This document shows, in pieces, positions 1 to 47,197 of a DNA stretch of 47,197 bases (position 1 is the first letter of the stretch; each line of letters starts with the position of its first letter). Under the pieces are notes generated by a model. It saw only the letters and a list, made by a program, of their open reading frames with translations. It had not been told where the DNA came from and made no database searches. The stretch lies in NCBI RefSeq assembly GCF_014904745.1, contig NZ_JACZCS010000013.1, forward strand, positions 1-47,197. Direction: 5' to 3'. The stretch is from Oricola nitratireducens. GTDB taxonomy: Bacteria; Pseudomonadota; Alphaproteobacteria; Rhizobiales; Rhizobiaceae. Made by a program: the position numbers and the translations under genes.

Positions 1-107
1 ACGCCCTCGCGGTTCGTCCAGACGTTCTTGCAGGTGACCGAGCAGGTGTGACACCCGATGCACTTGTCGAGGTTCAGCACCATGCCGATTTGAGCGCGGA
101 TTTTCAT
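1..107 (-). CDS. narH: Respiratory nitrate reductase beta subunit NarH, N-terminus only
   Basis: Only the first 35 codons lie in the window; the gene continues past its left edge. NarH is the iron-sulfur electron-transfer subunit that passes electrons from NarI to NarG on the cytoplasmic face of the membrane. The visible start reads MKIRAQIGMVLNLDKCIGCH and continues with further cysteines (TCSVTCKNVW), the first 4Fe-4S ligand set of NarH. The ATG (105-107) overlaps the narG stop as ATGA, and an AAGGAGG ribosome site sits 7 bases upstream inside the narG end, so the two genes are translationally coupled. The narJ and narI genes would be expected further left. Confidence 0.95.
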   Translation of the reverse strand, partial: MKIRAQIGMVLNLDKCIGCHTCSVTCKNVWTNREG

Positions 108-3100
108 TCTGCCGCCTCCTTGTGTGCGGGCGTTTCGCGATACGGGCCTTCCATCCAGTCGACCTTTTCCATCTTGTGGATGACGACGAACTCGTCGCGG
201 TTCGAACCGACCGTGCCGTAATAGTTGAAGCCGTAGGATTGCTGGGCGTAGCCGCCGATCATGTGCGTCGGCTTGGTGATCGCGCGCGTGACGGAGTTGT
301 GAATGCCGCCGCGCTGGCCGGTGATCTGCGATCCCGGCGTGTTCACGATCTTCTCCTGCGCATGATACATGAAGATCGTGCCTTCCTTCATGCGCTGGGA
401 GACGACCACCCGGGCGACGATGGCGCCATTGGTGTTGAAAACCTCGACCCAGTCATTGTCGACGAGCCCGCCCTTGGCCGCGTCCGTTTCCGAAATCCAG
501 ACGACCGGGCCGCCGCGGTTGAGCGTCAGCATCATCAGGTTGTCCGAATAGGTGGAGTGGATGCCCCACTTCTGGTGCGGCGTAATGAAGTTCAGCACGA
601 CCTGCGGCTTGCCGTTCGACTTCGCCTCGATGACCGGATTGATCGACTTGGTGTCGATCGGCGGACGATAGACGCAGAACGCCTCTCCGAAGGCCCGCAT
701 CCACAAATGATCCTGGTAGAGCTGCTGGCGGCCGGAAAGAGTCCGCCACGGGATCAGTTCATGGACGTTGGTGTAGCCGGCATTGTAGCAGACCTTGTCC
801 GACTCGATGCCCGACCATGTCGGCGACGAGATGATCTTGCGCGGCTGCGCGACCACGTCGCGGAAGCGGATCTTCTCGTCCTCTTTCGGGATCGCCAGAT
901 GGGTGTGGTCGCGGCCGGTGAACTTCGAAAGCGCCTCCCACGCCTTGACCGCGACCTCGCCATTGGTTTCCGGCGCGAGCGACAGGATCACCTCGGTCGC
1001 GTCGATATCGCTCTCGATCTTCGGACGCCCCTTGGTGGCGCCCTCCTCCGTGACGACGCCATTCAGCCGGCCGAGCAACTCGACCTCGTCCTCGGTGTTC
1101 CAGGAAATGCCCTTGCCGCCGTTTCCGAGCTTGTCCATCAGCGGCCCGAGCGCCGTGAAGCGCTTGTAGAGGTTCGGGTAGTCGCGCTCGACGACGGCAA
1201 CCGCCGGCATGGTCTTGCCGGGCACCGGGTCGATCTCGCCTTTCTTCCAGTCCTCGACGTCGAAGGGCTGGGCGAGTTCGCCCGCCGTGTCGTGCAGGAT
1301 CGGCACGAGGACGACGTCCTTCTCGACGCCGAGCACTTCCGGCGCGACCTCGGAGAACTTCTTCGCGATACCCTTGAAGATGTCCCAGTCGCTCCTTGCT
1401 TCCCATGCCGGATCCGCCGCGCTTGTCAGCGGGTGGATGAAGGGATGCATGTCGGAGGTGTTGAGGTCGTTCTTCTCGTACCAGGTCGCCGTCGGCAGGA
1501 CGATGTCGGAATAGACGCAGGTGGTCGACATGCGGAAGTCGAGCGTGACAAGCAGGTCGAGCTTTCCTTCCGGCGCCTCCTTGTGCCAGACGGCCTCCTT
1601 CGATTCCAGCCGTCCCTCCTCGCCCATATCCTTGCCAAGCAGGCCGTGCGACGTGCCGAGCAGATGCTTGAGGAAGTACTCGTGCCCCTTGCCGGACGAT
1701 CCGAGCAGGTTGGAACGCCAGACGAACATGTTGCGCGGCCAGTTGGCCTCGTTGTCCGGGTCCTCGCAGGCCATCTTCAGCTTGCCGGCCTTCAGTTGCG
1801 CCGCGACATAGTCCTTCGGCTCCTTCTTGGCCTTTGCCGCAGCCGCGGCGATGTCGAGCGGGTTGACCTGCAATTGCGGCGCGGACGGCAGCCATCCCAT
1901 CCGTTCGGCGCGGATGTTGTAGTCGATCAGTGTGCCGTCCCACGGTCCTTCGGGTGCCGTCGGCGACAGAATCTCGTCGACCTTCAGCGTCTCGTAGCGC
2001 CACTGGTCGGTATGCGCGTAGAAGAAGGAGGTCGAGTTCATCTGCCGTGGCGGGCGGCTCCAGTCGAGCCCGAAGGCAAGCGGCAGCCAGCCGGTCTGCG
2101 GGCGCAGTTTTTCCTGGCCGACATAATGGCTCCAGCCGCCGCCGGACTGACCGACGCAGCCGCACATCACCAGGAGATTGATGATCCCCCGGTAGCTCAT
2201 GTCCATGTGATACCAGTGATTCAGGCCGGCCCCGAGGATGACCATCGAGCGGCCCTTGGTCTTTTCGGCATTGGCCGCGAATTCGCGGGCGACCGTGATG
2301 ATGTTTTCGCGCGGAACGCCCGTGATCTTCTCCGCCCAGGCCGGGGTATAAGGCTGGTTGTCGTCATAGGACGAGGCACAGCTGCCGTCCTTCAGGCCGC
2401 GATCGAGGCCGTAATTGGCGACGAAGAGGTCGAACACCGTGGCGACCAGCGCATCGCCGTCGGCAAGCTTGACCTTTTTCGCCGGCACCGAGCGAAGCAG
2501 CACGCTGTCGTGATCCGTTCCCTCGAAATGATCGTGCTCGCGATTGCCGAAATAGGGAAAGGCGACGGAGGCGACCTGGTCGTGGTCCTCGTCCATGATC
2601 AGGCTCATCTCGAGCTCGACATCCCTGCCCTTGCCGTCCTTGGCTTCAAGGTTCCACTTGCCCTGTTCGCCCCAGCGGAAGCCGATCGATCCGCCTGGCA
2701 CGACGACTTTCTTCGTCTTGCCGTCGACAGCGACGGTCTTCCAGTCGGGATTGTTCTTCTCGCCCAGACCGTCCTTGAAGTCGGACGCGCGAAGCTGGCG
2801 TTCCGGAATATAGTGGCCGTCCTTCTTCACCAGGCGCACCAGCATCGGCATGTCGGTGTAGCGGCGGCAGTAGTCCTCGAAATACTCGGCCTGCCGGTCG
2901 AGATGGTATTCGCGCAGGATGACGTGCCCCAGCGCCATGGCAAGCGCGGCGTCCGTGCCCTGCTTGGGATGCAGCCACATGTCGGAGAATTTCGCAGCCT
3001 CCGAATAGTCCGGCGACACCACGACCGACTTCGCGCCCTTGTAGCGGACCTCGGTGTAGAAATGGGCGTCGGGCGTGCGCGTCTGCGGCACGTTCGATCC

Positions 3101-3859
3101 CCACAACATCAGGAAACCGGAATTGTACCAGTCGGCCGATTCCGGCACGTCCGTCTGCTCGCCCCAGGTCATTGGCGAGGCCGGCGGCAGGTCGCAATAC
3201 CAGTCGTAGAAGGACATGCAGACGCCGCCGAGCAGCGACAGATAGCGTGATCCCGCGGCATAGGAGACCATCGACATGGCGGGGATCGGCGAGAAGCCGA
3301 TCACCCGGTCCGGGCCCCATTTCCTCGCCGTATAGGCATTGGCCGCGGCGATGATCTCGTTGGCCTCGTCCCATGTCGCCCGGACGAAACCGCCAAGCCC
3401 GCGCACCTTGATATATTCGGCCCGCTTTGCGGGATCTTCCTGGATCGCCGTCCAGGCCCCGACCGGCGTCTTGATCGCCCGTTCCTTGCGCCACAGCTTC
3501 AGCAGGCGCGACCGGATCAGCGGATATTTCACCCTGTTCGCCGAGTACATGTACCAGCTGTAGCTCGCCCCGCGCGAACAGCCGCGCGGCTCGTGGTTGG
3601 GAAGGTCCGGCCGCGTGCGCGGATAGTCCGTCTGCTGGGTTTCCCAGGTGACGATCCCGCCCTTGACGTAGATCTTCCATGAGCACGAGCCGGTGCAGTT
3701 CGCGCCGTGCGTCGAGCGCACGATCTTGTCGTGCTGCCAGCGCTTCCGGTAGGCGTCCTCCCAATCCCGGCTCTCGTTGGTCGTGACCCCGTGCCCCTTG
3801 GAAAAGGTGCCGGTGTTTTTGCGCGCCAGGAAATTGAGGCGGTCAAGAAGATGTGACAT
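104..3859 (-). CDS. narG: Respiratory (membrane-bound) nitrate reductase alpha subunit NarG
   Basis: Catalytic molybdenum subunit (Mo-bis-MGD) that reduces nitrate to nitrite at the inner face of the membrane during anaerobic respiration or denitrification. At 1251 residues it has the usual NarG length. The N-terminus has a vestigial twin-arginine-like stretch (FLARKNTGTF). Near residue 50 the His/Cys segment HGANCTGSCSW matches the FS0 cluster site, which uses one His in place of a Cys. The active-site region near residue 220 reads YDWYCDLPPASPMTWGEQTD, where NarG-type enzymes supply an Asp ligand to Mo. It lies 26 bases after narK2 and overlaps narH by 4 bases, so it is part of a narK1-narK2-narGH operon. 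An AAAGGA site about 10 bases upstream supports the chosen ATG. Confidence 0.97.
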   Translation of the reverse strand: MSHLLDRLNFLARKNTGTFSKGHGVTTNESRDWEDAYRKRWQHDKIVRSTHGANCTGSCSWKIYVKGGIVTWETQQTDYPRTRPDLPNHEPRGCSRGASYSWYMYSANRVKYPLIRSRLLKLWRKERAIKTPVGAWTAIQEDPAKRAEYIKVRGLGGFVRATWDEANEIIAAANAYTARKWGPDRVIGFSPIPAMSMVSYAAGSRYLSLLGGVCMSFYDWYCDLPPASPMTWGEQTDVPESADWYNSGFLMLWGSNVPQTRTPDAHFYTEVRYKGAKSVVVSPDYSEAAKFSDMWLHPKQGTDAALAMALGHVILREYHLDRQAEYFEDYCRRYTDMPMLVRLVKKDGHYIPERQLRASDFKDGLGEKNNPDWKTVAVDGKTKKVVVPGGSIGFRWGEQGKWNLEAKDGKGRDVELEMSLIMDEDHDQVASVAFPYFGNREHDHFEGTDHDSVLLRSVPAKKVKLADGDALVATVFDLFVANYGLDRGLKDGSCASSYDDNQPYTPAWAEKITGVPRENIITVAREFAANAEKTKGRSMVILGAGLNHWYHMDMSYRGIINLLVMCGCVGQSGGGWSHYVGQEKLRPQTGWLPLAFGLDWSRPPRQMNSTSFFYAHTDQWRYETLKVDEILSPTAPEGPWDGTLIDYNIRAERMGWLPSAPQLQVNPLDIAAAAAKAKKEPKDYVAAQLKAGKLKMACEDPDNEANWPRNMFVWRSNLLGSSGKGHEYFLKHLLGTSHGLLGKDMGEEGRLESKEAVWHKEAPEGKLDLLVTLDFRMSTTCVYSDIVLPTATWYEKNDLNTSDMHPFIHPLTSAADPAWEARSDWDIFKGIAKKFSEVAPEVLGVEKDVVLVPILHDTAGELAQPFDVEDWKKGEIDPVPGKTMPAVAVVERDYPNLYKRFTALGPLMDKLGNGGKGISWNTEDEVELLGRLNGVVTEEGATKGRPKIESDIDATEVILSLAPETNGEVAVKAWEALSKFTGRDHTHLAIPKEDEKIRFRDVVAQPRKIISSPTWSGIESDKVCYNAGYTNVHELIPWRTLSGRQQLYQDHLWMRAFGEAFCVYRPPIDTKSINPVIEAKSNGKPQVVLNFITPHQKWGIHSTYSDNLMMLTLNRGGPVVWISETDAAKGGLVDNDWVEVFNTNGAIVARVVVSQRMKEGTIFMYHAQEKIVNTPGSQITGQRGGIHNSVTRAITKPTHMIGGYAQQSYGFNYYGTVGSNRDEFVVIHKMEKVDWMEGPYRETPAHKEAAE

Positions 3860-3885
3860 CGCATGTGTCCTTTCGTATCAGCCGC

Positions 3886-5277
3886 TCAGCAGGGAACCGG
3901 TGCGCTCTTGCGCGAGTAGTAGACCCAGGTGATGACGACGCAGACCGCGTAGAAGGCGGCGAAGAGCCACAACGCCGCTTCCGGGCCGCCGGTTATCGCA
4001 ATCGAGGTGCCGTAGGCTTTCGGGATGAAGAAGGCGCCGTAGGCGGCGATCGCCGAGGTGAAGGCGATGATCGCAGAGCTTTCGCGCTCCGCCTGCTTCA
4101 GATTTGCCGCCTCGTCGAGCTGCGGCATCAGGCGCGGGACCTCCTGGCGCATGATCGAGGGGATCATCTGGAAGGTCGATGCGTTGCCGACGCCGGTCAG
4201 GAAGAACAGCGCCATGAAGCAGGCGAAGAAGCCCCAGAACGCGCCCGGTTGTTCCTTGATACCGAGGAAGAACAGCACGCCGCCGACAGCGACGATCATG
4301 CCGAGGAAGGTCCAGAAAGTGACCTTGCCGCCGCCGAACTTGTCTGAAATCCAGCCCGTGCCGGCCCGGCTGAGCGCGCCGACGAGCGGGCCGAGAAAAG
4401 CGTAGTTGAGTGCCTCGACGGCCGGGAACTGCGTCTTCATCAGCAGCGGGAAGCCCGCGGAATAGCCGATGAAGGAACCAAAGGTTCCGGTGTAGAGGAT
4501 GCACATGATCCAGTTGTGCTTGCGCGAGAAGATGATCGACTGCTCCTTGAAGCTGGCCTGGGCCGAAGCGATGTCGTTCATGCCGAACCATGCCGCGATG
4601 GCGCTGACGGCGATGAAGGGCACCCAGATATAGCCGGCGTTCTGGATCCACAGCTGCTTGCCGTCGGCCAGCGTCTGCGGCTCGCCGCCGATTGCGCCGA
4701 ACACGCCCATGGTGATGACCATCGGAACGACGAACTGCATGACCGAGACGCCGAGATTGCCGAGGCCGGCGTTCAGCGCCAGGGCGTTGCCCTTCGTTTT
4801 CTTGGGGTAGAAATAGGCGATATTGGCCATCGAGGAGGCGAAGTTGCCGCCGCCGAGTCCGCACAGAAGCGCTAGGATCAGGAACGTCATGTAGGACGTG
4901 TCCGGGTTCTGCACCGCGAGCCCGATGCCGATAGCCGGCAGCAGCAGCGAAGCGCTGGAAAGCGCGGTCCATTTCCGGCCGCCGAAGATCGGGATCATGA
5001 AGGAGTAGAAGATGCGCAGCGTCGCGCCGGACAGGCCGGGCAAGGCAGCGAGCCAGAAGCGCTCACCGACCGAGAAATCAAAGCCGATGGCCGGCATCTT
5101 GGCGACGACCACGGACCAGACCATCCAGACCGAGAACGCCAGAAGCAGGTTGGGGATCGAGATCCAGAGATTTCGGGTCGCGATGGCCTTGCCGGCCGTT
5201 TCCCAGAACTGGGGGTCTTCGGGCCGCCAGTCAGTCAGCACCGGGCCCTTCGCCACGGCTGCGGTTGAATGTGCCAT
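3886..5277 (-). CDS. narK2: Nitrate/nitrite antiporter of the NarK2 type (MFS)
   Basis: Twelve-helix major facilitator protein (463 residues) that probably exchanges external nitrate for internal nitrite during nitrate respiration. The NarK/NNP signature is clear: GGGNFASSMANIAYFYPKK followed by NAGLGNLGVSVMQ, closely resembling E. coli NarK. A second helix segment with GPLVGALSRAGTGWISDKFGG is also typical. The start chosen is the ATG at 5277, with AGGAG 8 bases upstream; a GTG 9 bases earlier overlaps that ribosome site and is less likely. It sits between narK1 and narG. In some Paracoccus strains NarK1 and NarK2 are one fused protein; here they are separate genes in the same order. Confidence 0.93.
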   Translation of the reverse strand: MAHSTAAVAKGPVLTDWRPEDPQFWETAGKAIATRNLWISIPNLLLAFSVWMVWSVVVAKMPAIGFDFSVGERFWLAALPGLSGATLRIFYSFMIPIFGGRKWTALSSASLLLPAIGIGLAVQNPDTSYMTFLILALLCGLGGGNFASSMANIAYFYPKKTKGNALALNAGLGNLGVSVMQFVVPMVITMGVFGAIGGEPQTLADGKQLWIQNAGYIWVPFIAVSAIAAWFGMNDIASAQASFKEQSIIFSRKHNWIMCILYTGTFGSFIGYSAGFPLLMKTQFPAVEALNYAFLGPLVGALSRAGTGWISDKFGGGKVTFWTFLGMIVAVGGVLFFLGIKEQPGAFWGFFACFMALFFLTGVGNASTFQMIPSIMRQEVPRLMPQLDEAANLKQAERESSAIIAFTSAIAAYGAFFIPKAYGTSIAITGGPEAALWLFAAFYAVCVVITWVYYSRKSAPVPC

Positions 5278-5307
5278 TTGATGCACTCCTGAATACGGTT
5301 GGATTGC

Positions 5308-5329
5308 GGGAGGCGGTCAACCGCCTCCC
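5308..5329 (-). terminator. Intercistronic hairpin between narK1 and narK2
   Basis: A perfect inverted repeat with 9-base arms (GGGAGGCGG / CCGCCTCCC) and a TCAA loop lies in the 60-base gap between the narK1 stop and the narK2 start. No U-tract follows on the minus strand, so it is more likely an attenuator or RNA-stability element than a full terminator. This is inferred from the base pairing alone. Confidence 0.45.
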
Positions 5330-5337
5330 CGGGATCG

Positions 5338-6705
5338 TTATTCGGCGGGACGGAGCCGTTCGCCCTTGGCGGCGGGCGCAGACTGCGCGCCGGGTTTGGC
5401 CACCGGCTTTTCGGGCACGTCGGAGAGAAAGACTTCTTCTCCGAGTGCGGGATGGCGGCGCTTTTCCATGCGGCGAATGGCGACGTGCATCCAGATCGTC
5501 GAGACAGCGACGAGGACGAACATCAGCATGTAGGGCGCCGTCCAGACGCCGGTGAGATCGAGCAGGATGCCGAAGCCGATCGGCAGGAAGAAGCCGCCGA
5601 GACCGCCGATCATGCCGACCAGGCCGCCGACCGCGCCGACGTGATGCGGGTAATAGACCGGAATATGCTTGTAGACGGCGGCCTTGCCGAGGCTCATCAC
5701 GAAGCCCAGAACGACCGTCAGCGCGACAAACAGGGTGACGCTGGTGCCCATGTGGAACGTGATCGGTCCATGGATCCCGGCGACCGTGTAGCTGGTCTGC
5801 GGATAGCTCATGACGAACAGGCAGAGCAGCGACACGAAGAAGGTCAGATACATCACCGCACGCGCGCCCCACTTGTCCGACATCCAGCCGCCAAGCGCGC
5901 GGAAAACGGAACCGGGCAACGAATAGAGGCCCGCGAACACGCCGGCCGTCGTCAGTTCCAGCCCGTAGGCGCCGACATAGTAGCGCGGCAGGAAGGAGGC
6001 GAGCGCCACGAAGCCGCCGAAGACGAAGAAGTAGTAGGTCGCAAAGCGCCAGACCTGGATATTCTTCAGGGGCGCGAGCTGCTCGGCCGCCGATACCGGG
6101 CGGGCGCCGGTGCGCCTGCGGGCGGCTTGCGCCGGGTCGTCCTTGCTGAGCAGGTAGAACAGAACGGCTGTGGCGGCGAGCACGATGGCATAGACACGCG
6201 CCGTGCCCTCCCAACCGAGCGCCACCACCAGAAAGGGGGCGGCGAAATTGGTGACGGCCGCGCCGACATTGCCGGCGCCGAAAATGCCGAGCGCCGTTCC
6301 CTGGCGTTCCTTTTCGAACCACTGCGAAACATAGGCGACGCCGACGATGAACGACCCGCCGGCGAGACCGAGGCCGAGTGCCGCGAGCAGGAAGATTTCG
6401 TAGGTATGCACCGACGTCAGCAGCCAGACGGCGACGGAGGTGATCAGCATCTGCAGCGGGAACATGATCCGGCCGCCGAACTGCTCGGTCCACACACCGA
6501 GGAAAATCCGGCTCACCGATCCCGTCAGGACCGGCGTGGCGACGAGCAGGCCGAACTCCGTGTCGCTCAGCCCGAGCTCGCCTTTGATTTTCACGCCGAT
6601 GATGGAAAAAATCGTCCACACGGCAAAGCAGACCGTGAAGGCGAATGTGCTGAGACCCAGCGCTCTGTACTGGTCCGGGCGGGTTACTCCCTCAAGCGAA
6701 TGCAT
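5338..6705 (-). CDS. narK1: Nitrate transporter of the NarK1 type (MFS)
   Basis: Major facilitator protein (455 residues, about 12 membrane helices) of the nitrate/nitrite porter family. Type I (NarK1-like) proteins are thought to bring in nitrate with protons to start respiration. Signature segments are GLGLAGGSFIVGVAYVSQWF and GIFGAGNVGAAVTNFAAPF, and a C-terminal half segment reads SLGKAAVYKHIPVYYPHHVG. The frame is open 50 codons further upstream, but the ATG at 6705 has a strong AAGGGGG ribosome site 8 bases before it, and the family-like sequence starts at once (MHSLEGVTRPDQYRAL). It is the first gene of the narK1-narK2-narGH unit and is preceded by a perfect FNR-type box. Confidence 0.92.
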   Translation of the reverse strand: MHSLEGVTRPDQYRALGLSTFAFTVCFAVWTIFSIIGVKIKGELGLSDTEFGLLVATPVLTGSVSRIFLGVWTEQFGGRIMFPLQMLITSVAVWLLTSVHTYEIFLLAALGLGLAGGSFIVGVAYVSQWFEKERQGTALGIFGAGNVGAAVTNFAAPFLVVALGWEGTARVYAIVLAATAVLFYLLSKDDPAQAARRRTGARPVSAAEQLAPLKNIQVWRFATYYFFVFGGFVALASFLPRYYVGAYGLELTTAGVFAGLYSLPGSVFRALGGWMSDKWGARAVMYLTFFVSLLCLFVMSYPQTSYTVAGIHGPITFHMGTSVTLFVALTVVLGFVMSLGKAAVYKHIPVYYPHHVGAVGGLVGMIGGLGGFFLPIGFGILLDLTGVWTAPYMLMFVLVAVSTIWMHVAIRRMEKRRHPALGEEVFLSDVPEKPVAKPGAQSAPAAKGERLRPAE

Positions 6706-6792
6706 CGTTACGACCCCCTTCTTGCAGGCGGGTTCTCCCGCCATTTGCGAAACTGATGCGGGGCAGTAGCGGTTCGGAAGGGCCCTCCCGAG

Positions 6793-6806
6793 TTGATCCA
6801 GATCAA
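6793..6806. promoter_or_regulatory. FNR/NNR-type box upstream of narK1
   Basis: The sequence TTGATCCAGATCAA is a perfect match to the FNR-family consensus TTGAT-N4-ATCAA. Its centre lies about 94 bases before the narK1 ATG. With the usual -41.5 position of class II FNR activation, transcription would start near 6758, giving a leader of about 50 bases. It is probably the activating site for the nar operon under low oxygen and/or nitrate. Confidence 0.85.
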
Positions 6807-6929
6807 CAGTCGGGGCTGGCTCCGGAGAAACAAGTTTCCCCCGGGGAATCGGCAAGGAAATGGGCAGGCGGGATCAAGAGCCCCTGTTGAAACGGGAATA
6901 CGCGCCTGCTAACAGGGTCAAACGAAGTC

Positions 6930-6943
6930 TTGATAATTATCAA
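6930..6943. promoter_or_regulatory. Second FNR-type box, overlapping the narR ribosome site
   Basis: TTGATAATTATCAA is a perfect and fully palindromic FNR-family box. Its last two bases are the first two bases of the AAGGA ribosome site of narR (6942-6946), and it ends 11 bases before the GTG start. A site in this place is better suited to blocking narR than to activating it, so negative autoregulation is the simplest reading. Confidence 0.8.
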
Positions 6944-6954
6944 GGAATGGGACC

Positions 6955-7653
6955 GTGCGCACAACAGATTTTCCCCAGGTACGGTCTCTCCGGCTTTTCG
7001 AGAGCATGAGCGAATCCAACTTCGAAACGCTCATGCAGGCGGCCTATCTGCAAACCTTTCCGTCCCAGCTCGAACTCATCCATGAAGGCGATCCAGCAGA
7101 CTTCCTCTACATCGTGATCGAGGGATGCGTCGAACTCTACGCCCGCTCGAACGGACGGGAGTCGACCATGGGAATGGTCCGGCCCATCGGAACGTTCATC
7201 CTTGCGGCGGTCCTGAAGGACGCCGTCTATCTGATGTCGGCGCGCACCTGCCAAAAGTCGAAAATCCTGCTGATTCCCTCGGAGAATGTCAGGGAAGCAT
7301 TCGAGAAGGACGAGGCCTTCGCCCGTTCCATCGTGCTCGAACTGGCGAGTTGCTATCGCGGCGTGGTCAAGGAGCACAAGGACATCAAGCTGCGCACCGC
7401 GGTCGAGCGGCTGGCAAACCGCCTGCTGCGCTACCACGCCGACCAGGGCGGAAACGGATCGCTCGAACTGCCCTATGACAAGCGCACCATCGCCTCGCTG
7501 CTGGGCATGACGCCGGAAAATCTGTCCCGCGCCTTCAACACATTGAAACCCTACGGCGTCGAGGTCGACGGCGCCGTCGTGAAGCTAAGTGATCTGAAGC
7601 CGCTTGAAACGCTCGCCAAGCCGAATCCTTTGATCGACGAACGCGACGCGTGA
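6955..7653 (+). CDS. narR: CRP/FNR-family regulator, NarR-like
   Basis: Transcription factor of 232 residues: a cyclic-nucleotide-binding-like beta-roll (about 10-130), a dimerisation helix, and a C-terminal winged helix (about 145-220). The recognition helix carries E188-N-L-S191-R192, the E-x-x-S-R arrangement FNR uses to read TTGAT, which fits the boxes beside it. It lacks the N-terminal cysteine set of oxygen-sensing FNR (only scattered Cys at 58, 99, 133), so it does not carry an FNR-type 4Fe-4S cluster. Position next to and divergent from narK1 points to the nitrate/nitrite-responsive NarR of Paracoccus; DNR/NnrR (NO-sensing) is the alternative. Start is a GTG with AAGGA 8 bases upstream. 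An ATG at 7006 would cut off the conserved first strand. Confidence 0.85.
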   Translation: MRTTDFPQVRSLRLFESMSESNFETLMQAAYLQTFPSQLELIHEGDPADFLYIVIEGCVELYARSNGRESTMGMVRPIGTFILAAVLKDAVYLMSARTCQKSKILLIPSENVREAFEKDEAFARSIVLELASCYRGVVKEHKDIKLRTAVERLANRLLRYHADQGGNGSLELPYDKRTIASLLGMTPENLSRAFNTLKPYGVEVDGAVVKLSDLKPLETLAKPNPLIDERDA

Positions 7654-7770
7654 AGCGAAGGAGCACCCCTGCACGGACCAATCTTTCAAAAGAAGCTTCA
7701 AGTAGCCCAAAAAACTGCCGTTCACTGCAACTTTCGATTATGACGGCTTTCCAGGCCGGGGCGGATATGT

Positions 7771-7812
7771 GCCGGTTTGTGCGAACCGGCAGGCACCACA
7801 TTTGCGGTGCCT
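7771..7812. terminator. Two tandem hairpins between convergent narR and cysG
   Basis: Two adjacent inverted repeats lie in the 157-base convergent gap. The first has GCCGGTTT / GAACCGGC arms and a 4-base loop (7771-7790). The second has AGGCACC / GGTGCCT arms and an 8-base loop (7791-7812), overlapping the cysG stop codon. Neither is followed by a clear U-tract, so the terminator role is inferred from position. I see no gene in the rest of the gap (7654-7770). Confidence 0.45.
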
Positions 7813-9214
7813 AAATTGCGGCTGCGAGCGCCTCGCGAGATGTTGCGAAAGACAGCGCCGTCCGGACGGCGAAGACTTGGCCGACGCCGATCAGCACAGG
7901 TTCGTCGTAACCGATATCGGGCATGGCAGCCGGAAGGTCTGCGAGCGTGCCGCGCCAATGTTTCTGGCCGGGACGAGACACCGCCTTCGCGACGACCACC
8001 GGCGTATCGGCAGGCAATCCGCGCCCGATCAGCATTGCGGCAATCTCGCCGGCAGTCCTCCCGCCCATGTAGAAGATCGTTGTCGTTTTCGGATCGGCGA
8101 CCGCCTGCCAATTGACGTCGCTCGGCAATTCGCCCTTGCGGCTGTGGCCGGTGACGAAACGCACCGACTGCGCGGAATCGCGATGCGTCAGCGACACGCC
8201 AAGCGACGAGGCCATCGCAAGCGCCGAGGTGATGCCGGGCACGACCGCGACCGGGATCCCCTCCTCCTCCAGGCGCGCGATCTCCTCACCGGCCCTCCCG
8301 AAGATCATCGGATCACCGCCCTTGAGCCGCACCACATGCTTTCCGGCCTTGGCGAGCGAAACCATCATGTCGTTGATCTCCTCTTGGCGGCAGCTTTCGC
8401 GACCGCCGCGCTTGCCGACCAGCATGCGCTTGGCCTCGCGGCGCGCCAGTTCCAGCACGTCGTCGGAAACGAGGTCGTCGAACAGGATGACGTCGGCGGC
8501 CTGCAGCGCGCGCACCGCCTTGAGCGTCAACAGTTCCGCGTCGCCCGGGCCGGCGCCGACCAACGTGACGCGGCCCTTTTCCGCGTCCAGCCCGGCGGCA
8601 ATCGAAACGGCCGCGCCGACCATTTCCTCGCCGGCCGTCTCGGTGGGAGCCGGACCGAAGGCGCGGTCGACGAAGCGCTCCCAGAAGACGCGGCGTTGTG
8701 CGCCGGCGGCGAGCCTGCCGGTCACCGCCTCGCGGATGTCGCGCGCAAGCGCCGCCCAGTCAGCAAGCGCCGACGGGATCAGCGTCTCGACGCGGCGGCG
8801 GATCGCCTGGCCGAGAATCGGCGCGGCGCCGTCGGTCGAGATCGCGATGACGGCGGGCGAGCGGTTGACGATGGAGCCGAACTGGAAATCGCACCAGGCC
8901 GGTTTGTCGATGACATTGACCGGCACGCCCGCCTCATGCGCAGCGTCGTAAAAGGCTTGCGCCTCTTCTTCTGTCTCCGCGTCGCAGATTGCGATGGCCG
9001 CGCCTGCGAGACTATCGGGCGTCCAGCCGATTTTGCAGACATGCACATCCGCCCCGGCCGCCGCAAGCAGCTCCGCCTTCCAGGCGGCGGCATCCGATCC
9101 GCCGGCGACGACAGCGCGTTTTCCCGTCAGCTTGAAGAAGACCGGCAGCGTGGCGAGGTCGTCCATGCGCCCGGGGCGGCGCCCGTCATTCCGCGGCAAC
9201 GATACGATGCTCAT
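7811..9214 (-). CDS. cysG: Siroheme synthase CysG
   Basis: Trifunctional enzyme (467 residues) making siroheme, the cofactor of NirB. The N-terminal half, starting near FFKLTGKRAVVAGGSDAAAW, is the NAD-dependent precorrin-2 dehydrogenase/ferrochelatase. The C-terminal half, from GRVTLVGAGPGDAELLTLKA onward, is the uroporphyrinogen-III methyltransferase, with LKGGDPMIFGRAGEE and VVPGITSALAMASSLG motifs. The frame is open 153 codons further upstream inside nasA, but that stretch is low-complexity shadow sequence. The ATG at 9214 has GGGAG 8 bases before it and overlaps the nasA end by 29 bases. It is the last gene of the nitrate assimilation operon, so cofactor and nitrite reductase are made together. 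Confidence 0.95.
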   Translation of the reverse strand: MSIVSLPRNDGRRPGRMDDLATLPVFFKLTGKRAVVAGGSDAAAWKAELLAAAGADVHVCKIGWTPDSLAGAAIAICDAETEEEAQAFYDAAHEAGVPVNVIDKPAWCDFQFGSIVNRSPAVIAISTDGAAPILGQAIRRRVETLIPSALADWAALARDIREAVTGRLAAGAQRRVFWERFVDRAFGPAPTETAGEEMVGAAVSIAAGLDAEKGRVTLVGAGPGDAELLTLKAVRALQAADVILFDDLVSDDVLELARREAKRMLVGKRGGRESCRQEEINDMMVSLAKAGKHVVRLKGGDPMIFGRAGEEIARLEEEGIPVAVVPGITSALAMASSLGVSLTHRDSAQSVRFVTGHSRKGELPSDVNWQAVADPKTTTIFYMGGRTAGEIAAMLIGRGLPADTPVVVAKAVSRPGQKHWRGTLADLPAAMPDIGYDEPVLIGVGQVFAVRTALSFATSREALAAAI

Positions 9215-11849
9215 CGACGATCTCCCTGATCTCGGATTTGCAGGACCCGCAATTGGTGCCGGCGCAGGTGGCCTTGCCGACAGCCTCGACGCTTCCGCAA
9301 CCGGCGCGAACGGCCGTCGCGATTTCCTTCGCGCCAACACTGAAGCAGGAGCAGACGATCGCGCCCTTGTCGGGCATGTCGGCGCCTGGCCGTCCGGCGG
9401 CGAGTCGCCAGCGGGACGCGCGGTCGCCGTGCCCGGCGGCAAGCAGGCCGGCGGCCCAGCTGCGCGAAACGGCGACCGGACCGGACGCCAAAAAGAGCGC
9501 GCCGACGAAACGATGGCCGTCAAAGACCGCGACGCGGCGCGCGCCGGAAGCGCTGTCGCCATAGGCGAGCAGGTCGGTGTCGTGTGCGGTCTCGATCCCG
9601 AACAGGCTTCGCGCGAAAGCCTCTGCCTCCCCGATCGCCCCGCCATGGGCAAATTCGATCTTCCAGCCGCCACCGGTTTTTGCGAGCGCCCAGTAATCGC
9701 AGGCCGGTGCGTCGGGCCTTTCGGCGCAGACCGCGAAGCCGTAGACCGCCGCTGCGAAACGCCGCGCGATCACGGCGATATGTTTGGACGCGGGCTGGCC
9801 GGAATGCGGATCGGTCACCGGCGCGATGACCGTATCGATCCGGGCATTCGCGGCATTCTGTTCGTTCCAGTGCATCGGCACGAAAACGGAACCCTCGCGC
9901 TGGCGCGGCGTCACGAGGGCCCGCACAAGGACGCGCCCGTACGGGCTTTCGATTTCCGCGATCTCGGCGTCGCCGATGCCGAGCACGGCGGCGTCGGACG
10001 GATGAAATTCGGCGTAGGGCTCACCGATATGGGCGGAAAGACGCGGGCTCTTACCGGTGCGCGTCATGGTGTGCCAGTGGTCGCGCACCCGGCCGGTATT
10101 GAGCACCAGCGGATAATCCGCGGTGACGCGTTCCGGCACGGCGGCCTCGACAGCGACGAAGCGCGCCTTGCGGTCGGGCGTGAAGAAACCGCCATTGGCG
10201 AAGAACCGGGTCGAGATCGGGGTGACGCCGGCGGGCTGCGGCCACTGGAACGGTCCCAGCCGGTCGTAATCGTCCGCCGCGATGCCGGCATGCGCTGCGA
10301 TGTCAAGATCGCGGCTGCCGCCGTTCTCGAAACCCGTCATCGCCGCGTATTCGGCGAAGATTTCGTCAGGCCCCGACCAACCGAAAGCATCCGCAAAGCC
10401 CATGCGCCTGCCGATCTCGGCCATCTGCCACCAGTCCGGTCTTGCCTCGCCGGGCGCGGCAAGAAAGGCGCGCTGACGCGAAATCCGCCGTTCTGAATTG
10501 GTCACCGTGCCGTCCTTTTCGCCCCAGGCGGCCGACGGCAGCTTCACATGGGCATGGCGCGTGGTGTCGGTCTCGGTCGCAACATCGGATACGACGACAA
10601 AGGGACAGGCCTCGAGCGCCGCGCGTACGGCATCGGCGTCCGGCAGGGAATCGACCGGGTTTGTCGCCATGATCCAGAGCGCCTTGATACGCCCGTCGGC
10701 GACGGCCTTGAACAGGTCGACCGCCTTCAATCCCGGCTTGTCCGGCATCGCCGGCGACCGCCAGAAGCGTTGCGCGATGGCGCGATGGTCAGGATTTTCG
10801 ATGTCGAGGTGGGCAGCGAGCATGTTGGCGAGCCCGCCGACCTCGCGTCCGCCCATGGCGTTTGGCTGGCCGGTAACCGAGAATGGCCCAGTTCCCGGGC
10901 GGCCGATGCGTCCCGTCGTCAGGTGGCAATTGATGATCGCGTTGACCTTGTCGGTGCCGATAGAGGACTGGTTGACACCCTGGCTGTAGACCGTGACGGT
11001 TTTCTCCGTGGACGCGAACAAATCGTAGAACTGTCGCAATTCGTCTGTCGCGAGGCCGGTCAGCCGGGCGATGTCCCGAAGCGTCAGCGCGTCCGCCTTT
11101 TCGAGCGCCTCGGAGAATCCGGTGGTGTGCTTGGCGAGATAATCGGCATCGACGGCGCCGCTCTGCGCCAGATGAGCCAGCAGCCCGGCGAATAGCGCGA
11201 CGTCGCCGTCGGGCGCGATCGCCAGATGCATATCGGCGATATCGGCGGTCATGGTGCGGCGCGGATCGATCAGCACGATCTTCATGCCGGGCCGCCCTGC
11301 TTTCGCGGCCGCAATGCGCTGGTAGAGAACCGGGTGGCACCAGGCGAGGTTGGTCCCGATAAGGACGACCAAATCCGCCAGTTCCAGATCCTCATAGGTG
11401 CCGGGAACCGTATCGGTCCCGAAGGCGCGACGGTGGCCGGCGACCGAGGACGCCATGCACAGCCGCGAATTCGTGTCGATATTGGCCGAGCCGATAAAAC
11501 CCTTCATAAGCTTGTTGGCGACGTAATAGTCTTCGGTCAGCAACTGCCCCGAGACGTAGAAGGCGACGCTGTCCGGCCCGTGCGCGCGGATGGCATCCGA
11601 AAAGCGCGACGCGACGAGATCGAGCGCCTCGTCCCAACCGGCCCGCCGCCCTCCGATCTCCGGACGCAGCAGACGGCCTTCGAGACCGACGGTCTCGCCG
11701 AGCGCCGAGCCCTTGGAGCAGAGCCGCCCGAAATTGGCCGGATGTTCCTTGTCTCCCTTCACGGTCACGGCGCCGTCGGGCTGCCGCGTCGCGACGATGC
11801 CGCAGCCGACGCCGCAATAGGGACAGGTGGTGCGCACCCCGGCGGTCAT
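9186..11849 (-). CDS. nasA: Assimilatory nitrate reductase catalytic subunit NasA
   Basis: Cytoplasmic molybdoenzyme (887 residues) reducing nitrate to nitrite for nitrogen assimilation. The N-terminal 4Fe-4S ligands are C9, C12, C16 (CPYCGVGC) and C44 (RLCSKG). C131 in NSRLCMASS is the likely Mo ligand, as in the Nap/Nas class and unlike the Asp of NarG. The last 60 or so residues form a BFD-like 2Fe-2S domain (IVCSCFSVGAKEI ... TCAGTNCGSCKSEI), found in Klebsiella-type NasA as an extra electron entry point. There is no signal peptide. The ATG overlaps the nirD stop by one base (TGATG), so the genes are coupled. No separate NasC-type electron-transfer subunit is seen in the window. Confidence 0.95.
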   Translation of the reverse strand: MTAGVRTTCPYCGVGCGIVATRQPDGAVTVKGDKEHPANFGRLCSKGSALGETVGLEGRLLRPEIGGRRAGWDEALDLVASRFSDAIRAHGPDSVAFYVSGQLLTEDYYVANKLMKGFIGSANIDTNSRLCMASSVAGHRRAFGTDTVPGTYEDLELADLVVLIGTNLAWCHPVLYQRIAAAKAGRPGMKIVLIDPRRTMTADIADMHLAIAPDGDVALFAGLLAHLAQSGAVDADYLAKHTTGFSEALEKADALTLRDIARLTGLATDELRQFYDLFASTEKTVTVYSQGVNQSSIGTDKVNAIINCHLTTGRIGRPGTGPFSVTGQPNAMGGREVGGLANMLAAHLDIENPDHRAIAQRFWRSPAMPDKPGLKAVDLFKAVADGRIKALWIMATNPVDSLPDADAVRAALEACPFVVVSDVATETDTTRHAHVKLPSAAWGEKDGTVTNSERRISRQRAFLAAPGEARPDWWQMAEIGRRMGFADAFGWSGPDEIFAEYAAMTGFENGGSRDLDIAAHAGIAADDYDRLGPFQWPQPAGVTPISTRFFANGGFFTPDRKARFVAVEAAVPERVTADYPLVLNTGRVRDHWHTMTRTGKSPRLSAHIGEPYAEFHPSDAAVLGIGDAEIAEIESPYGRVLVRALVTPRQREGSVFVPMHWNEQNAANARIDTVIAPVTDPHSGQPASKHIAVIARRFAAAVYGFAVCAERPDAPACDYWALAKTGGGWKIEFAHGGAIGEAEAFARSLFGIETAHDTDLLAYGDSASGARRVAVFDGHRFVGALFLASGPVAVSRSWAAGLLAAGHGDRASRWRLAAGRPGADMPDKGAIVCSCFSVGAKEIATAVRAGCGSVEAVGKATCAGTNCGSCKSEIREIVDEHRIVAAE

Positions 11850-12178
11850 CAGCTCATCCCGATCGCAAGCATGACCGTGTCGCCGTCGAGCCGGACCGGA
11901 AACATCGCCGCCTCGCCCTCGTCGGCGCCTTGCGCCTTGCCGGTTTCGAGCGAAATCACCCAGTTATGCAGCGGACAGGTGACGCAGCCGTCATGGACGA
12001 TGCCCTGGCTGAGTGGACCGTTCCTGTGCGGGCACTTGTCTTCCAGCGCGTAAATCTTGTCGTCCGCGGTGCGAAAGACGGCGATGGTCATCCCGCCGTT
12101 CTTCACGCAGCGCGCGCCGCGGCGCGGGATATCGTTTAGCGAGCCGATCGCGACCCAGTTCTGCATCATCACGTTCAT
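11849..12178 (-). CDS. nirD: Assimilatory nitrite reductase small subunit NirD
   Basis: Rieske-type small subunit (109 residues) of the cytoplasmic NADH-dependent nitrite reductase. The Rieske ligands are visible as CPHRNGPLSQG and CPLHNWVISLETG. The ATG at 12178 overlaps the nirB stop as ATGA. The frame remains open upstream inside nirB, but the family start and length match this ATG. Partner of NirB in nitrite-to-ammonium reduction. Confidence 0.95.
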   Translation of the reverse strand: MNVMMQNWVAIGSLNDIPRRGARCVKNGGMTIAVFRTADDKIYALEDKCPHRNGPLSQGIVHDGCVTCPLHNWVISLETGKAQGADEGEAAMFPVRLDGDTVMLAIGMS

Positions 12179-14625
12179 TCCGCGGCCTCCAGGGAAAGTG
12201 TCGCCATGGGACGGAACTCGTGCTTGTCCTTGCCGGACACGCGTTCCGACCACGGATCCACTTGGGCGAATGTCTGGGAGAAGACGAAGCGGCCGAAATA
12301 GGCCTTGCGCTTGTCGGCGTCGTCCATGATCTGGCGGCGCACCTCGTCATGGCCGATGCGTTTCGCCCATTTGTAGATGCGTTCCAGGTAGCGGCCCTGC
12401 TCGCGATACATCTGGACGAGCGCCACAATGTGTTCCAGCGCCTCGTCCTCGGTCTTGACCATGCCGAGCACGTCCGTGCCCTTGATGTCGAGGCCGGCCG
12501 CGCCGGCGAAATGGATCTCGAAGCCGGAATCGACACAGATGATGCCGACGTCCTTGCAGGTCGCCTCGGCGCAATTGCGCGGGCAGCCGGAGACCGCCAT
12601 CTTCACCTTGGCCGGCGTCCACGACCCCCACATGAATTTCTCGATGCGAATGCCGAGGCCGGTCGAATCCTGCGTGCCGAAGCGGCACCAGTCGGATCCG
12701 ACACAGGTCTTCACCGTCCTGAGACCCTTGGCATAGGCTTGGCCGGAAACGAATCCCGCCTTGCCGAGATCGGCCCAGACAGCGGGGAGGTCCTCCTTCC
12801 TGATGCCCAGCATGTCGATGCGCTGGCCGCCGGTCACCTTGACGGTGGGAATATCGAACTTGTCGACCACGTCGGCGATGGCGCGCAGCTCCGCCGACGA
12901 GGTGACGCCGCCCCACATGCGCGGCACGACCGAATAGGTGCCGTCCTTCTGGATATTGGCGTGAACGCGCTCATTGATGAAGCGCGACTGATAATCGTCG
13001 GCATATTCGTCGGGCCAGTCGCAGACGAGATAGTAATTCAGCGCTGGACGGCACTTGGCGCAGCCGCAAGAGGTCTTCCACTCGAGTTCCTGCATGACCT
13101 CGGGAATGGACTTCAGTCCTTTCGCCCTGATCAGCCGGCGCACGTCGTCATGGCCGAGATCGGTACATTTGCACATCGGCTGGACGGCGGCCGGGTTGTA
13201 GCTGTCGCCGAGCGTCAGCGTCATCAATTGCTCGACGAGGCCGGTGCAGGTGCCGCAGGAATTGGACGCCTTTGTATGGGCGCGCACGTCGTCGAGCGAG
13301 GTCAGCCCCTTGGAGGTGATCGCGTTGACGATCTTGCCCTTGCATATGCCGTTGCAGCCGCAGATTTCCGCATCATCCGGCAAGGCTGCAACGGCCGCCG
13401 TAGGGTCCAGCGGTTCGCCCCCCTGATACGCCTGGCCGAAAATCAACGTGTCGCGCATCCCGGAGACGTCCATCTCCTTCTTCAACATGTCGAAGAACCA
13501 CGGTCCGTCCGCCGCATCGCCGTAGAGAACGGCGCCGATGATGCGGTTGTCCTTGAGCACGAGGCGCCGGTAGACGCCGGCATTGGCGTCGCGCAGAACG
13601 ATCTCCTCCCGGTCGTCACCTTCGGCGAAATCGCCGGCGGAATAGAGATCGATGCCGGTCACCTTCAGCCGTGTCGCCGTGGATGTGTCGACGAAGCGTT
13701 TCGCGGAATCGCCGGAGAGATGTCCGGCCGCCACATCCGCCATCTGGTAGAGCGGCGCGACCAGGCCGTAGACCTTGCCGTCGACCTCGACGCATTCGCC
13801 GACCGCGTAGATGTCCGGGTCGGAGGTCTGCATGCCGTCGGAGACGACGATGCCGCGATTGACTGCGAGGCCGGCCTCCTGCGCCAGCGCGGCGTTCGGG
13901 CGGATACCGACCGCCATGACGACGAGGCTCGCCGGAATGACCGTGCCGTCCTCCAGTTCGACGCCCTCGACCCTGCGGTCGCCGACGATCTGCTTCGTGT
14001 TCGCCTTGGTGACGACCTTGATGCCACGACTTTCGAGTTCGCGTTTCAACAGGTAGCCGGCGGCCGGATCGAGCTGGCGCTCCATCAATGACGGCATCAG
14101 GTGGATAACCGTGACATCCATCCCCTGTTCCTTGAGGCCCGCGGCAGCCTCGAGGCCGAGCAGGCCGCCGCCGATGACGACGGCGCTGCCACGCGACTGG
14201 GCGGCGAGCAGCATCGCGTCGACGTCGTCGAGATCGCGATAGGTCAGGACGCCCGGCAGGTCCTTGCCCGGCACCGGGATGATGAAGGGCGCCGAGCCGG
14301 TGGCGATCACCAGCTTGTCGTAGGCGGCAACCTCGCCATGTTCCGAAAGCACGGTTTTGGCTTCGCGATCGATCCCGACGATCTTGTGCCCCTTGTAGAG
14401 CATGACGCCGTGGTCGACGTACCAGCCGTCGCCATGAATGACGATGTCCTCGAAGGTCTTTTCGCCCGACAAAACCGGCGACAGCATGATGCGGTCGTAG
14501 TTCACGCGCGGTTCGGCGTTGAAAATGGTCACGTCATAGGCGTCCGGCGCGGTCTCGAAGAGGTGTTCGAGCATGCGGCCGGGGGCCATGCCGTTTCCGA
14601 TGACGACGAGTTTCTGTCTGGTCAT
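12175..14625 (-). CDS. nirB: Assimilatory nitrite reductase large subunit NirB
   Basis: NADH-dependent siroheme nitrite reductase (816 residues), six-electron reduction of nitrite to ammonium in the cytoplasm. Domains in order: FAD/NAD(P)H-binding region (VVIGNGMAPGRMLE near the N-terminus; a second dinucleotide fold at VVIGGGLLGLEAAAGL), two BFD-like 2Fe-2S regions around residues 410-540 (CGCNGICKGK, CGTCTGL, MCKCTDL, CGCAKCRPAL), then the siroheme/4Fe-4S domain with TCVGSDWCRFG and SGCPRNCAEATCKD. The start chosen is the ATG at 14625 with GGAG 8 bases upstream; a GTG at 14634 that overlaps the previous stop is also possible. Overlaps nirD by 4 bases. Confidence 0.96.
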   Translation of the reverse strand: MTRQKLVVIGNGMAPGRMLEHLFETAPDAYDVTIFNAEPRVNYDRIMLSPVLSGEKTFEDIVIHGDGWYVDHGVMLYKGHKIVGIDREAKTVLSEHGEVAAYDKLVIATGSAPFIIPVPGKDLPGVLTYRDLDDVDAMLLAAQSRGSAVVIGGGLLGLEAAAGLKEQGMDVTVIHLMPSLMERQLDPAAGYLLKRELESRGIKVVTKANTKQIVGDRRVEGVELEDGTVIPASLVVMAVGIRPNAALAQEAGLAVNRGIVVSDGMQTSDPDIYAVGECVEVDGKVYGLVAPLYQMADVAAGHLSGDSAKRFVDTSTATRLKVTGIDLYSAGDFAEGDDREEIVLRDANAGVYRRLVLKDNRIIGAVLYGDAADGPWFFDMLKKEMDVSGMRDTLIFGQAYQGGEPLDPTAAVAALPDDAEICGCNGICKGKIVNAITSKGLTSLDDVRAHTKASNSCGTCTGLVEQLMTLTLGDSYNPAAVQPMCKCTDLGHDDVRRLIRAKGLKSIPEVMQELEWKTSCGCAKCRPALNYYLVCDWPDEYADDYQSRFINERVHANIQKDGTYSVVPRMWGGVTSSAELRAIADVVDKFDIPTVKVTGGQRIDMLGIRKEDLPAVWADLGKAGFVSGQAYAKGLRTVKTCVGSDWCRFGTQDSTGLGIRIEKFMWGSWTPAKVKMAVSGCPRNCAEATCKDVGIICVDSGFEIHFAGAAGLDIKGTDVLGMVKTEDEALEHIVALVQMYREQGRYLERIYKWAKRIGHDEVRRQIMDDADKRKAYFGRFVFSQTFAQVDPWSERVSGKDKHEFRPMATLSLEAAE

Positions 14626-14630
14626 GGGGT

Positions 14631-16391
14631 TCACTCCGCGGCTTCCAGCGCCGCCCGTTGCTGGCGGGCAAGGCGCTGCGCTGTCTTGTCTTCGATGGAT
14701 TTCAGTTGCTCCGGGCCGGGATTGGCCCCGCCCTCATAGGCTTCCAGGAATTCCAGTAATTCCTCGCGATAGGCGTAGTAGTCAGGATGGGCGAGCAGCG
14801 CCTTGCGCGAACGCGGCCGCTCCAGATCAACCTCCATGATGTTGCCGATGCGGGCATTCGGTCCGTTCGACATCATCACCACCCGGTCGGCGAGTAGGAT
14901 CGCCTCGTCGACGTCGTGGGTGACGCAGATCGCGGTCACCTGCGTGCGTTTCCAGACATCCATCAGGACGTCCTGCAGTTCCCAGCGTGTCAGGCTGTCG
15001 AGCATGCCGAAGGGCTCGTCGAGCAGAAGCAGTTTCGGCGACAGCGCGAAGGCGCGGGCGATGCCGACGCGCTGCTTCATGCCGTTCGACAGATCGACCG
15101 CCGCCTTGTGCATCGAATCGGAAAGGCCGACGCGCGACAGGTAGTATTCGACGACGTCGTTTCGCTCTGCCGCCGTCGCATCCGGATAGACCCGGTCGAC
15201 GCCAAGCGCGACATTCTCCCAGGCCGTCAGCCAGGGCATCAGCGACGGCGCCTGGAACACCACCGCGCGGTCGGGTCCCGCCTGGGTGATATGCTTGCCG
15301 TCGAGGATGATGGCGCCATCGGAGATCGGGTTCAGCCCGGCCGCCATCGACAGGACCGTCGACTTGCCGCAGCCGGAATGGCCAATCAGCGTGACGAACT
15401 CGCCCTTCATCATCTTCATATCGAAGCCGTCGACCACCGTCAGGGGCCCTTTCGGGGTCGGGTAGACTTTCTTCAATTGGCTGAACTCAAGGAACCGGTC
15501 TTCCGCTACCGTTTGCGCGGCGCGAACATAGGCGTCCGGCGGCGCATCGGCCTTCCGGGTGATCGGCACGATGTCCGGCAGGACGATCCCGTTTTCGACA
15601 TCGGCGCCGCGTTCGGCCCCGATCTCCATCAGATATTGCGTGACGTCGGCGCGCAGGCCGATATAGCGGTCGTCGTGATTCATGTCGGCACGGTCGCGCG
15701 GGCGCGGCAGGTCGACGGTGAATTCCCGTCCAAGCGTGGCGTTCGGCGCCGGCGTCAGCGCAACGATGCGGTCGGCGAGCAGGATCGCCTCGTCGACGTC
15801 GTTGGTGATCAGGACGATGGTCTTCTTTTCCTGTTCGCAGATCGCCGCGAACTCGTCCTGCAGCTTGGCGCGGGTCAGCGCGTCGAGCGCCGAAAGCGGT
15901 TCGTCGAGCAACAGAACCTCCGGCTGCATGGCGAGCGCACGGGCAACGGCGACGCGCTGGCGCATGCCGCCGGACAACTCCGCCGGCTTGCGGTCGCGCG
16001 CATGGGAGAGGCCGACCATGTCGATATATCTGTCGGCGATCGCCTTGCGTTCGGCCTTCGGCTTTGCGGCAAAGACGCTGTCGACGGCGAGCGCGACATT
16101 GCCCTGCACCGTGAGCCACGGCATCAGTGAGTAGGACTGGAAAACCACCCCGCGCTCCGGCCCGGGGCCGGCAATCTCCCTGCCCCGGTAGACGACGCCG
16201 CCCTGGTCGGTGTCGGTCAGCCCGGCGAGCGCCGAGATCAGCGTCGTCTTGCCCGAGCCTGAGAACCCGACGATGGCGATGAACTCGCCATCGCCGACCT
16301 TGAGGTTGACGTCTTTCAGGACATCGGTGCGGTCCTTGCCCTCGCCGTAATGCTTCGACAGGCCGGTGATTTCGAGAACGGGAATGGTCAT
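14631..16391 (-). CDS. nrtD: Nitrate ABC transporter, tandem ATPase protein (NrtC/NrtD fusion-like)
   Basis: One chain of 586 residues with two complete ABC ATPase domains. The first has Walker A GFSGSGKTT, signature LSGGM and Walker B VLLLDEP. The second, after a linker of roughly 60 residues, has GHSGCGKST, LSNGM and LLLLDEP. Both keep the histidine-or-asparagine switch region (LITNDVDEA in the first, CVTHDVDEA in the second), so the first copy has Asn where His is usual and the second is canonical. Cyanobacteria use separate NrtC and NrtD; here both nucleotide-binding domains are on one polypeptide and there is no NrtA-like C-terminal sensor domain. The ATG at 16391 has GAGGGG 7 bases upstream; 10 bases separate it from nrtB. 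Energises nitrate/nitrite uptake. Confidence 0.9.
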   Translation of the reverse strand: MTIPVLEITGLSKHYGEGKDRTDVLKDVNLKVGDGEFIAIVGFSGSGKTTLISALAGLTDTDQGGVVYRGREIAGPGPERGVVFQSYSLMPWLTVQGNVALAVDSVFAAKPKAERKAIADRYIDMVGLSHARDRKPAELSGGMRQRVAVARALAMQPEVLLLDEPLSALDALTRAKLQDEFAAICEQEKKTIVLITNDVDEAILLADRIVALTPAPNATLGREFTVDLPRPRDRADMNHDDRYIGLRADVTQYLMEIGAERGADVENGIVLPDIVPITRKADAPPDAYVRAAQTVAEDRFLEFSQLKKVYPTPKGPLTVVDGFDMKMMKGEFVTLIGHSGCGKSTVLSMAAGLNPISDGAIILDGKHITQAGPDRAVVFQAPSLMPWLTAWENVALGVDRVYPDATAAERNDVVEYYLSRVGLSDSMHKAAVDLSNGMKQRVGIARAFALSPKLLLLDEPFGMLDSLTRWELQDVLMDVWKRTQVTAICVTHDVDEAILLADRVVMMSNGPNARIGNIMEVDLERPRSRKALLAHPDYYAYREELLEFLEAYEGGANPGPEQLKSIEDKTAQRLARQQRAALEAAE

Positions 16392-16401
16392 CGCTGTCCC
16401 C

Positions 16402-17478
16402 TCACCGGTTTGCCGAGAAGGTGAAGGCGCGCTGCAGGGCATACATCAGCCGGTCGAGCGCGAAGCCGATCAGGCCGATGGTCAGCACCGCGACCATGAT
16501 CTTGGCGAGCGATTGCGAGGATCCGTTCTGGAACTCGTCCCAGACGAATTTCCCGAGACCCGGATTCTGCGCCAGCATCTCCGCCGCGATCAGAACCATC
16601 CAGCCGACGCCCAGAGAGAGGCGCAGCCCGGTGAAGATCAGCGGCAGCGATGACGGCAGCACGATCTGAGTGACCGTCTTGCGCGTCGGCAGTTGCAAAA
16701 CGCGGCTGACATTCATCAGGTCCTTGTCGACCGAGGCGACGCCGAGCGCGGTGTTGATCAGGGTTGGCCACATCGAGCAAAGCGTGACGGTGACGGCGGA
16801 TATGAGCAAAGATTTCGGCAGCCAATCCATCGGGTTGGCGTAGACGGCCGAGATGATCATCGTCACGATGGGCAGCCAGGCGAGCGGCGAAACCGGCTTG
16901 AATATCTGGATCAGCGGATTGATCGCGCCGTTCACCGTTCGCGACAGGCCGGACGCGATGCCGAGCGGTACGGCGACAAGCGTCGCGAAGAAAAAGCCAA
17001 GCCCGACCGTGACAAGCGACGTGCCGATCTGGTCGATATAGGTCGGCTTGCCGGTATAGGTGCGCCACTTGACCTTGTCGGTCTTGCCGGCGGCCTCGAG
17101 CTTGGCGTTGCGCTCGTCCTGGCGCTCGTAGAAGGCGGCTGCCTTTTCGCGCTCGCGGACATGGTCCTGCCAGAGATTGACCGTCTGCTGCCACACCTGC
17201 ACGGGCCCCGGCACCGCGCCGAGCGATGTCTGCACCTGCGGCGCGAGCACGCCCCATGCGGTGAGGAAGACGGCGATGCCCATCAACGGGACCAGAAGGA
17301 CGCGCTTGAGTTCGCCCAGCTGTTCGCGCGGATTGTCGCCGGCGGCGATTTTCAGGATCGGGACGAGCCAGGAAAACCCCAGCGCATCGAGCCAGCCGCT
17401 TGCGCTGTTGATGGCGGAAAAGACGCGCTCCCGGCGACTGAAGCCAGTTGTTTCGAATGTATCCGTGGCGTTTGCCAT
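16402..17478 (-). CDS. nrtB: Nitrate ABC transporter permease NrtB
   Basis: Inner-membrane permease (358 residues) of the nitrate/nitrite or related ABC importer. It has a long N-terminal cytoplasmic segment, a first membrane helix near residue 65-80, then a charged loop (about 95-145), and the BPD-transport core with KPVSPLAWLPIVTMIISAVY and the EAA-loop region PSSLPLIFTGLRLSLGVGWM. The AAGGA site 8-9 bases upstream supports the start. It follows nrtA by 74 bases, a gap that carries a hairpin. Confidence 0.92.
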   Translation of the reverse strand: MANATDTFETTGFSRRERVFSAINSASGWLDALGFSWLVPILKIAAGDNPREQLGELKRVLLVPLMGIAVFLTAWGVLAPQVQTSLGAVPGPVQVWQQTVNLWQDHVREREKAAAFYERQDERNAKLEAAGKTDKVKWRTYTGKPTYIDQIGTSLVTVGLGFFFATLVAVPLGIASGLSRTVNGAINPLIQIFKPVSPLAWLPIVTMIISAVYANPMDWLPKSLLISAVTVTLCSMWPTLINTALGVASVDKDLMNVSRVLQLPTRKTVTQIVLPSSLPLIFTGLRLSLGVGWMVLIAAEMLAQNPGLGKFVWDEFQNGSSQSLAKIMVAVLTIGLIGFALDRLMYALQRAFTFSANR

Positions 17479-17512
17479 GATCGGAATCCTTGATCGGTTC
17501 GTGGAATACCTG

Positions 17513-17540
17513 GGAAAGGCCGGTCACCGCCGGCCATTCC
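17513..17540 (-). terminator. Intercistronic hairpin between nrtA and nrtB
   Basis: GGCCGG / CCGGCC arms with a 6-base loop, extended by GGAA / TTCC beyond one A-A mismatch, lie between the binding-protein gene and its permease. Such structures often protect the nrtA end of the message or cause partial termination so that more binding protein is made. No U-tract is present, so this role is inference. Confidence 0.45.
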
Positions 17541-17552
17541 GGGGCGAAAGCG

Positions 17553-18953
17553 TCAGCCGCCGACGATCTCGTTGCCCTCGACGGTCTGCTCACCCTTCAG
17601 GCCGATATCGAGCGAGTCCAGATAGGCGTTGGGATGCTTGCCGTCATAGGCGATGCCGTCGATGATGTCGGCGGCCGGAGTCGGTTCGCGATAGCCGTCC
17701 GTATCCCAGGGGAAATCGGATTTGTCGGCGAGCCCCTCATCGACCAGCATCTTGGCGGCCTTGAGGTAGATGTCCGGGCGGTAGACCGACTTGGCCGTCT
17801 CGTCGTACCAGGCGTCGTCCTTGTATTCCGGGATCTGGCCCCAGCGGCGCATCTGCGTCAGGTACCAGACGGCATCCGAATAATAGGGATAGGTCGCGTA
17901 GTGGCGGAAGAAGACGTTGAAGTCCGGGACGTCGCGCTTGTCGCCCTTTTCGTATTCGAACGTGCCGGTCATCGAATTGGCGATGACTTCCGCGTCGGCG
18001 CCGACATATTCTGAACGCGACAGGATATCGACGGCTTCCATGCGGTTGGCGTTGTCGTTTTCGTCAAGCCAGATGGCGGCGCGGATTAGCGCCTTGGTCA
18101 GCGCCAGCGTCGTGTTCGGATATTTCTCGATGAACTCCTCGGTCAGGCCGAAGACCTTCTCGGGATTGTTCTTCCAGATCTCGTAATCGGTGATGACCGG
18201 AACGCCGATGCCCTTGAAGACGGCGGCCTGGTTCCACGGCTCGCCGACGCAATAGCCGTAGATCGTGCCGGCTTCGAGCGTCGCCGGCATCTGCGGCGGC
18301 GGTGTCACCGAGAGGAGCGCGTCCGCCTTGATCTGGCCGGAGACGTCCGTCGACGAATAGTAGCCCGGATGGATGCCGCCGGAAGCCAGCCAGTAGCGCA
18401 GCTCGTAATTATGCGTCGAGACCGGGAAGACCATGCCCATGTTGAAGGGCTTGCCCTCGGCCTTGAACTTGTCGACGACCGGTTTCAGCGCGGCTGCGCT
18501 GATCGGGTGCTGGACCTTGCCGTCGGCATCGACCGGAATGTTCGGCTTCATCATCTCCCAGATCTCGTTGGAGACAGTGATGCCGTTGCCGTTCAGGTCC
18601 ATCGAGAATGGCGTGACGATATGCGCCTCGGTGCCGAAACCGATCGTCGCCGCCAGGGGCTGGCCCGCCAGCATATGCGCGCCGTCGAGCTCGCCGGTAA
18701 TGACGCGGTCGAGCAGCACTTTCCAGTTGGCCTGCGGCTCGAGCGTGACGAAAAGGCCCTCGTCCTCGAAATAGCCTTTCTCGTAAGCGATCGCGAGCGG
18801 CGCCATGTCGGTCAGCTTGATGAAGCCGAATTTCAGCTCGTCCTTTTCCACGTCTAGCATTTCGGACCGGGCCATCGTCATGGACGCGGTGCTCGCGACG
18901 AGAGCCGCGCCGAAAGCAATGAGCGCGTGTCTGCGGAGAATGGGGAAGGTCAT
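17553..18953 (-). CDS. nrtA: Periplasmic nitrate-binding protein NrtA
   Basis: Solute-binding protein (466 residues) of the nitrate ABC importer. The N-terminus ([20 protein letters not shown]) is an export signal: basic residues then a hydrophobic run ending near residue 28. The mature part has family features such as [36 protein letters not shown] and [11 protein letters not shown], the last two shared with NasS in this window. It is the first gene after the antitermination leader, with AGGAG upstream of the ATG. It should be expressed only when NasT lets polymerase pass the terminator. Confidence 0.95.
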
Positions 18954-18993
18954 GTCGTCACTCCTGTTATGACTGCCGCTGGTGCGGGACCTG

Positions 18994-19055
18994 AAAACAA
19001 AAAAGCCGCCGACCTGTCGCGACCGGGAGGATGTGGTCGCTTGAGGTTCGGCGGC
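18994..19055 (-). terminator. Intrinsic terminator in the nrtA leader
   Basis: On the minus strand a long hairpin has arms GCCGCCGAACCT and AGGTCGGCGGC (11 pairs with one bulged A), extended by an inner GCGACC / GGTCGC stem, and is followed at once by TTTTTTGTTTT. It lies about 40 bases before the nrtA ATG and just downstream of the two ANTAR-type stem-loops. This is the switchable terminator of the leader. Confidence 0.93.
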
Positions 19056-19066
19056 TTTGCCTGGAT

Positions 19067-19110
19067 GCGCCCGGCACTGGACGCGAAAATCGGTAGCCTT
19101 CGATGGCTAC
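19067..19110 (-). ncRNA. ANTAR-type dual hexaloop leader RNA (NasT target)
   Basis: Two stem-loops read on the minus strand. P1 (19093-19110) has a GTAGCC / GGCTAC stem and the loop ATCGAA. P2 (19067-19084) has a GCGTCC / GGGCGC stem (one G-U pair) and the loop AGTGCC. Both loops are six bases with A at position 1 and G at position 4, the defining feature of RNAs bound by ANTAR proteins. An 8-base linker separates them, and the terminator begins 11 bases after P2. Binding by a NasT dimer should prevent terminator formation. Confidence 0.92.
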
Positions 19111-19119
19111 GGAAAGCTA

Positions 19120-19135
19120 AGCAGGAAGCGTGCCA
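19120..19135 (-). promoter_or_regulatory. Sigma-54 (RpoN) type promoter of the nrtA operon
   Basis: On the minus strand TGGCACGCTTCCTGCT keeps the GG and GC dinucleotides exactly 10 bases apart and matches TGGCAC-N5-TTGCW at all but one base. The predicted transcription start, about 12 bases after the GC, falls at 19109 or a few bases either side, right at the base of stem P1. It implies nitrogen control by RpoN/NtrC on top of the antitermination switch. Upstream, three GTGC motifs (19212-19231) could belong to an activator site, but they do not form a clean NtrC palindrome. I see no gene in the remaining 19136-19321. Confidence 0.8.
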
Positions 19136-19321
19136 GTTACGGTCTGGCGGAATTTTTCAAGCAAATTCAATGAAGTTAGATTCCAGCACACGGACACAAC
19201 GGCATATTTTTGTGCGTGGATTGTGCAGTGCAAATTTTTTTACGCCTAAAATATCAGCATCCACTCGGCTTGCCTACATATTGGGCGCTATGCAACCGGG
19301 TCGCTTGCCGGCCCGGCCGGA

Positions 19322-20542
19322 TTACCGTTTCGCCTGTTCGGAGAGATAGGTGTCGAGCCGGTCCGGATCGAAGATCTGGCCGTCGAAAAAGCCGTCGGGA
19401 CCAAGCAGCAGGGCGCCGCTGGTCGCGCCAACCGGCTCGGTTTCCGTCAGCGCCCCCTCCACCTTCGCATTGGCGGCGGGAATCGGGACGCCGAGAGGCT
19501 GCAGCGCGGCGCGGTAGAGATCGGGCCGGTAGCACCGCCGGGCGGCTTCCGCATGGGCGGACGTGTGCTTCACCTGTCCCCAACGCACCATCTGGCTATA
19601 GAACCACAGCGCGTGGCTCTGCCACGGAAACGTTGCGGCGTGGGCGAAAGGCTCGAAGAAACGGGCCTTGTCCCCGGCCGAGAGACTGTCCACGACCGTC
19701 CCTTCCAGTGCCCGGGCGATCAGCGCCGCCGGCTGTCCGATATATTCCGGCCGGGCGAGTATGTGCGAAAGGGCGCCGCAATTGTCGGGATTGCCGCACC
19801 ATTCGGCGGCCCGGTAGAGCCCGCGAACCAGCCGCGACAGCGCGTCGTCGTTGCGCATCGCCCAATCGGCGCGCACGCCCAGCACCTTTTCCGGACTCGA
19901 TTTCCAGATCGCGGATTTGACCGTGGCGATCCGTCCGGCGCCGGTCGAAACGGCAACCGAGTTCCATGGCTCGCCGACGCAGAAGCCGTCGATCTGGCCG
20001 GAAGCCAGCGCATCGGGCATGAAGGGCGGCGGAACGACCACGATCTCGACGTCCACGTCGGGGACGATGCCGGAGGCGGCGAGCCAGTAGCGCAGTTCGA
20101 AATTGTGGCCCGAGTGGGCGTGGACGACGCCAAATTGCAGCGGCGGCTCGCCATCCGCCTTGCGCCGGTCGACAACGGCCTTGAGGGCGCGGCCTACGGC
20201 GGCCGGATCGGGCGGCGAAAACGGTGCTGCCTGCTGCATCGCGCCGAAAAGCGCCGCGCTCACCGTCACCGCATTGCCGCCGAGCCCCATCGCCATCGGC
20301 ACGACGACATCGAGCGCCAGCGGCGTGAGGCCAAGCGCGAAGGCAATCGGCATGGGCGCCAGCATGTGGGCGGCCTCGAACTGGCCGATCGCCATGCGGT
20401 CGCGTATGTTGGCCCAGGAGGTTTCACGCAGCAGCGAAAGCGCAATGCCCTCCTCCTCGGCGAAGCCGCATTCGCGCGCCGCGACGAAAATAGCGCTGTC
20501 GGTCAGCGGCAGGAAAGCCGCCGTGATATCAGTCGTCGCCAT
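19322..20542 (-). CDS. nasS: Cytoplasmic nitrate/nitrite sensor NasS
   Basis: Homologue of NrtA (406 residues) that lacks any signal peptide: it begins MATTDITAAFLPLTDSAIFV. In the NasS-NasT system this protein holds NasT inactive until it binds nitrate or nitrite. Shared ligand-fold motifs with NrtA include HNFELRYWLAASGI, FCVGEPWNSVAV and WFYSQMVRWGQ. The ATG at 20542 overlaps the nasT end by 14 bases and has AAGG 8 bases upstream; a GTG 9 bases earlier is possible. It lies between nasT and the leader it helps to control. Confidence 0.92.
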   Translation of the reverse strand: MATTDITAAFLPLTDSAIFVAARECGFAEEEGIALSLLRETSWANIRDRMAIGQFEAAHMLAPMPIAFALGLTPLALDVVVPMAMGLGGNAVTVSAALFGAMQQAAPFSPPDPAAVGRALKAVVDRRKADGEPPLQFGVVHAHSGHNFELRYWLAASGIVPDVDVEIVVVPPPFMPDALASGQIDGFCVGEPWNSVAVSTGAGRIATVKSAIWKSSPEKVLGVRADWAMRNDDALSRLVRGLYRAAEWCGNPDNCGALSHILARPEYIGQPAALIARALEGTVVDSLSAGDKARFFEPFAHAATFPWQSHALWFYSQMVRWGQVKHTSAHAEAARRCYRPDLYRAALQPLGVPIPAANAKVEGALTETEPVGATSGALLLGPDGFFDGQIFDPDRLDTYLSEQAKR

Positions 20543-21140
20543 CTGCCTCACCTTTTCCCAGCATTTCGGCGGCGAGAACCAGGCTCTGCGCCACGTCGCT
20601 GATCTTGCGGTTCTGGTTCATCGCCGTCTTGCGGAGAAGCGTATAAGCTTCGTCCTCGCTCATACTGCGCGAGCGGATCAGCAGGCCCTTGGCCTGATCG
20701 ATGATCTTGCGCGACTGCAGGGCATTGCGCGCATCCTCCAGTTCACGCTCCAGGCGCGAATAGGCGTTGAAGCGGCTGATCGCCATGTCGAGGATCGGCT
20801 TGACCCGCTCGCGGCGCAGTCCGTCGACGACATAGGCCGAAACGCCCGCCTCGATGGCGCGTTCGATCGATTCACGGTCGGAGCGGTCGACGAACATCGC
20901 GATCGGGCGCTTCACGGCGCGCGAGAGCTGGAACATGTTCTCCAGCATGTCGCGGTTGGGGTTCTCCAGATCGATGACGATGACGTCCGGTTCGAGTACG
21001 GCGATCTTGCCGGCGATGCCGGTCACGTCGGTGACGACCGTCACCCGGTCATGCCCGGCCTCTCGCAGACCCGCCTCGATGATGGCGGCGCGGACGGAAT
21101 TGTCATCGACTACGAGTACGGAAGGGAGTTGACTCGGCAT
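20529..21140 (-). CDS. nasT: ANTAR-domain antiterminator NasT
   Basis: RNA-binding response-regulator-like protein (203 residues). The N-terminal receiver-like domain (about 7-125) keeps an acceptor-position Asp at D57 (VIVIDLENPNRD). It is followed by a coiled helix and the C-terminal ANTAR domain (about 133-190; SRKIIDQAKGLLIRSRSMSE ... NRKISDVAQSLV). It should bind the dual hexaloop RNA before nrtA and allow read-through. The frame extends 32 codons upstream, but homology starts at MPSQLPSVLVVDDN. The ribosome site is poor (GAAGG only 1 base from the ATG), and an inverted repeat lies just before it. Confidence 0.93.
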   Translation of the reverse strand: MPSQLPSVLVVDDNSVRAAIIEAGLREAGHDRVTVVTDVTGIAGKIAVLEPDVIVIDLENPNRDMLENMFQLSRAVKRPIAMFVDRSDRESIERAIEAGVSAYVVDGLRRERVKPILDMAISRFNAYSRLERELEDARNALQSRKIIDQAKGLLIRSRSMSEDEAYTLLRKTAMNQNRKISDVAQSLVLAAEMLGKGEADGDD

Positions 21141-21147
21141 GCCTTCA

Positions 21148-21181
21148 TTTTGCGCATGCAAAAAAATTGTGCAACGCAAAA
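21148..21181. promoter_or_regulatory. AT-rich dyad immediately upstream of nasT
   Basis: The outer arms TTTTGCG and CGCAAAA, with an inner TGCA / TGCA pair, give an imperfect dyad of about 11 pairs ending 7 bases before the nasT ATG. It could be an operator or an RNA hairpin acting on the weak nasT ribosome site. The rest of the 21141-21406 gap shows no gene; no sigma-54 motif was found there on the minus strand. Confidence 0.45.
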
Positions 21182-21406
21182 AGCAAGGACCGGTGAACGG
21201 CGGCGCTCGACATAGCCGGAGTCTGCTCATGAACAAGAGCGCAGAGCGCGATTACGGTACCCTGAGGCAGCGTCTTTGGTGAAATTCGTGGAGAAGCAAT
21301 CGCCCTTCGCGACCCAGCACAGCGGCACGTCCGCATGCTTGCGGGCCGGCCCTGTCAACCAGCGCTACCGCCTGGACGCGAGGAGCAGAACGGCGGGTTT
21401 CGTTGA

Positions 21407-22849
21407 TCACGGACGACAACCGGATGGCCCGCTTTCGGCCCCCTTTCCGATTTCGGAATTCAGAGGAAGAAGATGTGAGACCGTCTCGCAGAATGCGATC
21501 GCGCGCGCTTTTTCGATGATCCCGTTCATTTCCTCGGGACTTGCCGCGCCCGAATAGCTGGCGAGCCGGCGGGCTTTTTCGTCGACCTCTGTTGGTGTCA
21601 ACGAGTTCCCGGGATCCCCTTTCGGCTCGTCGACACGCCCGGCAAGCTCCCGTCCGTCCTTGGTGTAGACTGTCACTTTCCCGATCCAGCGGCCCGGATA
21701 GGCTTCATCGACCTCATGGTCCAGCCGCATTTCGACCCTGTCGAGAAAGGACTGAGCGCTGCTGTCGCCGAAGAAGCCGTCGAACTCCTCCAACCCGGCT
21801 CGCCGATGCGTTGCGATCAGGCCGAGTGTTGCCGGCATCGAGAATTTCGCCTGATGCACGGTCTGTGGATTGGTCACCGGACCAAGCACGTCCAGTGCCC
21901 CCTGATGGACGTGAGCGACGATCCGAACCAGATTGTCGCAAGTCAGATCGTGTTGTTCGACCACACTCAGGAGCGCGTCAGCGGCCGGATGAGTGTGCCG
22001 GCATGAGGAATGCCACTTGAAGGATGTTTCCGCCAACGCCCAGCGCGCTCCCAGTCGATCGGTCAGCTTGCCCGGGTCGGCGTCAAAGGACATGCCCGCC
22101 GCCATTCCCTGCGCGCCCTCGAGGATGCGCCTGGCGCCTGTGAATCCTTCCGCCGCCAGATATGCGGCGGTGATGCCGTCGGCAGCCGCCTTTGCCGTGT
22201 GAAGCTGCTTGGAGTCCGCGGCGTCGCGCAGAAACTCCCACAGGCCGGCCGCCTGGGTTCCCGCCGAACCGATCGCGTTCAGCATTGCCGTTTCGTCGAG
22301 CTTCAGGATGCGGCCGACGGCCACCGCGGCCGCGATCGTCCCCGCGGTACCTGTCGTGTGGAATATCCTGTAATGCGACCGGCCGAGGAATTCCCCCACC
22401 CGGATCCCTGCTTCGTAGCCGGCGACGCATCCGGCGACGAAATCGCGGCCCGAGGCGCCCGCCTCCTGCGCAGCCGCCAGAGCCGCTGGAAAAACCACGG
22501 CAGCCGGATGAAACACCGAGGCATTGTGGACATCGTCCTGCTCGGAAATATGCGAGGCTGCCGCGTTGACCAAGGCTGCGAACAGCGGAGACGTCGTCTG
22601 CCGGGTCGTCAGCACCTCCGACTTGCCCGAACCGGGACCCATGCGTTGAGCGAAATCCTCAAGCGTTGCGATTGCCCGCTGCCCCTTGCCCGAGAGCGCG
22701 GAGCCGATCCAGTCGACGAACAGATCGCTCAACCGCTCCAGAACATCGGCGGGCATCTCGGCGATGTCCAGTTTCGAAGCGAAAGCGGCAAGCGTCGCGC
22801 TCTCGGCGCCGGTGGCGCGAGTCATGGCGGGATTGCGTTTCTGTTCCAT
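21407..22849 (-). CDS. MmgE/PrpD-family protein
   Basis: Protein of about 480 residues in the MmgE/PrpD family, which includes 2-methylcitrate dehydratase and cis-aconitate decarboxylase. Family features include SALSGKGQRAIATLEDFAQ, HISEQDDVHNASVFHPAAVV, HTTGTAGTIAAAVAVGRILK and FKWHSSCRHTHPAADAL. It would act in the cytoplasm on a tricarboxylate or branched dicarboxylate; the reaction cannot be fixed from sequence. Last gene of the hyuA-to-mmgE unit, 21 bases after the acyl-CoA dehydrogenase. The ATG at 22849 has AGGA 6 bases upstream; the frame is open to an ATG at 22864. In context it may make or consume an itaconate/mesaconate-like C5 acid. Confidence 0.85.
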   Translation of the reverse strand: MEQKRNPAMTRATGAESATLAAFASKLDIAEMPADVLERLSDLFVDWIGSALSGKGQRAIATLEDFAQRMGPGSGKSEVLTTRQTTSPLFAALVNAAASHISEQDDVHNASVFHPAAVVFPAALAAAQEAGASGRDFVAGCVAGYEAGIRVGEFLGRSHYRIFHTTGTAGTIAAAVAVGRILKLDETAMLNAIGSAGTQAAGLWEFLRDAADSKQLHTAKAAADGITAAYLAAEGFTGARRILEGAQGMAAGMSFDADPGKLTDRLGARWALAETSFKWHSSCRHTHPAADALLSVVEQHDLTCDNLVRIVAHVHQGALDVLGPVTNPQTVHQAKFSMPATLGLIATHRRAGLEEFDGFFGDSSAQSFLDRVEMRLDHEVDEAYPGRWIGKVTVYTKDGRELAGRVDEPKGDPGNSLTPTEVDEKARRLASYSGAASPEEMNGIIEKARAIAFCETVSHLLPLNSEIGKGAESGPSGCRP

Positions 22850-22870
22850 CATGGTTCCTGCCATCCGGTG

Positions 22871-24031
22871 CTAGAAAGATCGCGGCATGCCGAGCACGTG
22901 CTCGGCAACATAGGAGAGGATGAGATTGGTCGATATCGGGGCGACCTGGTAGAGCCGCGTTTCCCGGAACTTTCGCTCGATGTCGTACTCGGCCGCGAAA
23001 CCGAATCCGCCGTGGAACTGGATGCATGCATTCGCCGCCTCCCAGGACGCGTCGGCAGCCAGCAATTTTGCCATGTTCGCCTCCGCGCCGCATTCCTCAT
23101 GCGCATCGAATTTGTGCGCAGCCTCGAAGCGCATCAGGTTCGCGGCCTCGGTATTGACATAGGACCGGGCGATCGGGAACTGAACGCCCTGGTTTTGACC
23201 GATCGGCCGGTCGAAAACGATGCGCTGTTTTGTGTATTCTGTCACCTTGTCGATGAACCACCACGCATCGCCGATACACTCCGCCGCGATCAGGGTGCGC
23301 TCGGCGTTGAGGCCGTCGAGTATATAGCGAAATCCCCGCCCCTCCTCACCGATCAGGCTTTCCGCCGGAATTTCCAGATTGTCGAAGAACAACTCGTTGG
23401 TCTCGTGATTGACCATGTTGCGGATCGGCTTGACCGAAAGCCCGTTGCCGATCGCCTGATGCAGATCGACAAGGAAGATCGACAGGCCTTCGGATTTTCT
23501 CTTCACCTCGGCAAGCGGTGTTGTCCGCGCGAGCAGGATCATCAGATCGGAATGCTGAATCCGGCTGATCCAGACCTTTTGGCCATTGACGATGTAACGG
23601 TCGCCTTGCCGCTTCGCGGTCGTCTTGATTTTGGTGGTGTCCGTACCTGTTGTCGGCTCGGTCACGCCCATCGACTGGAGCCGCAGTTCACCGGAGGCGA
23701 TCTTCGGCAGGTAATATTCCTTCTGGGCGGGCGAGCCGTGCCGAAGCAACGTCCCCATATTGTACATCTGGCCGTGGCAATGGCCGGCATTGCCGCCGGA
23801 GCGGTTGATCTCCTCCATCACGACTGTCGCCTCGGTCAGCCCGAGCCCCGAGCCGCCATATTCCTCCGGGATCATCGCGGCCAGCCATCCGGCCTGCGTC
23901 AGCGCATCGATAAACTCCTCCGGGTAGGACGCCGCCTCGTCATGGCGACGGTGATATTCGGCCGGAAATTCGGCGCACAATGCCCGCAGGGCTTCGCGCA
24001 TGTCCTGATGCTTGTCGGCTTTGGGTATCAT
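22871..24031 (-). CDS. Acyl-CoA dehydrogenase family protein
   Basis: FAD-dependent acyl-CoA dehydrogenase (386 residues). Family segments: MIPEEYGGSGLGLTEATVVM, GVTEPTTGTDTTKIKTTA (flavin site), QKVWISRIQHSDLMILLART, and the C-terminal FGFAAEYDIERKFRETRLYQ. Where many members have the catalytic Glu in a YEGT-type motif, this one reads LYQVAPISTN, so the base must lie elsewhere or the reaction differs. The frame extends upstream, but the ATG at 24031 overlaps the CaiB stop as ATGA and has AAGGG upstream. Between a CoA-transferase and a MaoC hydratase, methylsuccinyl-CoA to mesaconyl-CoA oxidation is an attractive guess, not a proven one. Confidence 0.88.
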   Translation of the reverse strand: MIPKADKHQDMREALRALCAEFPAEYHRRHDEAASYPEEFIDALTQAGWLAAMIPEEYGGSGLGLTEATVVMEEINRSGGNAGHCHGQMYNMGTLLRHGSPAQKEYYLPKIASGELRLQSMGVTEPTTGTDTTKIKTTAKRQGDRYIVNGQKVWISRIQHSDLMILLARTTPLAEVKRKSEGLSIFLVDLHQAIGNGLSVKPIRNMVNHETNELFFDNLEIPAESLIGEEGRGFRYILDGLNAERTLIAAECIGDAWWFIDKVTEYTKQRIVFDRPIGQNQGVQFPIARSYVNTEAANLMRFEAAHKFDAHEECGAEANMAKLLAADASWEAANACIQFHGGFGFAAEYDIERKFRETRLYQVAPISTNLILSYVAEHVLGMPRSF

Positions 24032-25191
24032 TTTTCGCCCTTTTTCAAATCGGTCGGCGCGCATCCGAACTCGGACAGGATTGCGCGCGTGTGTTCGCCA
24101 AGCGACGGCACCGGGTCGAAACGCGGTTCCCAATCGTTGCCGGTCACTGGTCGCAGACCGCGGACAAGGCCTGCCGGAGTGTCGAATTCACGCCATCTGT
24201 CGCGTGCCGCGAGCTGCTCATGGTCCCAGAGATCATGCATGTCGTTCACGCGGGCGGTCCCGATCCCCGCCGTCTCTAGCCGCTGCAGCGCCTCGTTCGT
24301 GGAAAGCGAGGCAAACACCGCGCGAATGACCGGATCGAGGACTGGGCGGTGGTCGGCCCGGCCGGCATTTCCCTCAAAGCGGGAATCGGCCGCAAGGTCG
24401 GGACGCCCCAGAACGCCCTCGGCGAAAGCGATCCACTCCCGGTCGTTCTGGAGGCCGAACAGAACCTGACCATCGGCCGTCTCGAACGGACCATAGGGAT
24501 AGATCGTCGCGTGACCGGCGCCGTTGCGCGAGGGCGGCTCCTGGCCGTCCATCGAGAAATACATCGGGAAGCCCATCCATTCGGCCATCGCTTCCAGCAT
24601 CGAAACCTCGATGTGATCGCCCTTCCCGGTCTTGTGACGGTTCAAAAGGGCGGCAAGAATGGATTGATAGGCGGTAATCCCGGCCGCGATATCGGCAATC
24701 GAAATGCCGGCCTTGGCGATATGGTCTCGCGTGCCGGTAACCGACAGGAAACCCGCCTCGGCCTGGATGAGCAGATCATAGGCCTTGCGCCGTTCGGCAG
24801 GACCGCCGCGGCCATAGCCCGATATCGAACAGGTGATCAGGCCGGGATTTGCCTCGCGCAGATCAGCGGGATCGAGCCCCAGCCGTTCGACGGCGCCCGG
24901 CGCGAGATTCTGCACGAAGACATCGGCCTTCGACAGGATCGTTTTCAGCGCCTCGATCGCCGCCGGGTCCTTCAGGTCGAGGACAAGGCTTTCCTTCGAC
25001 CGGTTGGTCCACACGAAATGGCTCGACAGACCGCGCGCCCGCGTATCATAGGCGCGGGCGAAATCGCCGCCGTCCGGACGTTCCACCTTGATGACGCGCG
25101 CGCCGTTGTCCGCCATCAGCCGTGTGCAATAGGGCGCGGCAATCGCCTGTTCGAGCGACACCACGAGACAGTCGTCGAGCGGGCGCGTCAT
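24028..25191 (-). CDS. CaiB/BaiF (class III) CoA-transferase
   Basis: Family III CoA-transferase (387 residues). The N-terminus has SLEQAIAAPYCTRLMADNGA and VIKVERPDGGDFARAYD. The catalytic Asp is in KAYDLLIQAEAGFLSVTG (about residue 150). Later comes GISIADIAAGITAYQSILAA. These enzymes move CoA from a donor such as succinyl-CoA to a carboxylic acid; relatives beside MaoC-type hydratases activate itaconate, mesaconate or citramalate. The ATG at 25191 overlaps the MaoC gene stop (ATGA), and the 3' end overlaps the dehydrogenase in the same way, so the three are tightly coupled. Confidence 0.92.
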   Translation of the reverse strand: MTRPLDDCLVVSLEQAIAAPYCTRLMADNGARVIKVERPDGGDFARAYDTRARGLSSHFVWTNRSKESLVLDLKDPAAIEALKTILSKADVFVQNLAPGAVERLGLDPADLREANPGLITCSISGYGRGGPAERRKAYDLLIQAEAGFLSVTGTRDHIAKAGISIADIAAGITAYQSILAALLNRHKTGKGDHIEVSMLEAMAEWMGFPMYFSMDGQEPPSRNGAGHATIYPYGPFETADGQVLFGLQNDREWIAFAEGVLGRPDLAADSRFEGNAGRADHRPVLDPVIRAVFASLSTNEALQRLETAGIGTARVNDMHDLWDHEQLAARDRWREFDTPAGLVRGLRPVTGNDWEPRFDPVPSLGEHTRAILSEFGCAPTDLKKGEK

Positions 25192-26108
25192 GTCCGGCCT
25201 CCCGTGGCGTCCGCCGCGAGGACCGCCCGCGCCGTCATGGCGACGTGACCGTCCGCGTCGCAAGTCCAAAGCTCGACCGCATTGTCCTTAGGTAGGGGCT
25301 CACCGTTGAGATGCAGTTCCGACCCGGCAAAAAGCGGCGCGCGCGCGCGAAAGGCATAGGAAACCACCTCGGCGTCGGGCGCCTGGCGCCGGAGAAGATC
25401 CAGCATCAGAGTGGCGACGAGCGGCCCGTGGACGACCAGTCCGGGATATCCTTCCACACCTGTGACGTAGTCCTTGTCGTAGTGTATGCGGTGCGCATTG
25501 AACGTGAGCGCCGAATAGCGAAACAGGAGCCGCTCGTCAGGCACAAGGCTGCGCCGCCAGGAGCCGGGATCACGAACCTCCCCTTTGCGGCCGCCTGTCG
25601 TTCCGCCTGCGCCCCGGTAAACGATATCATGCTCGTCCGTGAGCAGCACCGGGCCGCCCTTCTCGGATATTTCGTGACGAACCGTGACGAAAAGGAGCGA
25701 TCCGTTTGCCCCCTGTTTCGGTTCGACCGAAACGATCTCCGACTTGCGTTCGACATTCATGCCAACTCGTATCGGACCGCTAAAGGCGATCCGGCTTCCG
25801 GCCCACATGCGACGTGGCAGATCGGGAGCCGATGGCAGAAAATCGCCGCGTTCGGCGTGTCCGTCGGTATCGAGTTTCGACTGACGGTCCGATGGCAGGG
25901 AAAAGAGCCAGTGCGCCAATGGCGGGATCGGGTCTCCGTCGCGAAAACCCGGATCGTCCCGGTCGAGCGTTGCACTCAACCGGTCCAGCGGACCTGCCAC
26001 GATCGTGTCCCGAGCGATCTGCACCGATCCGATCAAGGATGCATAGTCCAAATCCGACGCCATTTTCCCATTTCCCGGTTTGCGTTCATTTCCATCGATG
26101 CAGCCCAT
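25188..26108 (-). CDS. MaoC-like / FAS1-type dehydratase-domain hydratase (mesaconyl/itaconyl-CoA hydratase-like)
   Basis: About 291-306 residues with a double hot-dog arrangement: an N-terminal FAS1-like dehydratase domain (LPRRMWAGSRIAFSGPIRVG) and a C-terminal MaoC domain with the hydratase motif RYSALTFNAHRIHYDKDYV followed by EGYPGLVVHGPLVATLMLDL. This layout is that of mesaconyl-C4-CoA hydratase and itaconyl-CoA hydratase. Two starts compete: ATG at 26108 with GAGG 7 bases upstream, right after the amidase stop, and ATG at 26063, where homology begins. Predicted role: hydration of an unsaturated C5 acyl-CoA to a citramalyl-CoA type product, feeding the lyase encoded at 32811. Confidence 0.88.
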   Translation of the reverse strand: MGCIDGNERKPGNGKMASDLDYASLIGSVQIARDTIVAGPLDRLSATLDRDDPGFRDGDPIPPLAHWLFSLPSDRQSKLDTDGHAERGDFLPSAPDLPRRMWAGSRIAFSGPIRVGMNVERKSEIVSVEPKQGANGSLLFVTVRHEISEKGGPVLLTDEHDIVYRGAGGTTGGRKGEVRDPGSWRRSLVPDERLLFRYSALTFNAHRIHYDKDYVTGVEGYPGLVVHGPLVATLMLDLLRRQAPDAEVVSYAFRARAPLFAGSELHLNGEPLPKDNAVELWTCDADGHVAMTARAVLAADATGGRT

Positions 26109-26117
26109 CGGCCGACC

Positions 26118-27485
26118 TCAAGCCCTGATGATCCGTTCGATTTCCAGACCGTGGGCCAACAGGAAATCGTCCGCACCGCACGGCGCGGAAAACAGGATAC
26201 TTGTCGGCAATCCCTTCTCGTCGCAGCCGCTCGGCAACGCAAGCCCGCACAGGTTGAGTATGTTTCCCAGCACCGTGTTTCGCAGAACCAGCGAGTTCAC
26301 CGCCATGAACAGTTCGTCGTCGGCCTCGAGCGGCGCGATTTCCGGCGCGACAATCGGTGTCGTCGGCATTGCCAGCACCGCACCCGCCAATCGCGCATGC
26401 ATCCGATCCATCAGTTCCGCCCGCATCCATTGGACCGTCAGCAGGTCGTGGGCGCTCATTTGCTTGCCGCCCAGAATGCGGCGCACCACGCGGCGATCGA
26501 GCCTGCCGACCAGGTCGCTTTCGATGATGTCATGATATTCGTGATAGGCCTCGGCGGCGGTAATCGAGCCATGACGCTCGCCGATTTCCAGTATCCGGTC
26601 GAGGCACTCGAACGGTTCCCGCTCGACACGCGCGCCGGCATCGGCGAGCCTGGCAACAGCCGCCTCGAAATTGGCGAGGACGGCCTCTTCCGCGTCGTCC
26701 ATGACGACATTGGTCGGCACCAGGACGCGAAGCCCGCGAACGGATCGCGCGGGAAGCGGAACCGTATTTTCGCCCCGCATCAGTTGCGCCACGTGTACGC
26801 AGTCTGCCACGGAACGCCCAAGCGGCCCGATAGTGTCCAGTGTCCGCGACAACGGGAAGACGCCTGTCTTGTCGATCCGTCCCTCGCTCGCCTTGTAGCC
26901 GACGATGCCGTTGAACGAGGCCGGAACCCGGATCGACCCGCCGGTGTCCGACCCGATGGCGCATGGCGCAAGACCCGCGGCGACCGCGACGCCGGACCCC
27001 GAGGAAGAACCGCCGGGAGAGCGATGAACCGTCTTGTCGTTCGGATTGCGCGGCGTCCCGAAATGGGGATTGCACCCCAGACCGGAATAGGCGAATTCCG
27101 TCATGTTGAGCTTGCCGAGCGTTACCATTCCGCCTTGCGAAAGGCGCGCCGCGCAATGGCTGTCTTGCTGCTTGACCGGAGTTTCGGCAAGCAGGGCGGA
27201 AGCGGCTGTCGTGCGCGTGCCGGCAACGTCGACAACATCCTTGAATGCGACGGGAACGCCATCGAGAAGCGATGCGGGCGAGCCCGCGGCAAGACGCGCC
27301 TTCGCCGCCGCCGCTTCGTCGAGCGCGCGCCGCCGGGTAATCGTCAGGAAAACATGCTGGTCGGGATGATGTTGCACACGGTCAAGCAGGCATTCGGTCA
27401 ATTCGACCGGGCAGGCCCCACCGTCCCTGAGAACGGTGCCGATCTCCGCGGCGCACAAGTCCGCAATCCGGTCGATATTTTCCAC
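26118..27485 (-). CDS. Amidase (amidase-signature family), first copy
   Basis: Amidase-signature hydrolase (about 455 residues) with a Ser-cisSer-Lys triad: Lys in VPVAFKDVVD, cis-Ser in SPGGSSSGSGVAVAAG, and Ser in GSDTGGSIRVPASF. It cuts linear amides or half-amides of dicarboxylic acids. The start is uncertain: a GTG at 27485 with GGAG 6 bases upstream fits the family start, while the frame stays open to 27578. Closely similar to the second amidase at 33649 (shared LNxTEFAYSGLG-NPH-GTP and LGGKxMSAH segments), so they are paralogues. Ten bases before the MaoC gene. Likely role: release ammonia from an amide intermediate before CoA activation. Confidence 0.88.
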   Translation of the reverse strand: MENIDRIADLCAAEIGTVLRDGGACPVELTECLLDRVQHHPDQHVFLTITRRRALDEAAAAKARLAAGSPASLLDGVPVAFKDVVDVAGTRTTAASALLAETPVKQQDSHCAARLSQGGMVTLGKLNMTEFAYSGLGCNPHFGTPRNPNDKTVHRSPGGSSSGSGVAVAAGLAPCAIGSDTGGSIRVPASFNGIVGYKASEGRIDKTGVFPLSRTLDTIGPLGRSVADCVHVAQLMRGENTVPLPARSVRGLRVLVPTNVVMDDAEEAVLANFEAAVARLADAGARVEREPFECLDRILEIGERHGSITAAEAYHEYHDIIESDLVGRLDRRVVRRILGGKQMSAHDLLTVQWMRAELMDRMHARLAGAVLAMPTTPIVAPEIAPLEADDELFMAVNSLVLRNTVLGNILNLCGLALPSGCDEKGLPTSILFSAPCGADDFLLAHGLEIERIIRA

Positions 27486-27622
27486 CAAACACTCCAATTT
27501 CCTGCGGCATGGAAATCCGATGGCCCCGATATGGCGCGCGCCATCGCTCATCCGCGGGGGCTTCCCCGTGGCCTGCACCGAAAATCCGGCCTGATTGCCT
27601 GAAGTCCGCGTTGCGAGCGGAA

Positions 27623-27639
27623 CGGGATCAACTATCCCG
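27623..27639 (-). terminator. Small hairpin after hyuB
   Basis: CGGGAT / ATCCCG arms with a 5-base loop lie in the 192-base gap between hyuB and the amidase. There is no U-tract. It is a possible processing or attenuation site only; nothing else is recognised in 27486-27677. Confidence 0.3.
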
Positions 27640-27677
27640 AACGTACCGTCATGTCAGAACCTCCTCGCGTCCCGCCG

Positions 27678-29453
27678 TCACCGGGCGGCCGACATCTCGG
27701 ACCTGAGCTTGCTGGTCGCCTCGTCGTTCAGTCCCCATCCGTACCCGTCATCCACTTCGCGCAGCACCACGCCATAGTCGTCGCGCGCGTGCTCCGGAGT
27801 AATGAACCCGTCCAGCACGTCATCGAGAACCTTGGCCGGATCGCGTTCGAGCGGATCGCCGTAACCACCGCCCGACGGCGAGAAGTAGGAAACCACGTCA
27901 CCCTCTTCGGCGCGCATTCCGGAGAACTTGGAATACTCGCTGCGGGTCTTGCCGGTGTGGACGTTGTGGATCTCCAGCTTGCCGACGGCGCCTTGCTTGC
28001 CGCCGAACACGCCCCAGGGTGCATCCAGGTGACGGTCGGATTCATGCGTCATGAAGCCGGGCGTCAGGTAGCGCTGCGATTTCACCACGCCCGCGCCGCC
28101 GCGAAACTTGCCCGCGCCAGGGGGCACGTCGTCGCGCACCTCGTAGCGGTCGCAGATCAGCGGCAAGTGCATGCCGAGATCCTCGAGCGGGTTGTTGCGC
28201 GTGTTGCGCATCAGCTCTTCCACCGTGTCCGGCCCGTCCGAGGTGGCACGTCCGCCCATCGCCGCCTCATTCACCTCCAGGAACACCCAGTAGTCGCCAT
28301 CGGGCTTGACCCCGGAATAGGCGGCGAAGGACAGGGTCGCGGCGTTGCCGGCGGTGCAGCGGTCGGGCAGCACCGGCGCGAGCGCCTTGATCACCAGGTC
28401 GGCCATGCGCTGGATCTGGCAGAACCGCGCTTCGGACGCCGCCGGAGCGATCGGGTTGAAGATACTGCCCTTGGGCGCAATCACGCTGATCGGCCGGAAC
28501 GATCCTTCATTCGCCGGAATGTCGTCGGTCGAGGTGTAGGTGTCCAGCAGCAGCGCCCGGAACACGAAGAACGCCGCCACCTTCGTCGAGCCGTCGAAAG
28601 GCACGTTGAAGGCGGTCGGCACCTGCGGCGAAGAGCCGGTCAGGTCGACCTCGACGCTGTCGCCCTTGATCCGGACGCAGACCTTGATCGGCAGCGTCTT
28701 GTCGCGGTTGCGCCCGTCATCGTCGAGGAAGCCTTCGGCGAAATATTCGCCATCGGGGATCTTCTCGATCTCGGCGCGCATCCGGCGCTCGGTGTAATCC
28801 ATCAGCTGCCGGGTGGCCTGCAGCACGGTCGCCTTGCCGTATTTGGCCATCAGCTCCTCGAAGCGGCGCACGCCCAGTTCGGCCGAGGCGATCTGGGCCT
28901 CGAGATCGCCCATCACCAGCCCCGGCACGCGCGTGTTGTCGTGGATGTATTTCCACATCGACTCGCTGCGAACGCCTTCGTCGTAGAGCTTCACCGCATC
29001 CAGGATCATGCCCTCGGCCCACATGTCGGGCACGTCGATGATCAGGCCGGGCGTCGCCGCACCGATATCGACATGGTGCGCGGTGTTGGCCGAGAAGCCC
29101 ACCAACTCGCCCTCGAAGAAGACCGGCATCACCACCGCGATGTCGGGCGTGTGCGAACAGCCCTTGTAGGGGTGGTTGTGCAACACGCAATCGCCGGGCT
29201 TCCATTCCTCCAGCGGGATGGTCTGGGCGATGCCGCGCAGGTAGCCCGGCAGCGAACCGATATGCATCGGGGTCGAGTCGGATTCGCACAACGTGTTGTA
29301 GTCGGTGTCGAACAGTCCGGCGCCGAGATCCTGGCTTTCGCGGATAATCGACGAATAGCTCATGCGATACAGTACGTTGCCCATCTGCTCGGCGATGGCA
29401 TGCAGCGCGCCGCCAACGACCTGCAGGGTGATCGGATCAAGTTCTTTGGTCAT
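27678..29453 (-). CDS. hyuB: Hydantoinase/oxoprolinase subunit HyuB (N-methylhydantoinase B type)
   Basis: B subunit (591 residues) of an ATP-dependent hydantoinase/oxoprolinase/acetone-carboxylase-type enzyme. Typical segments: QVVGGALHAIAEQMGNVLYR, MSYSSIIRESQDLGAGLFD, MHIGSLPGYLRG, HNHPYKGCSHTPDIAVVMPV and SANTAHHVDIGAATPG near the N-terminus, and SGGGYGDPLERDP near the C-terminus. It would open a cyclic amide ring (hydantoin, oxoproline or similar) at the cost of ATP with HyuA, or carboxylate a ketone. The ATG at 29453 follows hyuA by 11 bases, and the ribosome site GAGGG overlaps the hyuA stop. The frame continues far upstream inside hyuA without homology. Confidence 0.9.
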   Translation of the reverse strand: MTKELDPITLQVVGGALHAIAEQMGNVLYRMSYSSIIRESQDLGAGLFDTDYNTLCESDSTPMHIGSLPGYLRGIAQTIPLEEWKPGDCVLHNHPYKGCSHTPDIAVVMPVFFEGELVGFSANTAHHVDIGAATPGLIIDVPDMWAEGMILDAVKLYDEGVRSESMWKYIHDNTRVPGLVMGDLEAQIASAELGVRRFEELMAKYGKATVLQATRQLMDYTERRMRAEIEKIPDGEYFAEGFLDDDGRNRDKTLPIKVCVRIKGDSVEVDLTGSSPQVPTAFNVPFDGSTKVAAFFVFRALLLDTYTSTDDIPANEGSFRPISVIAPKGSIFNPIAPAASEARFCQIQRMADLVIKALAPVLPDRCTAGNAATLSFAAYSGVKPDGDYWVFLEVNEAAMGGRATSDGPDTVEELMRNTRNNPLEDLGMHLPLICDRYEVRDDVPPGAGKFRGGAGVVKSQRYLTPGFMTHESDRHLDAPWGVFGGKQGAVGKLEIHNVHTGKTRSEYSKFSGMRAEEGDVVSYFSPSGGGYGDPLERDPAKVLDDVLDGFITPEHARDDYGVVLREVDDGYGWGLNDEATSKLRSEMSAAR

Positions 29454-29464
29454 GTCTGTATCCC

Positions 29465-31558
29465 TCAGGTCCGTTCGATGTGGATGTCGCCATGGCCCAG
29501 CACCGTCGCAACGAAGCCCGGCGGCACGATCGTCGTCGAGTTGTGCTGGGTGATGATTGCCGGGCCCGTCACGCGATCGTCGGCGAGAAGCCTGGTGCGG
29601 TCGTAGCGTGGTGTCGGAGTGGCGAGACCGTCGTCGAAAATGGTGTCGCGGGTGTAGAGATGCGCCTCTTCCGGGTTGTGCCGCCCGCCATGGTCGAGAT
29701 CGGGCAGCCGCAACTGATCGACCTGGGCCGAGGCGATCACCCGCAGGGTCACGCCCTCGGTAATCTGGTCGCGGAAGGCGTGGCCGTAGGTTTCCTTGTG
29801 CGCATCGAAGAACGAGTCGATCACCGCGTGCTTGTTCTCCTGGGTCAGCGCCGCGGCCGGCATCTCGGCGCGCAACTCGAACCCCTGGCCGAGATAGCGG
29901 CATTCCATGATCTTCTGGAACCGGCGCGCCTCTGTCGGGATGCGGTCGGCCTCAAGCTGGGCATTGGCCTCGGCGATCAGTTCGTCAGCAATTTCGTTGA
30001 TCCGGGCCAGCGCCGCGTCATCGGCATCGTCCAGCGTCTTCAGTACCGAACGGGTGTATTCGTATTTCAAATCGGTCACCAGCAGGCCCATCGCGGCAGT
30101 GATCCCGGGCTGCAGCGGCGAAATCGCGTCCTTGGCCTGCACCATTTCGGCCAGCGCCACCACGTGCAGCGGCCCTGCCCCGCCAAAGCCCATCAGCGAG
30201 AAGCCGCGCGGGTCGATACCCTTGGCCACCGAGTTGCCGTTGATAGCCAGCGCCATGTTGTTGTTGATGATCTTGAGAATCCCCAGCGCGGCATCTGTCA
30301 CGCTCAGGCCCAGCGGATCGGCTATGTGTTCCCTGATCGCCTCCTCGGCCAGCGCCTTGTCGATCGACAGGTCGCCGCCGAGGAAGCGTTCGGGGTCAAG
30401 CCGCCCCAGCGCCACCTGCGCGTCGGTCACGGTGGGCTCGGTGCCGCCGCGGCCATAACAGGCCGGCCCCGGCACCGCGCCCGCCGAACGCGGCCCGACA
30501 CGGAAGGCGCCGCCCTCGTCCACATAGGCGATCGAACCGCCGCCGGCGCCGATCGCGTCGATATCGATCATCGGCGCCAGCACGGGCAGATCGGCGACAA
30601 GCGTGTCGCGCGGGTTCTTGATCCGCAACTCGCCATTCTGGATCACCGAAATGTCGGCCGAGGTGCCGCCGATATCGATGGTGATGACATTGGCGCTGTC
30701 ACAGTGATGGCCGGTCCAGCGGCCGCCGATCACGCCTCCGGCCGGGCCGGAGAGCAGCAGGCCGATCGGCCGGGCCGCCGACTGGTCGATCGTGGAGATG
30801 CCTCCATTCGACTGCATGATGCGCACTGTGGCGCCGATCCCGTTCTCCTTTAGCCTGCTTTCCAGGCGGCGCAGATACAGCGCCGTCTTGGGGCCGACAT
30901 AGGCGTTCATCGCGGTCGAGCTGAAGCGCTCGTATTCGCGGATCACATTCACCACGTCGGACGAAGCGCAAACGAAAGCATCGGGCATCACCTCCCGCAC
31001 GATCTCGGCGGCGCGCTTTTCATGCGCATCATTGAGAAAGGAGAACAGGAAACCGATAATCACCGCGTCCAGTCCGCGCTTTTTGAACAGTTCGGCGGCG
31101 GCACGCACCTCGTCCTCGTCCAGCGGCACCTCGATCTCGCCAGTGGGCGGCGACAGCCGCTCGGTGATCGGCACCCGGTTGCGACGCTTGACCAGCGGTT
31201 TCGACTGCCAGGGTATGTCGAACTGCAGCGAGAAATTGTGCGGCCGCTTGTGCCGCGCCATATGCAGGATATCGCGAAAGCCGCGCGTGGTGAGCATGCC
31301 CACCTCGGCGCCATTGCGCTCAATGACCATGTTCGTGGCCACCGTGGTGCCGTGAAACAGCACGTCGATGTCACCGGGCGCCACGCCAGCCTGTTCGCAC
31401 ACTTGCAGAACACCCGCGACCACGCCCTCTGACTGGTCATGCGGGGTGGAGGGAACCTTGGTCACGACCACTTGCTGGTCGTCTTCCCCTGCGACGCGCG
31501 TGCGTTCCAGCACGATGTCGGTAAATGTGCCGCCCACGTCTACGCCAACTCGTATCAT
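29465..31558 (-). CDS. hyuA: Hydantoinase/oxoprolinase subunit HyuA (N-methylhydantoinase A type)
   Basis: A subunit (697 residues), the actin-fold ATPase partner of HyuB. It starts MIRVGVDVGGTFTDIVLE, the phosphate-binding strand of the family, and has GTTVATNMVIERNGAEVGML, SNGGISTIDQSAARPIGLLL, SGPAGGVIGG and ITIDIGGTSADIS. The C-terminal half has the hydantoinase A region with MGFGGAGPLHVVALAE. A strong AGGAGG site 6 bases before the ATG at 31558 sets the start. It is the first gene of the minus-strand catabolic unit and divergent from lysR, which probably regulates it. Known members cleave hydantoins or 5-oxoproline, or carboxylate acetone; substrate here is open. Confidence 0.9.
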   Translation of the reverse strand: MIRVGVDVGGTFTDIVLERTRVAGEDDQQVVVTKVPSTPHDQSEGVVAGVLQVCEQAGVAPGDIDVLFHGTTVATNMVIERNGAEVGMLTTRGFRDILHMARHKRPHNFSLQFDIPWQSKPLVKRRNRVPITERLSPPTGEIEVPLDEDEVRAAAELFKKRGLDAVIIGFLFSFLNDAHEKRAAEIVREVMPDAFVCASSDVVNVIREYERFSSTAMNAYVGPKTALYLRRLESRLKENGIGATVRIMQSNGGISTIDQSAARPIGLLLSGPAGGVIGGRWTGHHCDSANVITIDIGGTSADISVIQNGELRIKNPRDTLVADLPVLAPMIDIDAIGAGGGSIAYVDEGGAFRVGPRSAGAVPGPACYGRGGTEPTVTDAQVALGRLDPERFLGGDLSIDKALAEEAIREHIADPLGLSVTDAALGILKIINNNMALAINGNSVAKGIDPRGFSLMGFGGAGPLHVVALAEMVQAKDAISPLQPGITAAMGLLVTDLKYEYTRSVLKTLDDADDAALARINEIADELIAEANAQLEADRIPTEARRFQKIMECRYLGQGFELRAEMPAAALTQENKHAVIDSFFDAHKETYGHAFRDQITEGVTLRVIASAQVDQLRLPDLDHGGRHNPEEAHLYTRDTIFDDGLATPTPRYDRTRLLADDRVTGPAIITQHNSTTIVPPGFVATVLGHGDIHIERT

Positions 31559-31691
31559 AATGCCTCCTGCAGTGCCGATCGCGCCCGCGAAATCGGGCCA
31601 AACTGATGACACGGAAAACACAATTCAAACGGATCCCGTTGGCGCCCCGCCGACCGCTCGATGCGCGGTGCGGTTGTCCGAGGCTGCCGGA

Positions 31692-31812
31692 ATTGATACC
31701 GGCTGAGAATTTTTCTCTCGTTCGAGTTTTCCGTGCCGATATTGATTAAATCATTGATTTGCGCTATTAAAAATAATTATTGGCCGATTATTGATACAGA
31801 AAACATATCAAT
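31692..31812. promoter_or_regulatory. AT-rich operator region with ATTGAT repeats between hyuA and lysR
   Basis: The 232-base divergent gap is strikingly AT-rich at its lysR end. A perfect inverted repeat with ATTGATA / TATCAAT arms and a 9-base spacer (31790-31812) contains the T-N11-A pattern of LysR-type boxes (T31795, A31807). Further ATTGAT half-sites lie at 31692, 31741 and 31753, and an AAATCA-T-TGATTT dyad at 31748-31760. The main box overlaps the likely lysR start, suggesting autorepression along with activation of hyuA. Confidence 0.65.
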
Positions 31813-32717
31813 TGAAATACGACCTGAAACACCTGGCTGCCTTGGTCGCCGTGGGGGACGAACTCAACTTCCACAGAGCGGCGGAAAAACTCGGTATGGC
31901 CCAGCCCGCAGTCAGCCGGATGATCCGCGAACTGGAGCAGCGACTCGGCATCAAACTGATAGAGCGAACGACACGCCGCGTCTCGCTGACGGAGTCCGGG
32001 AGCTACCTACGCGAGGAGGCGCGCGCCATACTCACCCGGGTCGAACTGTCGGAGCGCACGGCCAAGTCATTCGCGTCGGGCACAAAGGCGATTCTGCGCC
32101 TCGCCTACATGAACCTGGCGGGTCATGCGCTGGTTCCCGACATCGTAAGCGGCTTCCGCCGCGACAATCCGGACATACGCTGCGAGATGACCTATCTGAC
32201 CTCGCCGCTCCAGCGCGATGCGGTCCTCAAGAACGAGATCGATGTTGGCTTCATTGTCGGCCCCTTTCAGAGTGCCGAAATCGATTCCAAGCCCGTCGCC
32301 CGTCATCCGCTGGTTGCCCTCTTGCCCGCGGAACACCCGCTTGGCGGGAAGGAGGTCGTCACGGTCCGAGATCTCGCCGACGAACCCCTCGTTCTCGGAA
32401 CGACGGAAGAATGGCCGACCTTGCGGCAGATCATCGTCAACGTGTTCCAAAGCGACGGGAAAATGCCGACCATCGCCCAGGAAGCATCCAGCCTGACCGG
32501 CATACTGGGACTGGTTACAGCCGGCGTCGGGCCAACGATCTTCTGCGGCGTTCCGCGGTTTTGCTCGGAGCCGACGATCCTTGCGCGACGCATTGCTACA
32601 GAGCAGCACGCCTACGTGGAAACGCACATGATCTGGAAAAAAAACCGCCTCAGCATTCCGCTGAAAAGATTCATCCGCAAGGCCGATGAGGTTTCCGCGG
32701 CCTATCTGGCCGACTGA
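31791..32717 (+). CDS. LysR-family transcriptional regulator
   Basis: LysR-type regulator of about 300 residues. The winged helix occupies the first 65 or so residues (LKHLAALVAVGDELNFHRAA, EKLGMAQPAVSRMIRELEQR, LIERTTRRVSLTESG), followed by a linker helix and the effector-binding domain (for example VGFIVGPFQSAEIDSKPVAR). No ATG lies before the DNA-binding domain: the only starts are TTG at 31791 or TTG at 31812, and neither has a clear ribosome site, so expression may be low by design. Divergent from hyuA and followed by the lyase gene, it is the likely regulator of the catabolic block, sensing one of its intermediates. Confidence 0.88.
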   Translation: MIQKTYQLKYDLKHLAALVAVGDELNFHRAAEKLGMAQPAVSRMIRELEQRLGIKLIERTTRRVSLTESGSYLREEARAILTRVELSERTAKSFASGTKAILRLAYMNLAGHALVPDIVSGFRRDNPDIRCEMTYLTSPLQRDAVLKNEIDVGFIVGPFQSAEIDSKPVARHPLVALLPAEHPLGGKEVVTVRDLADEPLVLGTTEEWPTLRQIIVNVFQSDGKMPTIAQEASSLTGILGLVTAGVGPTIFCGVPRFCSEPTILARRIATEQHAYVETHMIWKKNRLSIPLKRFIRKADEVSAAYLAD

Positions 32718-32810
32718 TGTATCGCCGCCGACATGGACCGTCCGGCCCGGTGAAATTTACTGGCCGATATGGAAAATGCCCGAAGCCTTTGCCCTGATGA
32801 AAGCTCGCAA

Positions 32811-33617
32811 ATGAAGTTTGCCCCACCGGTTTGCCCGTTGTTCGTCCCCGCTTCTCGGCCCGATCGATTTGAAAAAGCCGCATCGAGTGGCGCCGACGCA
32901 ATCGTCATCGACCTGGAAGATGCGGTCGCTCCCGGCGACAAGGCTGCCGCGCGCATGGCTGCGCAAAGCCACGGCATCGCCGGCCTGCCTGTCTATGTCC
33001 GAATCAACGGGGCCGATACGCCATGGCACGATGACGACCTGCAAGCCCTGAATAATACCGCGCTCGCCGGCATCGTTCTGCCCAAGGCTGACGAACCGGA
33101 TGTCGTGGCGCGTCTTCGCAAAATGCTCGACCGGGATATCCCGGTTTTGCCGCTGATCGAATCCGCGCGCGGAATGGAAGCCCGGCAGGCGCTGCTGTCT
33201 GCCGAAGGCGTTCTTTGCGCGATCTTCGGCTCGCTGGACTATGCGCTCGATATGGGCTGCGTCGCCGAGTGGCAGCCATTGTTGCCTGCCAGAATGTCCC
33301 TGGTCCAGACCTCGCGAAGTCTGGGACTGCCGGCGCCGATCGATGGTGTCACGACAAATGTGAAGGATCTGACACAAACCCGAACCGAAGCCGCGCTCGC
33401 GCGCGACCATGGTTTCGGCGGCAAACTTGCCATCCATCCTGCGCAGGTCGAGCCGATCCTCGACGCTTTCCGCCCCGGACAAGAGCAGGTGGCATGGGCG
33501 AGACGCGTGCTGGAAGCGGCAGGTTCTGGCGATGCCGCTGTTTACATTGTCGATGGCGCGATGGTGGACGCACCCGTCATCAAGAAAGCACGGGATATCC
33601 TGCGACGGTCAAAATAG
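32811..33617 (+). CDS. HpcH/HpaI-CitE family lyase (citramalyl/malyl-CoA lyase-like)
   Basis: TIM-barrel CoA-ester lyase of 268 residues. Family features: LFVPASRPDRFEKAASSGAD at the start, VIDLEDAVAPGDKAAAR, the Arg in YVRINGADTPWHDDD, the metal-binding Glu in LPLIESARGMEAR and the Asp in FGSLDYALDMG. It would cleave a 3-hydroxyacyl-CoA such as citramalyl-CoA into acetyl-CoA and a keto acid (pyruvate). The ATG at 32811 fits the family start; an ATG at 32769 in the same frame is possible. It is downstream of lysR on the same strand and completes the transferase-dehydrogenase-hydratase-lyase set on the other side of the divergent promoter. Confidence 0.88.
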   Translation: MKFAPPVCPLFVPASRPDRFEKAASSGADAIVIDLEDAVAPGDKAAARMAAQSHGIAGLPVYVRINGADTPWHDDDLQALNNTALAGIVLPKADEPDVVARLRKMLDRDIPVLPLIESARGMEARQALLSAEGVLCAIFGSLDYALDMGCVAEWQPLLPARMSLVQTSRSLGLPAPIDGVTTNVKDLTQTRTEAALARDHGFGGKLAIHPAQVEPILDAFRPGQEQVAWARRVLEAAGSGDAAVYIVDGAMVDAPVIKKARDILRRSK

Positions 33618-33648
33618 ACGCGCCGCGGCTTCGACCGCCCCGATGCCT

Positions 33649-35028
33649 TTAACGGTCAGATTGAAGCTCTTCGAATGCCGCCTGCACGGATAGTCCATAT
33701 CCGAGAACGAGATCGTCCTGATTGGCCGTGCCGGACAGCAGGAAACTCGTGGGCATGTTCGCCTCGCCCACTCCGTTCGGCATTGCCAGTCCTGGCAGGT
33801 CCAGGAAATTCCCCATCATGGTATTGCGCAGAGTCTTCAGATTGACGCGATGGAAAAGCGCCTTGTCCGCCTCCAGCGGGCCGATCTTGGGCGCGACATG
33901 CGGCACGGTCGGCATGGCAATCAAGGCTCCGTCGACCATCGAGGCGAGTTCGCGGATGAGCTGCAACCGCGCGCGCTGCAACGTTGCCAAAGCGTGGGCA
34001 GACATTCTCTTTCCACCCAAAATCCGGTCGACCACCCGGCTGTCCACGCGAGAGACGTCCGGCCCGTCCACAAGATCACAATGCTCGACATAGGCATCAA
34101 CCGCAGCGATCGAACCGAATTCTTCCGCCAGCTTCGCCGCTTGGGAGAACACCGGCACGGGGCCGGACCGAATCGTCGCGCCACGCGCCTCCAGGCAGGC
34201 CAGAGACGCCTCGAAATTCTTCATGACCTCCGGCTCGACATCGTCCAGCACCACGGACTCGGGCACGAAGATCGACAGTTCCCGCAAGGGGCGGCGCACA
34301 ACGGTTGCGGAGACCGCGCCGCGCAGAGCGGCGTCAAGAAGAATGCAGTCTTCCACGGACCGGGCGAGCGGGCCGACCGTATCGAGCGTCCGGGACAGGG
34401 GAAAGACGCCTTCGGAAGAGACGCGATCGATCGTCGGCTTGAAGCCGGTAATGCCGTTGAAGGCCGAAGGAATGCGGACGGACCCGCCCGTATCGGTACC
34501 GATGGCGCAAGGCGCCAGTCCGGAGGCGACAGCAACGCCGCATCCCGATGACGATCCGCCGGGTACGCGCGGCTCGTCCTTGCCGCGCGGATTGACCGGC
34601 GTGCCGTAATGCGGATTGAGGCCCAGCCCCGAATAGGCGAATTCGGTGAGATTGACCTTGCCGAGGCTGACCATGCCGGCGGCCGTCAGATTGGACGCGA
34701 CGGTCGCGTCCTCTGTTGCCGGCGGGGCGTCGCGATAGACGTCGGACCCGGCGGTCGTTGTAAGACCTTCGAGATCGAACAGATCCTTCCACGCGACGGG
34801 AACGCCATCCAGCGGCGAGAGCGGCCGGTTGGACGCAATACGCTTTTCCGCCGCCCGGGCTTCCTTCAGCGCCCGATCGGCGGTGATCGAGAGGAAGACC
34901 GGCGAAGTCTGGTTGCCAATCCCGTCGAGGAGATATTCCGCCAGCGCGACAGGGCTGATTTCACGCGCCTGCAGCGCGCGGCCTATGGAGGCAGCGGATC
35001 TTCCCGCTACGGATTCAGGATCTGACAT
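33649..35028 (-). CDS. Amidase (amidase-signature family), second copy
   Basis: Amidase-signature hydrolase (459 residues). Catalytic Lys in VPVAWKDLFDLEG, cis-Ser in VPGGSSSGCGVAVASG, Ser in GTDTGGSVRIPSAF. Paralogue of the amidase at 26118, sharing long blocks such as LTEFAYSGLG, NPHYGTP, FPLSRTLDT and RILGGKRMSAH. It is last in the ABC transporter unit, 29 bases after cobW, and convergent with the lyase gene (31-base gap). GAGGGG lies about 7 bases before the ATG. With the imidase-like gene upstream, half-amidase activity (removing the second nitrogen-bearing amide after ring opening) is a reasonable hypothesis. Confidence 0.9.
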   Translation of the reverse strand: MSDPESVAGRSAASIGRALQAREISPVALAEYLLDGIGNQTSPVFLSITADRALKEARAAEKRIASNRPLSPLDGVPVAWKDLFDLEGLTTTAGSDVYRDAPPATEDATVASNLTAAGMVSLGKVNLTEFAYSGLGLNPHYGTPVNPRGKDEPRVPGGSSSGCGVAVASGLAPCAIGTDTGGSVRIPSAFNGITGFKPTIDRVSSEGVFPLSRTLDTVGPLARSVEDCILLDAALRGAVSATVVRRPLRELSIFVPESVVLDDVEPEVMKNFEASLACLEARGATIRSGPVPVFSQAAKLAEEFGSIAAVDAYVEHCDLVDGPDVSRVDSRVVDRILGGKRMSAHALATLQRARLQLIRELASMVDGALIAMPTVPHVAPKIGPLEADKALFHRVNLKTLRNTMMGNFLDLPGLAMPNGVGEANMPTSFLLSGTANQDDLVLGYGLSVQAAFEELQSDR

Positions 35029-35057
35029 CGTTTCCCCCTCGTTTCAGTCCGGCCCGG

Positions 35058-36107
35058 TCATGCGACCGCGCTTTCCCGTCTCATGCGTTCCGCCATTCCG
35101 AGAAAGGCGTCGAGCGAACGCCGGATCTTTTTTTCACTGATGCCGCGCGTGATGAACACGATCCTGGACGTCCGGTCTTCGTCCGGCCACCGCTCCAGAT
35201 GAAGTGGAGGATGGACCACATGCTGAACGCCGTGAAGGATGACCGGCGTGCTCGATTCGGCCACATTGAGGATGCCCTTGACCCTCAGGATATTCTCCCC
35301 GTGCGCGTGAAGAAGCGCCGTCAGCCAGATACCGAAAGCCGTCCAGTCGATCGGATGCGCGTAGCGCAGGACAAATGAATTCGTCGCGTGGTCGTCGTGA
35401 AGATCGTGTTCATGATGATGCCCGTGCGAGTGCTCGGACCGTTCGAGCGCCTGCGCGCTTTCCAGCCAGCGCCGCACTTCCGCTTCCCGCCGCTTTTCGT
35501 CGCCAATGTCTTCACCAAAGAGAAAATCCGCGTCGAAGCCGGTTCCGCATGAAGTGCCGATCGGCGCAAGCGGATTGAGCCGGTGCAACGTCCCCTTCAA
35601 TTCGGCGATGCATTCGTCATCGACAAGGTCCGCTTTCGTCACGAGGAGACGGTCGGCAATCGATATCTGTTTCTTCGCTTCGGGTTGCGACTCGATCGTG
35701 TGACGGCCATTTTGCGCGTCGACCGTGCATATGACATTGGCGACCCGGTAGTGATTTCGGATGATCGGATCCGCCGCTATCGTTGAAACGATCGGCGCGG
35801 GATCGGCCAGCCCGGTCGTCTCGATCACGACACGGCTGAATTTCGGCATGTCGCCGCGCGCGGCCTTGTCATGCAGATTGCGTATGGTTTCCTTGAGATC
35901 GGACCGGATCGTGCAACAAATACATCCCGATTCGAGAAGTAGAACGCCCTCCTCGACTTCTTCGAGGAGCACATGATCGAGCCCGACTTCGCCGAATTCA
36001 TTTACGATAACCGCCGTATCGGAGAATTCGGCGCTTCTGAGGATTTCGCGAAGAAGGGTTGTTTTACCCGACCCCAGAAAACCCGTGACGACATTGACCG
36101 GAATCAT
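35058..36107 (-). CDS. COG0523 (CobW/YjiA-like) GTPase, probable zinc metallochaperone
   Basis: G3E-family P-loop GTPase (349 residues). Walker A GFLGSGKTT (9-17), NEFGE (36-40), the metal-binding motif GCICC with C62, C64 and C65, the guanine-specificity motif TKAD (157-160), a His-rich stretch HSHGHHHEHDLHDDH (226-240) and the CobW C-terminal domain. Members hand zinc or another metal to client enzymes. There are no cobalamin genes nearby; the neighbours are a metal-dependent hydrolase and a small Cys-containing protein, so the hydrolase is the likely client. The ATG overlaps the stop of the small gene (ATGA). Confidence 0.9.
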   Translation of the reverse strand: MIPVNVVTGFLGSGKTTLLREILRSAEFSDTAVIVNEFGEVGLDHVLLEEVEEGVLLLESGCICCTIRSDLKETIRNLHDKAARGDMPKFSRVVIETTGLADPAPIVSTIAADPIIRNHYRVANVICTVDAQNGRHTIESQPEAKKQISIADRLLVTKADLVDDECIAELKGTLHRLNPLAPIGTSCGTGFDADFLFGEDIGDEKRREAEVRRWLESAQALERSEHSHGHHHEHDLHDDHATNSFVLRYAHPIDWTAFGIWLTALLHAHGENILRVKGILNVAESSTPVILHGVQHVVHPPLHLERWPDEDRTSRIVFITRGISEKKIRRSLDAFLGMAERMRRESAVA

Positions 36108-36427
36108 GGCGCCGACTTCTCGATTTCATCGATCCAGGCGTCATCCAGGGGATCGATGGGCTTGCCACGCAGACGGTCGACAGCTCCCCAGACACTTTGC
36201 AGGTCGCCGACGATCTCCTGCCGGCCGGTAGGCGACCGGACGATGTAACTGGTCGCCTGAAAATCCGTAAGCTTCAGCCGCGCGGCCGCCAGCGCCCTGT
36301 TCACCAGTTCGGACCGGTGCAGCCTCTCCGCGCGAATGGTACGGCGGGTCGCGCCGGTAAACGCCTGCGGATGGGCGGATGTCTCCGTCCAGTGCACCGT
36401 TCCAAGCAGCCCGCACAAACCGCACAT
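36104..36427 (-). CDS. Unrecognised 107-residue protein with N-terminal MCGLCG motif
   Basis: I do not recognise a function. The protein begins MCGLCGLLGTVHWTE, so C2, C5 and perhaps H12 could bind a metal. The middle (about 28-85) is a basic helix-rich region (TRRTIRAERLHRSELVNRAL) followed by a strand-turn-strand segment (QATSYIVRSPTGRQEIVGDL), and the C-terminus is acidic. No signal peptide or membrane segment. ATG at 36427 has GGGAG 7 bases upstream; a TTG two codons earlier is unlikely. It overlaps cobW by 4 bases and follows the deacetylase-fold gene, so it is probably a partner of the metallochaperone or of the hydrolase. Real gene status is supported by coupling and a good ribosome site. 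Confidence 0.8.
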   Translation of the reverse strand: MCGLCGLLGTVHWTETSAHPQAFTGATRRTIRAERLHRSELVNRALAAARLKLTDFQATSYIVRSPTGRQEIVGDLQSVWGAVDRLRGKPIDPLDDAWIDEIEKSAP

Positions 36428-36448
36428 TTTCAAACTCCCAAAGGAGAA

Positions 36449-36473
36449 AGGGCGAACCGGGCCGGTTCGCCCT
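36449..36473 (-). terminator. Hairpin between the imidase-like gene and the MCGLCG gene
   Basis: A perfect 10-pair stem (AGGGCGAACC / GGTTCGCCCT) with a 5-base loop follows the hydrolase stop by 17 bases; on the minus strand it is followed by TTTCTCCTTT. It looks like a partial terminator that lowers expression of the downstream small gene, cobW and amidase. Confidence 0.7.
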
Positions 36474-36490
36474 CACCTCCAGTCAACTGC

Positions 36491-37366
36491 TTACCGGGGG
36501 AAGCGCTTCGCGAAATCATCCGCAATCGCGTCGAAGGTCGTGAATTCGACGCCCGGATGGCTGATGATGTGATTGTAGAGGCGCTCCAGCATCAGCAGGA
36601 CCTGCGGCTTGCCCGACACATCCGGGTGAACCGTCAAGGTGTAAACCGCATAGTCCATTTCGCGGTAGACCCAGTCGAACTGATCGCGCCACATCTCTTC
36701 CAGATGCCGCGGATTCACGAAACCGTGACTGTTCGGCGCGGCCTTCATGAACATCATCGGCGGAAGATCGTCGAGATACCAGGACGCGGGAATTTCGATG
36801 AGATCGGTCTCCTCGCCACGGACGAGCGGCTTCATCCACTCCTCGGCCTTCTTGGAGTAATCGATCTTGGTCCAGGTATCACCGACGCGCACGCGGTAGG
36901 GCGAAAAGTCGTTATGCATCAGCGAGTGGTCGTACTTGATGCCCTTCTTCAGCAACAGTTCGTTCGAAACGGGAGAGAACTCCCACCACGGCGCGACATA
37001 ACCGGTGGGGCGTCGGCCGCACAGGTTCTCGATCAGCTCGATCGACTTGTCCATGACGGACTCTTCCTGTTCCGGCGTCATGGCGATCGGATTTTCGTGG
37101 CTGTAGCCGTGCATGCCGATCTCGTGGCCGGCATCGGCGACCGCCTTCATCTGCTCGGGAAAGGTTTCGATCGAATGGCCCGGAATGAACCACGTCGTCT
37201 TGATGCCCCACCGCTTGAAGAGTTCGAGCAGACGCATCGAACCGACTTCGCCGGAAAAAAGTCCGCGACTGATGTCGCAGGGGCTATCCTCGCCGCCATA
37301 GGATCCGAGCCAGCCGCCCACGGCGTCCACGTCGACGCCAAAGGCGCAATAAATTTTCTTTGTCAT
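36491..37366 (-). CDS. Polysaccharide-deacetylase-fold hydrolase, cyclic imidase/PuuE/PgdA-like
   Basis: NodB-fold metal hydrolase of 291 residues. Metal ligands are D14 ([10 protein letters not shown]), H86 and H90 ([13 protein letters not shown]); as I recall, the same spacing is reported for Helicobacter PgdA. No signal peptide, so it acts in the cytoplasm, which argues against cell-wall deacetylation and for the subgroup that includes zinc-dependent cyclic imide hydrolases and allantoinase-like PuuE. It would open a cyclic imide to a half-amide. ATG at 37366 has GGAGG 8 bases upstream. Its place among an importer, amidase and metallochaperone supports a small N-heterocycle as substrate. 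Confidence 0.85.
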
Positions 37367-37430
37367 CTCAATGACCTCCACTTTCCAATACAGTTGATGA
37401 GTTTTTCCTGAGCGCTTTCACCAAGGCTTC

Positions 37431-38540
37431 TCACATTTCGCCGAGCACGATCGTCGCCCGCTCAGGCTTCCAGCGGAGTTCGACCCTGGACCCGTTTTCG
37501 ATGTTCCTGCCCTCGATGCGCTCGCGATAGGCTTCGATGCGCATGGGCGCCATGCCGGGCAATTCGACGCCGACATAGACGACGTGGCCGACCGGCTCCA
37601 GGGTCATCACGGTTCCCTCGGCTTTTTCAAACGAGGCGTCAGCAGCCTTTTCATGAGCAGGCACGATGTCGATATATTCCGACGGCGCGACAAGCATGGC
37701 CTTCTGCCCGACAGACGCTGCCCCCTGTTTGAAACTCGGCACGCCGGAGAATTTGCCCAGCGGCGTGATGACGGAAGCCCGCCCTTCGGCAACTTCCGCA
37801 AGTTCGCCGGGTATGATGCGGTTGCGTCCGATGAAACGCGCGACGAATGCGGATTGCGGCCGCGTATACAGTTCGAACGGAGCGGACACCTGTTCGACCT
37901 TCCCGGCATTCATCACGACCACGCGGTCGCCCATGGACAAGGCTTCCGACTGCGCATGGGTGACGAAAACGAAGGTGATGTTGAGTTCGCGCTGGAGGAT
38001 TTTGAGCTCTTCCTGGATCGATTTGCGCAGATTCGCGTCCAGCGCGCCAAGCGGTTCGTCGAGGAGAAGAATATCGGGCTCGGTTACCAGCCCGCGCGCC
38101 AGCGACAGGCGCTGCTTCTGGCCGCCCGACAACGCGCTTTCCCTTGCATTGACGACATCGCCCAGTTCCAGCTTCTCGATGATCGCATCGGTCCGCTTCT
38201 TGATCTCCGCCGCACCGAGTTTGCGAACATGGAGGCCGAACTCGATGTTCTGGCGGACTGTCATATGCGGGAAAATCGCGTAGTTCTGGAAAATGGTTGA
38301 CGTCGGCCGGTGTTCGGTCGGAACGTTGGTAAAATTCTTGCCGCGGATAACCAGATCACCGGAAGTGATCGATTCCAGGCCGGCGATCATCCGTAGCGTC
38401 GTGGTCTTGCCGCAACCGGACGGTCCGACGAACGAAATGAACTCCCCGCGCTTGACGCTGAGGTCGAACTCTTCGACGGCCACTGTGCCGCCGGGATAGA
38501 CCTTTCGGAGTTTGACCAGTTCCAGGTCATAATGTGTCAT
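37431..38540 (-). CDS. ABC transporter ATPase, spermidine/putrescine type (canonical copy)
   Basis: PotA-like ATPase (369 residues). Walker A GPSGCGKTT (about 39-47), Q-loop in FQNYAIFPHMTV, signature LSGGQ, Walker B DILLLDEPLGALDANLR, and a normal switch histidine H195 in FVFVTHAQSEA. The C-terminal third is a TOBE-type regulatory domain. AGGGA lies 6 bases upstream of the ATG. It follows the binding-protein gene and, together with the second ATPase at 43197, would energise the same importer. The gap to the next gene is only 64 bases. Confidence 0.92.
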   Translation of the reverse strand: MTHYDLELVKLRKVYPGGTVAVEEFDLSVKRGEFISFVGPSGCGKTTTLRMIAGLESITSGDLVIRGKNFTNVPTEHRPTSTIFQNYAIFPHMTVRQNIEFGLHVRKLGAAEIKKRTDAIIEKLELGDVVNARESALSGGQKQRLSLARGLVTEPDILLLDEPLGALDANLRKSIQEELKILQRELNITFVFVTHAQSEALSMGDRVVVMNAGKVEQVSAPFELYTRPQSAFVARFIGRNRIIPGELAEVAEGRASVITPLGKFSGVPSFKQGAASVGQKAMLVAPSEYIDIVPAHEKAADASFEKAEGTVMTLEPVGHVVYVGVELPGMAPMRIEAYRERIEGRNIENGSRVELRWKPERATIVLGEM

Positions 38541-38568
38541 CGGAGTTCCCTAAAAAATTCGCTCGGAT

Positions 38569-38601
38569 GACGTGCGGACGGACACGAACCGCCCGCACGT
38601 C
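38569..38601 (-). terminator. Hairpin after the binding-protein gene
   Basis: A 13-pair stem with a single mismatch (GACGTGCGGGCGG against CCGTCCGCACGTC on the minus strand) and a 7-base loop follows the binding-protein stop. A TTTTTT run occurs 11 bases after it. This is a plausible attenuator that keeps binding protein in excess over the ATPase encoded downstream. Confidence 0.6.
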
Positions 38602-38639
38602 GAGAATTGGGAGGACGGATGCCCTCGCCCGTTCAGAGG

Positions 38640-39851
38640 TTAGGCGCTGAGGAACTCGTCCCAGCGCATGATCAGGTGGTCGTACTCGTCCGGCCACTGG
38701 TGCCAGTAGGCAACATGGCTCGCGCGCTCTTCGAGCGAACCGCCGTCACGAAGATCACCCGGCTTGATGCCGCGCTCTTCCGGGCCTTCCCAGGGCTTGC
38801 CTTCGTACCAGAAGCCGTATTTCTCCGGTGCCATGACATCCTTGATGGTCGTCGTCGGCGAATAGTACCCCTGCTCGGAAACGGTGATGCCGGGAGCGCC
38901 GGACAGCCAGTAGTCGGCATAAGCCTTGACGGCTTCGGCGTTCGGGCTGTTGGCAATCAGCGAGATGCCGATCGCCCAGGCGCGGTAGCCTTCCTTGGGA
39001 ACGGCGTACGAGCACTGGATGCCCTGTGCCTTCACGGCCATCACCGCCGGCTGCCATGCGTCGGCGAGGATCATCTCGCCCGAAGCGAGCAGGTTGACGA
39101 GTTCGCCGAAGTCGCCCCAAAGCGCACGGAACTGGCCGCCCTTCTTCTTGGAAATCAGGAACTTCGAAGCCTCGTCGATCTCTTCCTTGTTGGGGTTGCC
39201 GGGGTTCTTCACGTCAAGCAGACCGAGCGAGTTCATCGCGAGGATGGCTTGGCCGAATGCGATCAGCGGATCGACATTGAGACCTGTCTTGCCCTTGAAC
39301 TTGTCGTCGAAAAGCGCCGTCCAGGTATTGGCTTCTTCTGCGCTGACGAGGTCCGGACGATAGCCGATCGAGTCGAAGTTGTAGACGGTCGGAACCATCC
39401 ACAGCTGGGTCTGGTCGGCGTCGGCCCAGATCTGGCCGGAAATTTGCGCACGTGCTTCCATGCGCGGGTCCGTGTCGACGAATGTCGACCGGATGCTATT
39501 CCAGTTGGAAAGATCAGCAGTCGGGATCGGCTTGATGGTGTTGGTGGCGGTCATCGCCGGCAGGCGTTCGCCGATGATCTCCCAGCAGTCATAGGCATCC
39601 GAACCCGAAAGCAGCTCCGTCTGGGTGTTCGGGAAGATGTCGGCCTTGCCCGACACGGAACCGACGCCCGACTTGGCCTTGAAGTCGTTCAGAATACGCT
39701 CCTGAACGGTGACGGACAGGCCGACCGTGCGCAGCTGTTCGCCGCTGAGGTCTGCGGCCAGAAGCTGGCTCGGGCGCATTAAAGCAGAAGCACCGGCAAG
39801 CGCACCGGCACCTGCAACGAAGCCCCTTCGGGTAATGGGCGTTTTCATCAT
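38640..39851 (-). CDS. ABC transporter substrate-binding protein with Tat-type signal (PotD-like)
   Basis: Extracytoplasmic binding protein (403 residues) of the spermidine/putrescine class. The N-terminus has a twin-arginine motif (PITRRGFVAG) and a hydrophobic run ending near residue 33, so folded export by Tat is likely. Mature-part features include MVPTVYNFDSIGYRPDLVSA, GEMILADAWQPAVMAVKAQG and AWAIGISLIANSPNAEAVKA. AGGGA is 7 bases before the ATG. It is the only exported binding protein for the two permeases upstream. The ligand is unknown; polyamine-type proteins often bind small cationic or amide compounds. Confidence 0.92.
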   Translation of the reverse strand: MMKTPITRRGFVAGAGALAGASALMRPSQLLAADLSGEQLRTVGLSVTVQERILNDFKAKSGVGSVSGKADIFPNTQTELLSGSDAYDCWEIIGERLPAMTATNTIKPIPTADLSNWNSIRSTFVDTDPRMEARAQISGQIWADADQTQLWMVPTVYNFDSIGYRPDLVSAEEANTWTALFDDKFKGKTGLNVDPLIAFGQAILAMNSLGLLDVKNPGNPNKEEIDEASKFLISKKKGGQFRALWGDFGELVNLLASGEMILADAWQPAVMAVKAQGIQCSYAVPKEGYRAWAIGISLIANSPNAEAVKAYADYWLSGAPGITVSEQGYYSPTTTIKDVMAPEKYGFWYEGKPWEGPEERGIKPGDLRDGGSLEERASHVAYWHQWPDEYDHLIMRWDEFLSA

Positions 39852-39901
39852 GGTGATATCCCTGTTGTTCGAGTTGCTTTGTTTCCTGTATCCGCCTGCC
39901 G

Positions 39902-40654
39902 CTAGTAGCGGCCGACCAACAATCCCCCATCCACCGTCACAACTTGTCCGGTCATGTACCGGGCCTGCTCCGAGGCGAGGAATTTGATCACGTCGGCGAT
40001 ATCTTCCGGCTCGCCAACGCGTCCCATCGGGATGAACTCTGCCGCTTTCTCGAGCCCTTCCGGCCCGAGAGAATGCTTCTCGGACAGGGCCTGTGCGGTG
40101 CGGATGTAGCCAGGTGCGACACCGTTGACGCGAATGCCGCTACGCGCGAGTTCCACGGCCAGTCCACGCACAAGACCGACCACACCGGATTTCGCTGCCG
40201 AATAATGGACGTGCTCGTCCCATCCGTAGGCAACGCCCATGATGGACGACAGGCAGACGACCGACCCTTTTCCCGCCGCCTTCATCGCCGGAGCCGCGGC
40301 GCGTACCAGCCGCATCATGCCCTTGAGATCGATATCGAACGTCTGGTCCCACTTCTCGTCACTCATTTCCCCGAGTGGCACCTTGTGAGCGATACCGGCG
40401 TTGCAGACGATGCAGTCGATTGCGCCGTGTTTCTTCTCGACATCGGCAACCAGTGCGTCGGTCATTTCGGTGGAGGTCACGTCGAGGAGATGGAACTCGG
40501 CCGCGCCGCCAGATTGCGTAATCGCATCGGCCACGGCGTTGCCCTCTTTCTCGAGGACGTCGGTGACGAAGACACGATCGCCGTTGTCGGCGAATGCCTT
40601 GGCCGTCGCCCGCCCAATCCCGATTCCGGCTCCGGTTATCAAGACGTTTCTCAT
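39902..40654 (-). CDS. Short-chain dehydrogenase/reductase (SDR), copy B
   Basis: Classical SDR oxidoreductase (250 residues). Cofactor motif TGAGIGIGRA (7-16), NAG motif in CNAGIAHK, catalytic Ser in CLSSIMGVA, Tyr-x-x-x-Lys in HYSAAKSG, and APGYIRT. The Asp after beta-2 (FVTDVLEKEG) suggests NAD rather than NADP. Substrate unknown. The ribosome site AGGAG lies inside the stop region of the preceding SDR gene (11-base gap). Similar in plan, but not closely, to the neighbour at 40666. Confidence 0.9.
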   Translation of the reverse strand: MRNVLITGAGIGIGRATAKAFADNGDRVFVTDVLEKEGNAVADAITQSGGAAEFHLLDVTSTEMTDALVADVEKKHGAIDCIVCNAGIAHKVPLGEMSDEKWDQTFDIDLKGMMRLVRAAAPAMKAAGKGSVVCLSSIMGVAYGWDEHVHYSAAKSGVVGLVRGLAVELARSGIRVNGVAPGYIRTAQALSEKHSLGPEGLEKAAEFIPMGRVGEPEDIADVIKFLASEQARYMTGQVVTVDGGLLVGRY

Positions 40655-40665
40655 TCAGACGGCTC

Positions 40666-41412
40666 CTAAAGCATCACATCGCCCGAATTGGGCCCAAGGG
40701 TTTGCCCCACGTAGACGGCAGCGTCTTCGGAGGCGAGAAAAGCGACGGTGGCGGCGACATCCTCCGGCTCGCCGAAACGCCCCAACGGCAGTTCGGCAGC
40801 TTTCCTGTTGCGCCAGTCCTCCGACAGAGATTTCACGAGTTCGGTATTGATCGGCCCCGGAGCGACCGCGTTCACGCGGACGCCCGATGCACTGACTTCG
40901 CGCGCCATGGCCTTGGTCATGCCGATGATGCCGGCCTTGGCGGCGCTGTAATGCGTCAGCTCCACGCCGCCGATCTGACCGAGCTGGGATGCTATGTTGA
41001 CGATGACGCCGTTGCCGTTTTTCAGCATTGGTCCGATCGCCCGCCGGCAACCGAGAAAACAGCCGCGCAAGTGAATGGCGATCATCCGGTCGAAATCCTC
41101 GACCGCCATATCGGCAAGGCGGACCTGCTGAACGATGCCGGCATTGTTGACGGCGAGCGAACAGGTGCCCCAGCTTTCCTCGCAAGCCGAAAAGGCCCTG
41201 TCGATATCGCTTGCGATCGAAACATCCCCGGAAACCGCGAGTGCCGTCCCTCCGGCTGCGCCGATCATGTCGGAAGTTTCGCGCGCGGCCGCTTCGTTGA
41301 TGTCCTGCACCACGACCTTCGCGCCCTCGGCGGCGAGCCGCAACGCGATCGCTCTTCCGATACCGGCACCGGCACCGGTCACAACGGCATTGTGGTGCGA
41401 CAGGCGGCTCAT
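40666..41412 (-). CDS. Short-chain dehydrogenase/reductase (SDR), copy A
   Basis: Classical SDR (248 residues): TGAGAGIGRAIALRLAAEGA, VVQDINEAAA (acidic residue after beta-2, NAD preference), NNAGIVQQ, catalytic Ser in NIASQLGQIGG, YSAAKAG, and APGPINTEL. The ATG overlaps the upstream permease stop as ATGA, so it is an integral operon member rather than an insertion. It probably oxidises a hydroxyl intermediate of the imported substrate; a second SDR follows. Confidence 0.9.
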   Translation of the reverse strand: MSRLSHHNAVVTGAGAGIGRAIALRLAAEGAKVVVQDINEAAARETSDMIGAAGGTALAVSGDVSIASDIDRAFSACEESWGTCSLAVNNAGIVQQVRLADMAVEDFDRMIAIHLRGCFLGCRRAIGPMLKNGNGVIVNIASQLGQIGGVELTHYSAAKAGIIGMTKAMAREVSASGVRVNAVAPGPINTELVKSLSEDWRNRKAAELPLGRFGEPEDVAATVAFLASEDAAVYVGQTLGPNSGDVML

Positions 41413-42266
41413 TCGATCTCCTCCTGGAGACCGCTGATACGAACCTTGGCGCGCCGGACCGAAGCCATCATCAGCAGGCCGTAGACCGTCAGAAGCGCGA
41501 AGGAAAAGACCGTCGTGAGCACGCCGAAAGCGAACAGGTTCGGATGGATCTCGACCGCGAAGGTGCCGTAGATGGCAATCGGCATCGTCACCTCGGAACC
41601 ACCCGTAAACAGCGTACGCGGGAATTCGTCGTAGCTCAGCGTGAAGGCAAACAGCATGGCCGAGAGCACGCCGGGGAAGATGATCGGGAAGGTGATCTTC
41701 CGGAATGTCCTTCCGGGCGGCACGCCGAGCGCCCAGGCCGCTTCTTCAACCGAACCGTCGAACCGATTGAAGATCGCCAGCATCACGAGGAATGCGAACG
41801 GATAGGTGTAAACGACATGCAGGACGAAAGCGGTGCCCCACCAGGTCCTTGGAATGCCGAACTGGTCGGCAACCAGCGCCATTCCCAGGCCGAGCAGAAC
41901 GCCCGGAACCATCATTCCGAGAACGACGAGATAGAAAACGAAACCCGATCCCTTGAAATGCCGCCGGAATGCCTGCGCGGTCAGGGTTCCAAGAACAGTC
42001 GAGACAATCATGGTGGCGACGGCCAGCGTAATCGAGCGGGCCAGAGCCTCTCCGATCGGCAGCGGCGCCACGCGTGACGGAGGCGCGAACCCCAATACGT
42101 GCTGATACCAATAGGTTGACCACTCGATGATCGGGAATTGCGGACCGCCTTCGGGACCCTGCTGGAAGCTCAGAATCCCCATCACCACGAACGGTGCGTA
42201 GAGGAACGCTATGAAAAGAGCCGTGTAGGTGCCGAGGCCGATTTTGAGGAATTTTGCGTCTTGCAT
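41409..42266 (-). CDS. ABC transporter permease, PotC-like
   Basis: Inner-membrane permease (285 residues, about six helices) of the spermidine/putrescine type. It has an N-terminal helix (ALFIAFLYAPFVVMGILSF) and the EAA loop VEEAAWALGVPPGRTFRKIT with FPIIFPGVLSAMLFAFTLSYDEF, typical of PotC. It pairs with the permease at 42283 to form the channel. The ribosome site is weak, and a 16-base gap separates it from the upstream permease, suggesting coupling. Confidence 0.93.
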   Translation of the reverse strand: MQDAKFLKIGLGTYTALFIAFLYAPFVVMGILSFQQGPEGGPQFPIIEWSTYWYQHVLGFAPPSRVAPLPIGEALARSITLAVATMIVSTVLGTLTAQAFRRHFKGSGFVFYLVVLGMMVPGVLLGLGMALVADQFGIPRTWWGTAFVLHVVYTYPFAFLVMLAIFNRFDGSVEEAAWALGVPPGRTFRKITFPIIFPGVLSAMLFAFTLSYDEFPRTLFTGGSEVTMPIAIYGTFAVEIHPNLFAFGVLTTVFSFALLTVYGLLMMASVRRAKVRISGLQEEIE

Positions 42267-42282
42267 CAGTTTCGTGCCCCGC

Positions 42283-43197
42283 TCACAGCTCGCGTCTCAG
42301 ATTGACCACCCGAAGGAGGCCGATGATCACCGCTGCCATCACGAGCGTGAGCACGACCCCGATGACGGCGGCAAATGCCCATTTGAGCGATCCGACCTGG
42401 GTCACGATGATATTTCCGAGCAGGTTGACCTTCCGCCCGGACAGGGCGGACGCGGTGGCAAATTCGCCAAGCACCATGACGGATACGAAAATCGCGCCGA
42501 CGACCACGCCGGGCAGGCTCAAGGGAAAGATGATCTTGCGGAATATCCGCCAGGACGATGCGCCGAGGTCGCGGGCGGCCTCGATCAGGCTCTCGTCGAT
42601 GCGCGCCAGCATGAAGGCAATCGGCCCCACCATGAAGACGACGTAGATCTGGACCATGCCGATGATGACGGAAAGCTCGGTGAAAAGAAGAACATCGATC
42701 GGTTGGGTAATGATGCCGATCTTCATCAGGACGATGTTGATCGCCCCCTCCTTGCCGAGCATTGGGCGCCAGGCGAGCACGCGAATGAGGAAGGATGTCC
42801 AAAACGGGATCACGCAGGCGACAAGCAGAATGGTCTGCACGGTCTTGTTGCGGACGTACTGGCCGATAAAGAGCGCGGCCGGGTAGCCGATCGCGAATGT
42901 CAGGACGAGAACGGTCAGCCAGATGCGCAGCGTGCGAAGCAGAGCGCCGAAATATGTATCCGAGCTGAAGAACGTCACCCACGACTTCACGGTCAAGTCA
43001 GGCTTGATCGCGAAAGTGGTCTGCGTCCAGAAGCTGACGTAGAGCATCATGATCAAGGGCACGACCAGGAAGAGGATCATCCAGATGACGCCCGGCGCCA
43101 ACAGGAAATAGTGCCCGTACCGGTTGAACAGCCCCTGCTTTTTCGCAGTTGTTTTGTCCTGCACGATTGTCCCCGTCATGTTGGTATCGATACTCAT
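42283..43197 (-). CDS. ABC transporter permease, PotB-like
   Basis: Inner-membrane permease (304 residues). After a short cytoplasmic N-terminus comes a first helix (FLLAPGVIWMILFLVVPLIM), then the core with CVIPFWTSFLIRVLAWRPML and EAA loop LIEAARDLGASSWRIFRKII followed by FPLSLPGVVVGAIFV, as in PotB. The ATG overlaps the ATPase stop by one base (TGATG), with GGGGAG upstream. The frame extends further upstream inside the ATPase gene but is not homologous there. Confidence 0.93.
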   Translation of the reverse strand: MSIDTNMTGTIVQDKTTAKKQGLFNRYGHYFLLAPGVIWMILFLVVPLIMMLYVSFWTQTTFAIKPDLTVKSWVTFFSSDTYFGALLRTLRIWLTVLVLTFAIGYPAALFIGQYVRNKTVQTILLVACVIPFWTSFLIRVLAWRPMLGKEGAINIVLMKIGIITQPIDVLLFTELSVIIGMVQIYVVFMVGPIAFMLARIDESLIEAARDLGASSWRIFRKIIFPLSLPGVVVGAIFVSVMVLGEFATASALSGRKVNLLGNIIVTQVGSLKWAFAAVIGVVLTLVMAAVIIGLLRVVNLRREL

Positions 43198-44300
43198 CAG
43201 GCGGCTCCCCTGACCGGAGCGGCGGAAACCAGGTTTCCGCTTGCGTCGAACAGCAGTCCATCGGAAGCGTTCCAGCAGATGGTGCATTGCTGATCGCGGT
43301 CGTAGACCACGGGATCTTCCCTGCTGAGGTGGCGCACCACCTCGAACGTCCGGCCATCGGACCGGCGAAGGATGTAGGTGACCTGGCTCCCCAGGAACTC
43401 GCTGGCGATGAACCGCGCGGTCATGCACGCGCTGTCCTCCGACGCGGTTTCGTCTTCGGCCAGTATGCGCGCGGAATCGAAGCGAATGGCGTAATGACGG
43501 AGGTCCTGCGCCGGCGCCGGCAGCGGAAATGCCGCGTCGCCGCATACGAACCGCCCGTCTTCCGAGCGCCCCTCGAGGATGTTGTAGGCATTGATGTAGC
43601 GCGCGACGCTGACGTTTGCCGGGGTCAGGAAGACGACGTCGGGATGCGCGACCTGCAGCAGCTTGCCATGATCGAGCACGATCATGCGGTCGCCCATCGC
43701 GATCGCTTCCGCCTCGTTGCCGGTGACATGCATGAACGTCACGCCGAGCGCCCGGCGAATCTTTTGCAACTCCACCGTCATCCGCTCCCGGAGATTGGCG
43801 TCGAGGGCGCCGAGCGGTTCGTCCAGAAGACACACCTTCGGCTCAGTGACCAGCGTCCGCGCCAGCGAGACCCGCTGCTTCTGGCCGCCGGAAAGCTGGC
43901 CGACCATCCGCGCGCCCAGATCGGTCAATCCCACAAGGTCCAGACTCTCCTTGACGCGGCGAGCCACGACCGCCTCGTCGGTGACGGGGTCGACCGCCCG
44001 AAAGCGCAAACCGAAGGCGACATTGTCGCTCACCGACAAGTGCGGAAAGAGCGCGTATTTCTGCTGGACAAATCCGAGATGGCGCATATGCGCGGGCAGA
44101 CTGGTGATGTCCTCGCCGTTGAGACGGATCACCCCTGAATCGGGAGCTTCCAGGCCGGCCAGAAGACGCAGCAGGGTCGATTTGCCGGAACCTGACGGCC
44201 CCAGGAGCGTCAGATATTCATCCTGACCGATCGTCAGACTGAAATTGTCGACAGCCGTTGCGCCCGAAAAGGCCTTCGACAATCCCTGCACTTCCATCAT
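43197..44300 (-). CDS. ABC transporter ATPase with altered switch histidine
   Basis: PotA-like ATPase (367 residues). Walker A GPSGSGKST (34-42), signature LSGGQ (136-140), Walker B VCLLDEPLGALD (156-167), C-terminal TOBE-like region. Where the family normally has VTHDQ, this protein reads FMHVTGNEAEA: G194 replaces the switch histidine. As the operon encodes a second, canonical ATPase, the two may form an asymmetric pair. ATG at 44300 has AGGA 9 bases upstream; another ATG follows immediately. First gene of the transporter unit, divergent from the GntR-type regulator. Confidence 0.9.
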   Translation of the reverse strand: MMEVQGLSKAFSGATAVDNFSLTIGQDEYLTLLGPSGSGKSTLLRLLAGLEAPDSGVIRLNGEDITSLPAHMRHLGFVQQKYALFPHLSVSDNVAFGLRFRAVDPVTDEAVVARRVKESLDLVGLTDLGARMVGQLSGGQKQRVSLARTLVTEPKVCLLDEPLGALDANLRERMTVELQKIRRALGVTFMHVTGNEAEAIAMGDRMIVLDHGKLLQVAHPDVVFLTPANVSVARYINAYNILEGRSEDGRFVCGDAAFPLPAPAQDLRHYAIRFDSARILAEDETASEDSACMTARFIASEFLGSQVTYILRRSDGRTFEVVRHLSREDPVVYDRDQQCTICWNASDGLLFDASGNLVSAAPVRGAA

Positions 44301-44433
44301 CTGCGCTTTTCCTCGCCCGCCATTCTCGTTGCGACAGACGAAATGAAGCATAAATGCACATCGTATGCAAAGAGAAAAAATCGGCATTGCGTGCTTATTT
44401 TTTAGGCGGAATTGAGCTGAAAATATCGCCAAA

Positions 44434-44486
44434 ATGGCAAGATTCTGCCATCGAAGACGTCAGTCTGATTGTATTTTGTAATCAGA
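44434..44486. promoter_or_regulatory. Candidate operators between the ABC unit and the GntR-type gene
   Basis: Two perfect inverted repeats lie in the 249-base divergent, AT-rich gap. One is 44434-44451 (ATGGCA / TGCCAT, 6-base spacer); the other is 44464-44486 (TCTGATT / AATCAGA, 9-base spacer). The second ends 63 bases before the regulator ATG. Either could be the binding site of the GntR-type protein; which one cannot be told from sequence. No gene is seen in the gap. Confidence 0.55.
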
Positions 44487-44549
44487 TACGTTTTTGTGGT
44501 TTAATCGTGCACGCTATAGAACCTTCCCATTGCGCAAGGGAATCAAAGC

Positions 44550-45572
44550 ATGAAGATCTCGGCCCGGAACGAAATCCGCTCCCAACCGCGGTATCAGCGG
44601 ATTGAAACTGTGCTGCTCAACGCGATAGCGGAAGGGCGTTTGGCACAGGGCACCGTCCTCAACGAGGGACCGGTCGCTGACGTTTTCGGAACGAGCCGAA
44701 CCCCGGTACGCCAAGCGCTGAACGAGCTTGAGGCAAAAGGCGCGCTGACGCGCTTCAATGGCCGCGGCTTCATCGTCCCCGGAAAGTCGAACAACTCTGT
44801 AAAGAATGTCAGAAAGCTGAAATTTTCGGCGGAAATGCTCGGATTGCAGACCGCCGCCGACTACGAGTCGCCGCGCGGAGGAGCCGAAATCATCGCCGAG
44901 GATTTCGAAAGGGAAATCGTCAATGCTATGCCGTTCGGCCTCTATCGGATCAACGAAATGGCCGCCGCGGATCACTACAAGGTAAGTCGCACGATTGTCC
45001 GCGAACTGCTCCAGCGCCTCCAGGATCGTGGCCTCGTCAGAAAAGACCGGCGGTCGCACTGGGTCGTGGGGCCGTTAACGGCCCGCGATGTTGCCCATTA
45101 TTTCTCCATACGCCAGAAATTGGAGCCGCTCGCCCTCTCCGAAAGCGCTCCGCGCATGGCTATTCAAGATATCCGGCGGATGTTCGAAACCACCCGGAAA
45201 GCGCTTGAATCTGGCAATGACATCGTAAGCGAAATGGTAGACGAGCTCGAACGTGATATCCACTGGCGTCTGCTACAGCAGACATCGAACCAGCACCTGC
45301 TGAGGATGATCGAGCAGAGCCAGATCGCCTTGGTGGTCAACAAGGTGTTTTCCAATTCCATCGGTGGAAGGCCGTTCAGGCAACCGCTCGAGGAGCACGC
45401 GATCATACTCGAGTTTGTGGTGCGCGGTTCCTATGACGCGGCGGCGTACGCACTGGAGGAGCACCTCCGGCTGTCGGCGGACCGGACAGGCAAGCGGCTG
45501 ATGGCGTTGTCGGTGTTCCCCACGCCCGAGTTTCAAAGCTATCTGAAGCCGGAGAGCCGTTTTACCGACTAA
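44550..45572 (+). CDS. GntR-family regulator with two winged-helix domains and an FCD domain
   Basis: Regulator of 340 residues with an unusual plan. A first GntR winged helix (about 14-78; VADVFGTSRTPVRQALNELE) is followed by a second helix-turn-helix segment (about 117-175; INEMAAADHYKVSRTIVREL, LQRLQDRGLVRKDRRSHWVV) and then an FCD effector domain (about 180-325) with candidate metal/ligand residues D236, H238, H283 and H305. AAGGGA lies 8-9 bases before the ATG. Divergent from the ABC-importer unit and convergent with the binding-protein-like gene, overlapping it by 11 bases. It probably represses the importer operon until an intermediate binds. Confidence 0.88.
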   Translation: MKISARNEIRSQPRYQRIETVLLNAIAEGRLAQGTVLNEGPVADVFGTSRTPVRQALNELEAKGALTRFNGRGFIVPGKSNNSVKNVRKLKFSAEMLGLQTAADYESPRGGAEIIAEDFEREIVNAMPFGLYRINEMAAADHYKVSRTIVRELLQRLQDRGLVRKDRRSHWVVGPLTARDVAHYFSIRQKLEPLALSESAPRMAIQDIRRMFETTRKALESGNDIVSEMVDELERDIHWRLLQQTSNQHLLRMIEQSQIALVVNKVFSNSIGGRPFRQPLEEHAIILEFVVRGSYDAAAYALEEHLRLSADRTGKRLMALSVFPTPEFQSYLKPESRFTD

Positions 45573-46761
45573 GGGCGTTTTCCCAGCGGCGCACGAGGTA
45601 ATTGTGCTCTTTCATGACGGTATCCCAGACCGCCACACGTGACATCCGGTCCTCATAGGCGCCGCCTTCCCGGCGTTCCCCTTTGGAAAACACGATCGTC
45701 CCGTCGGCATTGCGAATGTCGCAGGCTGCCGGCTTTCCCCGGTACCAGAAGTCCCATTCTTCCTTGGAGAGGTATTCGCGTAGCGCCGCCCGGCCGGTCA
45801 TGTAGGCGCCGTTTCTCGACATCAACGCGCCGGCGCGGCCTTCCAGCCACCAGTTCAGATAGTCGTAGGCCGCGTCCACGGCCCACGGCTCCGCCTTGAT
45901 CGACAGGGCCAGCCCCCCGAACCAGCCGCGGTAGCCGAATTTTGGCGTCACCATGTTGACCGGCACCCCCATGGCGCGCAACCTGGTGAAGCCGGACCAC
46001 CAAAGCGATCCGATCGCCCTTCTTCCCTCGCTGAAAGCAACGATTGCCTGGGCTTCGTCCGCCCACAAGCAGCGGAAATGGCCGGCCGCGCGGTAAGAAA
46101 ACAGCTTGTCGACGAGAGCATCGATTTCCTCGAGGCTCAGATCGCCCGCGTCCTTCACGACAAGTTCGCCTTTGGCGTGAAGCGCAAGCAGCATGTCCAG
46201 GCTTCCGATGGCAGCGTCTGTCTGCAGAACCACCGTTCCAGCCCATTTCGGATCGAGCAGGGAGCCCCACCCGGTGATTTCGCTCGGATCCGCACCGACG
46301 ACGGCAAAACTGTCGGCATTGTGCACGGTCGGCACCATGCTGATCCGGTCGGTTTCGGTATTGCCGAGGGTACCGTCCAGCTGGACGAACAGACGCTGCG
46401 AGGGATCGCTCCCCAGTGCGTTCGGCGCCTCGCCGCGAACGCGCGACGTTGCCGGCAATTGCTCGATCTCGTCCCACTTGCGGATGCGGTTGACGTCGAT
46501 TGCCCTGATCGAGCCCGTCGGCCAGATCAGGTCGATGTCGTGGAACCACTGATCGTAAACATCGAAAGTGTCCGGGTATAGCGCGCCGCGCCGTTGCGCT
46601 GCGGTTCCGTCAAGAGAAATGAACTCGAACCGCTGTCCCAGATCCTCGACGGCGGCCTTCTTCAGCGCGTCCACCTGGGTCACAGTGGTGCCGAGGACGC
46701 GCAGCGGCTCGCGCGCCCGATTGACGAAGGGGGTGTTCAGTGGGGCTGTAACGCCAGTCAT
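45562..46761 (-). CDS. PotD-like binding-protein homologue without a signal peptide
   Basis: About 400 residues, related in plan to spermidine/putrescine binding proteins (ISMVPTVHNADSFAVVGADP, AQAIVAFSEGRRAIGSLWWS, GFTRLRAMGVPVNMVTPKFG, FGGLALSIKAEPWAVDAAYD, DYLNWWLEGRAGALMSRNGAY). The N-terminus (MTGVTAPLNTPFVNRAREPL) has no export signal, and an in-frame stop lies just upstream (a TTG six codons earlier changes nothing). No good ribosome site is visible. It may be a cytoplasmic sensor, as NasS is to NrtA, or a protein moved by another route. Convergent and overlapping with the GntR-type gene. Confidence 0.8.
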   Translation of the reverse strand: MTGVTAPLNTPFVNRAREPLRVLGTTVTQVDALKKAAVEDLGQRFEFISLDGTAAQRRGALYPDTFDVYDQWFHDIDLIWPTGSIRAIDVNRIRKWDEIEQLPATSRVRGEAPNALGSDPSQRLFVQLDGTLGNTETDRISMVPTVHNADSFAVVGADPSEITGWGSLLDPKWAGTVVLQTDAAIGSLDMLLALHAKGELVVKDAGDLSLEEIDALVDKLFSYRAAGHFRCLWADEAQAIVAFSEGRRAIGSLWWSGFTRLRAMGVPVNMVTPKFGYRGWFGGLALSIKAEPWAVDAAYDYLNWWLEGRAGALMSRNGAYMTGRAALREYLSKEEWDFWYRGKPAACDIRNADGTIVFSKGERREGGAYEDRMSRVAVWDTVMKEHNYLVRRWENALSR

Positions 46762-46861
46762 GGATAGATGGCCAAGCAATTGACTGTTCTATGCAAACTC
46801 AAACACACCCGGGTCTCCGTGGCAATCGGGTTCGCGGCCGGCTGACTGTCCCGCGCAGCGG

Positions 46862-47182
46862 TCAGTGGCTACCGGGTTCTTCGAGAAACTCGATCTCGAT
46901 GAAGGCGCATTCGAATTCATTTGCGCTCAGTACGTCATGCTCCACCCCGCGTTCGCGGAAATAGGGCACGCCGTTCTTCAGTTCGGCGAGACGTTCCACG
47001 CCGCCCGGCTCGTGCAGCTCAAGCGCCCCGTCGAAGAGCGGCACCACCACGTAATCGTGTTCATGACGATGCCAACCGGTGTTGTCGCCAGCCTTGGCAA
47101 ACCGCCACTCGGTAACCCGCGTTCGTGCATTTTCGATCAGTACGGTACCGATTGCCGTGCCCGGTTTCGCCGAATCGCACAT
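46862..47182 (-). CDS. Small single-domain cupin protein
   Basis: Protein of 106 residues forming one cupin barrel. The metal-binding first motif reads GWHRHEHDYVVVPLFDGALE (about 36-55) and the second is near FRERGVEHDVLSANEFE, giving a His/Glu metal site. Cytoplasmic. AAGGAG lies about 7 bases before the ATG. Such proteins can be isomerases, dioxygenase-like enzymes or sensors; the function here is unknown. It is 100 bases upstream of the signal-less binding-protein homologue on the same strand, and may be co-transcribed with it. Confidence 0.85.
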   Translation of the reverse strand: MCDSAKPGTAIGTVLIENARTRVTEWRFAKAGDNTGWHRHEHDYVVVPLFDGALELHEPGGVERLAELKNGVPYFRERGVEHDVLSANEFECAFIEIEFLEEPGSH

Positions 47183-47197
47183 TTTTGTCTCCTTTTG

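Follow-up and report, generated by a model that had tools for sequence, protein, structure and literature searches.

In Oricola nitratireducens, a soil-type bacterium, methylsuccinate genes are found in what looks like one unit with ring-opening and deamidating enzymes, and this setting is the unusual element of the locus. The locus may serve to break down a five- or six-membered ring that contains nitrogen; HyuAB and an amidase would feed the methylsuccinate pathway, and a neighbouring imidase operon would act equivalently. On sequence alone, we place even weight on this reading being right and being wrong. The branched C5 dicarboxylate supplied would probably be methylsuccinate.

Organization of the locus

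The window, i.e. the whole stretch of DNA analysed, comprises 47,197 nt of the Oricola nitratireducens contig NZ_JACZCS010000013.1 (assembly GCF_014904745.1, positions 1-47,197), within which the region 21407-37366 was studied. The sequence itself shows which genes and families are present, their key residues and order, and which of them co-occur across genomes. A Pfam scan of the 40 window ORFs recovered each enzyme that an earlier sequence-only reading had placed in the region, and the region ends were exact, with the MmgE stop at 21407 and the ATG of the imidase-like protein at 37366. The earlier gene list left out the LysR gene at 31791-32717 and overlooked a conserved 107-aa CxxC protein at 36104-36427, and two SDRs assigned to the region actually lie outside it, at 39902-41412, in the imidase transporter operon. 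The features are as follows.

21407..22864, minus strand: MmgE/PrpD, predicted (S)-(R)-methylsuccinate isomerase (Msi); Pfam 1.2e-70
22871..24031, minus strand: acyl-CoA dehydrogenase, predicted methylsuccinyl-C4-CoA dehydrogenase (Mcd); Pfam
24028..25191, minus strand: CaiB/family III CoA-transferase, predicted itaconate/methylsuccinate CoA-transferase (Ict); Pfam 1.7e-104
25188..26108, minus strand: MaoC/FAS1-like, predicted itaconyl/mesaconyl-C4-CoA hydratase (Ich); Pfam, PDB match
26118..27485, minus strand: amidase 1, putative half-amide hydrolase; Pfam Amidase 9.9e-82
27678..29453, minus strand: HyuB, hydantoinase B/oxoprolinase-type subunit; Pfam 1.3e-159
29465..31558, minus strand: HyuA, hydantoinase A/oxoprolinase-type subunit; Pfam
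31791..32717, plus strand: LysR-type regulator, divergent from HyuA; NCBIfam LysR models
32769..33617, plus strand: HpcH/CitE, predicted citramalyl-CoA lyase (Ccl); best NCBIfam model RipC, below cut-off
33649..35028, minus strand: amidase 2 of the imidase operon; Pfam, NCBIfam PRK06102
35058..36107, minus strand: CobW/COG0523-type GTPase, putative metal chaperone for the imidase; Pfam
36104..36427, minus strand: 107-aa CxxC protein; tblastn conservation at imidase loci
36491..37366, minus strand: polysaccharide-deacetylase-fold protein, predicted cyclic imidase, subtype A; Pfam, 3qbu match
37431..44432, minus strand: ABC transporter (two ATPases, two permeases, binding protein) and two SDRs, upstream of the imidase; Pfam/NCBIfam
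39902-40654 and 40666-41412, minus strand: the two SDRs within the transporter operon; Pfam/NCBIfam
44550..45572, plus strand: GntR/FCD regulator of the imidase operon; Pfam, adjoins the operon in related loci
45562..46779, minus strand: second solute-binding protein of the imidase operon; Pfam SBP_bac_8

HyuA, HyuB, amidase 1, MaoC, CaiB, the dehydrogenase and MmgE form a single co-oriented run with some genes overlapping, and the LysR-HpcH pair is divergent from this run. ATGA overlaps occur between the dehydrogenase and CaiB, CaiB and MaoC, and CobW and the CxxC protein. The HyuA start is preceded by AGGAGG, the HyuB ATG lies 11 bp past the HyuA stop, and a gap of 192 bp separates HyuB from amidase 1, for which a GTG start was picked by ribosome site. 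Judged from this layout, LysR probably controls the run and the LysR-HpcH pair as a single unit; a LysR gene product 58-61% identical adjoins HyuA in five other genomes (G038, G068, G074, G080 and G049). The imidase, amidase 2, CobW and CxxC protein are part of a separate, widespread transporter/SDR operon. The transporter/SDR/imidase gene order is the same in many Rhizobiaceae imidase loci, and the second solute-binding protein adjoins CobW or GntR in related loci.

The methylsuccinate CoA module

Homologues of all five enzymes (Ict, Ich, Ccl, Mcd and Msi) lie within 21407-33617, with Ccl divergent and HyuAB-amidase in between. The CoA half is predicted to carry out known chemistry: by trees, neighbours and active-site residues, MmgE, the dehydrogenase, CaiB, MaoC and HpcH correspond to the isomerase, dehydrogenase, CoA-transferase, hydratase and lyase of a five-gene itaconate/methylsuccinate cluster assayed in 2025 (PMC12290011). 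The novelty claimed earlier for the combined pathway does not extend to this half, which is already described with assayed enzymes (PMC12290011, PMC9875883); the joining to HyuAB and amidase holds up as an unusual setting. All five enzyme families are shared with the Cupriavidus necator/Pseudomonas aeruginosa cluster (PMC12290011, PMC9875883), the window MmgE, CaiB and MaoC belong to clades of such clusters, and the Msi residues are kept. Unlike that cluster, the window has its CoA genes in one run with HyuAB and amidase, HpcH stands apart from them, on the opposite strand and following LysR, and no TRAP or Tct transporter was found by Pfam among the 40 ORFs.

The role of MmgE, left general in the sequence-only reading, is best read as methylsuccinate isomerase, and that of the dehydrogenase as methylsuccinyl-C4-CoA dehydrogenase. 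Msi residues H88, E91, H102, Y148, H152, K202 and K266 (from PMC12290011) are all kept at an offset of +17. In quick trees, with SH-aLRT support, no bootstrap and the assayed proteins themselves absent, Msi fell inside a clade whose 19 rows are MmgE proteins of methylsuccinate-type clusters and CaiB inside a 23-row clade from itaconate/methylsuccinate-type clusters, with two own-genome CaiB paralogues outside. Nine CaiB rows lie outside the 23-row clade, several of them from loci also holding Ccl or Msi genes. The closest solved structures to MmgE are a Bacillus IRG1-like protein and IDS epimerase. Methylcitrate dehydratase was rejected as its function, given 40.4 bits of 950 for NCBIfam PrpD and the position of MmgE in a clade beside methylsuccinate genes.

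The dehydrogenase is 60-84% identical to the dehydrogenase adjoining Msi in 15 other loci, and no relative at >=60% identity was seen in L059, L170, L178 or L181; NCBIfam and PDB give other dehydrogenases, under cut-off. CaiB scores best against the NCBIfam models for succinate-glutarate and succinyl-CoA:mesaconate CoA-transferase, without reaching the cut-off of either. The MaoC/FAS1-like gene, the sole copy in its genome, has a Pfam FAS1-like region (2.2e-08) and a MaoC model score of 21.7 bits, below the cut-off of 27; its only two PDB matches at E<=0.001 are 8khg (1.5e-61), which carries the name itaconyl-CoA hydratase, and 8huc, almost identical to it. RipC (itaconate C-C lyase) is the best NCBIfam model for HpcH at 188.7 bits, missing the cut-off of 375, and the closest structures are 9nzb/8khl, named acyl-CoA lyase beta chain, which we take to be the P. 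aeruginosa citramalyl-CoA lyase; 3qll is presumably the Yersinia enzyme of that name. CaiB and MaoC group with itaconate/methylsuccinate clusters, and HpcH does likewise but less clearly, in place of the unrelated substrate groups that would have spoken against the earlier proposal.

Ring-opening enzymes and the imidase operon

Genes for all three proposed stages, i.e. ring opening, amide removal and a C5-CoA module, are present. The HyuA and HyuB domains are both found in adjacent genes (Pfam, spacing), as in N-methylhydantoinase/caprolactamase-type systems (7hk5; CapA/CapB), and the closest solved structure to HyuA is N-methylhydantoinase 7hk5 (691 bits). Unlike those systems, the window HyuAB sits with an amidase and a CoA module and misses the caprolactamase cut-offs: HyuA and HyuB reach 576.7 and 251.2 bits against the CapA/CapB NCBIfam equivalog cut-off of 1000. 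Curated NCBIfam cut-offs are missed by CaiB, the dehydrogenase and HpcH as well as by HyuA and HyuB. Near the same kind of HyuAB, relatives carry an ene-reductase whose best NCBIfam model, below cut-off, is N-ethylmaleimide reductase; this protein has no match in the window and only a 30% relative in the Oricola genome.

The imidase matches 3qbu, presumably HP0310, with 502.8 bits. Its metal site D14, H86 and H90, plus D12 and H247 (residues from PMC3084791), is invariant in 16 sequences. Amidase 2, which is paralogous to amidase 1 as proposed (50% identity), passes the PRK06102 cut-off (579.5 bits vs 559) and occurs at >=45% identity near the imidase in 50/80 loci (the best 80 of at least 572). 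CobW is conserved near the imidase, and the CxxC protein has a tblastn match at E<=0.01 in 95/100 imidase loci, with C2, C5, G6 and W13 invariant in 52 sequences; no PDB fold matched its AF2 model (pLDDT 80) at E<=0.001.

The imidase of the window belongs to subtype A, and the CoA-linked imidases of relatives belong to subtype B. Subtype B clusters are joined by DUF3830, dihydropyrimidinase (573.2 and 582 bits vs 393.25), an isochorismatase-type gene, and a carbon-nitrogen hydrolase whose best model is N-carbamoylputrescine amidase (126 of 410), a combination that hints at cyclic ureides in those clusters. None of the four was found in the window by tblastn loci comparison or Pfam, and the window substrate is therefore not fixed by them.

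In the fungal nicotinate pathway, HxnM, which is reported to be 64.2% identical to a P. putida cyclic imide hydrolase homologue, acts between the SDR HxnW and the amidase HxnN (PMC9304392). SDR, imidase and amidase, which act in sequence there, are all present in the window locus, a likeness by family only. CobW, a CxxC protein and an ABC importer are unmentioned for the Hxn pathway in the accessible text of PMC9304392, and the window has them. Nicotinate hydroxylase and hydroxylating monooxygenases were absent by Pfam from the 40 window ORFs.

Co-occurrence, alternative explanations and proposed pathway

In Fisher tests that take genomes as independent, imidase was present in 10/11 HyuA-positive family genomes vs 21/151 (own genome counted, p 2.9e-9), in 9/10 without the own genome (p 1.9e-8), and in 10/14 (p 2.1e-7) when three weaker HyuA genomes left out of the set (G045, G066 and G105, best matches <=63%) were kept. 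G057, with two matches of 38-42% identity, is counted among the 21 imidase genomes. The class sample gave imidase in 8/9 HyuA genomes vs 21/385 (p 1.6e-10), or 7/8 without the own genome (p 2.6e-9); scoring there stopped after the first few candidates of each genome, and absences are soft. HyuA and imidase matches share one contig, 3.2-17.0 kb apart, in six relatives; in the class sample each has its own contig, except in G408, where the distance is 276 kb. In G122 (no imidase match at E<=1e-40) and G246 (none at E<=1e-100), HyuAB is found at the end of the operon that the imidase otherwise occupies, and HyuAB and imidase therefore look interchangeable. Of the earlier proposal that they serve one pathway, the co-occurrence is borne out far beyond chance, and their ordering as successive steps is not, since they look like alternatives for one step. 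No CoA genes were found within about 60 kb around HyuAB in G122.

Scored by presence alone, Msi and imidase show a weak association (5/16, p 0.05; 4/15 without the own genome, p 0.12; 6/21, p 0.047, with five weak MmgE matches of 35-40% identity, G004, G053, G055, G060 and G090, otherwise left out). Within the family, HpcH shows no tie to Msi (p 0.29), imidase (p 0.08) or HyuA (p 0.13), and at E<=1e-120 Msi occurs in the class sample in the own genome only (1/385, with soft absences). Msi lies 1.5-3.8 kb from the imidase in G038, G067 and G068, spread over two Msi subclades, placing the link on at least two lineages. Both blocks of the earlier proposal are found together in other genomes, and on this check, too, the proposal was not refuted. 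On a Comamonadaceae plasmid, a five-gene methylsuccinate cluster has a deacetylase-family gene next to it; its match to the window imidase is only 23%, and it was not counted as support.

The sequence-only reading had joined the imidase set and the CoA genes in one pathway, yet the imidase operon is separate and usually without CoA genes, none being found in 80/80 named imidase loci up to 10 kb each side (the best 80 of at least 572, leaning to subtype A). The nearest of these, Pseudohoeflea L082, has the imidase operon only. Together with the difference in imidase subtype and a regulator for each half (GntR and LysR), this would fit two unrelated nitrogen-compound operons side by side, sharing neither substrate nor flux. 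Such an arrangement is somewhat unlikely, given that HyuAB replaces the imidase in G122 and G246 and that the two co-occur strongly in two samples. It is unlikely, too, that chance gene transfer joined HyuAB and amidase to a CoA module that is otherwise an ordinary cluster for itaconate/methylsuccinate: five-gene clusters are common (36.4% of 1767 species with Msi, PMC12290011), L189 and L191 show neither HyuA nor HyuB, and the best HpcH relative within the family is only 53% identical, but the genes from HyuA to MmgE have a single orientation and partly overlap, and MmgE, imidase and HyuAB recur in G038 and G068 and MmgE with imidase in G067. That HyuAB is an acetone/acetophenone-type carboxylase or a housekeeping 5-oxoprolinase is very improbable; both belong to the same superfamily and gave matches, but weaker than those to N-methylhydantoinase and caprolactamase, and HyuAB replaces the imidase in two operons. 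Action of the deacetylase-fold protein on polysaccharide or peptidoglycan, suggested by the fold name and by earlier work cited in PMC3084791 (HP0310 activity on crude peptidoglycan extract, indirect mutant support), is scarcely credible and was set aside, as purified HP0310 showed none of this activity in vitro, lacks a signal peptide and has a closed site for small molecules (PMC3084791), and the imidase is accompanied by an amidase, SDRs and an importer.

The favoured reading of ring catabolism infers the substrate, every enzyme activity, the regulation and the flow from amidase into the CoA module. Counted against it are the lack of CoA genes at the 80 named imidase loci, the weak Msi-imidase association, the single Msi genome of the class sample, the absence of CoA genes near HyuAB in G122, the distance between HyuA and imidase in the class sample, the untied HpcH, the 192-bp gap, the difference in imidase subtype and the missed curated cut-offs. 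Under this reading, HyuAB (ATP-driven, by family) would open the ring and amidase 1 would free ammonia, yielding a branched C5 dicarboxylate that is most likely methylsuccinate. Its stereochemistry would be set by Msi, the CaiB enzyme would add CoA, and the dehydrogenase would yield mesaconyl-C4-CoA, to be hydrated by MaoC to citramalyl-CoA and split by HpcH into acetyl-CoA and pyruvate. Equivalent ring opening and deamidation of an imported compound may be the task of the operon next to it, with its ABC importer, two SDRs, metal-dependent imidase, CxxC protein, CobW and amidase 2. Methylsuccinimide is a conceivable substrate, and an imide, lactam or hydantoin would all fit the results. A modular bacterial pathway that takes substituted cyclic imides, maleimides among them, into the methylsuccinate route is quite unlikely. 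In it, an ene-reductase like the one near HyuAB in relatives would turn a methyl-substituted maleimide into methylsuccinimide, imidase or HyuAB would open the ring, and the deamidated product would pass to Msi; if true, it would provide an environmental methylsuccinate source besides itaconate reduction. Possible natural sources are maleimides from tetrapyrrole breakdown and methylsuccinimide antibiotics such as andrimid.

According to the discussion in PMC12290011, no natural methylsuccinate pathway was known before itaconate reduction by gut bacteria, and the spread of methylsuccinate genes is taken there as a sign of the importance of methylsuccinate in soils. The literature search returned no title or abstract opening linking imidase or HyuAB to methylsuccinate, and in their accessible text PMC12290011 lacks the word 'amidase' and PMC9875883 the word 'amide'. 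The analysis names the CxxC protein as a conserved partner of imidase and CobW, and the apparent imidase/HyuAB exchange at one operon slot suggests a shared, testable substrate class for both families. The unit of ring-opening and methylsuccinate genes suggests an unsuspected natural source of methylsuccinate, and the tie to ring-opening amide hydrolases makes this second source testable.

Gene organization of the locus

All enzymes named in the sequence-only reading, which had proposed a candidate undescribed pathway from a cyclic imide or hydantoin through a half-amide and a C5 dicarboxyl-CoA to acetyl-CoA and pyruvate, were present in the sequence at the positions claimed.

Genes of the HyuAB/CoA run and the end of the imidase operon (predicted enzymes of the CoA module in brackets)
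21407-22864, minus strand: MmgE (Msi), start refined
22871-24031, minus strand: acyl-CoA dehydrogenase (Mcd), start refined
24028-25191, minus strand: CaiB (Ict), start refined
25188-26108, minus strand: MaoC (Ich), start refined
26118-27485, minus strand: amidase 1, start refined
27678-29453, minus strand: HyuB, start refined
29465-31558, minus strand: HyuA, start refined
31791-32717, opposite to HyuA and divergent from a common gap: LysR
32769-33617, same direction as LysR and opposite to HyuA: HpcH (Ccl)
33649-37366, final part of the second unit: amidase 2, CobW, a 107-aa CxxC protein and the predicted cyclic imidase (deacetylase fold)
36104-36427, minus strand: the 107-aa protein, unannotated, with CxxCG and HW motifs

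In the window, ATGA overlaps occur at the MaoC/CaiB and CaiB/dehydrogenase junctions, intergenic spacing is 6 bases (dehydrogenase-MmgE), 11 bases (HyuA-HyuB) and 9 bases (amidase 1-MaoC), and the sole wide spacing in the HyuA-to-MmgE run is the 192 bases between HyuB and amidase 1. Because of these overlaps, the tight spacing, and the divergence of LysR and HpcH from the same gap, HyuAB, amidase 1 and the entire CoA module (MmgE, dehydrogenase, CaiB, MaoC and HpcH) look like a single LysR-centred unit. The second unit extends upstream of the imidase through ABC transporter genes and two SDRs (SDRa and SDRb) up to 44432, past which lie a GntR regulator and a second binding protein. Pfam assigns the GntR regulator (44550-45572, plus strand) two GntR helix-turn-helix stretches plus an FCD domain.

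Immediately beside the locus is a nitrate assimilation cluster (107-21236) with NarG-like, MFS, NasA-like, NirB, CysG, Nrt-type ABC and ANTAR regulator genes, in which the NarG-type subunit adjoins assimilatory genes. The genome also encodes a second HyuA paralogue (locus L212, C21:47290-49350), about 60% identical, with no CoA-module genes in the surrounding 20 kb.

The CoA module and the methylsuccinate pathway

MaoC matched just two PDB sequences at E<=0.001, namely 8khg (1.5e-61), whose entry name is itaconyl-CoA hydratase, and 8huc, which is nearly identical to it. The nearest structures to HpcH were 9nzb/8khl, an acyl-CoA lyase beta chain. RipC, the best NCBIfam model for HpcH, fell under cut-off, and so did the best named models for CaiB (succinate-glutarate CoA-transferase, 231 bits against 750) and for the dehydrogenase (acryloyl-CoA reductase, 221 against 640); the predicted functions of CaiB and the dehydrogenase are named by neighbours and trees, not by these models. 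A quick tree of MmgE (33 rows) placed the window inside a 19-row clade (SH-aLRT 100) whose members mostly adjoin dehydrogenase, CaiB and MaoC genes. Similarly, in a quick CaiB tree (32 rows) the window fell within a 23-row clade (100) whose members come from itaconate/methylsuccinate-type clusters; nine rows lay outside, two of them paralogues from the same genome. MaoC clustered with those of two relatives, G038 and G067 (97), and the placement of HpcH was poorly resolved. The dehydrogenase was 60-84% identical to one near Msi at 15 other loci.

In the available part of PMC12290011, assays identified MmgE as an (S)-(R)-methylsuccinate isomerase and the dehydrogenase as an (RS)-methylsuccinyl-C4-CoA dehydrogenase, and all seven isomerase residues named there were present in the window MmgE. 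The same functions were reached genetically for both proteins, according to the accessible text of PMC9875883. Since matches, trees, neighbours and residues agree with these two reports, the predicted CoA module is the already described methylsuccinate pathway.

The imidase operon and its association with HyuAB and Msi

Among the matches listed, the highest-ranking imidase relative with a name came from Pseudohoeflea sp. DP4N28-3 (Rhizobiaceae; 95%), so the window probably derives from this family too. Against 3qbu (H. pylori HP0310), the deacetylase-fold protein scored 502.8 bits. As described in the available portion of PMC3084791, HP0310 has a closed small-molecule site, has no signal peptide, and showed no in vitro activity towards polysaccharides, allantoin or any of the peptides and polyamines assayed; earlier work with crude peptidoglycan, cited there, had reported deacetylation. 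The metal/water ligands given in that portion (D12, D14, H86, H90 and H247) were invariant across 16 aligned homologues. A fungal imidase, with 64.2% identity to a P. putida cyclic imide hydrolase homologue, works downstream of an SDR and upstream of an amidase (PMC9304392, available part).

Neighbours lying at most 10 kb to either side were counted (E<=1e-15, coverage 40%) in the best 80 of at least 572 public-genome relatives of the imidase, a sample that therefore leans to the window's imidase subtype. At >=45% identity, SDRb was found in 68/80 of these loci, SDRa in 63/80, amidase 2 in 50/80 and CobW in 37/80; CoA-module genes were detected in none of the 80 within that distance at any listed identity. 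The CxxC protein was encoded near the imidase and CobW at 95 of 100 loci (E<=0.01), and of the five exceptions, two belong to a distant subfamily and the other three are loci whose sequence stops about 2 kb past the imidase. It had no NCBIfam or PDB fold match, and two homologue ORFs had no Pfam match. The operon also occurs on plasmids, including R. johnstonii pRL12 (L187), where it adjoins allophanate-hydrolase-like/carboxyltransferase genes, and a Klebsiella pneumoniae plasmid (L192); 87 plasmid records held an imidase relative.

HyuA relatives (>=70% identity) were present in 11 of 151 family genomes, and 10 of these 11 also encoded the imidase, compared with 21/151 overall (p 2.9e-9, own genome included; 9/10, p 1.9e-8, own genome excluded). 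Six relatives (G030, G038, G068, G074, G080 and G087) carried both on one contig, 3.2-17.0 kb apart; G049 and G130 look as if contig ends cut the same arrangement, and in G067 the genes were on separate contigs. In the class-wide sample, the imidase was found in 8/9 HyuA genomes (own included) versus 21/385 (p 1.6e-10), the other seven having the two genes on separate contigs or 276 kb apart (G408).

In genomes G122 and G246, the latter from a different family, HyuAB ends the transporter-SDR-amidase 2 operon, in the slot elsewhere held by imidase-CxxC-CobW, and no imidase match was found (E<=1e-40 and 1e-100, respectively), so HyuAB and the imidase apparently exchange for each other as ring-openers in one operon slot. 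HyuB is followed in G246 by an ene-reductase, biotin-type transporter genes, a dehydrogenase (73%) and CaiB (45%); CoA genes were absent within about 60 kb around HyuAB in G122.

Msi-type MmgE (>=56% identity) occurred in 16/151 family genomes, own included, and in the class sample in the own genome alone (1/385 at E<=1e-120). Its association with the imidase by presence was weak (5/16, p 0.05; 4/15, p 0.12 without the own genome). Four relatives encoded both, three of them close together (G067, 1.5 kb; G068, 2.5 kb; G038, 3.8 kb); in the fourth, G031, a contig end cuts MmgE. In G038, DUF3830-MaoC-CaiB-dehydrogenase-MmgE, the imidase and HyuAB all fall within about 23 kb, and the G068 gene set is similar. 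In G067 the imidase is accompanied by MmgE and MaoC, and a second contig carries HyuAB and amidase 1 at a distance of about 9 kb from HpcH-CaiB-dehydrogenase genes. Relatives of CaiB, dehydrogenase and MaoC lie about 5 kb from HyuA in G074. HpcH was beside none of the three close Msi-imidase pairs, whose imidases are subtype B, whereas the window imidase is subtype A. Since the G068 MmgE sits in a different subclade from those of the window, G038 and G067, the Msi-imidase link is, by this branching, of at least two separate origins.

Subtype B clusters encode a DUF3830 protein adjoining the MaoC and imidase genes (L052:10873-11340, L059:9139-9609). On a Comamonadaceae plasmid (CP099607.1), a deacetylase-family gene (L189:880-1788), just 23% identical to the window imidase, and an amidohydrolase stand beside a full five-gene methylsuccinate cluster.

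Candidate substrates and novelty

In relatives, these clusters also contain other ring-cleaving genes, namely those for a dihydropyrimidinase (over NCBIfam cut-off), a carbon-nitrogen hydrolase and an isochorismatase-type hydrolase, and a Kiloniellaceae locus contains LamB/YcsF and carboxyltransferase-domain genes with biotin carboxylase. Of 178 long stretches examined, 7 encoded the old-yellow-enzyme ene-reductase (best NCBIfam model N-ethylmaleimide reductase, 170 of 403, under cut-off), and all seven had HyuAB as well, in a sample that is not free because many stretches were picked for HyuA. It lies at L213:14687-15874 and, 61-73% identical to that gene, in L054, L086, L215, L218, L220 and L221; the window has none, and the nearest relative in the own genome is only 30% identical. 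These gene contents would suit a cyclic imide, a lactam or a ureide equally well as the substrate, with a ring of five or six members, and by inference a methyl-substituted succinimide best fits the CoA module.

The pathway outlined from sequence alone survived its own refutation tests (unrelated placement of CaiB, MaoC and HpcH; blocks never co-occurring), but its CoA-module half is already published, and the imidase half is a widespread operon usually lacking that module. As far as can be told from listings of open-access papers, the novelty would lie in the physical linkage of HyuAB and an amidase to methylsuccinate genes, together with the apparent exchange of HyuAB for the imidase.
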